Both the position numbers and the translations under genes were made by a program. The notes beneath the pieces were generated by a model. The model had not been told where the DNA came from. It saw only the letters and a program-made list of their open reading frames with translations, and searched no databases. DNA of 64,000 nt, taken from contig OX344763.1 in assembly GCA_947034895.1 (NCBI GenBank), positions 67,909,093-67,973,092 of the forward strand, read 5' to 3'. Position 1 is the stretch's first letter. Each line of letters opens with the position of its first letter. Shown here piece after piece: positions 1 to 64,000 of this stretch. The DNA comes from Rhytidiadelphus loreus (lineage: Eukaryota > Streptophyta > Bryopsida > Hypnales > Hylocomiaceae).

Positions 1-1448
1 TACACATTAGGTTAAAAAAAAGGGGACAAAAGGACTGAAATGAATTAAACATTCCAAGGCTAATTCTTTTATATTTAAAAAGCATTCACCACAGTCTAAG
101 GCCTTTGATTATTTTAGACTAATAAATGTTGAGTTGTAATTAAAATTTCATTGATTTCCTTCTTTTCAAAAGTTGAAAATTTGTTAATCCTATTATTTAC
201 TTCATTTAGTTGAAAAAGCTCAATTAATTGAACATTCAAATTACATTTTGGAAGTGAAACTTCAATTTAACACAAAATTCTTTAATTCAAATGCATTTAA
301 ATTTAACTAAGAACTTGTAGTTGTAATGAATTAATGATGTACTTTTTCCACATTCTTTTTCCACACATTACCCTTGGGTTACTTAGTTCCAATAATGTAC
401 TTTTCAACACATTTTCATTTTTTTCCCAAAAGCCTAAAACCCTTCACTTCTAATCTTCTATAAACTTTGTAGAGAGCATTTTGAAGCTTGAAAGTACATC
501 ACTTTCAAACTTCTTGTATTAAATATCTTTTCATGTGAGCTCAAGAAAAATTTCACCATGATGTTTATGAATATCATTTGTATTTCTTTGAAAAGTTACA
601 TATTTCTTTAAGGACTTTTTTAATTTTTAATTTTTTTTTAAAGAATATTTTTTATAAACTACCATAGAAATGAATTAGACTAAAGCTTTTCTAAATGGAG
701 CTCCAATTCATGATTTATGTGCATTTCATTGACAATGAAAAAAATTAGTGGGTCATATTTCATTTGGTCATAATCCAACATTTTCTAAGTATTTTCATAT
801 TCTACAAAAAAAAATATTTCCTTCTTTCACATGCATATCTTCAGACATTTGACATGTGATGCTTCAACCTTCACGACATGGCTCATGATTTCTATGCATT
901 AAATTGGAATTGGAAAAAATTAGTCCATGTTTAAAATTTAATTTGGTCATTAAAGAGAGAAATCAAATGAATTTCAAAATACTTTCAAGATGTATATAAA
1001 TTACAAAGCATAAGAAGAAACTAGTTTGAATAAAGAACTTTAAAAAAGAATGGTGTTTGTGGGTATTGACCTTTTTTTTTTTTATACATATACATACAAG
1101 TTCTAGACGTCATATAAATAAGGCAATGTCTTTAAATCTCAACAAAGAGTTAATTTAGTTTCTTACTCATCTTATTTTTTTTGAAATGATGAAATCAAAT
1201 CATTCTCAAAACATTTTAAATTTGTTCATAGTTTATGGTTTAGGTTTTACGATGCCAAATTTAAGGGTTTAAGGTTTTTAATTTTGTGTTCAGAATTTAG
1301 GGCAAAAGATTCAAAATTTAGGGTGTACGGTTCAACATATAGGGTTTAGAGTTGTGTATTCCAAATTCAATGTTTATGGTGGAGGGTTCAACATGTAGGG
1401 TTAGGGTTTCGAATTAAAGGGTTGGAAGACTTTAAATTTTCTAGATTT
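1..1448. other. AT-rich DNA without recognised gene
   Basis: I see no gene here. The stretch is AT-rich with poly-T runs. From about 1,230 to 1,420 it carries scattered degenerate telomere-type words (GGTTTAGGG, TAGGGTTTAG), common as fossil interstitial repeats in plant intergenic DNA. It lies downstream of the minus-strand DUF7869-type gene and may include that element's 3' end, but no terminal repeat could be recognised. Confidence 0.6.
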
Positions 1449-4130
1449 CTAAGTTTTAAAATAAACATGTGGTTGAAATTCAAACAACAAAGTATGCTCT
1501 GGATTAGAATTTGGATCGGACAGCGCCCTCGCAATCCAAACTGGATGATTATCACCATCCGCAGGTCTATCTGCAACAAAGTACCCTTCGAAGAGATCGC
1601 GCCCCACCCTAAAAGATGGTTGTGGGCGACCACTCAATGGACCCACATATGCTTCATCTTCTCCAAATTCTTCACGATCCTCGCCATCTTCGTCTAACTG
1701 ATCCACTTCAGTCACTCGAACACGACTAGTTGGCCAGAAACCATCCTTTAAAATTAGAGACACAGGTAGTGGTTCCAATAGGGCCACCTTCACATCACGC
1801 TAGTAGTGCACTACATGCTCATAGCGTCTCCTGTAATCCCCAGTGCAGTCTTCATTGCACAAATCCTCCCAATACTTCATAAATCTAGCTATACCCTTCA
1901 AGATGTCCTCCTGCCCTCTCATTGGACTTGGTATAACTGCTAATGGCACACCACGTGGCCACAAACTTTGTCCTTCACAATCCTCCTTCCAGAGCTTCCT
2001 TCCTTGACCTGGACCCTTGGGCAACCAATCCAAATCAGTACACAAGAGTTTGTACTTCATGACCGGACACCCAGTTGAATCAAGGTAGAACTTGACTTGT
2101 TGTGGCTTAGTGCGTCCAATCATGATGTCATCGCCATCCAAAACTTTACCTGCAATGAAACCCTTGAAATCAGGCACCTCTTCTATGAGGTGAGGGATAG
2201 TGGGGATGGATTCCACATCCATAAAGGACTTCATAAGAGCAGGAATTGTAAGGAAGTTCTCCTTCTTCAACAACATGCTCCATCTTCCAAACAAGGCATC
2301 AATGTCGTCATGGGTGTGACCCACAATCATGAAATTCACATACACTTCACGAAAGATTTTGTTTGCAACAAGTAGAGACCAATAGCAGAAAACATATCTA
2401 TTCTTATTATCCCCGGTGACATTGTCCATTTGTACATTCAGAATGGGTGGCAATGGCACCGCTTCACTTTAATTCTCTGGTGGTGGGGGTAGAGACGCTT
2501 CGCACATCTCCGCACCTTTGAGCACCACCTTTGACAAATTCGTGGACCCTGACCCGACAAACAATTGCCGAGAAGAAGATTTCGGTGGCAATTCCAAATC
2601 CTGTAATAACTTTGCTACGGAACCAATGGTGTAGTTAGAATGATGAGGAAACATATCCAAGCCATAATGTGCATACCGAACATCTGCATGACCATGTGCA
2701 ATCATGCCAGTGACTGAAACAGGCAACTTCATGAGCCCATCAAGTTCTTTAGTCTTGTGGGAGAAAACTGGAGACGCGGTTTTTGCATGGTCCATCTTGT
2801 CATGCATAATTGTCAAGCATTCGTGAGGAAAACTATGCGATCGATAACGGTTTGCATAATAGAGCTCCCTATGCGCCCGAGCAATAGCCAAATGTCTATC
2901 TAACCTCCGAGACCATTTCAGAGCACTTTGAGATCCAGCAAGAGCACCTTTCCGAAGCTCTTGTAATTTGTCACAAAGAGAACACTGAGCAAAATTATCC
3001 CCCGGTTTCTTCACCTTGTACTCTGAAAACTTGGAGGACCTAATCTTGCTCAAGTTTGAAGTAGAGACTTCAGGCAATCCAAAGGCTGCATTGACTTCGT
3101 TGATTTCTTTCATTTGACCCTTCCATTGAAATGTTGGTGGGAGACACATAGACACCACCTTATCCCCAGACTTCAGAGTCCTTGTACAATGTGGCATGTG
3201 ATCTGCCTCCTTGTCTAGGATGCACTTCAACGTTGCAGTAGCTTGTTGAGTGTGCTTCCTTGGCTTCTCCAATCCCGTATTATCGTGGGGCCTCGCTTCT
3301 CGGCTGTCTTTCCAATATTTTAGGTAACGATAGAATGTGGCCTCCGAGACCCCAGAAATATGCATCCACGCTCGCATGCAGACACTTATACTTTCAATCG
3401 TCACCATCTTTATCCCACGTGCGTCCATATGAATTGATCTGTGCACATCAGTCTTCATATGAGACCTGAATTTGAACGATGAATTCTGATACATTCGTTC
3501 ACGGAATGCTCGAATCTTCTCCCTTGGAAATGGTTGAACGCAATTCTGACTGCAACAAACTTTACTGGACACCGCGTTGATGGATTGTTGAGTGAGTAGT
3601 TCCTTAGATTTGAGGGCAGTCACACGAGGTGGAATCCTCAAGATACTTGTATAGGGTCGGGCAGATGTCAGAGATGGAGGGTTCATGAGACGTGCTTGAA
3701 GAGAATTATAATTATCTCGGGCCTCATGGTCTCTCAAACTTGCTCCAGAACAATGGACACGCTCAATTGGCCAAGCTACCAAATAGTAAACCCTCTCCAG
3801 TGGAATGTCTTCTTCAGAAAAAGTCTTTGTAATGTGCACTGCTACATGAGTATCACCAAGAGGACCATTGGCACCAAGTACGAGGTCCGAGTTGACGCTG
3901 TGACAAGTTCCCTCGCCAACAAGTACACCATCAACATTATATAGGGTAACACATCTCGTATTCCATAGTCGACGTGGAATCCCTTCACATTTTGGAATTA
4001 CGGCATTCACGCCTTCCAAACCTGGAAGCTCGTCATCCGAAGAGTCCACAATTACATCCGGAATCTCTAATGAATTCATGTCTCTGATTTGCATAGAAAT
4101 GAGGGAAATATTTGTAAACGTGCAAAACAA
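1449..4130 (-). pseudogene. DUF7869-type transposase-like gene, broken by two in-frame stops
   Basis: Three consecutive same-frame segments (4130-2469, 2459-1800, 1793-1449) form one protein of about 890 codons interrupted by TAA at 2469-2471 and TAG at 1800-1802. The start may be 4130 or the internal Met at 4079 (MNSLEIPDV). The N-terminal part is acidic, followed by a helical region and a Cys pair (CSLCDKL). The C-terminal half carries the hallmark series QMDNVTGDNKNR, VGHTHDDIDALFGR and a late FVADRPADGDNHPVWIARAL segment, which I recognise from DUF7869 proteins of plants and animals, thought to be transposase-derived. The Asp-rich motifs suggest an RNase H-like nuclease fold, but that is inference. 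Its upstream region holds four copies of the family A palindrome, so it may be the transposase of the same element as the gene at 12,408. Both stops could come from Gln or Trp codons by single transitions. Confidence 0.75.
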
Positions 4131-4174
4131 ATAATTCCAAAGAACTTAAAAATGAGGAAATATTAGTTTCAATC

Positions 4175-4778
4175 AGTTCGAATCGAACTGATTATATCAC
4201 AATGGTCATTCAAGTTATGAATAAAGAAATACACTAATTTATTACCAAAATATTATTAAAAATATTCATGAGAAGTATAAGCATTGACATTAAAGAAAGC
4301 ATCCATGATACATCCAATCACCAAATATTTCTGAGAATGCATGAACGCCAAATCCTCCATTTCTAAATAGTATTTATATGTACATAGATTATATGAACTT
4401 TTGGATTTCAAATATACGTTATCATTTTAGAAATCATAATTAATTACATAACCTATTGGTTAGCTCGACTCGAGCTGATTCCACATCAGCTTATTCACAA
4501 TGAATGTCAGTATGAAAATATCTTCACAGTGAAATATATTCATGATCATTCTTATACATAGAATGAAGTATTCACAAAAATCATTGTGCACTGATATTTA
4601 GACAAGTATAATTCAACTCCTTCCTATCAGAAATCCCACATTAGTATTTCTTGCAATACTACCTCATATATTCCGATAACTGTTCTGTATATTCAATTAG
4701 CTCGAATCGAGCTCATTTTACAATCAATTAATTCTGGTTGGTCGAATACATTAGCAAAAACTTAGCTCGATTCGAGCT
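4175..4778. repeat. Family A palindrome cluster upstream of the DUF7869-type gene
   Basis: Four copies of AGYTCGANTCGARCT occur at 4175-4189 (AGTTCGAATCGAACT), 4462-4476 (AGCTCGACTCGAGCT), 4699-4713 (AGCTCGAATCGAGCT) and 4764-4778 (AGCTCGATTCGAGCT). Each is a 15-bp palindrome with a free central base. They lie in the 5' region of the minus-strand gene ending at 4130 and are the same word found in 11.7-18.0 kb. Paired changes keep the palindrome in the first copy (both arms C to T or G to A), which suggests selection for dyad symmetry. Confidence 0.85.
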
Positions 4779-5205
4779 CCCATCTCCGACATTTACGGAA
4801 TATGAAAACTGCAGCAGAGCCCTAGATTTAATCGTACATTTCAATTTCGGATTTCCCGGCGCAAACTCTCGAAACTCCTCTTGTATTTGATAGACAATGC
4901 TTTGATAGAAGATTCAGATGCGCGATTCATCACTTCATGATACACTACATCATACAATAACACATACAAAGTCTAAGGGAATTCTCATCTCACAAGATCA
5001 GTTCAATGACGTCAATGAACTGTCACTACTACAAACGTTAGGAGACGAAATTCTTAAACAACATTCAAAACAGAAAACGGAAACTAATAACTCTCAAATA
5101 GAGAGTTGAATGATTTACCAAGATCGCAATCCCACAAAGCGCCTGCTGCAGCAACTAGTCGGCTACAGAGATTCTCTACATACACTCTCCACACAACATC
5201 TGCAG

Positions 5206-5413
5206 CACTAACTGAAATGTGAGAATGAGAGTAGATAGTCTGCCATGGGAGCGAATACTAGCAACACAATTGAAGAAAAGATCATTTTCGGAATTCAACA
5301 TTGAGGCATCACTAACTGAAATGTGAGAAACAGAGGAGACGGCCTGCCATGGGAGAGAATACTGGTGGCAGGAATGAAAAAAAGGCCGTTTTCGGGATTC
5401 GGCATCGAGGTCT
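5206..5413. repeat. 104-bp tandem duplication
   Basis: Two adjacent diverged copies begin with CACTAACTGAAATGTGAGAA at 5206 and 5310, giving a period of 104 bp. Both continue with CTGCCATGGGAG and TTTTCGGRATTC. It may be a fragment of a once-coding sequence, but neither strand shows a recognisable protein. Confidence 0.75.
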
Positions 5414-6589
5414 ACCCCCACTCGTTTGCGGGAACTCCTGGGCGGGGGCGGGAACAGAATGGCGGCAACTGAACTCTCTGAAGTATCATTTTGAATGCTC
5501 AGATTTTCAGGGTATTTCAGCATAAAGGAATCCCATAATTCAAGAGTACTTTTTTACTACATAGCTAGAAAAGGGAATTCACTGTAGATGGTGCCACTAA
5601 AATTTTGGTTAATCATAGTTGTACAGATTCCCTCATTTATTGCTCAGGAAAGGGAATACCTCAATTTCTGTAATAAGAAATGTCCATTACTCCATTTGGG
5701 CTTTTTTTTTTCTTCTCTGTTTGTTATGATTGTTTAGGGTTTAGGTGTTTAGGATTTAGGGTTTAGGGTAGATAAATTGTGCTTTTCTAGGTTATTTATG
5801 GGTCTTACTTTTTCCTAATTTATGACTGTTTTGGACCATGCATCCTCCAATTTCATGCTCGGTACCACTGAAAAGCCCTCCATGAGATGTATACACTTGG
5901 TTTAGGGGCATTTGGATTTAGGATGTAAAGTTATTGCATATTGAAGTTTTTTTTACCACAATAAATTAGAAAAGTACTATTACTTTTATTTTATGTAACA
6001 ACAACCTAGGTCACTATAGAGAATATTTATTTAGAATACTTGTTAGTTTTGAAGAAGAATATTGTGTCGTGTTTTGTTGCTATAGTAACAATAAAAGTAA
6101 ATATACCTTGGAGTTATATATGTACCTACATACAATATGTGCCATTCAAGAATGTCCAAAAAATTTGAAGTGTTTTTTTGCTTTTTTAATAAATTACTTT
6201 ACATGTTTACTACAATTGTCTAGTTCTAGTTTTAGGTGGGGAAGTTCATCCTCATATCAAATGTGATTTAGTGTTCTTGTACCAATATTGAGCCTTACAA
6301 CTATTGAATCATAGAAGACGGTTCATATTTTCTAGAGCAATGGTAATGCTCATTTTCAATTTACAATGTCACACAATAGTAAAGAAATTCAAGAGTTTGA
6401 AAACCCCCCGTCATATACTTTGAATAATCTTGTAAACCCATGTTAGTATAAGAAACAAGTACTAGAATGAAAAAAACCTGTCATATACATTCAATAATCT
6501 AGTTAACCCATTAATTTCTTTTGGCAAAACTATTTTCTCTACATATGCTGGTTGATTGCTGGTATAAGTAACAAGTACTAGAAACAAGT
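5414..6589. other. AT-rich DNA without recognised gene
   Basis: Nothing coding is visible. A short run of telomere-type words (GTTTAGGGTTTAGG-like) lies near 5,735-5,770. The remainder is AT-rich with poly-T tracts. Confidence 0.55.
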
Positions 6590-6840
6590 ACTACCATCAA
6601 TTAGCAATAGCCCCTATCTTATATTAGATTTACCTGAAGTCAAGAACCATGCCTTGTTCAAACAACATAAAGTCACGATGGCAAAATGTTGGTTGATTGT
6701 TGGTATACACCACTTGTTCTCCTACTCTAACAAAAAAGTACTACCATCAAATTGTAATATTAGCCCCTATCTTATATCAGATATACCTGAAGTCAAGAAC
6801 CATGCCTTGTTCAGAACAACATAAAGTCACGATGGCAAAG
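6590..6840. repeat. 153-bp direct repeat next to the satellite array
   Basis: The block CCCCTATCTTATAT..CAGA or TAGA followed by TACCTGAAGTCAAGAACC occurs at 6611 and again at 6764, a spacing of 153 bp. Both copies run into AACATAAAGTCACGATGGC. It abuts the satellite array starting near 6,848 and may be its edge or an insertion site. Confidence 0.7.
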
Positions 6841-6847
6841 ATAATGA

Positions 6848-7722
6848 ACAAGTTGTAATTATTCCTACACTCACGAATCCCCAAAAATTTGCAATTGCCG
6901 GTCACTTTGAATGACCCTGGTCGTGAAATCAAATATTGGGGCAAGGACCGTGCTATGTACTTTAATGTCCAAAAAAATATAAAGTCATGAAATTCATGTA
7001 AAAAAAAATGTGGAAACATGATGTGCAAGTTGTAATTATTCCTACACTCACGAATCTCCAAAAATATGCAATTCGTGGTCACTTTGAATGACTTTGGTCG
7101 TGAAATCAAATATTGGGGCAAGGACCGTGCTGGGTACTTTAATGTCCAAAAAAATATAAAGTCATAAAATTCACGTAAAAATAAATGTGGAAACATGATG
7201 TGCAAGTTGTAATTATTCCTACACTCACGAATCTCCAAAAATATGCAATTCATCGTCACTTTGAATGACCTTGGTTGTGAAATCAAATATTAGGGCAAGG
7301 ACCATGCCAAGTACTTTAATGTCCAAAAAAATATAAATTCATGAAATTCACGTAAAAAAAATTGTGGAAACATGATGTGCAAGTTGTAATTATTCCTACA
7401 CTCATGAATCTCCAAAAATATGCAATTCGTGGTCACTTTGAATGACCTTGGTTGTGAAATCAAATATTAGGGCAAGGGCCGTGCCAGGTACTTTAATGTC
7501 CAAAAAAATATAAATTCATGAAATTCACGTAAAAAAAATTGTGGAAACATGATGTGCAAGTTGTAATTATTCCTACACTCACGAATCTCCAAAAATATGC
7601 AATTCGTAATCACTTTGAATGAGCTTGGTTGTGAAATCAAATATTGGGGCAAGGACCGTGCCATGTACTTTAATGTCCAAAAAAATAAAAAGTCATGTAA
7701 CTTAAAATGATGTACAAGTTGC
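6848..7722 (-). repeat. ~177-bp satellite array, about five units, minus orientation
   Basis: Units begin near 6848, 7025, 7200, 7378 and 7556 with CAAGTTGTAATTATTCCTAC and carry GGGCAAGGACCGTGCC and TTTAATGTCCAAAAAAATA. Read on the minus strand the unit matches the arrays at 19.06-21.19 kb and 55.19-55.73 kb: GCAC-ACATGTTTCC, then ACGTGAATTYCATGA, TTTGGACA-TAAA, GCAAG-YCGTGCC and a GAGT-TATGA block appear in the same order. Long minus-strand open frames inside the array are translation artefacts of the repeat and are not annotated as genes. Confidence 0.85.
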
Positions 7723-8565
7723 AATTTATCATTATTAAAGTATAGGACAAGGTGCTTGCTTTCATTTTCTACCATATGTCTACTAACTAATTGGACTTTA
7801 CGCTTATTTGAAATTTAGAATTAGAATTGTGCCATCTTTTCATTACTATGATTGAATGCATGCAAATTTAGTTTTAAAATTAAAATTGAGGAATCTTTTT
7901 AGTTTTCTTGAGATGTAATTGTTTTCCAACATACATAGTCTATTGAAAATTTTGTATACATATGTATATATAATCCCGTGGTGTAAGATTCTACGGTTCA
8001 ATTTAAATTTTTAGTATTTTGCACTATCTTGTTATTAAAGATATAAAGTCATTATTATTTTATATAATATATGGCCCTTTTCTATTAATTAATGTCAAAG
8101 AATGTTTATGTATAGAACATAAGTGCAAGTCGATGATACGTTGGACAAATTTGGAAATTCTACACTGTACTTCGGCCTCCAATGAACTTCTTTAGTTATG
8201 TAGAATTAGATCAATCATGGCACAGAACACTAGAAGTTAAGAATAATTCCAAGGGTCAATAATTCCAATCATGGTCGTAAGCCATTCGAAGAGAACGTTG
8301 AGTCTAACTCTTTTGAATTGTACTTCCTAGAATTTTTGTATAATTTCAAAAGTGCAATTAAATGTAAATGCAATTCAATAACATTTAGTACCTTTGCAAT
8401 TTTTAATCCAATAAACCACTAAATGATTTGTATAGTTTAGCCTTGAGGGGTTTAGGGTGTTCAAGTTTGTCTTACTCAAAATAATTTTAGAATCATATGA
8501 CGTTTTATACAAATATTTATACATAATAATTTGGTTAGGTATCAATAATAAGGCCCGTGCGGTTA
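7723..8565. other. AT-rich DNA without recognised gene
   Basis: No gene, RNA or repeat could be supported. The sequence is AT-rich and separates the satellite array from a short tandem duplication. Confidence 0.5.
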
Positions 8566-8684
8566 TAAATAGAATAAGTCCGTATAGCGTGTGTTCCTTG
8601 CAACACTAACCGAGTCCAGGTATAAAGAGAATAAGTCCCTATAGCGTGTTTTCTTTGCAACACTAACCGGGTCCAGGTATGTTT
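8566..8684. repeat. 57-bp tandem duplication
   Basis: ATAAGTCCSTATAGCGTGT is present at 8574 and 8631, each followed by TTGCAACACTAACCGRGTCC. The spacing is 57 bp. No function is apparent. Confidence 0.75.
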
Positions 8685-9689
8685 ACATTTGCAAAATTGA
8701 ACAAGGTGGATTGACTCCCTCGTTTGGGCTTACCAAGGGTGCATGTAAAAGAGAAGCCCATTGTTTTGGGCCGTTTTAGGATATAAGGTAGGTGGTTCAA
8801 AATCCGCCCCTGTTCTTCAGATTGTCCTGTAGGTAGCTGTAGAATGGATGTAAAGTAAACCTTGAATGGACCTCTTTACTCAGTTAATGAATTCAAGAAG
8901 ATTTTTTTTATAGTAAGAACCAATCATTGGCTGTGATTTTGCACATTTCTTTATAAGTCACAAGGGGACGGATTTTGGGACACCAATGGTCACAAATAGG
9001 TGCCTATGACCCATATCTTTGAAAATTTAGAACTAATTTATAAATGCTTGGATAAATATGAAACTACTTGTGTTGGCTTCCGCATCTACTTTTCTTTCTC
9101 TAAAGAATGAGCTAAGAATCATTTTGTCCCTAGAAACCTGTGAAAAAGGCGAATCAGCCCTTAAAGTGACGGTTTATGAGCACACTACCTTACTCTTGAC
9201 TCACCTTAACTAACTTGGGGCAAAAATGAATTAAAATTTTTGTGCGAGAACTAAATAATTCCAGGGTTTGCTCGTAGGAGGGGGTGAGTTCACCCTGGCC
9301 TGTAGAATCGGGGTAGGGTTTGGCGCGCACAAGGTTTAGGCTTCTACCTTGCAATTTCCTGGTTTCTACTCCTGAGTTGGATTTCCTTGCTTCGACCTTG
9401 GAATTTCTTGGATTCTACTCTTGCGTTTCATTGTTTCGTGCTTCTCCCAGCGTGTATAGGGAATATGCAGAATTGAGGGCTAGGGTTTGGCACGTAGGAG
9501 TTTAGTTGCTTGGAACTTGGAATTTCCGGCCATCTTCTCATGCGATAGGTTTCCTGGGTTTTTGCTTCTCTCCCCGTCTGTTGTAGCACTTTCGAGGCAA
9601 TTTCCAAGTCCCTTTTCCGAGGACTTTCTAGGTCACGCAATTTTGGCGGAGGTCTTCTAGCGGAGGTTTGCTAGCGATGCGGCCTTGTG
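8685..9689. other. Low-information DNA, possible element leader
   Basis: No convincing gene is present. Short open frames near 9,320-9,640 exist on both strands but show no recognisable domains. GC content rises from about 9,250 onward, which may mark the start of the family A transcription-unit leader ending in the donor at 11,586. Confidence 0.4.
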
Positions 9690-10980
9690 GTGGCGGTGCG
9701 AGTATGTGCGAGCAACCCTGAGGTACGTTTACTTCATATGTGATTTTGGTTCTTCCTTCTTGCTATTCATGGGTTCTCTTGGTTGGTTTGTAAAGTTAAA
9801 GCTAAGGAAGAATCGAAAAATTTCAACTTTGGGCTTCTTGGTTACTGATTTAGGGTGTTGGTTTGTGGGGACTTACTGGTTCACGATTGTGGCGTTGCAT
9901 TTTTGCTTTAGGGTGCTGGTTGGTAGGGACTTGCTGGTTCACGATTGCGCTAGCTAGTTTCCGATTCTTCTTGGACTCGTTCTGCTTCTTCTTCATTTTG
10001 TGTTCCTTTTATGAGTCGCTGTGTTTCTTTCTCGTTTTGGGTATACTTTGTTGCTTTTTTGGTATGCTTTGTTTTAGATTTAGACTGTCCTTTGTACCAA
10101 TCCCCCGGTTGGTTTTCGGTTTAGGGTTACAGATTTTGCCTGCTGGTTTTTTGTTTCCGCTATTGGTTTCTCAAGATCAAGCTAGAAATTCAACAGTAAA
10201 AGCTTAGAGCTTTGTACATTTTGCTTTGTTGGTTTCTGATTCTTGTTGGTTTTGGGGTCTCTTTGCTGGTTTGAGGTTTTGGCTTTACTGTTTACGATTG
10301 TGCCTGCGCTAGTTCTGGGTTACTCTTCACGATTGTGCCTGCTTGTGTTGGGTTTATGGTTCACAGTTTGCCTGTTGGTTTTAGGGTTCGGGTGCTGGTT
10401 CATTAATTCAAGCTATAAATTCAAGAATTAAAGCTTTCAGCTTCTTGCGTTTTGCTTTGTTGGTTTCTGATTTGCTTTGTTGGTTTCTGATTCTTGTTGG
10501 TTTTGGGGTCTCTTTGCTGGATTGAGGTTTTGGCTTTACTGTTCACAATTATGCCTATGCTAGTTCTGGGTTTACTCTTCACGATTGTGCCTACTGGTTT
10601 TAGGTTTCCGGTGTTGCTTTCTCAAGTTCAAGCTGAAGAGGGTTTATACTTTAGTGTTCACGATTGTGTCTGCTTGTGTTGGGTTTATGGTTCAAAGTTT
10701 GCCTGCTGGTTTTAGGGTTCGGGTGCTGGTTCATTAATTCAAGCTATAAATTAATGAATTAAAGCTTTCAGCTTCTTGCGTTTTGCTTTGTTGGTTTCTG
10801 ATTCTTGTTGGTTTAGGGGTCTCTTTGCTGCTTTGAGGTTTAGACTTTAGTGTTCACAATTGTGCTGGTTTTGTATTTACTCATCACGATTTTGCCTGCT
10901 ATTTTTTGCTTTAGGGTTCCGCATGCTTGTTTGAGGTTTATGCTGATGGTTTCTAGGTTTTTGTTTATTGGGTTTCGAAT
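9690..10980 (+). repeat. Degenerate T/G-rich repeat field
   Basis: The stretch is built from reshuffled modules such as TTCACGATTGTGCCTGCTGG, GGTTTTAGGGTT and CTTTGCTGGTTTGAGGTTT. A longer block (TTGGTTTCTGATTCTTGTTG and downstream) recurs near 10,228, 10,480 and 10,791. TTTAGGG-like words are frequent. The open frames it contains encode hydrophobic low-complexity peptides and are not believable proteins. It precedes the family A gene and could be its expanded 5' leader or promoter region. Confidence 0.7.
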
Positions 10981-11585
10981 TACCTACAATCAGATTTGAT
11001 CGCGTTGCATTGGATTTTTAGATTTCCAGAGTTGTTGAAGGGTTTGGGTGGAATAACGATTTACATTGTTGGATTTGTTTAAACTATAGGTTATATCTAT
11101 GCTGACATTGTGGAGTGCGGGTTGGAATTGATGCAGGAGTTTGGAAATCCTGTTCTTCAAGTTCTTTGTAGAGTGTGGATGGTCTTGGAAGGAGGTTTCG
11201 TAGACTTGCTTGTAGGTCATTGCAAGTATTACAACCTCGTCTTGTTGTCTCCGTTGTAATACCTATCATGCATGTTCAAAATTTTAATTGTTTGTATGCA
11301 TTCGTTGGAGGCTTCATTTGTTGTTTTCCATTGCAGTGCTACTTACTTGTTATTGAATGTAGTGAGTTTCTGTCTAGTGCTCCTCTAGAAGTAGTTGAGA
11401 ACTCATGAAGTTTCATTCGAATGTGAATGATGAAATTGAATAGCAGAGTTGTGACTGGAAACCATCGGCATAATTTGGAGTCTTGATCTTGACCATAATC
11501 AGCGAATTCGGCGAACGAGGGTTGAGGAAGGTCGGAGGAAGGTATTAGGAAGTTGTGAAGGAGGTCTCAACGGGAGTACAAAAAG

Positions 11586-12406
11586 GTAAAACATCTATAA
11601 ACAAAAAAGTATGTCAATGTCATTTCAGTTCGACGTCAAATTAGCATCAGTCGAACTGATTGACCATGAACTATAAGAATTGAAAGAGTTTATCATGAAT
11701 GAAATTTGTTAGTCATAGAGAGCAATAGAAGTATCATATCTAACCAGCTCGACTCGAGCTGATTTCTCTAACGGAGTAAAATCATTACACTATGAATACG
11801 TAGTAGAATAGAAAAAAACAAAGTAAGAAGCTCAGTGAATTTCAAAGCGTCACATTGAACAGGATGCCAAGTCGAATTAGCTCGAATCGAGCTAATTTCG
11901 AACTAGAGAAGAATAGGATATCTCTAAGAAAATTCAAGAATCGGCTGAAACCTCGACTGAAATTTTGACTTAATAAAGAATCCTGATCGAAAATAGGTAA
12001 TAGCTCGAATCGAGCTTACAAGTAACGTCCGAAAACCCGAAAAACAACAACGCCAGAGCTTGACTCGAGCTGTCCCAAACCTAGGTAGGAATGTGATAAG
12101 AGATCCCAAAGCTCGACTCGAGCTGTCTCAAACCTAGGTGGGAATGTGATAAGAGATCCAAAAGCTCGACTCGAGCTGTCTCAAACAAACGTAGAAACAA
12201 ACCTTAGCTAAAAGATCCCAGAGCTCGACTCGAACTAACTAATACCTAAACTAATAATCCCAGTCGATCAAAGGAAAAACTAGACAATCAATGAGAGTCA
12301 TGCTCTATTAAGGAAACTATTAGAAGTTCAATTAAAAAATAACAACCCCTAAGTTCGACTCGAGCTGATTGCCTACGGAATATTAATTGTCTCTGTCATC
12401 ATGCAG
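11586..12406 (+). other. Predicted 5' leader intron packed with family A palindromes
   Basis: A donor (AAAAG|GTAAAA, GT at 11586) and acceptor (ATCATGCAG, AG at 12405-12406) bracket this stretch, and the acceptor lies one base before the first ATG of the fusion gene. Inside are the palindrome copies at 11746, 11879, 12002, 12057, 12110, 12163, 12222 and 12352 (15 bp each), plus a looser AGTTCGAC...GTCGAACT pair near 11,628-11,663. Two of the units (12,057 and 12,110) also share a longer flank, CTAGGTRGGAATGTGATAAG, so local duplication helped multiply the word. The intron call is from sequence only. Confidence 0.6.
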
Positions 12407-13883
12407 AATGGAGAGCCAAGTTACCAAGCTGGAGTACTACTTCAAGAAATCATCAGTGCTCAGAATTGATGACGAAGGGGATGGTGACGATTTCCTTAAT
12501 GACGGGGATTATTGGGAATTTCTACGCCCAGAAAAAGTCGAGTCCTGGAGTCTCTTTATGATTCCCTGCTCGGAACACATTTGTTTCTGCATGAAGTATT
12601 TTGGAATGGATGTGTACATCCCACTTTCATATGATGAGAGGATCAAGGACGTGGTGGAAGACGTACCTCCAACGATTAAGATACACTGCGTAACCACACA
12701 CCGACGTTGCTGCAGACAAGCAGTATAACTTCATGATAACCCTCAACTCCGATAACATCCCGTTCCGCATCAATCACTTCATGAAGTCTCTGGAAACAAC
12801 GTCGTTTCAGGATGAGCTTCTAGAGCTGGAGGAGAAGGTGACCGAGAAATTCTTTCAGAAAGCCAACGGAGATCCTCTAACTGGGCAAAGACTATGTCTG
12901 AAAATTAGATCCCTCTTTCAGGATTTTGCAGTGCTCAAAGCGAAAATGGAGATCGAGAAGAAGAATAAAAGTGCAAGGACCGTTAGTCTAAACCCCTGCA
13001 GTCAAGGCCCGTCTCAACTGTCAACGGATCATCAGACTCCAGGTAGCGCATCGCGAAGGGGGACAAGAAACAGGAAGGTCACAGAGACACAAAACAGGTC
13101 CATCGAAAAAAGCAATCTAACATCCACATCAGTGCAGAACCCAGTAGAGAAGTCGGGAGTCGAAGACATTAGTGTCGACAGTTGGCAGTCGATACGTCGG
13201 CAGTCGAAGACATTAGTGTCAACATGACCGATATACCGGAGTCCCTAAAAACAAACCGCACACTAGACTATGAAGAATCAAACAAGGCATACAAAATTTT
13301 TTGGATTATCTATGCCGATGTATTCCTTTACAAGATGGACAAGAAAGACCTGCCCATTGAGAAGCTTGTACAAGCGCCAGCAAAATTGAACATTCGAAGC
13401 AAGGAAGACAGTATCGTGAAGGGAATGATGCACTGACTCCTGAACATGCCGGACCACACCGCTCGACAAACACTATGTGTCATGCCAACGAAGAAGCCAA
13501 CAAGACCCGGCAATGACTCATGGAACGAGATCAAGGACGAAGAATTCTACATAATTAACGGACAGCATAGTGTGTGGGCAAGTAAACTTATGCAAGACCC
13601 AAAGTTTGGAATTGATGCGGACATTGTGAAGGACTTCAGCACCTAGAGCTACTACATTGCCTAGACGGAAGACGAAGAGATCCTTCGATCCATATTGGCA
13701 TATTTTAACCGCGTGAACCATTTCCAAGCCATTCAGCCCTCATGGGCTACTAATATCTTTGGCGCAAGAAGTGTGTGGGAGGAGATGGGCAGACCAAGAA
13801 ATCCCAGGGACGATGCACCAGCCGGATTTGTATCCAATTCTAAGCGAACACGTGAAGCACACAACAATCGACTGAAATGGGCG

Positions 13884-14008
13884 GTAAGATTTTAGTTCAA
13901 CTCGAGCTGCCGCTAGCCTGATCTTATTGTGTTCTCATTTCTTCATTCCCGAATCATCTTGATTCGAGCTCAGAAGGTTGACATCCGATTCTGTGGTTTG
14001 ATATTCAG
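13884..14008 (+). other. Predicted intron 1 of family A fusion gene
   Basis: The donor is TGGGCG|GTAAGAT and the acceptor ATATTCAG|GAATTC. Removal joins two open frames in phase 0 (KWA to EFTKAM). A palindrome copy (AGTTCAACTCGAGCT, 13894-13908) lies ten bases inside the donor, and a half copy (TTGATTCGAGCT) lies near 13,959-13,970. The homologous family B intron is at the same protein position. Confidence 0.8.
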
Positions 14009-15361
14009 GAATTCACAAAAGCCATGCAAATGCGTTTCTCAATGATTGATGTGGCTAAATCGCATCAGAAGGCCAAGGCCAAGGACTCAAAGGGGGGGTT
14101 AGTGATAACAAATGAAATCAAGATTATCACCTCCCCCGATCATGTGTTCAACTTGTAGAGAGAAGTTATCTCAAGTGCTTCTCACGGTGAGCTCATTGAT
14201 GCAAATACGCTGAAGAAGTTCAATGTGCGGACGTCATGGAAAGCCGAGAATGGAATGCTCAACAAAGAGTTCTTCAAGTTCTTTGGTAATCTTACAAACG
14301 ATGACTTGGTTACACTTGCAAACCACATCCTGAATAGAATTGGAAGCAAGAGAAATCACGCTCATCCGAAGGTGACTGTCAAGCAAATCTCCTCAGTTCT
14401 CGACAGCTGTTACATTGCCAAAAAGTGGGTGGAGAGGCGAAAGCGAAAGCAGTACGTGAAGAAAGAGTTAAACAAACTTGATCCAACCTTGGGACTTCTA
14501 AATGCTGTTGGAGAACTTGTGCCATCCAAGTGGAAGGACTTCAAAAACAAGTACAATATAACATCTGCGACAATGAATGTCTTGCTTGAGCGTCCATGAG
14601 AGGAATACTTCTCGGAGGTCAAGCAAATTAAGTCCAAGAATAAATCCACTGAAGAGATCTTAGAGAAGGCTGCTGCATTCTTCAAAGTCTTCCTCCGAGA
14701 TCGCAAAATCTTTATTCCACCAACGGCAGTAGCTTACTATGCACCCTATGATATCGAGAAGGACCAACACACTGCTTGGCCGTCAAATGTTTACACTGTT
14801 GACATCGCGGCTGATTTCAGGCTAGGAGTCATTGACTTCCGCTTCATTCCGGGGGTACTATTAAAGAAGAGGGGGACAATCGCCATACTCTACTTCAACA
14901 CTGTAATGCAGTCATTGCAAGGGAAACGACAACCTCTACTAGAGGAGGTCCCGTCCTGGCTTTTCATTTGTGCAGATTTGATGGAGCAAACGCAGGTTTT
15001 AGCCTTCGTGCAAAGTCACGAGGTTCTGAACACATACAAGTGCCACTTTGCGGACTACATTCCTGGACAGTATGAGCGGATGGAAGACATGGCCTCCGCT
15101 AAAGCGAAATCTCACCACAAGGTTTTGCTGACCTTCCTACAAAATCCAGCATTTCCGATTGCTGGGAACATGTCTGAGACGTTCGAGGCCCCGGAGACGC
15201 TGGTTTTTAACAAACCTCGAGGGTACAATGAGTTAGAATTTCGCTTATATAATACCGAACTCCGCATGGAGTTCTATCTGTGGGTAGTGAATAAGTTTTG
15301 CACACCCGGCACAAGTGTTTTCTCGGTCTTTGCTGGAGGAAAGATAACATGTGCAGCTGTG

Positions 15362-15491
15362 GTATGTCTCTTTCTAACTAGTCAGCTCGAATCGAGTTGA
15401 GGTTCTCGTATTTGAATTCTTGATTTACTTATTGTACTAAGGCTTCTCGTTGATTGTGTACTCATGTTTTTAAATCTTCATGAACATGCAG
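15362..15491 (+). other. Predicted intron 2 of family A fusion gene
   Basis: The donor is GCTGTG|GTATGT and the acceptor AACATGCAG|ATGAGC, phase 0. It falls directly after the SAM-motif-like FAGGKITCAAV segment. It carries one family word, AGCTCGAATCGAGTT, at 15384-15398. Family B has an intron at exactly the equivalent codon. Confidence 0.8.
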
Positions 15492-16481
15492 ATGAGCTCT
15501 GTAAACGTGTTTGCGGCCGGGGTGAAAGGAGATTTGTCGTTCTGGAACGACATTGCGTTCACCGCAATGAAACTAGATAGAGCAGATTTCCTTGAAAGCG
15601 ATTACTCTCTCTTAGCATCAAAGACTGCTAAGCCACCTGTCTCAAGAACGTAGGTGCCGATGACTTTATGGAAAAGAAAGGCCTCTCCCTGGGATTCGCC
15701 GTCAACTGGTCGTTGTGGTAAATCTCCCGCTGTTGAACTTGACGTTCTTTCTGTGTCTGAAGACAATGAAGAGGATTTCTATGAAGAGCAAATGGTGGAG
15801 GACTTCAACACGCTAGTGCTTCCCACTCCTACCGAAAATCGAGGTTCGTCTACTTCTAGTGGGCAAGCAGCAGAAGAGCAGCCATTTGGCACCCCTTCAT
15901 CCGCAGTTCCCCGAAGGACAAGGAAACTCTCGCGTCACGAGGAGTATTTGGAGTGAAGGTTGGCGGAGATCGAGGAGAAGCAATTGGCTGACAGAACAGC
16001 AAACATTGTCATGCAAGCACAGACAAAGCAAAGGCTCGATACGATTTAGAAATTTATGCTTGAGGATTCCGCACAAGCAAACGATAAATTGGATTCCATC
16101 ATAAACTTAATGAGGGGTGCCAGGCCGATTGCCGAAATTTCACCCCCAGCTATGAGGCCCTAGTTTCTGCTTGAAGGTCGGTCGTCTAGATCGGATGATG
16201 TTTCGCTAGTGGGTCATTCATCTCAGTCTGAATTTGCAGTCCCGGACCCTCGAGCACATGTCCTGGCCCCTCCTGCGCATATCTCGGCCCCACCCTTGCT
16301 AGATACTCCAGTCACAGGTTCGTTTGATGTTGACTCCGAATCAACTCGACCAGAGCTTAAAGGTGGAAATCTGAGGCGGAAAGGAGAACAATCGTCTGAA
16401 GTAGATCAAGAGTCTGTTGTAGTGCCTATCCAAGACGCAAGCCCAGGTGCTCCTCATGAATCACTCGATGACATTTGTCTG

Positions 16482-16716
16482 GTGTAGCTCGACTTGAGCT
16501 AATTTTTGCCATAGTGTGTTTGACGTAGTATAGTTTTGCAGATAGAAAAACTGATTTTGACAAAGTTGAACTTCTAGTAGACTGAACCATGGAGTTCAGA
16601 GTTTTGAAACTCATTTGTGTATATAATAATGTTTTATATGAGGCTATAATTCACGGATTTCTTACAAATATTGTATTGTACATTCTTGGAACGCAAGCAC
16701 TACCGTAGTTGTAGTT
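16482..16716 (+). other. Gene end or intron with a family A word
   Basis: The fusion gene frame reaches GTGTAG at 16482, which is either the natural stop (Val-TAG) or a donor-like GTG. Four bases later lies AGCTCGACTTGAGCT (16486-16500). The remainder is AT-rich and leads to the next open segment. Confidence 0.5.
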
Positions 16717-17742
16717 TTGATGTCCTCTACTATTTCTGGAAGTGTAATTGCAACGCCACCTCCCTCTAGTGATCATGTGAGTAATGATCAAGTTAATGTA
16801 GTGGTGACCAATGATGAGCCTCACTCGACTACTGCAACTGATGATGTCGTGATCCCTGATGTCGATCTTTTAGAGGTTCAAATTCCAGAGCCAACTACGA
16901 TGACCAAGAATATAATCAAGACCACAGAGTCCTCGCAAGAAAAGGTGTGCGTCGGTGGCTTCTTTGTCTTCAATTATGTTTTGCTGTTATTTTATTTCTT
17001 TAATTATTCCTACAGTCGTGAGCGAGGATGTCAATTACCGTGAAGTCCTAAATGTCTTAATGCGTAATAATAATTGGCTGCACATTCGTCTATTGTTTAG
17101 TAGGAATCCGGTCCTCTTGGAGGAATTTCGGAGGAGGTCATTCGTCCATTGAAATCTAGGGTGGTTGACAAGTGGATGAACATCATCTTGGACCTCAATG
17201 AGATTCTATGTGTTTGTGAAGATGTGAAGTCGAAGGGTTGGTCCAAACACGTCGTTGATGCCATTCAACCTCACTCTGCTATCCATCCGGCCGTCGTGGG
17301 GCCAAAGCTAGTGTATGTGCGTCCTCGGTGCTCTGAGTTCCTCCGTGAGTTAGGTAGTATTGCATCCATTTCAGTTTGGAGCAGTATGAAGAAGTCGACC
17401 ATTGAAGAAGTGGTTGCCTACCTTTTCGATGGACTTGACCTTCCAGATGTCATTCTTGGGCAGGACTCTTGCAAGACACTTAAGTGCAGGGATAGATCCG
17501 GAAAATTGACGACATATAGAGAGCCAGGCACTAATAAGGAGTTGTTTATTAAGAATTTAGAGAGTTTGTTTAGTGGCTTCCTGGGTTGATTCACTCCTCA
17601 AAATACAATCATCGTCGACAATAGTCCCGCTAAGCAAATTCTAAATAAGGGAGAGAACGTCATTCTTCCTGAATCATGGTCCTACAGGGGAAATGGTTCC
17701 AAAGACACATTTCTTTTGGATATCCTCCTTCCTTGGTTTTAG
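16717..17742 (+). pseudogene. Family A NIF/FCP1-type phosphatase-like gene (broken)
   Basis: An exon at 16717-16944 (acidic, Ser/Thr-rich) is followed by a probable intron (GTGTGC at 16945 to CTACAG at 17015) and a HAD-fold NIF domain at 17149-17742. In the domain, motif I reads LDLNEIL where FCP1/SCP phosphatases have DxDxT: the nucleophilic Asp is kept, the second Asp is Asn. Motif II is ISVWSSM, and motif III is TIIVDNSPAKQ with the downstream DILLPWF. FCP1-like enzymes dephosphorylate the RNA polymerase II C-terminal domain. The substitution suggests a weakened or binding-only protein. Stops are TGA at 17587 and TAG at 17740, and there is a frame change just before 17,149. A homologue with the same gene order follows the family B fusion gene. 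Confidence 0.7.
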
Positions 17743-18234
17743 GGTCTGTCCGCTGCTTGTGAGTAGGGACTGAAATCGTACTGTGGAAACGTTGCGGGGT
17801 GAATTGGTCGTCGAATGCTTTGTGACGAGAGAAACCATAGGGAATACGACAAGTTGATGGAAATCGTCTGAGCCTCTCCTTCTATTCGATAGAAATGCGC
17901 TGAGGGATTTTAACTTAAATGTGATTTATTTTTTGTATATGTAGGTACTACATTCTGCATGTCTCATATCATTCAGTTTGAATCGAATTGAATTTATTTG
18001 GCGACAAACTATAGAACTAAACTTACGTCTTTTTTACATATTTACGGGTTTATTCAAATTGTGTATGTTTCCTTTTCTGGAATGTCTGCCTTGTATCAGT
18101 TTGGCTTCAGTAAATGTTTTTATGGTTATTACTTTTCGAGATTGTTGGGGGAATTGTACTGGTGTATAGTGTTCGCAGTTAAATTTGTACAACAATGTTT
18201 TGTAAATGACCTAAATGATATTTGTTTCTAGACT
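17743..18234 (+). other. Spacer or intron with a degenerate family A word
   Basis: No convincing coding sequence is present. A degenerate palindrome (AGTTTGAATCGAATT) lies at 17975-17989. The stretch ends in an acceptor-like TTTGTTTCTAG before the tail exon, so most of it may be intronic. Confidence 0.45.
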
Positions 18235-18762
18235 ATGGGCATCTCGAGCTTAATGGGAGAGAATGATCACCTGCAATGCGTTGAAGCCTTTGGAAGATGG
18301 GGTGGTGGACAGTCCGCTGAGTGGAGCTTCACGTCTACCGATCTCATGCTCTCCTTCTCCTTTATGAAAAAGCGGCCTTCTTGCTTCGCAATTATCGCCA
18401 CCTGCCCCGAACAACGTACCGCAGAGAAGGCTTTACGGAGAGTCCGATGATCCAATATCTATGCTAGTGATGACATCTAATGTCCCGGTTGTATCTTCTG
18501 ACAAACATGATGGGGCTCCGTTTCGTCGAAGAATGCTTCCATATCGATGTGTGTCATCTGGAGGTGTGCGGAAGGCAAAGACACACGATGCAGTACCAGT
18601 AACTAGTTGTCGTCTGCCTCTTTTCGATATGTAGGACATGAAGTTTATAGAATTGCAATTCCATCGAAGGCTGAAGGAGTATAAGAAAAGAAGTACTGGA
18701 TATAGTCGGGGGCTTGAGATTCTAAAGGCCATGGAGCTACTTCGAAGTAAATCACACATATG
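18235..18762 (+). pseudogene. Family A C-terminal tail exon(s), basic
   Basis: An acceptor-like TTTCTAG precedes 18235. One frame runs to 18450 (through SFMKKRPSCF and EQRTAEKALR); another continues from about 18,451 to the TGA at 18760-18762 and ends EYKKRSTGYSRGLEILKAME. That end resembles the terminus of the intact family B tail (REDIFRGLAKLKALEAAK) and the position after the NIF gene is the same. A TAG lies near 18,632. The function is unknown; the basic residues would suit nucleic-acid or chromatin contact. Confidence 0.5.
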
Positions 18763-19059
18763 ATGGTTGTTCATATTGTATATGGAGTGTCTATAAGACA
18801 TACACGATAGCATTCTGTAGATGGTATATAGTACTTAAAGCTGGAGTGAATCACACTCATGGCTGATACTTACTTCATTTTGATCTCATGCGTGGATCCA
18901 AAGATATTTACTTCACGATTTTGTATGGAAAACAAATGTTTACTATAAATACATGATCTCCTAATAATTAATAATGGCTTCTCGTCCATATTCATAGCAT
19001 ACCTTGAAATTCATCGGACTTCTTTTTGTTGGTTTGGCTTGTTTCTTGAGATTTAGGGT
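18763..19059. other. Spacer between family A tail and satellite array
   Basis: Short AT-rich spacer. I see no gene or repeat in it. Confidence 0.5.
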
Positions 19060-21190
19060 GCATTATTTTTCAAAACAATTAGCCCTCCCAATTCTTATTT
19101 CACTAGAAAACTCTCATTTTAATGAATATATCATTACAACATGTTTCCCATTTTGTTTTACGTGAATTCCATGAGATTAAATTTCTTTGGACACTAAAAT
19201 ACAAGGCAAGCTACGTGCCTCGATTTTGAATTCTACATAGAATGTCTTTGAAAAAGACCATTAATTAAAAAAAAAGTTCAATCCTTGAGTCTATGAATAA
19301 TTGCAACATGCACAACATGTTTCCCATTTTGTTTTACATGAATTCCATGAGATTACATTTCTTTGGACACTAAAATACAAGGCAAGATTCGTGCCCCGAT
19401 TTCTAATTCCACGTAGTACATCTTTCAAAGAGACCATTAATTACAATTTTTTTTCGAATCCTTGAGTCTATGAATAATTGCAACATGCACAACATCATTG
19501 CCATTTTATTTTACGTGAATTCCATGAGATTACATTTCTTTGGACACTAAAATACAAGGCAAGATTCGTGCCTTGATTTTGAATTCCATGTTGTACATCT
19601 TTCAGAGAGACCATTAATTACAAATTTTTTTTCATCCTTGAATCTATGAATAATTGCAACTCGCACAACATGTTTCCCATTTTGTTTTACGTGAATTCCA
19701 TGAGATTACATTTCTTTGGACACTAAATTACAAGGCAAGCTACGTGCCTTGATTTCTAATTTCACGTGGTACGTCGTTCTAGGAGACCATTAATTACATA
19801 TTCTTTTCAATCCTTGAGTCTATGAATAATCGCAACTTGAACAATATGTTTCCCATTTTGTTTTACGTGAATTCAATGAGATTACATTTCTTTGGACACT
19901 AAATAACAAGGCAAGCTACCTGCCTCGATATCTAATTTCACGTGGTAGGTCGTTCTAAGAGACCATTAATTACATAATTTTTTCAACCCTTGAGTCTATG
20001 AATAGTTGCAACATGCACAACATGTTTTCCATTTTGTTTTACGTGAATTCCATGAGATTACATTGACTTGGACACTAAAATACAAAGAAAGATTTGTGCC
20101 TCGGTTTTGAATTCTACATAGTAAGTCTTTTAAAGAGACCATTAATTACAATTTTTTTTCAATCCCTGAGTCTATGAATAATTGCAACGTGCACAACATG
20201 TTTCCCATTTTGTTTTACGTGAATTCCATGAGATTAAATTTCTTTGGACACTAAAATACAAGGCAAGCTACGTGCCTCGATTTTGAATTCTACATAGAAT
20301 GTCTTTGAAAAAGACCATTAATTAAAAAAAAAATTCAATCCTTGAGTCTATGAATAATTGCAACATGCACAACATGTTTCCCATTTTGTTTTACGTGAAT
20401 TCCATGAGATTACATTTCCTTGGACACTAAAATACAAGGCTAGATTCTTGCCCCAATTTTTCATTCCACACAGTACGTCTTTCAAAGAGACCATTAATGA
20501 CATATTTTTGTAATCCTTGAGTCTATGAATAATTGCACCTTGCACAACAAGTCTCCCATTTTGTTTTACCTAAATTCAATGAGATTACATTTCTTTGGAC
20601 ACTAAAATACAAGGCAAGATTCGTGCCCCGATTTCTAATTCCACGTAGTACATCTTTCAAAGAGACCATTAATTACAATTTTTTTTCGAATCCTTGAGTC
20701 TATGAATAATTGCAACATGCACAACATGATTGCCATTTTGTTTTACATGAATTCCATGAGATTACATTTCTATGGACACTAAAATACAAGGCAAGATTCA
20801 TGCCTTGATTTTGAATCCGATGTAGTACATCTTTCAGAGAGACCATTAATTACAATTTTTTTTAATCCTTGAATCTATGAATAATTGCAACTCGCACAAC
20901 ATCATTGCCATTTTATTTTACGTGAATTCCATGAGATTACATATCTTTGGACACTAAAATACAAGGCAAGATTCGTGCCTTGATTTTGAATTCCATGATG
21001 TACATCTTTCAGAGAGACCATTAATTACAATTTTTTTTTCATCCTTGAATCTATGAATAATTGCAACTCGCACAACATGTTTCCCATTTTGTTTTACGTG
21101 AATTCCATGAGATTAAATTTCTTTGTACTAAAAGAACATGGCTAGATTCGTGCCCCAATTTCTAATTCTACGCAGTATGTCTTTGTAAAC
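19060..21190 (+). repeat. ~176-bp satellite array, about twelve units, plus orientation
   Basis: The marker TTTGGACACTAAAATACAAG (or close variants) recurs near 19189, 19363, 19540, 19716, 19888, 20070, 20244, 20421, 20595, 20772 and 20946, with a last diverged unit near 21,120. Each unit also has ACGTGAATTCCATGAGATTA, CGTGCC and AGAGACCATTAATTA. The sequence is the reverse complement family of the array at 6.85-7.72 kb. Units three or more apart resemble each other better than neighbours in places, as in higher-order amplification. Confidence 0.9.
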
Positions 21191-21219
21191 TGGTTTTTAC
21201 CTAACCTCAAAACCCATGA

Positions 21220-22690
21220 TACATAGTATAGGAGTTCTTATTATCAAAGGATTGGTCAAATCATCTAACGTATATATGACTAAAGTCACTTGATTTCTAG
21301 AATTAGATTACAATTTCACTTCTCAACCAAAACAAAGTTAAAATATCCCATTTGTCTTCAAAGGTAATGTATCTTTTATTTATCCAATAATTAGTTTTCA
21401 TCCAACACACATGTATGCAACAATCACAAGAATGCGGTCCCTGTCTTATTCTAATATGTGGCTCAAACAAGAAGCATGCTTAAGCAAAGGTGAATATAAC
21501 ATATAGCTTATAACATACAAGTCTTCATTTCTTGTTACAATTGCTTAAAGCATAGACTCACAATATCCGCTTAAAGCGTCACTCAACATTCAACAAACCA
21601 CAGTTAGTATATTTCTTCACTTAAAGCACTGACAGACTTCACAAATTGCTTTAAGCATTTCGATGCTGATTTGCTCTGAGCCATTCTATCACCATAGTTC
21701 CACTGTAGACCACTTTTCAGTTCACTCAACACATATCCAATTGCTTTAAGCAAATACACCCACAAGGCCGTAATGCTAATGCTCAATCACTGTCTCTCTG
21801 TCAATATAAATTCAGTCTCACAATCACTGATTTTGCTTCAAGCTGTATAATCAAAATATAACTATCACCTCAGTAAATAATCACACAGTTTCACTCAATA
21901 TCCAATCACTAGGATTTACACAATTACATTCACTCCTTGATTATTCAGCTTTAAGCCATAACTCAACTCCAAAATACCACATAAATATTATCTCACTGTA
22001 GTTTCAATATAAATCACTTAAAGTGTATAACACACATCCATCTGCTTATAGCACATTCAAACACATAAATGCTTAAGCGATTGCTCACTGTTTAACACAT
22101 ACATTGTAAATAACAACTTGAATCTGAAATACTTTCATTCAAACAATGGCTTGATATCTCACAAACACAGACTTTGCTTTAAGCATATACAATAGTGAGA
22201 ATGATTGAATCAAAATTAGATGTGAACAACATTAGCTTTAAGCACCAAAAATAAAAAAAATTCTTCTCACAAGAAATTACACACACAAAAATGAATAAAT
22301 GCCCAATCACTGGGACTTACACACACTTAAAAATATACACTTAAAAGCTTTATTACATATCAATAATAGTTCATAAGAGTACTGAAAAACAAGAACAAGG
22401 AAACACGAGAGATCACACACACACACAGAAACTGAGAGAGAGAAGAAGGTTAAGAGAGAGCATATAAGCAACTCCCCATCCTAATTGCCAGCTGACTGAA
22501 CACCCTTCTAAATCCCATTCGGTTAAACCGTTTAGAAAACAAATGTACACTCTTGAAATCCCACAGTGATACTTCAAATCAATTGACAATTGCACTCCTA
22601 TCACCATATATTTCTAAAATCAAGTCTTTATTAAGCCTCTATTTACACCGCAAAACAAAAATCACAATTTGAAATACAAATTCACACGTT
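21220..22690 (-). mobile_element. Family D flank, probable 3' LTR-like region, rich in GCTTTAAGC words
   Basis: This non-coding stretch carries dozens of GCTTTAAGC, GCTTAAAGC, ACTTAAAG and GCTTATAGC variants spread at irregular spacing. It starts where the satellite array ends. On the minus strand it follows directly after a purine tract (22697-22711), the place a 3' LTR would occupy. I could not align it to a partner LTR on the other side of the gene, so the LTR call is tentative. Confidence 0.5.
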
Positions 22691-22696
22691 TACATA

Positions 22697-22711
22697 GCCC
22701 CCTACTTATCC
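22697..22711 (-). other. Polypurine-tract-like sequence of family D
   Basis: On the minus strand the sequence is GGATAAGTAGGGGGC, placed about 340 bases after the end of the family D gene. The identical 15-mer follows the integrase gene of the Ty3/gypsy copy (34365-34379). A polypurine tract primes plus-strand synthesis in LTR retroelements, so family D may be a non-autonomous LTR element. Confidence 0.6.
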
Positions 22712-23051
22712 TTTTGACGCCCTCGTCAAAACTCACGCCTTGGTTTCACCGCACTCTGGCCAGCATTACGCTTTTGCTCCCATTCTTGAGCTTACTTTAA
22801 GCACTGAAATAAATAATCATCTGCTTTAAGCGCTCGGAAATTACTTCGTGCAAATTGGGTTAGAAAACGCTGACATGGCTAAAAGAAGTTAGACTCTTCA
22901 TCCACTAAAGCATGATGAAAACCTGCAATAAAATTGGAAATAGCCATCGCTTCAAGCAAACGAGTAAAACGCGAACTGGAATAATGCAACCTCATGAAGA
23001 GCCAAAATTCCTTCTTGTTGCGGTCGTAAACATTGACATCGATGGTGATCC

Positions 23052-25670
23052 TCATTGTCCGACACCAGTGCGCCAGAATTGCGCAGAAAATAGCAGTTCA
23101 AAAGCAGACAGGGTCATGATGAGTTCAATGTTGCTCAAAAAATTTGCTATAAGCTTTCTCGCAATCTTCAGGAGTATAAAACAGTCCGGGAATTCTCGGC
23201 CAATTGTACTCGACACTAGCAATGGTCGCCAAAGGATTTCAACGATATCTTCTCTCACACGGACAAAATCAGGGATCATGTACCACCATGAGAGGAAGAT
23301 TTACTGTCCAAGTCGTATTATCTGTTGATTCTTCCGCCAATAAAGCTTTATTGGGAGGAGTAGTCCATCTCTGAACCATGCCATAATCACATAACACCCA
23401 CTCATTGGCTTTTCAGCTAATAAAAGGGGGTACGTTGAAGTGATCAAATAAGGCATCATATGAGCCCAAATAGTAACCATCGCCGTTTGCTGCAATAACG
23501 GGTATCGCTGGAAGCGGAGCAACAAGAGGTAGAGGCACCAATTGGACTTGTCCTTCGATGTGGAGAGTAGATTGCAACTCATAAGCAGTAGGTCGCCGAT
23601 TCGCTTTAAGCGGCCCCAAAATTTGATAAACGCGAATTAATGCTAAAGCAAAGCTGCATTCATAAGATGTAGTTACAATTTCCTCCATCTCGCTTAAGCG
23701 TTGCCTCTCTGTAGCATTCGTCATCATCACCTCCAACAGCGTATGATTACTCAAGAAGGTTGCTTGAGTATCCAAAACCCCGACCCACTGTCGCAGTTGC
23801 GTCCAAGTCATTTTTTTACTTAAAGCATCTTGCACTCCCTGCACATAACGTTGTAAAGCCGGTACTCAATCTTTGGGGTTGGGTTTAACCACTCGGTGAC
23901 ATTGTAGACCCGCTTCAAGTGTAGAATAGTACTGAAGAGATTGGACTTCCAAATCACTCAGATAAAGAAGTACAGAAACTAAATCCTCCATCTCCAAATC
24001 TCCTCTAACCAAAATTTCCGCTAAAAGCGATTGATTGCCCACAAACTCCGCTTCAGCCCACAATCGTTGAAACGTACTAAAAATAATCATTTGGTTTAGA
24101 GTCAGATCCTCCAAAATGAAAAATAAGTCCCGTTGGTTTTCATAAGTAGCAAAAAAAGATTGAGATGACGGTAGCGATTTCTCCTACTCCCATATTTGCG
24201 CCTTAATTTGGTCTAACCACCTTGTTTCATCACTGGCAATTTCAACCACACAAGAAGTTGAAGCTGTCGTTGTGGTCACCTGATTTGTATGCGCTTGAGC
24301 GGCTGCCAACTAACCTTGGATTTCACTTAAAGCGATCTGCTGCCGCTTCAGCGCTTCGGCTGCATCTTTCACTCTAAGCTGAGTTACTTTTTGGTCTTGG
24401 TTTGCTCGTTCGGCCGCCAACTCCTTGTTCTTTTCCGCTAAAAGCGTAGTCTTGTCACGAATCTCAGTCAAGTGGCGCTGAATTTGTTCCTTCTATGCTC
24501 GCATAGTCACTTCCAAAGAAGCAAGTTCCTCTTTGAAGGTCTCCTGTTCCAGCGCCTGTGACTTGAGTTCCTCATGTCACGATGCTTCATGGTGGTGAAG
24601 CCGCTGTATCTCCAAATCTCTCGCTTTAAGCTCTCTCCCCAAATTACCATTAGATGCGACAATCTCCTTAGTCTCATTGCGACTCTTCCGTAAAAGAGCC
24701 TCCAACTCGGTGATTCGCAAATCTCGGGCAATAATATCGGATCCCAAGGCGGTAGTGCCTGCCATTTTATCAGCCAATCCTGCAACAATTTGTTGTACCA
24801 ATTGAGTTGATTCCAATGACTCCGATTGGATTTCCATCCGAGTTTTCTTGTGTGAGCTCCCTCCTACTTGTGCTTCAACAGTCTCCTCTTGAGTGATTCT
24901 CGTACTCCTCTTATCCCGCTTCAAGCGTTTCTGTTCTTCCTCTTGTAAGAGACCTTTTCCCTTTAAGGGTGGCCCAGTAGAGATAATCGGTATAACCGGT
25001 TGGACAATATCTTGCTTACAGCAACCTTGCCAAATGTTCATGAGAATGTGCTTAAGGTATTGCTCTCCAGGTGCACCATCCTTAATCTCCAACAACGACC
25101 GCTTTAAGTGAAATGCAAGCAATTCGCCCGAATGGAAGCGTATCCCTTGTAGTGCCACGACCACCATACGAACCGTAATCATAGGCAACTAGATGGGGTA
25201 TTCCTCAAAACAAAAATACCTGTTTACAAACAAAAAACAGGCATTCCATGGTTCTTCTGCGTCTGTATATTCCCACCTCTTTGTGAGTGGGTCATAACCC
25301 GTCTTCTTGCCTCCAAGGAAGATATCCAGCCACATCTTCCTGGTGGGCTCCTTTACCCGACTCAATGTAGTGGTGTTAACCTTCTCATTGGGGACTTGAT
25401 AACAAACCAGCAATGTCATCAGAGTAATCTCCAACTGGTACCCCTCATGCCTAACAAAAAACTGGGGAGAATCCTTCTCCACTGACTTCGCCATTGAGTC
25501 GATGATGTCCTGCTAGTAAGTACTTGGATCCCTTAAACGAGTCAAATAGATCCACAATCCTGCTTTAAGCAACTTGTCCTTCTTCTCGGATAACCGTTGC
25601 GGGTAGTTCAAGGGAAACGGTTCCCTTTGTTCAACCCTCCCTATGTTGAACAATATCCTGAATCAATAGG
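23052..25670 (-). pseudogene. Family D long coiled-coil gene (broken), distant relative of family C gene
   Basis: One minus-strand frame runs from about 25,670 to 23,280 and then, after a frameshift near 23,275, to 23,052. In-frame stops are TAG at 25513, 25189, 24493, 24310 and 24184 and TGA at 24577, 23866 and 23413. The N-terminal domain (QFFVRHEGYQLEITLM ... TRKMWLDIFLGGKKTG ... PMITVRMVVVALQGI) matches the family C proteins in spacing and key residues (YP, then ITV and a following AL). A long coiled coil (ELEALLRKSRNETKEI and downstream heptads) and a C-terminal globular part follow. It lacks protease, reverse transcriptase and integrase motifs, so it is gag-like or an accessory protein. 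GCTTTAAGY words occur within codons. I do not recognise a named family; it vaguely resembles plant transposon proteins of the Transposase_32 kind. Confidence 0.6.
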
Positions 25671-25689
25671 ATCAAGTCGCTTTAAGTGA

Positions 25690-26700
25690 TTAGCTGCTAA
25701 TAGTTGATTTCGCTATAAGCGTCCTTTTTGGTTTTAAAGTCAATTTTGTTTTTCCACTTTAAGTGTTATCTTCCATCTTCACTTATCTCTTTGGGTTAAA
25801 ATTCTGGTTACAACTCCTTCCTCTCAATTCTATCAACAACTTTAATTTGATCTCTCAAAATAGCTTTAAGTTGGTTTCATTTTATTCTAAGTTATAACTA
25901 CACCTCACTTTAAGCGTATAATCTTGATACTCTTTTATCTACTCACTCAAAGTCTTATAGGTTACATAATTGCTTAAAGCATATTAATGGTGTTACAGCT
26001 TCAAGCTTAAAATGAAATTGCTTCAACGACTCACAAGATAGTTTCCAACTTCACGTTTAAAACAAACTTTATTCAATTTGCTTCAAGCTTCCGTTCTTCC
26101 TCTTGGCACTGCAATGTTAATCTACCCTATTAAGGTTTTAAGCAACTTATTTAGTTCCTAATTCAGTTTAACCTAATTTAATCAGACTGTTGTTTCAACA
26201 TACAATTCCACTTCAAGTGAATACAACCACACAAATTGCTCCAAATTTCAACAACTCATGCACGCTCACCAACTGTTGGATCTTCCTTCGGTTAAACCAA
26301 AACTCCGTGAGTGAATTCTCCTCGTGCTCTGATCTCCTCTCAATCGCTGAGAATTTGCTCCAACCTTCTGCTCCCAAAGCGCCAACTGTCGATGGTCCAC
26401 AATTGCTTTAAGCGTGTAGTCCTCTCTGTAGCAATTACCCGCTTCACTTAAGTGGCCTTCTTCACTCTACTCCACTTAAGCGATTCTCTCGCACTCAAAA
26501 TTTCTCACACTCAAACACTAGTGCTTCTCACAGTTTCAGAGTAATTGAACTTTCTCGCTCAGACAGAAATCAGATCACAACACAATTGCTTCAAGCTCAC
26601 AGCATTATTCAACCTTTACGCTCGCAAACAAACTTGAGCTTCGCCCTAGCTTGTTATGGCAAGAACTGAAGAAGACAGTTAAACCGATTTCTGTGCCGCC
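25690..26700. repeat. Family D 5' region, rich in GCTTTAAGC words
   Basis: Non-coding, upstream of the minus-strand family D gene. GCTTTAAG, CTTTAAGCG, CTTCAAGC and ACTTAAGYG variants recur throughout, for example near 25,680, 25,870, 25,910 and 26,405. A single further word (ACGCTTTAAGCTGG) lies at about 32,050, beyond family E, which suggests that family E was inserted into family D. Confidence 0.7.
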
Positions 26701-26739
26701 TAATTGGTTTCACACTTCAAATCAGGGTTGACGAATTGC

Positions 26740-27640
26740 AGCGTCCAGCCCAAAATTGCGTCCAAAAACTGGACGTCCAAACATGAATATGTCCGGACTC
26801 AGAGGAGTCTACGTCCACATTGAACAACGGCGTCGAAAAATTATACCGAGCCACGGTACAGGGATTTCAGACGGCCCGTCGGAAAGCAACGTCGGAATTC
26901 GAACGGCCTGTAGGAAAGTAGCGTCGGAATTCGGACGGTCTGTCGAAAAGCAGCGTTGGAATTCAGACAGTGCGTCCGAAAGCAGACTCCGAATTCGGAC
27001 GCCTAGATTTTTTTCACATTTCCTAACACCCCCTCAGATACTTGTCCATAACTTTTTGGTGGAAGGTCCAAACTTGAAACGGATTGTTGGAGATGAAACC
27101 TTGCTTGATTGCCAAACTTTTTCTAGTTCAAAGTTTTTCAAAAAAATGTATTCTACTATGCGGAAATGAGGTCTGAACATCTACTTTTCTTACATTATAT
27201 TTCGGATGGCTAGTCCGAATTTGGAAGGGGGGAAGGCTGGTTGCTTGGTTCCACTTGGACATTTCTGACGCCAAACTTCGGACGGCCACTTCCGACAGCC
27301 CATTTCCAACGGCCACTTCAGACGGTCTACTTTGGACGCCTAATTTTTTTCAAATTTCCCAATACCCCCTCAGATACTTGTCCATAACTTTTTGTTAGAA
27401 GGTCCAAACTTCAAACAGATTGTGGAGATGAAACCTTGCTTGATTTCCAAACTTTTTCTAGTTCAAAGTTTTTCAAGAAAATGTATTCTACTATGCGAAA
27501 ATGAGGTCTGAACATTGACTTTTCTTACAGTTTATTTCGGACGGCTAGTCCGAATTTGGACAGCAAGTCTCAGTTGGCCACTTCGGACGGCCTTGTTCAG
27601 ATGGCAAATTCGGCCGGCAAATTTCGGATGCCCATTTTTG
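26740..27640 (+). repeat. Family E left arm: two ~300-bp units with TCGGACGG words
   Basis: Short GTCGGAA / CGGACGGYC words are packed into 26,860-27,005, followed by two copies of a unit containing CACCCCCTCAGATACTTGTC, TTTTTCTAGTTCAAAGTTTT and ATTCTACTATGCG. The words recur at unit junctions (27,280-27,340 and 27,535-27,640). The same unit occurs inverted at 29,335-30,250. Small open frames inside it are not supported as genes. Confidence 0.85.
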
Positions 27641-29334
27641 TCTTATTTTTAAACAGTTGTCCACCCTATGTAATTGTTGACTGCTCGTCGAGTTGTTTGA
27701 CAGTTGACTGCTAGCTTGTTTGACAGCTGACTCCTGACTTATTTACACAGCTGTCCACTTGTACAGAAATAGTGTATTCTAAGAAGTGCAGATTTGCTTT
27801 CTAAGATTGCTATTTAGTGTTATAAGCATCCTATGTAGTAAGAATGTTTTTAAAGAAAAGGTAATTCAAGTTATTCTTTACCACATTTAAATATGCATTC
27901 TAAACCCTAAACCCTAAACCCTAAACTTTCAATTTTACATTAGTTACCAAAAACATTGGTGTAATGTGTGGAATATTTTTTATTTCTTTATTTCTTTAAG
28001 ATGTGATTATCATGATGTACAACATGTCAACATATGTTCTTATATAGACCTCATAGATTTATTTATATATGTTTTCAATGTATTTTTAGTTTTTCTACAT
28101 CAATTATGATGTGCCACTTTACAAATGTGGAACATACAATTATAACTTGAAGTGTTCTTTAAGTTTTGTTGTAAAATGCATTAATAGTTTGAAACAACAA
28201 AATATGCATAATACAAGCAATTGTATTATTTTGTTATTGTATTAGAGGATGTTACAAAAAATGCTCTAAGCAATTTAATGTAATTTAATGTAGTTTAATT
28301 TAGTTCAAGATTAAATATTGCATTTATACAAGAAAATTGTAATTGAGGTTATTTTGATATTTTCCTACACCCTTATACTTATATTTACATCTTAAAATGT
28401 AGATTGTCAATAATATATCCCATACAAAAAATATTGGTGCTTATGTAGTGAAAAATATGATTGACTTTCAAATATGATGACCCCTCATGTATCACAATTA
28501 TGGTCTTATGGACCTTATTTATGTATGTTTGTAACGTATTTCTACATCAAAAATGATATTTTCAATTCATCTTGTTGTAAATGTGAAACATGCAATATTG
28601 CAATTGTGATTTAATAACTTGTATTATTTGTATATTGTTTGGAACATCTTTAAAATATTTGGATTCATTTTTATATATTTTGTGTTCTTCATCACACTAG
28701 GTTGAACATATTATTTATTTTTAAAATTGCTAAAAATACAAATTTAAAAAAAATTCTTCAAACACAATTTATTTGTATAAAGTAAAGACTAGGATTGTTT
28801 AAGAAAATGTTTTTTTTTCTATTTCTACTATTTCTTTCATTGGAAAAACATTGTATTTGCTCCTTTTTTCTAGTAGACCACATTTCCTAAATATTTTTTG
28901 TAAATATTTCTCACATTCAAATTTTCAAAATCAAATAATGCAACAAGTATGTAAAATTTCAATTCTATAGATTCTAGTTTGTAAAATATTGAGATTTGTT
29001 TCACCCTATCGAGAATTTTCCATTGAAAATTTGAAGAGGACTCATTGTGTCTACTTTGTACTTGAGGGATTAATGATTACAAGTAGGTTTCATCTCCAAA
29101 AATAATTTTTCTAAAACTTCCCAAACAAATTTCAATACTACTATCAATATCAATTAATAAGTCCCCAAAAATTAGTTTAAATAGAATTATAAATGTATGC
29201 TACAAACTTATAGCCACAAAATTGTAGTAACAATAAGAAATAATGCATGTACAAATGATTTTATAGCAAATTACGTAATCTAAACCTTAGAGATTACAAT
29301 ATCGATTGAATTGAAAGGAAAAAACAAACTCTAA
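27641..29334. other. AT-rich core between family E inverted arms
   Basis: No gene is visible. A short telomere-type tract (three CCCTAAA units plus partials) is at 27,904-27,927. The rest is very AT-rich. It could be the non-coding centre of a foldback element. Confidence 0.55.
27904..27927. repeat. Interstitial telomere-type repeat, three units
   Basis: Three perfect CCCTAAA units followed by a partial one. Interstitial tracts of this size are frequent in plant genomes and do not indicate a chromosome end. Confidence 0.9.
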
Positions 29335-30250
29335 ATGGGACCAGCCTTCCGAATTCAAATGAACTGTCCGAAATATAATGTAAGAAAAGTAGATGTTTAG
29401 ACTTCATTTCAGCATAGTAGAATACCTTTTCTAAAATACTTTGAACTAGAAAAAGTTTGGACATCAAGCAAGGTTTCAAGAAAAAGCAAGGAAATCAAGC
29501 AAGGTTCCAAAAATCCATTTCAAGTTTAGACCATCCACCTAAGAGTTATAGACAAATTTATGAGGGGGTGTTTGGAATTGTGAAAAAACTAGGCGTTCGA
29601 AGTGGGCCGTCGGAAGTGGCCGTCCGAAGTTTGGCATCAGAAATGTCCAAGTGGAACCAGGCAACCAGCCTTCCCCCTTTCAAATTCGGACTAGCCATCC
29701 GAAATATAATGTAAGAAAAGTAGATGTTCAGACCTCATTTTCGCATAGTAGAATACATTTTTTTGAAAAACTTTGAACTAGAAAAAGTTTGAAATTCAAG
29801 AAGGGTTTCATCTCCAACAATACGTTTGAAGTTTGGACCTTCCACCAAGAAGTTATGGACAAGTATCTGAGGGGGTGTTAGGAAATTTGAAAAAATTTAG
29901 GCGTCCGAAGTGGCCGTCGGAAATGGGCCGTCGGAAGTGTCCAAGTGGAACCAAGCAACCAGCCTTCCCCCCTTCCAAATTCAGACTAGCCATCCGAAAT
30001 ATAATGTAAGAAAAGTCAATGTTCAGACCTCAGTTCCGCATAGTAGAATACATTTTTTTGAAAAACTTTGAACTAGAAAAAGTTTGGAAATCAAGAAAGG
30101 TTTCATCTCCAACAATACGTTTGAAGTTTGGACCTTCCACCAAGAAGTTATGGACAAGTTTCTGAGGGGGTGTTAGGAAATGTGAAAAAATCTAACTGTC
30201 CGAAGTAGGCCATCGGAAGTGGGCCGTCAGAAGTGGCCGTCGGAAGTGTC
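29335..30250 (-). repeat. Family E right arm: about three inverted units
   Basis: Copies of the 27.0-27.6 kb unit appear in reverse complement: GACAAGTWTCTGAGGGGGTG, CTTTGAACTAGAAAAAGTTT and CGCATAGTAGAATAC recur. Junctions carry GGCGTYCGAAGTGG, GGGCCGTCGGAAGTG and similar words at about 29,590-29,640, 29,905-29,940 and 30,195-30,250. Together with the left arm it makes a large imperfect inverted repeat. Confidence 0.85.
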
Positions 30251-31395
30251 TATGGTCAATTGGTCATATTCTTAATAATATAAAACTAATCAAGCGTATT
30301 AAGGTTCTAACAATACAATTGCAAGCAAATCTCACGTTTAACTCCTAAACATCCAAATAATGTTTTTTGGCAACATTACAATTTTGGGCAGCTCATTACA
30401 GACGAAATTTTTATTTTTTCTCTTTGAAAATTTCACACAATGTGTGGCCAAGGAGTAGCTTTAAGGCCCAACAATTTTCATAACTTTTGACTACATGGTT
30501 TTAAAGTTATTGCATGATATGTAATTTTCAGTGTTCGGCGGGCAACGCAAGCAGAAAAAAAATTCTTTGAAGATCACTTTAAAAGAAATAAAATTTTGAA
30601 ATTGGTTCTCTAGATTTTTATATATATATTAAGCTTTGAATCATTTTCTATTGCTTTGAATCATTTCATTTTGATTAATGAGATGAAAGTTATGAGGAAT
30701 TTTAGTTTAGATTAGTTTGTGCTTAGATATGGAATCTCTACTCTAAAATAAACTTTGAAGTCTTTTATTTAACTCAATTTTAAATATTTTTGAAAAAAAA
30801 ACCCAAACATTAGGTGTATATTGTTTATTAAAACATTACAAACATTGGGATTGGCATTTTTCAATTCTATAAATAAATTGTTAACAATTTGGTATTTTTA
30901 ATCATTCTCTATTGCTTCCTACTTATTATTCTTTTCCTATATATTTTACAATTCCAAATGATCTAAAATTTTTCAAGTATGTAGCCAACTTGACTTGTGG
31001 AATGAATCCAAAGAGTAACCACCATTTTGGATATTTTTTATACAAATGTAACCTTGTGAAGTGTAGCTGCCCATATGTTTTATAGGGCCAAAAAAAGGGT
31101 TTTATCACTTCAAATGTTAATATCTTACAATCTACATGATGAAAAATTCTAAGAAAAAATTCACAACTTTTCAAACTATTTTACTACAAGGTCCTATGGT
31201 TTTATATGTCTAAAAATGTTTTTCATCTAAAATTTGGTGCTTGTAAATGTAAGGGCATTTTTGGTGAAAATATAGTCTCTAATGTTTAGTAGTGAACTGA
31301 ATAATGACAAACTTGATCTTTTTGTGTGAAGATAAGGGATCTAAGAGTGTTGAAGATTACAATGAAAAGTTAAAGTAATATCTAGCACCTAATCT
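30251..31395. other. AT-rich DNA without recognised gene
   Basis: I see no gene, RNA or structured repeat in this stretch. Confidence 0.5.
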
Positions 31396-31985
31396 TTTGG
31401 AGAAGTCCCACACTTGGAGTCTTTGTTCAAATCAGACGTATAATATACCATTGAAAAGCTCTCAACAATACCTTTCCAATGATATATTATAAAGCACACA
31501 AAATGATCAGACAGGGTGTCCTATTCCAATGGCATGTCGAATCGGACATGGTGTCCGATCAGATGACTAGGTGGACTTCAATCTTTGGAGAAGTCCCATA
31601 GTTGGAGTTTTTGTCTGAATTGGATGCATTATATACCGTTGGAAAGCTCTCAAGAATATCTATCCAATGATATATTATGAGGCATAGAAAAGTTGACGGG
31701 GGCGTTAGACGACAATGGATGACAGTGTGGACGGGCCTTTTGGATCCAACACTACGGACGGGCCGTCGGAATCGGATGCCCTATCAGATCGGACGGGCCG
31801 TCGGAATCCGACACCCTATCTGATTGGATGCTGCGAACAGGCGGACCTACCAAGCCGGGCGGATGTTGGAGATGCATATAATATATCGTATTTTGGGACT
31901 GGAAATGTCACAGGACGTCCCGAGGGCTGCGGACGCAGACGTGGGACGTCCGGACGAGAGTCTCGGCGTCTCAGCGTCCTGGCAA
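31396..31985. repeat. Family E distal part: 188-bp direct repeat and GGACGGGCCGTCGGAA words
   Basis: GGAGAAGTCCCA begins repeats at 31399 and 31587, each continuing with a TATACC.TTG.AAAGCTCTCAA block. ATCGGACATGGTGTCCGAT (about 31,550-31,568) is an imperfect palindrome. From 31,716 on, GGACGGGCCGTCGGAAT occurs twice, and related GGACGTCC words follow to about 31,985, where family D-like sequence resumes. Confidence 0.7.
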
Positions 31986-34360
31986 CCTTGCTTCAAATGA
32001 ACTGATGTTGTTCATTTCCACTTCAAGTGTTCATCATTACTCAAAATCTACGCTTTAAGCTGGTACATTATACTCATATTAATGGTTTTGCCTTAATTTC
32101 AACAATCTACCTCCCATGATGTATATTTATTATATATCTATCTAGATACTTAAATTAACTCTCGGAAATTTTATCTTGCTCCATAATTCTCACTTTTCTA
32201 AAAATAAATTATTATTATTATTATTATTTTTTTTAATCTTACAACTAGTTGATCTCAATTGCTTTAAATTCCGCCCAAACTGCTGTCTTTCTTTTTCTTC
32301 CTTTTATTGCTTCAAAATTCTTGCACTAGATCATATTGATAGACACTCAGCCTTACTTTATATTCATTTTCTCTCACGTGCATTTTCTCTCAATTTTTCC
32401 ACTTATTCTTCCCAATCACTCAATATATCATACAACTCACAAGAACACTCTTAAATCTTCCGTTTCTTTCAAAATTCTTGGCAATAATATACTTTTACTT
32501 TCTTTTCACAAGAATTTGATTTCTCTCTATCTTTTCCTCATAAGACATTTGGATTGATTATTTTATTTTATTTTTGACAAATCTTTTTATTTAAAATTAG
32601 ACTTTTGTTTGCTCGGCAATTGACTAGTTGTTTTTCTATTACCAAGATTAAAACATAATTTATTTATGACTTAGTAAATTTTCTAACTCTTAATTCCACT
32701 TTGCGACTTATAAGGAAATCAAGTTACTAGTATATCAACTCAAAATTTAGTTTGGTAAATCTAAGTAGACGTATATTTCAACCAAGTTTTAACAGGTTTT
32801 AGAAAACTAATTGTTTTTTTTCCTATAAAAATTCTCACTTCATAAATTAATTGATTTTGCCAATTTATCATGTTTTCATGTTTTTAACACTCTCTCATTT
32901 AATTTCATTTTTAGTGGATTAGTATATTTTATTTATTATTTATTATTTATTTTTATTTTATATATATATATTTTTTCTTTTTTTCTTTTTTTCTTTTTCT
33001 AGCTTCCATATCCAAGTGTTAGAATTTATACAAGTAACTTTTACTTGTTATAACTTTGATTAGGAGTTTCTTTTACTATTTAAATATGCTGATGTTCATT
33101 TATTGACCAACAAAAAGGATATTCAAAGCTGAAATCCAGTACTTTTTGAGTAAAGCAATGCAAAATTATGAAGGAAGTGGCCTTAGCTCTTGCCTTAAGT
33201 AGATTAAATTTTGCATGTGGTTTAGCATTGACAAGACGACTTGACTTGAGTCTCAAATAGACAGTCAAAAATTTGTAATGTACCAGTTAAGATTAATTGG
33301 AGCACAATAAAGGAATCAAGTCTGACCATTGAATTCCCCAAATTCCATTAACTGAGCAAATCTTAGAAAGCAGAAAAAAAGATTTGGCATATATGATACA
33401 TGCTCAAAACCACACAGCAATAAAGGAAAACGCGTCCATATATTCCGTTTAACGGAACTGAGTCTATTCACTGACTAAGTATCGTCAGACGACTAGTTCA
33501 AGGCTAAGCTTACTTACTGTCCCACTTCGTCGACGGAACGACCTGATTGGGGGCTACGCTGGGTAGCAAAGGAAGCGATCAAGCTGGGAGCAAGTGAAGC
33601 GATCGGGCTGGCTGGTTGACAGAACGGAACTTGCTACTTACCGATTTTTCAGATTTCAGTTTTTGTGCTGCTGCATCTGAGCTACTACAAGCGTTATAAT
33701 GGCATCATCTCAGCGCGCAAATAGTAATCAGGTCCAAAGAAAAAAACATTGTGGAACATGTTTTATATGGGTTGTTGTTTTGTTAAGTTTAATTTGTTGA
33801 TTGTTCCTTGTGAAAGCGATAACAAGCGTCAGAGGGCTGAAGACACCTGTTGTAACCTCTCTAACAATACATGTGTGTTTTGTTGATTGGGATGGGCACA
33901 GGTGAGGCCCTCTACCTCTAGGAGCGATTTGACAAATCAAGACAATTTGACTACCCTCATTTCCCTTGCTTTCATTATTCTTTACACCTTGGATATAGGT
34001 TCTAGATGCACAATATGAAATATGCTTGTCTTGATGCAATATTAATGTAAATGCCTTTGCATTTTTCAAGACTTGGAGATATATATACAGACATGTAATG
34101 AAAAAATTGATGATGGTTATGATATTATCATAGGACATATGGATTCTTTATCACTTTGATTCATGGCAAAAAAACTAGTTATACCATTGACATGATATTT
34201 TATTGCTTGGAAATACTCAGATTGATGCCCAATTTGGGATGTACCAGAAAAGCCTTTTTTTAAATTTGTTTTCGAATTATCATAAATTATATATTGTTTT
34301 TAATTTATCTTTACTTTTATCATAAAATACCTATATTCATAACATAAATAAAAAAGTATA
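31986..34360. other. AT-rich intergenic or LTR remnant DNA
   Basis: No gene can be supported. A family D word lies near 32,050. 32,920-33,000 is low-complexity TTATTTA/TTTTTC sequence. Near 33,560-33,610 the phrase AAGCGATC(A/G)(A/G)GCTGG is repeated. The right end may hold the 3' LTR of the Ty3/gypsy copy, which should begin after the purine tract at 34,365, but no second LTR was found for comparison. Confidence 0.45.
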
Positions 34361-34390
34361 ACCTGCCCCCTACTTATCCATAACTTGTCC

Positions 34391-35497
34391 TCAAGTTATG
34401 TAGGGTTTTAAACGGTAACCATTATACCGTGTTTCATGCTTGTTACCTGCAAAATCCTCAATTTCAACTGACCCATTAGGATATGAATTTAAGATTTTAT
34501 AAGGTCCAAACCAACGAATTTTAAATTTGCCTGGAAATTTTTGAAATTGACTATCATATAAGAGAACTAAATCATTAGGTTGTAATTTCTTAGGAATTAA
34601 TTTACTATCGTAATAGGATTTTCGTCGTTTTTGAATAGATTGCATATTTAGAAAGGCTTGATGCCTAGTTTCATCTAATTTTTTCAACATTGCAAATCTT
34701 TCTTTTAAAGATTCCTCATTATTAAGTCGATTTTCAAGAGCAATTCGTAAAGATTGAACTTCAAGTTCAATGGGTAAAATGGCTTCTTGGCCATAAACCA
34801 ATTGAAATGGAGTACTTTTAGTAGTAACTTTATAGGCCGTCCTATAGGTCCACAAGGCATCAAAGACTCGGGCATCCCAATCTGTATTTGATCCTTGAAC
34901 GGTTTTTGTTATAATTTTACATAAAATTCCATTAGTCTTTTCAGTTTGCCCATTCGCTCGTGGGTGATAAGGGCTAGTTTTTCGATGTTTAATTAAGTAT
35001 TTATCAGTTAATTTAGCAATAGTTTCATTTATAAAATGCGTACCTCTATCACTTACCAATTCTCTAGGACATCCAAATCTAGTAATTATATTTTCATAAA
35101 GAAATTTAGCAACTGTATTTGCATCATCATGCCTAGTAGCGATCGCTTCGGCCCATTTACTTACATATTCGGTAGCTACCAAAATATATCGTTTGCGTCC
35201 ATCTCGACTAGGTGGATTTATAGGTCCCACAAAGTCTGTACCCCATTTTTCAAAAGGTATTTGGGCTAAAATAGGAGTTAATGGCATAGTAGTGGAAGGT
35301 GTGGGTTTTCTCACCCGTTGGCAAGGATCACATCGTCTTGCATAGTTTTTAGCATCCGCAAACATAGTGGGCCACCAATATCCGGACTGTAAAGCTTTTT
35401 GGGCAATTACAATACCAGCAAAATGACCTCCACAACTATCGGTATGACAACCTTCTAAAATTAATGGGACCTCACTAGGATTAATACATCTACGCAA
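34391..35497 (-). pseudogene. Ty3/gypsy integrase region (open frame)
   Basis: The open part is 368 codons and is preceded by a same-frame segment after the TGA at 35,567. It has the HHCC zinc finger (CHTDSCGGHF ... CDPCQR) and the DDE core: Asp in WGTDFVGPI, Asp in LVSDRGTHF and Glu in ANGQTEKTNG. A C-terminal region with RWFGPYKILNSYPNGSVEI resembles the usual gypsy integrase GPF/Y tail. Integrase inserts the element cDNA into nuclear DNA. This segment itself is intact, but the polyprotein around it is not. Confidence 0.93.
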
Positions 35498-35566
35498 AAG
35501 GCCATCATTGCCTTTCTTATATAAAACTTCTTCAATTAAAGTATACGGTTGAGCCTTATAACTTAA

Positions 35567-36166
35567 TCATTGTTTTTGTTTATCCGTATATTCTAAAGTA
35601 AATTGGCCAGTGGATAAATAATGTATTATTTTTGCATATTCAGTGGGGATTATATCTACATTAAATAAATTTGCATCTGGAAAATTATCGTCTATAGGTT
35701 CTACTCCCAAATCAGTATTTAAACGAGAAAGATGGTCAGCATTAGCATGACTTTTCCCTAGTCTAATTTGAATGGTAAAATTAAATTCTTGAAGTAATAA
35801 TACCCATCGAGCTATTCTACTACTCAGTTGGGGTTTATTTATCATGTATTTCAAAGCATCATGATCTACATGAAAAACAAATTTATAACCCAATAGATAA
35901 TGCCTAAACTTTTGTACTGAGAATATAATTTCCAAAGCCTCTCATTCAGTTATAGTATAGTTTTTTTCTACAGCAGCTAATTGTCGGCTGGCAAAATATA
36001 TGGCTCTATCATGACCTTTCTCATCTTTCTGACTGAGAACACTCCCTATGGCAACATTAGATGCATCGACATAAACCTCAAAATCTTTGTCCCAATCTGG
36101 TGGAATCAAAACAGGAGTTGTTAATTTATGTTTTAATGTTTCAAAGGCTTGAGTGCATGCATCAGT
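35567..36166 (-). pseudogene. Ty3/gypsy RNase H region (broken)
   Basis: The frame after the TAG at 36,167 reads through DKDFEVYVDASNVAIGSVLSQ to a TGA at 35,943, then KFRHYLLGYKFVFHVDHDAL and ADHLSRLN. These are standard RNase H motifs of plant gypsy elements. RNase H removes the RNA strand of the RNA-DNA hybrid. Confidence 0.9.
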
Positions 36167-37261
36167 CTATACTGGTGCTACTCCAAACTTTTTAGTCAAC
36201 TCAGTCAAAGGGACTGCTATATTGGCATATTTATAAATATATTGCCAATAATACCCTACATGACCCAGAAATGCTCTCACATCCGTCACTGTGTTGGGTT
36301 GTGGTAATTGGACAATAATTGCCACTTTATCTGGATCCATAGCAATTCCTTGACTAGAAACAATATGACCTACTAGTTTATTAAAAAGAACTGCAAACTG
36401 GGATTTGGCTGCATTTATAGATATTCCATATTCTTCACATTTGTCAAAACATTTTTCTGAACATTCTGCATGCTTTTCTTTTGAACTATAAACACAAAAA
36501 TCATCTAAAAATATTTCCATGAATTTTCTTAAATATTCTTGAAATGCAATAGTCATTAATCTTTGGAAGGTAGCAAGGGCATTGCATAATCCAAATGGCA
36601 TTTTAGTGTGGGCAAAAATACCCCAATCAGTAGTAAATGCGGTTAATAATCTATAAATTTCAGCAATTTGAATTTGGTTATAACCCGAAAATCCATCCAT
36701 AAAAGAATAACATTCATACCCAGCCACACCATCTAAAAGTGTGTCTGTAAATGGCAAAGGAAAATGATCCTTTTTAGTCACACTATTTAGTTTTCTATAG
36801 TCTTGACAAATTCTTAATTTTCCATTCTTTTTGGGTACTATAACAATTGGTGAAACCCATTCACTATGGGGGACTTCAAAAATAAACCCACAAGCTAATA
36901 ACTTGTCTATTTCCTCTTTAACCATTAATGAATATTTAGGATTCATCCTATATTGTCTTTGTCATACGGGTTTAGCATCTATTTCTAAAATAATATTATG
37001 CTCACAAATATCTGGTGGTACACCCTTTAGATCTGCATAAGTCCATGCAAAGGAGCCTTGATGTTTTTTAAAGAATCGATGCTAGTTTTCATATTCAAAT
37101 TTAGTAATTTTAGAGTAAATTTTAATAAATTTTGGATCTCTTTGAGTTCCTAAATTCATATCTTGTACTGGTGTATTCAAAGATTCTCTATAAGTCCGCT
37201 TTTGCAAAGGGGTTGAGTCACTATTTGCTAACAAATTTTCTACGTCTTGAGTATCAGAGGG
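36167..37261 (-). pseudogene. Ty3/gypsy reverse transcriptase region (broken)
   Basis: The core open frame is 36946-36167 with LRICQDYRKLNSVTKKDHFP, FMDGFSGYNQI, MPFGLCNA and the catalytic FLDDF box (YxDD equivalent). Upstream, the same frame continues to about 37,261 across TGA at 36,962 and TAG at 37,083 with recognisable AFAWTYADLKGVPPDICEH. The TAG sits where a Trp is expected. Confidence 0.93.
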
Positions 37262-38240
37262 TAAGTCAGGTTCTCCTCCGATTGATTTTCAATTCTAATA
37301 TTCAAAACTTCAAAATTTTCCCATGCCAAAATGGCATCATCCGAATCATCAATTTGAACTAAAAGGGTGAAGTACTCACCAATCCCCAAACTTCTATAAG
37401 GTAGTTCTTTAGAAACTTTTTGAATAGGTTCTGTATCACTCTTTTCACTTTCACTATCAGTAGGATTCTCAGTAGTTACATTGCTATCTTCTACTTGAGT
37501 TTCACCATGGTAAGTGGGTGGATAAAGAGGTAGGACCATCTTTTGTCCTTTTCCACTTATAGTAAGGGTTCCTTTGCCCCAATCATCCTGGACTTTGGCC
37601 ATGTATAGCCATGGTCTTCCTAATAAGATGGGGTAGGTAGACATGGTATCTATAAGTTTAAAAACTATATAATAAATTGTATAATCAATACCCCCAATAG
37701 TAGTGACAATTTGGGTTAAAATTCCCATTGGTTTTATCCTACTTTGATCCGCCATTCTTAAAGTTATAGGGGTAGGAGTCATAGTGGTTAATCCTAGTTC
37801 TTCCATTGTTTCAAAGTTCATAAGATTAACACTAGATCCACTATCAATTTGTGCTCCTTGGATCAATGACCCATCTATTGTAACATCCACTATTGGTGCA
37901 CTAGGATCTCTAGAAATTTCATGAATTTCTACAATTTTGGCTCTTTTCCTTATTAAAGATGCAGTTAAATCACTTCTGCACTTTGGTGAAATAGCCAGTA
38001 ATTGTTTCAAGCTTATTAAGGGTTGAATTTTATCAAGGTTTGCTAAAACATTATAAGGTTCCATACTGTCTATTAATTTCATACTTCGTGGAACTTTATG
38101 TTTTACCGAATTTTGATTACTCATATTAACCCTTTTAGCAAGAATTTGATAAAAACTGGGTAAGGGATGTTTAGGTACTAGAGGATGAATAATTTTTAAT
38201 GGTTCTTGAAGGGGTTTAATATTTTGATTTAATTTTTCAT
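37240..38240 (-). pseudogene. Ty3/gypsy protease region, 5' truncated
   Basis: The frame contains the retropepsin-type IDSGSSVNLMN active site (about 37,810-37,840) and the downstream ILLGRPWLY motif. It opens near 38,240 within the element and reads through Met 38124, with no gag zinc knuckle before it. A one-base frameshift near 37,262 separates it from the reverse transcriptase frame. Confidence 0.88.
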
Positions 38241-38835
38241 GCCTTTAAGGCCTTATTCATTAATTTGAGACAATTTGGCAATTTTGAGACTTTGAAAATA
38301 AGGGTGTGAAGCTCTAATGTAGTAATACTTATCAAACTCAAAGGAAAATGAAAATTATTGAACCTATTTTTACAAAAGGGTGGGTGATGGTCGTGAGGTG
38401 CCAAATCTAATGCCGAGGTAGCAGGTTCTTACCTAGTGTGAAATGAACCTCTCGTGTGACAACAAACACTTGTAGTGTAATTCCTTAACATACTTGTCCC
38501 TCCCCCAAATAAAAACAATGTGGAATTACAAGAATGGACATCATGTAAAACATTCACATGTTTAGTGTCAAGAATTGAGTAGTAGATGGAAATGCGGGTG
38601 AAAATACATTCACTACTGTTAATTGTCTCACTAAGTAATTTCATCCAATGGACAAAGTAAATCTAACAATGTCATATGAATCTAAATGACCTACAAAATT
38701 AGATGCTTATTGTTCATGCAATCTCTCAACTATCGTTAGTCTTCGTTTTTTATTTTTTATTTACCATGCTATTTATAGTAAGGGACGCTTTGAAGCCTAT
38801 GGCTTCAAGAAATATTACCTCATCTCAAAGAGTCG
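38241..38835. other. Spacer between gypsy copy and family B tail
   Basis: AT-rich with no supportable gene. It holds the 5' truncation point of the gypsy copy and the downstream end of family B, neither of which shows a clear terminal repeat. Confidence 0.45.
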
Positions 38836-39767
38836 CTATTTGCCTATACAATTGTTCTTAGCTGCCTCTAACGCTTTCAGCTTCGCCAACCCTCTAAATA
38901 TATCCTCGCGTCGAGAGTGATAATGGGGCCCACTTCCACCGTCCATCGCTCCGGAGTAGCCCACACTTTGAGAGTCACTCTCCTTCTGCTTCAACTTGAA
39001 GGTGCTTCGTGGAACCTCTGAAGTGGACAAAGATTTTGACCCATGAGGACGTGGCCTTGGGAGCATTGACTTCACATTGCTTATGTACGGGAGTCTAGAT
39101 CTAGTTGATTTGGTGTCCAGAGATCTCCTTTGGTCTCTTATAATCCTTTGACGAAATAAGGAGTCAATTGAGGGCGACCGCCTACCTCCTCCAGATAGTG
39201 AAGGGCTTGGTCGATTACCCTCGAGGCGAGGCAAACGAGCCGCCCTTAGAGGACCCACTTCGTCACTCTTTGTATACCTTCCCGGGAACGACGTCGTCTT
39301 CGTGGCTGTGACGGGGACACCTGGGCGGTCAAGCTCTGGGAAAATAGGATCCTGAATTGGAGGATCTTGAGTGCCCCCGTGAATGGGAAGATGTAGTTTT
39401 TTATTGGTCCCCGCCTCATTCTGCAATGTTGGGGAGAATGAGCATCCTTGATTCGAGGATGCGCGCTTCAACGGGGATGGGGAACAAACGGGGGTCCTCC
39501 CCGGTCCTCGGCTTGGAGGGCTGTCCACGGCGCCGTCCTCCACGTCTCCCTTAGAGAAGTCAATGGCCGCAGAAGCAGCGTCCTCGGCCGTGCGCATCAT
39601 GAAAGGACAGGAGAACACTGACGACATGAACGTCCCACCATGAGATTTGGATTCCGATTCCGATTCCGATCCGGACGACATCAAGAGCGACTTCTCCGAT
39701 CCAGAGAGGAGGCTCCTTGTCATCCTCAGCCTCTTGGGCGAGTCTCTGACATTTTGAGCTCCAACCT
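38836..39767 (-). CDS. Family B basic tail protein or exon (intact frame)
   Basis: The exon starts after a good acceptor (TCTTCTTGCAG at 39,768) and stays open for about 310 codons to the stop at 38836. The product is Ser/Pro/Arg-rich and probably disordered, with an SESESES acidic stretch near the N-terminus and a C-terminal helix (REDIFRGLAKLKALEAAK). That helix resembles the end of the family A tail at 18,762 and follows the NIF gene in the same way. Two family B words lie inside codons: TTACCCTCGAGGCGAGGCAA at 39215-39234 and GCATCCTTGATTCGAGGATG at 39442. No known domain is recognised. Confidence 0.55.
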
Positions 39768-39982
39768 GCAAGAAGATAGAAATTTTACAAGTTTCCTATA
39801 CATTCCCGCCAAGGCCCAAACCAGACGACACAAGCGCAGATCCAAAACGACAGAAACGCACAACTTGTTAACGTAAATTCTGAACCGAATACATATTTAT
39901 TTACAAATTATACAAATGTACAAAATATACAATCACAAATTACAAAATGTCCACTGCACGGATTGCGGGGCAAAAGACTACT

Positions 39983-40686
39983 CTAAGGCCTACATCCATC
40001 GGGCTCTATAACTACAGCGAACCCAGGAAGTTCGAAACGGGAGTCAAAAATCTGTGTGGAATCTCTCATCATCGAGACGATGCCTTGCACATACTTAGAT
40101 ATATACACTAACGGCCTTTCCCCTATCCGGTTGACCTACACATACTCCCATAGGCGACCGGGTTCACACTCCATTTCCAGACGCCCGAGCCACGGCAGAA
40201 GTTCCCCCATGAGGAAGTTGTCCAGCCGCTGACCATGACGCCAGGAGCGAAGGAATATGGCATTCCCCTTCTCATTGCAGACACTCTTTTCGGGAGAGTC
40301 GTCAATGAGAAGGGTGTTGTCTCTAGTGAGGGCCTCATCCCCACCCACCATCGTGAACACCTGCTTGGACTAGACCTTCAGGAAGACCGGCTTCTTATCA
40401 AAGTGGAGGAAAGTCCCTTGGAAGGTTTCAATCTTCCTGCAATGGTCTTGTCCCAGACCTTCGAAGGGGGCCCTGATCCCCTTGAAAAGGTGCTCCGCCA
40501 CCATCTCCGTAGTGGAGTGCTTCATGGAGGACCAGACAACGACCCTCGCCATGATCTCTGAGACCTCATGCAGGAAGTCGCGCAGATTTTGCCTAGCAAA
40601 TATTGCCTTGGGTCCTACGAGGGTGGGGTTCAAGTGGCATAGATTATTTTGTTCGACACTATACGGTTTAAATCTCCTAGAGTATG
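39983..40686 (-). pseudogene. Family B NIF/FCP1-type phosphatase-like gene, 3' part
   Basis: This holds motif II (VVVWSSMKHST) and motif III (TLLIDDSPEKS) with the following LLPWL, homologous to 17,270-17,750. Stops are TAG at 40370 and TAG at 40136; the natural end appears to be TAG at 39983. The 5' part lies 3.4 kb away at 44,130-44,256, separated by the family C insertion. Rejoining across one copy of the GTATG target duplication aligns the two parts with the uninterrupted family A protein, apart from a one-base frameshift before the join. Confidence 0.75.
40682..40686. other. Left target-site duplication of family C insertion
   Basis: GTATG at 40682-40686 directly precedes the element start TGTCGCAGTAC. 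The matching GTATG is at 44125-44129. Confidence 0.75.
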
Positions 40687-43600
40687 TGTCGCAGTACAGG
40701 ATAAGCAATTTCCATGTTATACTACCAAAAACCACTCTAAAGTATAACAAAAGTGATTTTAAAGATCGAACCCACGAGATTCTGTGAAGTATTCACCCTA
40801 TTTACGATTCTAAGCTAAGTCAGTCTCCAACAACACCTTTCCGGTCCTACTCCTGCAACCGGAAAACCACACAACCCGCAGAAATAACTCCCGGATTCTA
40901 TTCAACTTCCGGTCAAGGACATAATCCGGTCCTGGAAGTAATCCGGCCAGTAAATCTACGACAAAACCAGGACTTTCTAACTTCCGGTCCTGAGTACGAC
41001 TCTGAGACCAACCAATTCTGGTCTCTTCTCACTAACTCAAGTAACCTATCCGGTTTGATTTAACCTCTGTTTCACCATCAGAGGGATCGCCGCTTGAATT
41101 TGAGAGTGGCAGGCCCGCCGCTCCTTCCGTGACTTATAGTGGCTGAAGACCCACTTCTTCTACTCTACTCTCCTATTCTAATCCAGATCCGGTTTGATCT
41201 TTCAGAGTAACCCGGAAACAAATCCGGACTACAGGTCACACAAAGACCCCCCGTACGATCCACTCATATTACAACGACGATGGTGCTGCGTTCGGGTAGT
41301 ACGAAGCAAGGCGGCTACAAGTCTATCCGTCCGTTCCAATTCTACAAAGATTCTTCCGTTCGCCACTACAGCAATGAGACCTCACAGGAGTTCGGACACT
41401 CAACCGGATTCCCTACCCAGGAGTTCTAGCGCACCTAAGGATCCCTTCCCTATTCGCCTAGCCTAGCAACGGCTTTCTCAATCGGAATACTGAATCTCAA
41501 TAGAACTGAGGCACTGGAATAGACTCCCAACTCTTACTACTTGCCCACATGCACTAAAAAACCGGAACACAAACACCAAAGGGAGAAACCCAAAGTCAAA
41601 CTCCAAATGCACTCCTAACTCCTCACAAATTTGTCCTGCCAATCTTTGGGAGACCATACAAACAAAAAGCAAATAGAATACAAAAGAAGTTTAAACAATG
41701 GAATGACTCCCATTCTCCATCTCAGAGAATGTTTTTATATACACTGAAAAGTTTCAAAAGCACAAAAGTGTCCCAGAAAGTCCGCACAAAAAATCCGCAC
41801 AAAACTTTCGGGATAAGATTCGCCGTCAAAACCGGATTTGATCCGGTTACAAAACCCTAACTAAAACCGGGAACGAATCCGGTTCCTAACTAACAGATCG
41901 GGAACTAATCCGGTCTGGTTACAACTAACAATCCGACTAGACATCTAATATTTACCAACAAGGAGAACTCCTACTAAGCTCCCGTACTTGCCTTCGGTGC
42001 GTCACTCCCAGGCTCTGGCAGAAGTTCATTGAAGATGTCCTGCAAATTCCGGGCTCGCTCACTAGTAGCAGGATCCGGCTTGTCTGGTGATGAGTCCACC
42101 TCAATAAGTTTTGACAATCCGGTTCTCGCCGTTGACCGCTCCTTCTTCGATTGAGGAGTGACTTCCACACCTTCCGGGAGTAACTCTGGCAAGGAGAGAT
42201 CCGACAAGCGGAGACTCCTCGAGAGTACTGTCCCGGTCAACCTCACGCTGCTCCAGCTCATTTGGTCCACAGCTTCCCGAGCTCCTACCAGAATCGTCTC
42301 CAACTTCTCGGAGAAGTTTGATAGAATCCGGACCATCCGGAAACCGGATGGCTTCTTGTCCGCTAGCCACCCTTCATCAAACAGCTTCGCCTTCGCCAAT
42401 ACCATTCCGGACTCCCCGAACGTTTCGATCATGAGCTTTGCTGTCTTCTGGGTCGCATCCGCCATTTCCCTCGTGGCGGTCATGTCTTCCTTGAAGGTGG
42501 CAATCTCCCCCTTCAGCATGTCGACTTTGTTTTGTAGCCGACCATTGTCCTCCTTCAGCTTCCGGTCCTTGTCCGGATTACTGATAAGGTTTGCTATTAC
42601 CTTGGGCAGCTGGCGATCCGGTGATGCTCCTGCTAGCTTCCCGATCTTCTCGAGTGTAATTCGCTTACACTCCCAGTCAACACGGATGTCAGCGATGGCT
42701 AACACCAGAGTGTTGAAGAGGTCAATTGAGCTACCTTCTCCAGTTACTGGTTTCTTGTCCGGTTTCCGTTTCGGTTCTGTTGGCTCCCTAGTCGGTGTAC
42801 CTCTCCCGTGTGGAGGCGTCATCTTCTGCCTCTTCACCCACTTCAACTGCCCATCCTCGTCCTCCGTGTCTTCTTCTTTAGTTTCCGTCCCTTCGTCTTC
42901 CGGTTCTTCGTCAGTCTTCGACTCCCTGTACTTTAGGATGGACTCCTGAGCTCTCCAGGTCTTCTCCTCCGTCTCCGTCAGGACCTGATCATGGTGATAC
43001 AAGTGAAGGAGATAGGAAGAGAGAAGTGTTGGCCTACTCTTCCCTATCCGGGGTACCAGATTGTTCACCAGGTCACTTAGTACCCGGGCCCAATCTGCCT
43101 TTCGCTGACCGGAAAGCGCACCGAAGATTGTATTTCCGAGGGTCACTGTTACCCTCGTCGGCCGCTCCGGATGGAATATCGGAATCAGAAACTTGAGTAG
43201 GTTCTGGTTCCGCTCATCCACGCAATCGTCCACCGCGAATCCGTCCTTCGGGTTGGCTGGTTCCGCAAATTTCCCCTTAATGTACTCGTCCTTCCGGTTG
43301 GCGGTACCCGAACCGCCTGACCGGAAATCGTATACTTCCTTCCACTTGTCTTCCGTCCAGCGGCCTGGGTTGCCTCTGACGGTGTTGTCGAAGGCGTTCG
43401 AGACTTTCCCCAATATCTCCTGAACTACCTTCCCTTCCTTAAACCCCCAGGGTTAATCTATCAGACCCGCGTAGCCCAAAGTGGTGAGATCCTCCATGAG
43501 AGCGGCCTTTTCCGGTTCCCATGAGGGGATGACCGGAATCACCTTCTTCAGTTTGATCTCCGCCGTGGCTATGCTTTGTCTGGGCCTACGTAACTGCGGC

Positions 43601-44124
43601 ATGGACGCACTCCGCTCAAAACACTTACCGATTCTACCTTCCTTTCCACTCCTAGCCGCACGTCCCGTATCTCACTTTCCCTCACAGCGCATAACCGGAA
43701 AGCGACAAATTTGCAACTGCGGATTTCCAACCCCGTAGCGCACAAAGACAATAGTCAATAATTTCACTCTTCCTCACAGATATGACAAGAAACCCAACTG
43801 GACAGCACAACAGCAGCGAGAGGGCTCCTACACACAGGGTTTGAAAAAGGGGAACTAACTGGCAGGGCGCTCCTTTATATACTGCCGGCGCCACCAAATT
43901 AGGTCATCATTAACTAATCCGGTTAACCTAATCTAATCCGGTTATAATTCCTCCGGTCCCGAACTATTCTGGTTCAGGCTTATTATCCGGTTAGCTACCT
44001 TACTTCATTCCTGTCCTAAATTCCGGTTCTTACTTATCTGTAAACCGAATAGGAGTTCCTGCCAAGAACTTCTGATCCAAATTTGTAGATAACTTAAGAA
44101 AAAAACAAAAATCACGTTGCGATA
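40687..44124 (-). mobile_element. Family C element inserted in family B phosphatase gene
   Basis: The 3,438-bp element runs from TGTCGCAG (left) to TGCGATA (right), i.e. TGTCGCA versus TATCGCA as imperfect 7-bp terminal inverted repeats, flanked by GTATG on both sides. It carries one minus-strand gene and is full of CCGG-centred words (TCCGGA, ATCCGG, CCGGTT). No transposase or reverse transcriptase is visible, so it is non-autonomous or of an unrecognised class. A second copy lies at 50.7-54.4 kb in the other orientation; both share a CCTCTGA.GGT.AAACAGAGGT block near the 3' end. Confidence 0.75.
41974..43602 (-). pseudogene. Family C gene, copy 1 (one in-frame stop)
   Basis: ATG at 43602 (MPQLRRPRQS) opens a frame that continues to 41974, broken only by a TAA near 43,454. 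It aligns along its length with the intact copy at 51,174-53,090: PGRWTEDKWKEVYDF, AVDDCVDERNQNLLKFL, RVTVTLGNTIFGAL and SSYLLHLYHHDQV have clear counterparts. Then come an acidic linker, a helical stretch (ERIT-type heptads around KEDNGRLQNKVDMLKGEIA) and a charged tail. No known domain is recognised. The N-terminal block also matches the family D gene. The function is unknown; a DNA-binding or gag-like structural role is possible. Confidence 0.7.
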
Positions 44125-44129
44125 GTATG
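44125..44129. other. Right target-site duplication of family C insertion
   Basis: GTATG at 44125-44129 follows the element end GTTGCGATA and matches 40682-40686. Confidence 0.75.
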
Positions 44130-44256
44130 ATTTGGGCTCACAATGGCACAAGATTCCGTTTAGTCGAACACTATATTCAGCCACCTCCTTCGGTCAGGCA
44201 CTACGGGCGAGACATTCCGCGGCACGAGCTCTCTGGTTCCCTCAAATCCTACCTGA
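44130..44256 (-). pseudogene. Family B NIF/FCP1-type gene, 5' exon
   Basis: After an acceptor-like TTTAATCAG the frame reads to RRRWLNIVFD, followed by a TAA and TESC. It aligns with KWMNIILDLNE of the family A phosphatase, so this is HAD motif I. The nucleophilic Asp is kept; the next codon is a stop. The exon is cut by the family C element at 44,124. Confidence 0.65.
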
Positions 44257-44832
44257 TTAAATCAAGACAACATAGAAATGGAGTTACCTGTTTGAATGTA
44301 GAATCAAGTGAGCCCGACAATGGGAAGGAGCACTGAAATCCACTAATCGACTGCTTGCTTTCCTTAGGAAAAGCTTTCATTGCCATCGGGCGGTGCAAAC
44401 TTCTAGGAATGTTTGGCTGAGCAACATAACATTGTCAGGAAAATGCAATTAGATTGACGCATATGGAAATTGAATCGCATACATATTTATTTACAAATAT
44501 TAGAGAGATACATTTCGACGACGCCACCCACATCTGAGGCCAGAAAACATCACAAGTGAATGCTATGCTACACTAGTCTACACGGGGCACTATGAAGACA
44601 ACTTCGTTAGGATTTCAACGCCAAAAAATCAAAGAGGACCGTCTTGTCAAGCCAAATGCATAGAGTATAAGTGATAGGAAGAGCGACTCACCCACATCCC
44701 TTAATTTTACCCTCAACTCGAGGATACTCATATCAGAATGCGGAGACTACGTGATCGACAACGAAGAGGTGACTTCTACGCATAGACAATGTATAGACAT
44801 AGATTAAGTAAGAAGAAATCAAGAGAGCATAC
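44257..44832 (-). other. Family B spacer or intron with a family word
   Basis: No coding sequence is clear. TACCCTCAACTCGAGGATA (44708-44726) is a family B word. The stretch links the fusion gene's last visible donor to the NIF 5' exon. Confidence 0.5.
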
Positions 44833-45080
44833 CTCAACGAACCGTCAAGCTGTTGATCTCTTCCTTCTTGCGATGGTGCCTTAGAAGGCATTTCGTCGCC
44901 TCCGTCAAAAGTATTGTCCTGCAGGAAGTCGTCGTAGTCGCCGTAGTCAACTTGTTCCTGGTCGGGCACATGAGCAGGAGTTGTGTCTGCCATCTCCTGC
45001 CTGGACGGTGTGCATTGAGGAGCATCCACAGAAGCGTCGCCAACCCTCTCATCTGGGGGTAGGGAAGGTCCCACTTCAGA

Positions 45081-45222
45081 TTTATCCTCGAGTCGAGGAT
45101 AAATCCCAGGAACTCGACCAAGGGATGACGAAGAGGGAACAGGACGACTCCCACGACCGAGTCCATCACCTGCTTGCGCAGGTGGAGGATTCTTGACAAG
45201 TGTATCCTCGTGTTGAGGATCC
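45081..45222. repeat. Family B words inside the fusion gene's last exon
   Basis: TATCCTCGAGTCGAGGATA (within 45081-45103) is a perfect palindrome inside the reading frame, and TATCCTCGTGTTGAGGATCC (45203-45222) is a diverged copy. They show that the word spreads into coding sequence as well as introns. Confidence 0.85.
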
Positions 45223-46336
45223 GTCATCCCAGAGACCAGTTTACGGGCCTGCTGCGACAAACCCGGTGTAGAGGGAGGGGGGATACGTGCAGACTCGAAG
45301 GGTGGCAGGCTCGGAACAAGAGCTAATTGGGATTTCTTTAATGCAAATAAGTCGTGCATTTGTTTTTCAAGAACTTCCAGTCGTTCCGTTGTGGCCTGGC
45401 TCTTGGCCTCCGATTCCTTGCTGGCGAGGAGAGTGTCCGCGATCTGCTTGTCTTTTTTGTCCAGCTCTTTCTAAATTGCCATCCTCTTCGCCACCTTCCT
45501 CGCCTTCCTCTCGACCATCGCCTACCACCACCCGATCTGAATCTTTCCGGGGATGGGAGTCGAAGGGACGTCAGGAATTTTGTCGTTGTCGTTGTCGCTA
45601 TCATCGAAATCCGACGAGTGCGGGAGCGTATCTGTGTCAATGTCGCTGAGATTTTCCTCGACACGCTCCACTTTTGATTTCAGTTTTCTGCCTTCCTTGC
45701 GACCCTGACGACTGGACCCTCGGCGTCTCTAGAGCTTTTCAATGCCGACTTCTTCTCCAACTTCTGCCTCTCCCGCAAGCGTTGCTGCTCCTGGAACTCC
45801 GTGTCAGTCTCGACATCTTCGAGCACAGGGTTGGGCACTTCACCATCCAGTCAAGGCTGAGCTTCCCATCGCACAATCGCATTGGCATTGGTGTTATACT
45901 CGTCAAGACCTCCGATGCCAACACTGGAGTCCCTATTTTCTTCAAGGGGAGAGACGTCGTCCCTTCCCGCGTCCCTAGCTTCAGCAGGAGGTGACGAATC
46001 CCTAGTTGAGTCAGTTGTTTCGGAACTAGAAACGTCGTTGCCATCCCCACTCCCTGACTTATCCCCCTCGTCTCCACTTCTAGACCCTTCCTCCTAAGAT
46101 GTAGTGTTAGTCTCATCACTACTCGTATAAGGAGACTGTAGGTCCTCTTCTGAGGGCGGTGAGACAGATGTCAGTATTGGCGCCTCGATGTACAAAGGCC
46201 TCAAGTACTTGACCGAATACGGTGAATTTGAATGCAAGAAATCATTCATATCCAAGAACTCTGCCGATTTCGTCATGGCACGGTGCAGCGTGCCCTTGTC
46301 CGTATTGACTAGGCCGTAGTAGTATGTCCCGAACAT

Positions 46337-46645
46337 CTGAGAACAAAATTTCGATAAGCAAATGTAAGATTTCAAAGCAAGTCAGAATTTACCTTCGACT
46401 CAAAGCTAAACTTTGGATCTACAGTAGCACTCGAGGACCACGATACCGCTATAAGCATTTAAATATAAATGGGATACTGAGGAATGCATGGTTAGGTGGA
46501 CAGCAACAACGAAATAATTAATCATGATTCATGACAGCAATTACCCTCGAGTTGAAGATAATCGACTGCCTCCAGAAGAGAATAATGAAATATTAGTGGA
46601 GGCAGAAGATGACAGACAGTATCCTCGAGTCGAGGATAAACCCAC
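46337..46645 (-). other. Predicted intron 2 of family B fusion gene with three family words
   Basis: The donor is GCCAAG|GTGGGT and the acceptor GTTCTCAG|ATGTTC, phase 0, at the same codon as family A intron 2. Family words lie at 46620-46640 (TATCCTCGAGTCGAGGATA, five bases inside the donor), 46541-46561 and 46388-46410. Confidence 0.8.
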
Positions 46646-47971
46646 CTTGGCGGCCAATGCAATCTTTGCTCCAGCGAAAATTCCCAAGACGTTTTCCTCA
46701 CAAATTGCAAAGCATTGGAGCATGTCGAAGTAGAACTCCATTCGGAGTTCGGAGGCATATATCCTCCACTTTGCCTCGTTGTTGTACTTACTTTCTTGGT
46801 AATACAAAATTCCGGTAGGACGGTATTTAGCCTTCACTCTGTCCCGCACTTCGTTGGCATGCTTGTCACCTCTCTTAAAGAGGAACAACATACGCACGTT
46901 AGGAGCGGTTTTAAACCGATTGGACACATTGTCCAACCGCTCCGCGCGGGACGCAATGTACACAAACTTCACGATGTCAAAGTCCGGCATGTCGACAATC
47001 GCGAATTTGTATGCCGAGTTGAAGTCCTCGTCTCCACCGAGAATCCAAAGCCAGATGCTTGCGTCTGTTGCCTGGGGTTCCAGATTGGTAGCCACGTACT
47101 CAAGGAACGGGTTTAGATTGGACATGTTATCAGGGACGGCGGGTCGGTCCATGTACCAGACATCCAGGATGGCAAATCAAAGGGGTCGGCTAATGTACTT
47201 GTACATTCCAGTCGTTACCAGCACTCTGGACTTCACGTCCATACCTTTGAACTCAAACCCTCCAGATTGTTTTTGAAGCCGATATTTTGACTTCATAAAC
47301 CTTTGAAACATTGTTGCCTCGTCCGCAAACTTCTCGCCAAGATCCTTGGCCCGCTTCAACTTTGCATCATTTGTAAGCCGTTTACTAAAGTATGACAGCT
47401 TTGGATAGGAGAGGAGGAAATCCCACGTTGACGACGAGAAGTTGTGCCTCTTCTTCCACGACCTCCAGACATCCAAGTCAGTGTCGTTGTTCTCATCTCG
47501 TAGTTTCAGACTGGGCTTTATTGTCATCAACTCTTTGTGGATGATTTTCTTCTTCTTCCTGGGCTCTACCTAGTCCTGAGTTGTTTGGTTATCCGGCACA
47601 AGATATTTTGTCTTGTCGACGGACACTTTTGGAGGTTTTAGCCTACAATCTTCGGTTAGATTGAGGAGATGCTTTGCAAAAGTCTCCATATCGCAGTCTG
47701 TGAAGTGGCCCAAATGCTTGAAGAACTCTCTCTTCAAGAAGAATGACTTTCGACTGAAATCATCCAAATCTCGAAAGAGCTGTCGGGTGACAGGCTCCAC
47801 AAGATAGCCCTCAGGGTACTTGGTGAGGAACTACTTCTAGAGCCTCCAGATATCATCACGTAGTGTGATAATCTTGATCTTGTTCTTCAGGTCACCGGCA
47901 TGTTTTATATTTTTTCCTTCTTTCTCGGGATTAATATTTTGGAATCGTTTCACCATCGCAGTAGTGAAACT

Positions 47972-48175
47972 CTGCAGCACAGTAGACACATTGTATGAGT
48001 ACCAAGTACCACAGCAGTTATCTTCGCCTCGAAGATAATACAACACATACACAAATTCATAGAAAGACGAAGTAGTAGTGAAGCAATAATCAACCAGACA
48101 ATCACTGTAGTGGCGTACCATGAAGTTAGAAATTTATCTTCGAGCCGAGGATAACGGGTCAGGATGAGAACTCAT
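47972..48175 (-). other. Predicted intron 1 of family B fusion gene with two family words
   Basis: The donor position reads TGGAAG|ATGAGT, which looks like GTGAGT with a G-to-A change, and the acceptor is GTGCTGCAG|AGTTTC. Phase 0 joining aligns with family A intron 1. Words are at 48134-48154 (TTATCTTCGAGCCGAGGATA) and 48018-48038 (TTATCTTCGCCTCGAAGATA). Confidence 0.75.
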
Positions 48176-49361
48176 CTTCCATTGCCCTTCGCTGAGAACG
48201 GATGCATTTCTCCGCTTCACCGGCTCATCGGCAATTAGAGTTGGTCGGAGGCAGTTGATCCAAATGTTGCGGGAACTTATTATCTGGCTCCCCCATGTTG
48301 GTTGGGCGTGGTCTAGGTGATTTGTCGAGTTGTAAAACTCGGATATATTCACCAATTTTGATGTATCAAGGGTCCACACAATGTAGGCTTCCTAGGTCTT
48401 TAGTTCAACTCGACGTTGCTCACAACATTTCTCTTTCTGCAAGTCTTTGGAAGCTTGGACACTATGTTGACCATTGATGATCATGAACTTCCCATCTTTG
48501 ATCTCCTCCCATTTCTTGGGCGGCTCTTTCAGGAGATTGTTGCGTTTATCGACAAGAGTCAGACACAGTCGTTGGTGCTCCCGAATGTGGCCAAGCGCAA
48601 TGAGGTTGCACTTCACCGATTCTAGGATCCGGTCTTCCATACCCCGGATGACATAGTTGTCTCTTGCAAGTATACACTGCTTGATGTCGACAACCTTTGG
48701 ATCTTGACCCAGTATGTAGCATCCTCTGTGCATAGCCCAGAAGTCTCGCTGAATGCGGCCAAACTTGTCAACGTCATCCTTGGGACTCATGGGTTCGTCT
48801 TGCTCGGCAACATTCGTCAGAGCCGAACCTGAGCTTCCAGTAGCGGTTATTGTGGCAGCTCCAGTTGCCCTCGGTCGCTTAGATTTGGAGCCCCCTACCT
48901 GTGTTTCGTCAACGAACTGAGTCCCTGCACGTTTCCGCGGCTCTAACCGAGCTTGCCCCTATCCGGTGGCTATGCTACCCAATAGTAGGGTAGCTGACCC
49001 ACTGGGCTGCCCCTCCAAAGATGGCCTCTGCTTCTTCTTCATTTGATGGCCTATCGGTGGTCTGGACTTCACATACTGTCGAGCATGCTTGTCCAACGAT
49101 TTCCAAATGTTCAGGAGCCTTCAGCAGTTTACTTTGGCAGTCCCTTCAATCCACGGTATGTATTTGGTTGTTTTAAATGTGTTTATGAGATAGTCTAATT
49201 TTGCGTTCTGGAGAAATGACTCTAACTCCGCCATTTCAAACTTTGCTTGCATGGCATTCACGTCCATTACAATTGAGTGGATGAACTTAGTAGTACTTGT
49301 TTTTTAAAACTTTGATACTAATGTTGGTGTAATTTTCTCTGGACTGACCATTGATATTTCA

Positions 49362-49748
49362 TTATCTTCGACTCAAAGGTAACAGTATTTGGAAGTAGTA
49401 ATTTTTATTACTCATCTTTGCTGGTTTTAATCATTTTAATTTTAGATGTGCATTGTTACTTCACTAGCGTCGACCTGATGGTGATCAGGGCAATGGTCAT
49501 TGTTTTCTTGTCAGTGCTTCTGGAATCTATAATGCTTGTCTCCTTTGTCTTTGACTCGAGGGTAATCGAGTCGAAACTCTAGTTCTGGGTAGACAGTTTG
49601 GTTGGTCAAAGTAACTCTGATAGTCCGTTTATCTTTATCTTTGTGTCGAGGGTAATTAACCTTTATTAGTCCGTTTAACTTTATCTTTGTGTCGAGGGTA
49701 ATTGAATCTGATAGTCTGTTCAACTTTATCTTCGTGTCGAGGGTAATT
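49362..49748. repeat. Family B word cluster in the 5' leader
   Basis: Five copies lie upstream of the start codon: 49362-49382, 49546-49566, 49635-49657, 49681-49701 and 49726-49748, with consensus TTATCTTYGNNTCGAGGGTAA. Here one arm is CTTTG or CTTCG and the other CGAGGG, so dyad symmetry is imperfect compared with the gene-internal copies. A donor (TTCAG|GTATG) at 50,247 on the minus strand suggests a leader intron covering the cluster, as in family A. Confidence 0.8.
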
Positions 49749-50750
49749 CGTGACGTGAATCCTGAATGTCTAATGCGTAAACCGTAGCTCATAAACCTTG
49801 AACCTAAATGTTTCTTTAGCGCATTTGAATTCATGCAAGTTGAATCTGTTGCAAACATTCAGTGCTTCTCAGCACTTGAATTGCCAATGTGAAGTACAGC
49901 AACACAGCAACCCTAAACCCTAAACCTCGAGCATGAGCACACAAAAATTGACAAAATGCATAACTAAATGGAATTCCTGATTTTCACAGCTGCTTCTTCA
50001 AAATTTCCTCCCTGGCTCACTCTCCACAACATTCCTAAACTTGAATCTAGACAAAATTGAAACCTGAAGTACTAGAATCCTAGAACCTGGAAATCCAAGA
50101 GAAAAAGGAACACAGAGAATAATTGCAAAATTATATGTGGCAGTGAATGAAAAATCAGGCCATGGCCATTGGCAAAAAGCCCGCCTGAAAACTCAAACTG
50201 TAGAATCCCAAAACAAGGACAATAAAATGAAATGAAAAGAAACATACCTGAACTTCCTGTTGTCAACGTCTTCTCAAATGCTTAAGAATGCAGATGTAGA
50301 ACGAATGCCCTCAAGAATTTTCAATAAACTAATCAGATCTTTGCAACTTCCCGACTCAAGTAGATGACGTTCAAATGAGGTCAGACTGGGCTCTATTCAT
50401 AGTGAACGAGGTCAGACTGGGCTCCACCCAACGGAAGAATCCTTCAGCAGTAGTTACTAGGAGTTAGCGATTTTGTAAATTATGTACGCTATCACTTCTT
50501 TGCATGTCCCACAACCATTGCAACCCCTTCCATAAACTTTTGCAGCCCAAGAACCACAACACATACCAATAACAAAAAGGCTGAGATCACGATGCATACA
50601 ACGACAAGTGACAAGCAAAACTCAGTGGAAGGCAAACTGAGTAGAAGGCAAACAATTCCCTTGAGAGAGGATTACAAAATCCTTAAACACAGATGTGGGA
50701 GTACGCATTATCTACATTGACAGAAATAATAGACAATAGTAATTATATAG
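49749..50750 (-). other. Family B leader and upstream region
   Basis: No coding sequence. A minus-strand donor-like GGAAGTTCAG|GTATG lies at 50,247, so the leader exon of the family B transcript probably lies upstream of it. One telomere-type CCCTAAACCCTAAACC is near 49,910. GAGGTCAGACTGGGCTC is duplicated at about 50,378 and 50,408. Confidence 0.5.
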
Positions 50751-51173
50751 AGTAGAAATTTTCAAAATTTCCGTAATGGGTAGGGAATAGGAAGCCTAAA
50801 ACCGGAAATAGAAATTAGAGGCTTTACGGAAAACCTTAAACTGTAATTAGGGTTACAGTCGGTTCCGGAAACCCTATCCGGAAACCCTAACCCTAATCCG
50901 GAAACCGGAAAGTTCCGGCCGAGTAGGCCCTAGGGCCTAGTCCGGCTAGGGAACTTGCGGGAACGCCAGGCCGAAAAGCTACTTAACCCCCGCTGTTTGC
51001 TTCATTGTCCCTCTTTCTCCGCGTGATTATCGCGATGGCGCTTAGTGAGTGAAAGTGTGGTGAGATAGGAACGCGTTAAGGAGAGAAGGGGAGGCCGGTG
51101 CCGATTGCACCGGAAAGTAGAACGGAAGATTAGCGGAAACTTAGCGGAAGTGAGTCGGAAGTGAGGATAGAGT

Positions 51174-53090
51174 ATGGCAGTTGTTATGGTAGGGCCCAGT
51201 GTACGGAAGTCAGGGATCACGGCCCGGATGATCAATCCGGAAATCTCTGAGAATCCGGAACACCACCACCAACTGGAGGATGACCTGACGGATATGGGGT
51301 GTCTGGGGTTTCTGAAAAGACCCTGGAGCATCCGGAGTGAGGAGATGATAGACGAGTTAGTCTATGGCGCTCCGAATCAGTACCACCTAACCATTAGAGG
51401 TCGTCCAAAGTCCTGGACAGCAGAGATATGGGCCGGAGTCTATTTCGCGTCCTCTAGAGGATCTGGATGGGCCGGGCGGACAGAGAAATTCGCCGCGGAT
51501 AGATTCCGGAACCCGGCGGATCCGAAGGAGGGATACACTGCATCCGACTGCCGGAACCCTAGGGACCAGAGACTCTTAGAGTTTCTGAGCCCCATCGTGT
51601 ATCCGGAAAAGCCCAGCCGGATTACAGTAACACTGGCAAACACAGTATTTGGAGCCTTAGGGGAAAGGGGGAAACCAGCCCCAAGACCAGTTAGCTGGGG
51701 GCTCATCATCCAGTCCATAGTAGATAAACTTTCCGGAAACCTGGTGGGAAAGAAATCCAGCCCCATCAGTCCGTACCTCCTCCACTTGTATCACAAGCAA
51801 GAGGTACTGAGTAGTCCGGAAGACATCATCTACCGGCAGGGAGATAGTTTACTCCGATACGGCCTACCTCCGAATTCGGATCCGACGGATGAGGAGCCGG
51901 AAGAGGACGTGAAGCCGGAACTGGAGCATGACTCACCGGAGAGGCACGAATCACGCCGGAAGAGCACAGACCCGGATTCAAGAGGAAAGAATCAGCTTCC
52001 GGATCCTGTTCCATCCCGGAACACTGATCCGGAATTGGATATCTTCGAGTCGACAATCTCCTGGCTGCGGAGTCAGAAGACTGCCAACGAACGGATGGCC
52101 ATCCTGATCCGGAGAGTCTCCACGGTGTTGAAGGTAGCAGACGAGACGGAGATCGTGGAGGCAATCAAGAGCAGACCGGATCCGGAGATGATCCGCCTGT
52201 TGGAGGGACGGATCCGGGCAGTAGAGGCGGAGCGCGACCATCTTCAAAACCGCGCAACGTGGGCGGAGAGGGAGATGCACACCGCCAACAAACGAGCGAC
52301 GGATGCGACGGAGCTGGTCCGGAAGTTGAGAGACCTAATCGACCCGCCAGCAGATATCATCACCAGATCCGCGCTCTGGAACAACCAGATGACCCGGGAA
52401 GGCCACATTTCCGGAACCAAGGTTGTGAAGATATTGGTAGAGTTCGAGGCGCGGATTGAGGTCGCATTGAAGGAAATGCGGCACTTGGTGGGCCACTTCG
52501 ATCCACTCAGCGGATTGGAGGAGTTTCCGGAGATACCCGGAGGTGAGTTTCCGGAGACAACTCAGTTGAACTTGGGAGAACGATTGTCTGCCCAGCAACC
52601 CGGAAGATCCTCGGGGCAGAAGGATATTACGGATGGGAGGAGGATTCCGGATCCGGTTCTATCGCCCCGGACTACCTCAGTGAACCTCTTCCCACCTCTC
52701 CAGGATCCCGCTGCAGACGTGACGGCGATGACGGAGGATCCGGTTGGGATTCAGAATCCGGCCCAGACCCATCCGGAGGAATTCACCCACATGCAGCAGG
52801 AGACTCCTCCGCGGCCGCCACCATCGACTCCCATCGAGTTCATTGATCTGGAGAAGAAGAAGGCTACCCGACGGAAGAACAGCAGCGATCCGGTGGAGGT
52901 TCTCGAGTCGGAGGAAGAGGAGGCAGTAACGAATTTGTCTTCCGAGTTAGAGTATGCGGAGACGGATCCGGGTCCGCCAAGGACCCGATCCGCAACCAAG
53001 TCCACCCCAACGAAGCAGATCTGGCCGAAGGTGCCGACCCGGATTTCGAAGGGCGGAACGTCAGCGAAGAAGGCGCGGAAGGGTAAATGA
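51174..53090 (+). CDS. Family C gene, copy 2, intact 638-codon frame
   Basis: The frame is open from ATG 51174 to TGA 53088. The N-terminal ~220 residues form a likely globular domain (KSWTAEIWAGVYFASS, SRITVTLANTVFGALG, SSPISPYLLHLYHKQEV) shared with copy 1 and, more distantly, with the family D gene. An acidic Pro/Glu linker follows (about 225-300), then a helical coiled-coil stretch (about 300-440, RIRAVEAERDHLQNRATWAE), and a disordered tail ending in a basic KKARKGK that could be a nuclear signal. No enzyme motif is visible. Codon choice is bent towards TCC-GGA and CCG-GA steps. This is the only large element gene here without a stop, so this copy may be young. Function unknown; gag-like or sequence-specific binding protein are the options. 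Confidence 0.8.
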   Translation: MAVVMVGPSVRKSGITARMINPEISENPEHHHQLEDDLTDMGCLGFLKRPWSIRSEEMIDELVYGAPNQYHLTIRGRPKSWTAEIWAGVYFASSRGSGWAGRTEKFAADRFRNPADPKEGYTASDCRNPRDQRLLEFLSPIVYPEKPSRITVTLANTVFGALGERGKPAPRPVSWGLIIQSIVDKLSGNLVGKKSSPISPYLLHLYHKQEVLSSPEDIIYRQGDSLLRYGLPPNSDPTDEEPEEDVKPELEHDSPERHESRRKSTDPDSRGKNQLPDPVPSRNTDPELDIFESTISWLRSQKTANERMAILIRRVSTVLKVADETEIVEAIKSRPDPEMIRLLEGRIRAVEAERDHLQNRATWAEREMHTANKRATDATELVRKLRDLIDPPADIITRSALWNNQMTREGHISGTKVVKILVEFEARIEVALKEMRHLVGHFDPLSGLEEFPEIPGGEFPETTQLNLGERLSAQQPGRSSGQKDITDGRRIPDPVLSPRTTSVNLFPPLQDPAADVTAMTEDPVGIQNPAQTHPEEFTHMQQETPPRPPPSTPIEFIDLEKKKATRRKNSSDPVEVLESEEEEAVTNLSSELEYAETDPGPPRTRSATKSTPTKQIWPKVPTRISKGGTSAKKARKGK

Positions 53091-53522
53091 CTAGGTTGCG
53101 TAGTTGGATTGTTAGTTTTAGTATTTTGTCTTCATCGCGGTTTTTCCGGATGTGGGACCCACTGATCCGGAATGCTAAGTAGTTCCGGATTTCTAGGAAA
53201 TTAACGGCTTCCCATTTTTCCCGGAACGGTCACTTGGCCGTTGTCCGGATTTTCAGCTGGCCGTTGGCCACTTTTTCTTTGGACCGTTTTGGTCGTGTTG
53301 TTTTGGTTTTTAAGGGCGGGCTGACTTGTGGCCTGTCATTCCATTTTGTGTCATTCAATCTGAGCACCCAAGAATAAACACCTTGGGAATCATTATCTTG
53401 CGTATCGCGTCTTGATTACTTGTGTGTGGGTGTATCCGGGAGAGTGTGCAAGGTAGGAATCCGGATTGGTTGGTATCCGGATCCGGCTGAAGGTGTCTTG
53501 CAAAATAGTTTAGATTGAACTT

Positions 53523-53935
53523 GAGGAGCTGCGTGCGGTGCCTTTAAATTGCTGGAACGGTGATCCGGTGGGATCCGGTAGCGGTCAGGGAGCTAATCCG
53601 GAACTCATGAGTAGTTTCGTGCGGAAGTCAACAGCCGCCAAGTGGAACATTCCCAAACCATCAGAAGGTCTGCCAACCTCAAGAGCGGTCGACAGCTAGG
53701 AAGTAAGTCCTTTAATTCCGGATTCCAACTATCCGCGGTTGTTTTGCAGTTGAGTTTAGTTTACGAGTGAGGAGCTGTGCGTGGTGCCTTTAAATTGCTG
53801 GAACGGTGATCCGGTGGGATCCGATAGTGGTCAGGGAGCTAATCCGGGAACTCGGGAGGAGTCCCGTGCGGAAGTCGGCAACCGCCTAGTGGAATATTCC
53901 CAAACCACCGGAAGGTCTGCCAACCTCAGGAGTAA
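53523..53935 (+). repeat. ~165-bp duplication, period about 246, in family C 3' region
   Basis: GAGGAGCTG(C/T)G begins blocks at 53523 and 53769, both containing GCCTTTAAATTGCTGGAACG, GGTCAGGGAGCTAATCCGG and GGAAGGTCTGCCAACCTCA-type text. TCCGG words recur in each. It is not coding as far as I can see. Confidence 0.8.
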
Positions 53936-54362
53936 GCAAAAGCTTGATCCGAAAAATAGCTGAGTGTTGTTGTAGTAAGGGCGGGTGTGGGTGTAACTCT
54001 GCGTGACCTACCTTCCGGGTGGCCACCCGGAATGTTGTGAGAGGGACCATCTTTCCTCCTTACCGGACTGAGAACTTTGAGGACGGATAGTTGTTTGTTG
54101 TTTAGGAGTTGATATGTGTGTTACTTGAGTGGTGATGTTCCCCACCCCTCGGAAAGAGCAAGTGAGGACCCTCTGAGGGTAAAACAGAGGTACCAAAAAC
54201 CGGTGTGACGGATAGTGAGAGTAGGAATCCGGATCAGGGAGGATCCGGATTTGATTCCGGAAGACAGTATTTCCGGAACTTGGGTTTGTGTTGTGCCGGA
54301 TCCTACTGCGGATTGTCATTTCCGGGTAGATCCGTAGTTCCGGACCCTTATCTATCGCGACA

Positions 54363-55189
54363 ACATCTGGAATTCCCTGGGACGATAACTCGTGTCATCT
54401 TAACGCTTTTGTGGTGTTAAAGATACCTACGCCTACACTGCGCGTACGACAACAGAAGTAATGAGGTGCAAGGTACGTACTTGTGATCCCCCTGGCGACT
54501 CAAATGGTTCCGTTCCAATGACAGATTTTCACAAAACGAACAGGCGGGGAACAAAAATGGTGCGCCCTCTCTCCAGCTCCTACAAATCACGACAAAGTCA
54601 CCGCAAGTCTCAACACACACAGCGCAAATCACCGCAAGCCACCAAAGTGACGATGAAACTGCACTCGCTCAGACGCAAACAAGTGGGCCGCAAAACAAAC
54701 GAGGACGCGAGGTGCAAAACCAACGAGGACGCGGGGCGCAAAACAGACGAGGAAGCGGAGGAACACATGACAACAGTCTAGCCACTCTCCACGACTCACG
54801 GAGGGAGATGAATGCCGAACCCCCGCCGAGCCGCCAACACAGCTTTGGGACCTCCTGTTCGGTTTAGATTCAGTAAGTTGGTGTGGGATGCCGAGCCGAC
54901 AATGCAAGAAGGAATGCAGGTTTGGTTTAGGTTCGGATCGGGCTAGGAAAGAAAGTTTGGGATGCAAGTTCTAAATGTAAATTCGAAAACCGATACAATT
55001 TCTAAATGTTGGTTTGGAATGCTGGTTCAAAATGCAAGTTCAAAATGCAGCTAAGAAAATGATGGTCACAATCTCGGTTTGGATGCAGAATCATGATAAA
55101 AGTTGGGAAATAATGTAGTTTTAAATTGCAAATTACTTAGGAATGCATATTATTTAGGGATGCAAGTCTGTAAACAAGTAATTCATAAT
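54363..55189. other. Spacer with a short 27-bp tandem repeat
   Basis: No gene can be supported. A block at about 54,679-54,755 repeats CGCAAAAC(A/C)(A/G)ACGAGGA(C/A)GCG about three times. From 54,960 to 55,100 the sequence is made of GGTT(T/C)-AATGCAAGTT-like phrases. Confidence 0.5.
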
Positions 55190-55730
55190 TACTGGGCTTT
55201 CAATTCTTAAACATTTAAAGGAATTTCATGAGACTACAATTTTGTGGACTTTAAAATACAGGGCAAGGTTCGTGCACCAATATTTTATTTTCACGTACTA
55301 GAAAGTTATTCAACGTGACCACCAATTATATATTTTTTTGAATAATTCTTGAGTTTAGGAGCACTTGCAACTTGTTCAACCTCTTTCCCATATTTCTTTA
55401 AATGAATTTCATGAGATTACAATTTCGTGGATTTAAGATATAGGGCAAGGTTCGTGCACGAATATTTAATTTTCATGTACTAGAAAGTCATTCAACGTGA
55501 CCACCAATTATATATTTTTTTGAATAATTCATGAGTTTAGGAGCAATTGCAACTTGCACAACCTCTTTCCCATATTTTTTTAAATGAATTTCATGAGATT
55601 ACAATTTTGTGGACTTTAAAATACAGGGCAAGGTTCGTGCACCAATATTTTATTTTCACGTACAAAGTCATTCAACGTGTCCACCAATTATATATTTTCT
55701 TGAATTCATGAGTTTAGGAGCAGGGTTGTC
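55190..55730 (+). repeat. ~183-bp satellite array, about three units, plus orientation
   Basis: TGGACTTTAAAATACAGGGC or the variant near it lies at 55,246, 55,428 and 55,611, with TTCATGAGATTACAATTT before and AGAAAGTCATTCAACGTG after. The order of landmarks matches the 19.06-21.19 kb array, so it belongs to the same family. It borders the left side of the hAT element. Confidence 0.85.
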
Positions 55731-55904
55731 TTGTCTGACATATTTTTGGGTTTAGACGTCGTGTATGACGTCTGATGTCGCGTGTCGCGTGTCACGAAGT
55801 GTCGAGTTTACTTGACATCGCGTCGCGGAGGGGTAAAAAATTTTACCCCATGGTAAATAGATTTTGCCTACGTGGTAGGGCTTCGGAACTAACGTGGACA
55901 GCCA

Positions 55905-56215
55905 GTGTGGGCGACTGCGGGTGTGGGCGCGTGCAGGTCTGCCTTGGGCGACCTCGGGTGGAAAAATTGAGGCGACTGCGGGTTTAGGGTGGAAGGCGAC
56001 TACGAGTGAAGGGGCGACTGCAGGTTTAGGCTTGAAGGCGACTGTGGGTGAGTGGGCGATTGCGGGTCAGGGGCTTTAGGGCGACTTCGGGTGAAGGGGG
56101 CGACCGCGACTTCGGGTACTGAGGGCGACCGCGGGTCCGACAGGTAGGGGCGACTGCGGGTCGAAGCAGCAGACAGCGACCGCGTGTTCCAGGGCGACCG
56201 CAAGTTCAGTTTAGG
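55905..56215 (+). repeat. Family F word cluster, left
   Basis: GGGCGACTGCGGGT and variants (GCGACTRCRGGT, GCGACCGCGGGTC) occur more than ten times at irregular spacing in a GC-rich island within AT-rich DNA. It lies downstream of the hAT transposase gene. Confidence 0.85.
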
Positions 56216-56732
56216 ATTTCAGTTTGGCATATTCAGTCTTTGAAGTAACACGTCACATAGGTGTTTTATAAGCACAGAATTAGGTGCTACGTTATATTGG
56301 GGTTTACAATTTACAAGTGCAAATAATAGAGCCCATGATATGTAAATTGGACAAACTTCTCTAATCCCAAAAATTCACCTAGTATAAGGCCACAATAATA
56401 ATGTCAATAACAATTATATTAATAAGTCATCGATATTGCTTTGAGGCGGACTTCAAATGTAGTTATACTTGCATTGCACTTTTATAACCTCGTTGCAGTC
56501 ATCACCTAACTGCCTACCAATTAGAACTCAACATATATTTTAAAACCGGTAATCTGTCCCTCACTCTAATATGCTCATATGCTTGATGAAGCATTACAAA
56601 ATCCTTACACATCAGGATGAAGGCTCAAAGCTTGAACTACAAAGATTTGCTACCTAACATATAAGCTAAAACCTTATAACTATAATTATAACTATAACTA
56701 TAACTATAATTATTGTCTACTTCTCTAGTACT

Positions 56733-59700
56733 CTAGTCACCAGGCGTGAATGTGGAATCGCTCGGCACCTCATCAGCATTAGGGTCTGTATCTTCGTAAG
56801 ACTTTTCGTTGCTCCTGTTGTCGCCCGAGCTTTCGATTTCATCATCTTCCCTTGTTACTACTTCCATTTGTACCTCACGCTCTACCTCTGAGTTCAAATT
56901 TCGAACTTCTGTATCTACACCACTTAACCCTTCAGTTTGCACAAGTCGTTTCGTGAGCCTCAACGCATCCGTAGTTCCATCCATGTTGAATGCAGGGTGT
57001 CGCCCTCCTCTACTTGATTGTCCAACATTCTAGGTGGAACATCGCGCTCCAATGGTACACCGTTGGACAATTTGAGTGGGTCGTTTAGGGTTTCGAGGTC
57101 CCCTCTCGTCAACCCTCCTAATATGCCTTTTCTGGCCTCTACTGTTGCGCCCCTGGATTCCTAATGATGATTCGCCAGGGCCAGACACGGATGAAGGTTG
57201 AATGGGTTGTGGAGCTGAGCCGTGAACCTCTTCATCAACCGTCCGTAGAGCACCTCCACGCACCGGTGGCCTTGTTGGTAGGGTTGGGATAGACCTCCTC
57301 ACTGTTGCCACATTTGTAGTCGTCTCTGGATTCAACGGCACATTCCGACTTCGATTCATAACATATGCCAATGGCACATCATCATCATCATCTGTAGTAA
57401 CAGTTGTTCCGAGGATAGATGCGTTCAATACAACGGGATTTGGTATTCCCTCGTGTACAACTTCATTGACTTCGATGGCCTCTTCTTCATGTTCGCTTCT
57501 CATTGGAACTTGTGCACTGCTTCTTAAATTGCAGGCCATATTTGGAGGTGAACTAGTTGATATTGGAGATCTAGCTTCTTCCTCTACGGGTGCCATGGGA
57601 ATAGGTACGCCTTTGTCATTGTTGTCGGGGGTGCTTTCCCTCCTCTGTGATGCATGTGCCAGCGAAATTGCATCCATATTGTGCACGACGTTCTGCGGTG
57701 GACTGCGTACAGGTGAATTTCCAGGAGAACATACCCATCGTCACTAAAGTCAAATGTATTCCCGTATATTGGTCGTGGAGGACTATGTGGCGGCCTAACC
57801 ATTGCATTCCAAGGATTGTTGCGCAACTGATCCTCTTCATCCCTGCGGTTCTCGCGTTCTCTCATAAAATCTGGAACAACGTCGTCTTCTTCCCCTGAAG
57901 ACAAAGGCCCATCACACTCGTCCTCATCGTCTCCATCTGCAAGCATCTGGTCGTAAAAAATGGCTGGGTTGTGTCCACGTTTTTGACGTTCGAGTTTGCT
58001 GTTCGCGTAGATATACACCAATGTCTCCGCCTTTGTCGTGGCCAAGCGGTTTCGCACTTTATTGTGCACAAAGGAATACATGCTCCAATTCCTTTCACAC
58101 GAAGATGCAGAGCACGTCAAACCGAGAATTCGCTTTGCAATTTTTGGAAGAGCATTGCCCCCCACACGATTCCACCATTGATGAGGCAATAATTGACATT
58201 CAATGATATCGGGAGCCTCATGTAAAGGATCGAATGCACCTGTCTTCTCTTCAAATTGAGTTAGCTCCTGCATTGCTTCCACCACTGACACGTTCAATGG
58301 TACGCTCAGTTTTCGTATGACTCGATTCAAAGCTCCCTTCGCGTAGCCATTGTTATGAATAGCCTCCACGTCACTCAAGTATGGATTTAGTAGTGCCCCC
58401 GCATAGTGTAGGTCAGTAATCATCAACTTCCAGCGAGCATCAAATTGTTTCTCATATCGTGTTGCCACCACTGGATCAAGGAAAAATGGAGCATTCTTGA
58501 GAGAATAAATGTGCTCCTTCAAGGCTGTCATCATTACTAAAGCTTTCGGCATTGCCGGGACTTTTCCATCAAAATGACGAAGACAAAGCAGCACGGGCTC
58601 TACCATATGGAGGAAATTGTCGCATTGAACCCAAAACTCTTCTGAACGGATATCTTGCCTTGCAAGTTTGGCCTTGCCCATAATGAAATGTCCATTTCTG
58701 CGGTTTTGCAAACTCAACTCGAACGTCATGTATGTCTCATCTAGTGTCACGTTGTGCACTGCTTGCTTGCAATCTACCAAACGATCAATCATCAAGAAAT
58801 TTGTGGCAAAACGTGTTTTGCTTGGAAGTCTCAACACTTTGTTTGGTGAAAATCTCCGAAACAACGCCAAAGTATGTTGGTATTTCTTGATGAACTTCAC
58901 AATTGATGAAGCCTTTTTTACCAACTCCTTTACTCTCTGATCCTTTCCCCAGTCTTCTAAGAGTAAGTCCAAAATGTGTGCCGCACAACCCTACCTATAA
59001 ATGTGAGGGTACCTTTCTTCCAACTTTGCCATTGCCCCCGTCATGGCTGCAGCATTGTCCGTACACAATTGCACAACGTTGGTAGGCCCAACTTCCTCAA
59101 TGTATCGTGCCATCGTCTCAGTCATGTAAGATATATCCTTCTTCTCCCCAATACTATCCACTGATCCCAAAAAGACATCCCCGGCGGGACATACCAACAT
59201 CATATTTATTAACGGCCGCGAATTAGTATCGGACCAACCATCTGAACAAATTGTCGCTCCATACTGACTTATTGAAACCCTCATCCGCTCCGAGACCATG
59301 GCTTCAACCGATGCCCTCTTAACATCTATCATTTTTGTGCGAATCGCATTATACGGTGGCGGTTGGTACACGAATCCAACTGCTGCAGTTTGTTTAACAG
59401 CATTCACGAAGGCCAGGTGGCGCACAACATTAAATGAAATGTTCGCCTCATAAAAGAAAGAAGCCCACAACCTATCCAACTCTTGTTTGCAGCCCGTTTG
59501 TAATGATTCATCCATGCTTCTTTGCCGAGAAACAGATGGCATGTTCCTCCTTCTCTTAAGCGTTGTTCCAGTAGAATCTACTGAATCAGGCGTAGGATTT
59601 GGTCTTGCATTTGATTCAAAGGGATTGAGAGACCCTTCTTCTTCGACATCCAACGCAGGTGCGACAATAGACTCTGCAACATTAACTGGTGCATCATGTC

Positions 59701-60007
59701 TAGTCGGTGCATCATACATCTCTTCGTAACTCATGGACCTTGGAACTTGCCCCTCGCCAGTCCGAAACTTTTCTCGTACAATTCTAGGGATCTCCTTACA
59801 ACGCTCCGATGTAGTCGAGCCGCCACAGCCAAAGTGAATCAATGCTCTCTTTCGTACAAATGCTTTGCTCCACCCACAAAACACGCATTTTCGAGCATGG
59901 GGGGAATTATCAATTGGGGTACACGGTACTAGCCAAGGGTCCCAATCCTTTGTGGACCTCCGCGTATCATTCATGGTCCCCCCCCTCCCAACACCTTGTC
60001 CAGCCAT
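56733..60007 (-). pseudogene. hAT transposase (BED, DUF659, hAT dimerisation), broken
   Basis: The likely start is ATG 60007 (MAGQGVGRGG), although the frame is open from 60124. A BED-type zinc finger (CVFCGW ... ALIHFGCGG) follows, then a DUF659-type catalytic region (ATICSDGWSDTN, GPTNVVQLCTDNAAAM, GCAAHILDLLLEDWGK). The C-terminal hAT dimerisation domain (TCSASSCERNWSMYSFVHNK) is near 58,060-58,130. A TAG at 58991 splits the frame between the ERYPHIYR and GCAAH segments. A frameshift near 57,745 moves the reading into an acidic, Ser/Pro-rich tail (57,745-57,030), and a TAG at 57030 separates a last acidic piece ending at 56733. hAT transposases cut and paste DNA and make 8-bp target duplications. 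The long acidic tail is unusual for the family. With three disruptions this copy should be inactive. Confidence 0.85.
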
Positions 60008-60249
60008 GTAGTAGATCAACACTGGGTCTTCAAAGAAAATGACTACAATAATCACACTAATACTATGGAAGATGTAATGACAAAGCAACCCGCTTAGAGT
60101 GGTCTTGTAAACCCTTCTAAACACGGTTGTTGCCCTTCGAAGAAGTTAAACGTCCGCATGAAGCCTCTTTCGAAGGTCCAAGACAAGAGTTTTATCAACG
60201 GAGCCAAGGTGATAAAACAAGGGGTACCCCTAGAACTTTATACAAGAAA

Positions 60250-60480
60250 ACTCCTTGGACCCGCGGTCGCCCCATGAGAGAATGTGGGTCCAAAAACCTG
60301 AAATAAGTCAGGTGATGGGCGACTGCGGGTCCAAGATTGGGCGACAACGGGTCCAAGAGTGGGCGACAACGGGTCCAAGAGTGGGCGACTGCGAGTCCAG
60401 GAGTAGGCGACTGCGGGGTTAGAAGTGGGCGCCACGGGTCCAGAAACAGGCGACTACAGGTCCAGGAACGGGCGACTGCC
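60250..60480. repeat. Family F word cluster, middle
   Basis: GGGCGACTGCGGGTCCAAG and close variants repeat about eight times (period near 21-24 bp), starting with one inverted copy (GACCCGCGGTCGCCCC). It lies between the start of the transposase gene and the end of the second gene. Confidence 0.85.
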
Positions 60481-60956
60481 ATTTGTTTGGATAATTCTTG
60501 CATCCCCTGGGGTAATTTGGGGCCTATAATTGAAACTATGAATTTAGAATTTCCACAAAAAAAATAAGCCTTGAAAATAAAAAATTCTAGTGTTTGCCCT
60601 GGAGTGGCAATGAGTAGGTCAATTCACCCTAGCCGTGACAATTGCTCTGAACTTCAATAACAAGTTCTTTTCCAATCCGGCAAGTTTTGAATTTTCCTTT
60701 TTTTTTAATTCTCTTTTAATTCCTAAAGTCCGAACTCCCAAGGTCATTTTCCTGCCAAAATTCCTAGAATATTCAAGTATTCACAACATTGCAAACATAA
60801 ATAACCAAAAATTCATATCTATATTTATGTACTCTTGTCAAGGAACTACATAGAATTCAATGTGCTTGCATTGGAATGTTCAAAATGGATAATATCCTTT
60901 TATATATACATAAGATGGAATATACATAGTCCTCAAAAATGTGCTAAAAATGAAAA

Positions 60957-62564
60957 TCATTCAACATCCATTTTGGCCTTTTCTTTGCGGTTATGAGCCT
61001 CACGTTCCATCTCATACAAGACTTTCCTACCTTCCAACTGCAAATTCCTAAGGTATCGGTCATCCTTCCCCAACTTCTTTTCCAACCAAAATTGCTTGTA
61101 TGATTTTTTAAACTTCAAAAGCGCCTTCAGTGCATCCCAATGTTCTTCCAATTTTGGATCCAATGACAAAGAAACCCCAAGCTTCTTTTTCAAGTCAACT
61201 ACTTCCGTAAGAGACAATGTTTGTTTAGTAGCCACGTCTTTCCAACCACACATTTCTGCAACACGATCAAGGGGGGCTTTGTCTTTTAATGCTTTCAAGG
61301 AATTTAATCTTGATCGTGCTTCTTCCACCCCTCGCTTCTCCAAGTCTATCTGATCTTCCTCCAGCTTGCATGCTTCCATAATTTTGGCAAGCCGTTCTTT
61401 CGCAAACTCATTGCTAGAAGAACTAGATCCTCTAGCATGCCGAGAAGAGAATCTAAGGTAAAATGCTTCCAAGTCTAAAATCTTTGTTATTTGCGTTGAC
61501 AAAAGAACTTGCCGACTTTCAAGTTCAGCACGTATTGTATTCACAATATCTCCACTCAAAGTTTGGGTTTCTTGATTGCGAAACTTCTCACATTCTAGAT
61601 GCTTTTCATCCAACTCATTTAGAAGCTTCTTGAGTTGAGCTTTGTAAACAACTTTGGTGTCCAACATTACTGTGTCAGGGACAGTTCCATCTTCAACGAA
61701 TTCCTCACTTCGGTACTTGTCATCAACACAATCCAATTGGAACAAAGAAGGCTTCACATCTTCTTCTGTTTCCATCTCTGTCCAAAAAACATCATCTTCT
61801 ACTTCTTGCATGCATGCAAGTACACACTGCAAAACTTCGTCTTCTTCAGTGCGAGGGACTGTAATCGGATTCACCATAGCAAGAGGCAAAATATCAAGAT
61901 TTTGTGGTTGCCTAGCTGGTTCACCCTCTTCTTCCATTCTCGGGGGAGGTAAATTTTGTGAAGTAGAAGCCACCATTGCCATGTTTTGGGGCTCCATTGA
62001 AGGGTCTTCACCAAGGTTGTCTTCCTCTCCCGAAGATGAATCAGATGACGTCCAATGAAACTGCTCATCGAGCACTCCTTCCTTCAAGTTTTTCTTCTGG
62101 CCTAGCCCTTCACGTGGATTGGCAGATAGAGCCGCCTTTGGAATGTCTTTTGTCGGTAGAAGGCGAGCATGCTTCACTCCCTTGATTGAACTCCAATCCA
62201 CGCTTCGAAACAAAATGAGTTCCGCATACACCATTGCACATATGAATTACGGGACTTCGCTCCTGGGCACTGAATATGTGCCATACAAGTATCGATAAAT
62301 TTCGATACAACGTTGCACAAATGCATCATTACGGCATGGATGCAAATTGGCCATATTGTTATGCCGATTCGTGTAGTGCCGATGATAGGGGAATAACTTG
62401 TCGATGTGGCACCACCCCACGAAGGACTTACAAGTCTTGGCGGTCCAGTGGCCCGTAATTCGATCCCAACATCGGTAGGCCGCACACACTGGGTCCAAAA
62501 GGATGCGTCGTTGCCTAGGGTGCATGGCTCCTTTTGCCTTGGTCTTCTTCTTGTGGTCCGCCAT
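60957..62564 (-). pseudogene. Second gene of the hAT element, coiled-coil protein (one in-frame stop)
   Basis: ATG 62564 (MADHKKKTKAKGAMHPRQRR) opens a frame that continues in phase past a TAA at 62247 to the stop at 60957, about 535 codons. The N-terminus has a basic start and a Trp/Cys/His-rich region (CWDRITGHWTAKTCKSFVGW, then NNMANLHPCRNDAFVQRC) that could be a small DNA-binding fold. It is followed by an acidic linker with SSDSSSGEED and a C-terminal coiled coil with KLKALL-type heptads. I do not recognise the family. It is transcribed in the same direction as the transposase and lies between two word clusters, so it is probably an accessory gene of the element. Confidence 0.6.
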
Positions 62565-62834
62565 AGGAGATGCTCTCGAGTCTCGAGATTTGGGGCAAGG
62601 AATCTAAACTTAACCGTAAACCGCAAAGTATTATCTAGCTAAACTTAACCCTAAACTGCAAAGTATTATCTAGCAATTAGTGAGTGATGGAGTAAAATCA
62701 AGAACATGAGCCACATGTAAGTGAAACTCAAAACCCAAGCTCTCGGGCACGCAATCAGCCACTGTAAAGTAGGTGAAAGGCAGTACGCAGCAAGAAGGGA
62801 AAGTAGTGAAGTCGGGTGGGGAGACAGCTAATTA

Positions 62835-63215
62835 ACCCGCAATCGCTCTGGGGTGAGTGCGGGAAGGGGCGCGTACAGGTCTGAGAGCGACCACGGGTAG
62901 GGCGACTGTGGGTCTAAGGGGCCGACTGCGAAGGCGACTGCGGGTAGGGCGACTACGGGTCTGGGGCTACTAGGGATGGGCGACCGCGGGTCGAAGGCTA
63001 TAGAAGTACTGGGGTCCTGGGCGACTGCGGGTCTGGGGCTACTGGGGATGGGCGACCGCGGGTCGAAGGCTATAGAAGTACTGGGGTCCTAGGCAACTGC
63101 GGGTAGGGCGACAACGGGTCTGGGGCTAGTGGAGATGGGCGACCGCGTGTGGGGCACCACAAAGTAATTTTTGGACCCCTACAGTGGGGCGACCGCGGGT
63201 GGTCGACTGTGGGTA
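62835..63215 (+). repeat. Family F word cluster, right
   Basis: GGCGACTGCGGGT, GGCGACCGCGGGTCGAAGG and GGCGACAACGGGTC repeat through this GC-rich island. A longer unit (GGGTCTGGGGCTACTGGGGA and following) appears near 62,960, 63,030 and 63,117. It lies upstream of the second hAT gene. Confidence 0.85.
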
Positions 63216-64000
63216 CAGGGCGGGATTTTGAATTTCTGAACCTCTAAGACTTTCACTTTGAAGTTCTCTTACACAAAATTGTGGACATAAATTTTAGTTA
63301 CCAATGCACTTCATAAAAATGTATTGCACCTTTTCATCTTTTATTTAAAAATTTGGGTTATGCATCTTTAGCCATTTTATTAATTATTGTTGCAACTTAT
63401 TAGATTTGACATGCAAAAAGAGGATTCCCACCCTAACATCACTTCTGCAATTTCAATAAGAAAATAATCAAACATAAGAAATTTACCATCCATGATTCAC
63501 ATGGTTGCGTTTTATTTTCCAATGCAATCTCTATTATGTTTAGTTTGAATTTGTATGGTGAATCCATTGTAAAACAAGATCCAACTATGAAGAATGTGGG
63601 ATTCTTGATCAATGTAGACCACTTTCGGAGAGCTCCAAAAGAAGGGGTTTGGGAATTCAGGGATAAATACCTTTTATTCATTTATGGTCAAGTGTGATTG
63701 ACACATTATAAATTGAGTGAGAGAACAAAACTCAATATAATCAGTTATACAATGCACAGGATAGGTGTAGTAAAATGGTTGTTCAAATATCCCACAAGGA
63801 TTGGGTGTGACAGCATGAGCTCCCATATAACTTTCATCATGTGCTTCATCAAGCACCGTGAAGGTGTAGCTGGGAACTAATTGTCACAATTAATTGTCAT
63901 AGCTATTTCCCAGTTGTTTTCATGGTTTTGTTCAAATTTTATTTATCTGTACATTCATAGGTATCCAAACAATAAAACTTGTTTCATATTAATTAAAAGT
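63216..64000. other. AT-rich flank without recognised gene
   Basis: Nothing coding or repeated could be supported. It is the right flank of the hAT element; no terminal inverted repeat was identified. Confidence 0.5.

Follow-up and report, generated by a model that had tools for sequence, protein, structure and literature searches.

Near-private short words across neighbouring mobile elements in a 64-kb window, and a possible role in family recognition

Introduction

Why should neighbouring elements in a single stretch of DNA each be densely marked with a short word of their own? In the window considered here, by which we mean the whole 64-kb stretch of Rhytidiadelphus loreus DNA that was analysed, the initial annotation described six families (A to F), each with its own private, mostly palindromic word, and proposed that unrelated element classes had converged on this layout. 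We ask how private the words are, where they lie, and what they may do. One copy per family was available, and all counts are within the window.

Results

Each word is nearly confined to its own zone

The named words lie where they had been placed, and a zone matrix of the 64-kb window shows each of them to be nearly confined to its own zone. The A word AGCTCGANTCGAGCT, with up to 2 mismatches, has 16 of 16 sites inside the two A zones, which together make up 12% of the window, and the B word TATCCTCGANTCGAGGATA, with up to 4 mismatches, has 15 of 16 sites inside the B zone. The corresponding figures are 30/34 for the C word TCCGGAA (the shorter TCCGGA is less private, at 33/46), 19/20 for the D word GCTTNAAGC, 7/7 for the E word CCGTCGGAA and 25/25 for the F word GGCGACYGCGGGT with up to 1 mismatch. 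The set of six was incomplete, as a seventh word, AACCGGAT/ATCCGGTT, had been overlooked; 11 of its 14 sites lie inside an additional element, C' (40831–44090). The binomial P values of the matrix are over-favourable, since knowledge of the words guided where the zone borders were set.

An unbiased scan of 6–8-mers, comparing each zone with simulated sequence, returned as the top k-mer of each word zone the named word or a piece of one, with a close variant, CGTCGGAA, at the top in E and the new word in C'. The top k-mer was reached in 0 of 60 Markov runs for the 8 word zones. The null accommodated two of four control zones (2/60 and 8/60), and the other two slightly exceeded it (0/60; L 6.7 and 7.1), so that k-mer scores by themselves do not settle the matter for Aleft (L 6.8) or B (L 8.8). 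The case for the A and B words is carried by long-word counts: 12 A sites with 0–2 mismatches against ~0.07 expected, and 12 B sites with 0–4 mismatches against ~0.05. Short exact palindromes give little signal in B, and the density of TCCGGA in C is only 2.7–3 times expectation; in this comparison the C' count is of one strand only. Arabidopsis-type telomere-like repeats are also present in the window.

The description of the words as mostly palindromic applies to A, B, C and D, but not to E and F, whose words sit for the most part in tandem or inverted repeats. In A, B, C, C' and D the word is a palindrome or close to one, and most copies are not in tandem. The proposed convergence of unrelated classes is weakened, because sequence comparison identifies A with B, and C with C', as homologous pairs. 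Both pairs keep the core of the word and differ in its flanks, the core being TCGANTCGA in A and B and CCGG in C and C'.

The A and B words lie mainly in leaders and shared introns

The features of A and of its sister element B that bear on word placement are as follows.

1803–4145, minus strand: DUF7869 gene (PF25273), two open stretches in one frame with one stop codon between them
4175–4778: four A words AGCTCGANTCGAGCT (0–2 mismatches), close upstream of the DUF7869 gene, which reads leftward
11746–12366: eight A words clustered in the leader, upstream of the A gene that reads rightward
13894–13970: two A words in the first intron common to A and B
15384–15398: A word ~20 nt into the second A/B intron
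44708–49745: B words TATCCTCGANTCGAGGATA with 0–5 mismatches, in the leader, introns and one ORF stretch (45083, 45203)

The B counterpart of the first common intron holds two B words (48135, 48019) and that of the second holds three (46620, 46542, and 46390 with 5 mismatches), so that homologous introns carry two different words. Coding blocks are avoided: as judged from exon limits set by eye, they contain none of the 12 A sites and two of the 12 B sites. The initial statement that words occur in leaders, introns, tails and codons is right for the leaders and introns of A and B, while their coding blocks hold few words or none. A tandem arrangement is found only in part of the A leader and part of the B leader. 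The introns of both elements look GT-AG. The DUF7869 gene, which matches PF25273 at 8.5e-33 (1803–2468) and, just under the cut-off, at 2.9e-5 (2472–4145), is possibly a second gene of element A, to judge from the common word.

The words of C, C' and D extend into coding sequence

The remaining palindromic or nearly palindromic words belong to three elements with these features.

50864–54344: C zone, 33 TCCGGA words (leader 3, ORF 17, tail 13)
51174–53090, plus strand: C ORF, 638 aa, with 17 TCCGGA against 4.1 in synonymous shuffles (0/2000)
40831–44090, minus strand: element C' with the word AACCGGAT/ATCCGGTT, inserted into the FCP1-like part of B (approximate borders)
41974–43413, minus strand: ORF of C' (479 aa), a homologue of that of C (8e-38; 27% identity across 415 columns)
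21543–26596: D zone, 19 GCTTNAAGC words (leader 6, ORF 5, tail 8)
22702–25494, minus strand: D reading frame, 931 codons with 15 stops including the last, start chosen by eye

Here the words of C and D do run through leader, ORF and tail. Within the ORFs of C and C' and the D reading frame, word cores exceed synonymous-codon shuffles in all three frames (0/2000), which indicates that something acts on the DNA word rather than on the protein. The full C' word lies mostly outside its ORF (2/11 inside), and it is the core, ACCGGA/TCCGGT, that is in excess within it. A perfectly palindromic C' word, ACCGGT, was considered and rejected (0 exact copies), the actual word being the asymmetric AACCGGAT. 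CCGG itself exceeds synonymous shuffles in coding sequence (42 against 25.2 in C; 20 against 12.8 in C') and the C word is weakly in excess in C' coding sequence (5 against 1.5, 19/2000); together with the rarity of the full C' word in the ORF, this suggests that the coding signal of the pair may be a broader CCGG motif. The C and C' words coincide within 1 nt at homologous codons in 6 of 25 cases against 1.0 expected (1/2000), a coincidence that we do not use as proof because it is confounded by protein conservation (137/439 aligned codons identical).

Dyad symmetry of the words had been said often to survive base changes. This is the case in D once sites with 2 mismatches are admitted, 10 cells being both changed and symmetric against 2.4 in half-site shuffles (0/5000), but not in A, B, C or C', where symmetric changes do not exceed the shuffles. 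The 2-mismatch sites of D do not by themselves outnumber expectation (25 against 30), and symmetry at the base adjoining the exact word is not significant (10/19 against 6.7, 1540/20000). Among the symmetric variants, GGTTNAACC occurs 3 times in D and 0 times elsewhere, ACTTNAAGT 3 times in D and 3 elsewhere, and three further variants once each in D and 2–3 times elsewhere. Covariation of the D half-sites is not expected under independent half-site binding.

The C protein has only a sub-threshold Pfam match and no relatives at E 0.001 among 7998 candidates scored. The D and C proteins both look coiled-coil by eye; a distant relationship between them was rejected (hhalign probability 0.1 percent).

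The E and F words resemble transposon end repeats

26867–31805: E words of CGTCGGAA/CGTCCGAA type, largely tandem and inverted repeats, not palindromic
55910–63214: F words GGCGACYGCGGGT in clusters at 55910–56205, 60318–60483 and 62835–63214
57587–60145, minus strand: hAT transposase gene with DUF659 and hAT dimerisation domain (Pfam), one in-frame stop

The F clusters surround the two genes of a hAT element, and the words are again largely in repeat arrays and not palindromic. The transposase gene matches PF04937 (DUF659) at 7.5e-28 (58994–60145) and, above the cut-off, PF05699 at 2.1e-5 (57587–58990). Both the E and F words look like ordinary transposon end repeats. For F, simple matching at the ends found word matches only, without a terminal inverted repeat. 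With inexact borders, this simple search turned up neither convincing inverted repeats nor target duplications (8 bp in hAT elements) in any of C, C', D and F.

A and B encode a predicted methyltransferase fold and an FCP1-like domain

14010–15363, plus strand: A exon, limits by eye, two in-frame stops; beta-class DNA methyltransferase fold (predicted models, fold searches); 52 database relatives
46646–47971, minus strand: homologous B exon, four in-frame stops, limits by eye
17104–17739, plus strand: A exon with FCP1/NIF-like domain, one in-frame stop, 19 relatives (PF03031 5.3e-9, 17104–17586)
40157–40633, minus strand: FCP1-like part of B past the C' insertion, by homology to A

The fold assignment comes from predicted models only, including that of the relative P0005, which match beta-class DNA amino-methyltransferases (CcrM, M.BceJIV, M1.HpyAVI). 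These enzymes have a DPPY-type motif, of which 33 of the 52 relatives keep the D. A search for the catalytic [DNS]PP[YFW] motif as [DNSE]PP[YFWL] found it nowhere in the A-protein relatives (0/52). At its presumed place 33/52 have D[FL][RKQ], the 19 others, some of them short pieces, lacking a match. Methyltransferase activity thus appears doubtful from the sequence. The best E value of PDB sequences against the A profile was 0.15, and Pfam searches with 15 members of the A alignment gave nothing convincing (best 0.0013, to a family matched by 2 members). The DxDx(T/V) motif holds the catalytic residues of FCP1/NIF domains; in A, D-L-N replaces D-x-D, and 13 of the 19 relatives have DLN, 1 has DPN and 5 lack the stretch. 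The methyltransferase-fold part and the FCP1-like domain probably belong to one A/B gene. The core of the A/B word contains GANTC, the target of CcrM, which makes it, given the common predicted fold, a candidate CcrM-type site. A search for relatives of the A protein in viral contigs confirmed none among 19 pattern matches. The A, B and D copies look inactive because of the in-frame stop codons in their genes.

Discussion

What the words may do

We give about an even chance to the reading that a family-specific, likely element-encoded protein binds the words of A, B, C, C' and D and keeps its family expressed or mobile. Each family would have its own sequence-specific protein, probably a dimer, which would bind the words and most likely be a product of the family itself, as in VANDAL/VANC. 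With many dispersed sites this protein could coat and so recognise its own family, which would be kept expressed or mobile by anti-silencing or activation, and protein and words would co-evolve. The computations show the near-privacy of the words, their excess over chance, their synonymous excess (C, C' core, D), their unrelated flanks (C, D), the kept core with changed flanks in two homologous pairs, and the occurrence of words in the same two A/B introns; we infer the binding, its element-encoded origin, the anti-silencing effect and a self-recognition code. For A and B, the candidate reader would be the methyltransferase-fold protein. The fuller picture, in which several element classes carry private whole-element word codes that are kept as DNA even in coding sequence, read by element-encoded proteins and shifted as families split, with a methyltransferase-fold pseudo-enzyme bearing an FCP1-like domain as the A/B reader, we advance only tentatively.

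The words might instead be transposase-binding sites for transposition, resembling Ac, whose terminal 200 bp hold multiple AAACGG repeats bound cooperatively by Ac transposase in the account of PMC3260210. We consider this a lesser possibility. It suits F, whose words cluster at either end and also between the two hAT genes, 24 of 25 of them in one orientation, and E, whose words lie in mutually inverted repeat arms; it sits badly with the C and D words that span the whole element including codons, with the A/B words in internal introns, and with the outcome of the end search for C, C' and D.

That a transcription or chromatin factor of the host binds the words, whether the element exploits it or the host employs it for silencing, is unlikely. 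The leader and intron placement in A and B would fit regulatory sites, but a single host factor would not predict words that differ between families, or homologous pairs with a kept core and different flanks.

Very improbable is an action in RNA, through hairpins or pairing between transcripts of one family. With their flanks the A and B words are predicted to form hairpins of 10–11 bp (-10.7 and -12.0 kcal/mol), the D hairpin is weaker (-4.1 kcal/mol), and the symmetric double changes in D would also fit; against this, no hairpin is predicted for the tested C and C' words (0.0 kcal/mol), A, B, C and C' show no such symmetric excess, and introns are normally removed.

Least probable of all, the words could be functionless by-products of duplication or biased mutation, for which speak a 53-bp tandem repeat (12053–12186) holding three A leader words, the repeat arrays of E and F, and flanks more alike than random in A (8.85 against 7.66 of 30, sd 0.24) and slightly so in B (8.00 against 7.56, sd 0.28), but against which stand C and D flanks no more alike than those of random positions, and the synonymous excess in all frames, with which a word-directed mutation bias would be compatible.

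Relation to known systems

The word layout had been likened to that of Arabidopsis VANDAL elements, whose motifs are bound by their VANC proteins. The parallel is apt for the A/B layout, with words in leaders and introns and few in coding blocks, loose for C, C' and D, where coding sequence is included in all frames and (in C and D) the flanks differ, and unneeded for E and F. As described in PMC5735166, VANC21 binds YAGTATTAY in introns, intergenic and terminal noncoding DNA, VANC6 recognises other motifs, and these VANC motifs occur as tandem repeats; the string 'palindrom' is absent from the main text. Common to both systems, on the accounts in PMC5735166 and PMC10398659, are family-specific short motifs enriched within the element and differing between related elements. 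The VANDAL motifs are tandem and noncoding, whereas the words here are mostly not tandem, are palindromic or nearly so, and lie also in codons (17/33 in C, 5/19 in D, and the C' core). Neither MuDR nor CACTA transposase was among the Pfam matches of the 20 ORFs scanned. The elements are best read as possibly VANDAL/VANC-like in logic and not as members.

Should this be confirmed, the use of family-private recognition words would reach further among plant-like mobile elements than Arabidopsis VANDALs imply, and the ORFs of C and C' and the reading frame of D would clearly exemplify word selection at the DNA level acting on coding sequence. A and B, with homologous proteins, homologous introns and two different words, form a natural experiment that makes reader-site co-evolution directly testable. 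A literature search for earlier examples of such a layout, or of the proteins, found no match among the titles listed, which is not proof that none is in print.

Looser likenesses exist elsewhere. In CACTA/En-Spm elements the protein TNPA binds subterminal repeats, with a link to methylation; the likeness is that a protein of the element reads motifs repeated towards its ends, and the difference is that the words here are also internal. Element F recalls Ac/Ds (as outlined in PMC3260210) in that a gene for hAT transposase is surrounded by recurring short words, but its words are longer, lie also between two genes and come without an identified terminal inverted repeat. Bacterial DNA uptake sequences, as portrayed in PMC2346458 and PMC1939737, are likewise dense, short self-recognition words found also in genes, but are genome-wide uptake marks of unrelated mechanism and not private to an element.

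Words recovered by an unbiased scan

The window, 64 kb of plant-like DNA, has a G+C content of 41% and is densely filled with mobile elements. Features lying beside the words discussed here are as follows.

6849-7697, satellite array, 176-182-bp unit, between elements
19136-21184, satellite array, 176-182-bp unit, between elements
34394-38244, gypsy-type retrotransposon genes, integrase domains
55214-55722, satellite array, 176-182-bp unit, between elements
60957-62234, second gene of the F element, 425 aa, no match in Pfam

The initial annotation had assigned a private, mostly palindromic word to each of six element families, A to F. These words are real: when 6-8-mers were ranked by over-representation in each zone (the stretch assigned to a family) with the words set aside, the top k-mer of every annotated zone was the word or a piece of it, or for E a close variant. 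Across all eight word zones, the best simulated k-mer fell below that observed in each of 60 Markov simulations per zone. Simulations reached the observed value in 2/60 cases for control zone 1-4100 and 8/60 for the gypsy zone. Two further controls, 8700-11500 (k-mer score L 6.7) and a hAT gene stretch (L 7.1), exceeded the null in their 60 simulations, and scores of about 7 are thus weak evidence. In the satellite-bearing region 5200-11500, too, the scan turned up strong k-mers particular to that region.

Short exact palindromes alone pick out D (19 copies of GCTTNAAGC against 0.13 expected), A and C; B gains little, and TCCGGA, the C word, is not in excess in C', an element nested in B (6 against 4.6). 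For the long A and B words the mismatch profile is more telling, with 12 A sites at 0-2 mismatches (~0.07 expected) and 12 B sites at 0-4 (~0.05), the counts reaching background at ~4 and ~6 mismatches, respectively.

Words are near-private to their families

In a word-by-zone matrix of the window, the words are near-private, as originally proposed; zone borders were drawn with the words in view, which makes the matrix's P values too favorable to lean on. All sites of the A (16/16), E (CCGTCGGAA, 7/7) and F (25/25) words lie within their own zones, as do 19/20 for D, 30/34 for TCCGGAA and 33/46 for plain TCCGGA in C, 11/14 for the C' word AACCGGAT, and 15/16 for B (12 in B and 3 past the C' insertion; the other is in C). 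The cleanest case is C', inserted into the FCP1-like part of B: the insertion has B words on either side and none within, and the C' word occurs outside C' once on one side (40125), never on the other, and twice in C.

Words within coding sequence

In C, C' and D alike, a leader and a tail enclose a single long reading frame that is, or once was, open. Synonymous codons were shuffled 2000 times within each frame, holding protein and codon usage. No shuffle reached the observed counts of TCCGGA in C (17 against 4.1 expected), ACCGGA/TCCGGT in C' (9 against 2.2), or CTTNAAG (11 against 2.2) and GCTTNAAGC (5 against 0.22) in D. The first three motifs use all three frames and GCTTNAAGC two. The D frame carries 15 stop codons including the last, mostly TGA and TAG, and stays in a single frame across 2.8 kb; the C and C' frames have no internal stops. 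Testing the C and C' frames for each other's motif gave mixed results. There is no enrichment of the C' core in the C frame (5 against 2.8, 238 of 2000 shuffles), the C word is weakly enriched in the C' frame (5 against 1.5, 19 of 2000), and the full C' word occurs there only twice (2 against 0.1, 4 of 2000). CCGG itself is in excess in both frames (C, 42 against 25.2; C', 20 against 12.8). Compared with random positions, the flanks of D and C words show no greater similarity to one another, those of B slightly more and those of A clearly more.

The words had also been said to keep dyad symmetry despite base changes. Shuffling half-sites between sites and counting changed-and-symmetric cells upheld this for D (10 against 2.4, 0 of 5000; 59 sites, ≤2 mismatches admitted), with no excess for A (2 against 1.0), B (3 against 4.2), C (0 against 1.5) or C' tested as ACCGGT (0 against 5.3). 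The excess being confined to D, the general statement is unsupported.

Homologous pairs and interpretation

Several exons of A (plus strand, 11.5-18.4 kb) have homologous counterparts in B (minus strand, 50-38.8 kb; tblastx 6e-55). Of the two introns compared, the first holds two A words (13894, 13956) and two B words (48135, 48019), and the second a single A word (15384) and three B words (46620, 46542 and 46390, the last with 5 mismatches). The words share TCGANTCGA and diverge outside it. C and C' are likewise homologous (8e-38), and their words share CCGG within different flanks; of 25 mapped positions, 6 are shared by the two sets of words (1.0 expected by chance), an overlap that could stem from protein conservation. 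Kept places with changed words are what co-evolution of a reader with its sites predicts. A short stretch of the ORF at 38839-39771 resembles 18290-18364, a likeness suggesting that A and B share a further downstream part.

The best account, from one copy per family, is that each family's words are putative binding sites of a protein specific to that family. By analogy with VANDAL elements and their anti-silencing protein VANC, which follow the same protein/site logic, such binding would probably benefit the element through anti-silencing or activation. The elements themselves are not classed as VANDALs, as a test for the tandem layout came out negative and the Pfam matches of the 20 ORFs scanned include no VANDAL-type transposase. 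The main rival overall is that the words bind transposase, and for E and F this reading is favored. E words sit mostly in 295-bp tandem and inverted repeats; F words, 24/25 of them in the same orientation, occupy arrays of 22-72-bp tandem units that surround a hAT transposase gene and the second gene. Neither word proved palindromic, and both are reminiscent of end repeats to which transposases bind, for instance the AAACGG repeats of Ac (PMC3260210).

Neighboring features

The satellite array at 6849-7697 is inverted relative to that at 19136-21184 (~72% alike), and the third, at 55214-55722, seems by eye to be related. In-frame stops in an otherwise kept frame occur at 22702-25494, 14010-15363, 46646-47971, 1803-4145, 57587-60145 and 34394-36961. 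In the stretches read, 17104-17739 included, 25/27 are TGA or TAG, a bias suggestive of methylated-cytosine decay in element genes.
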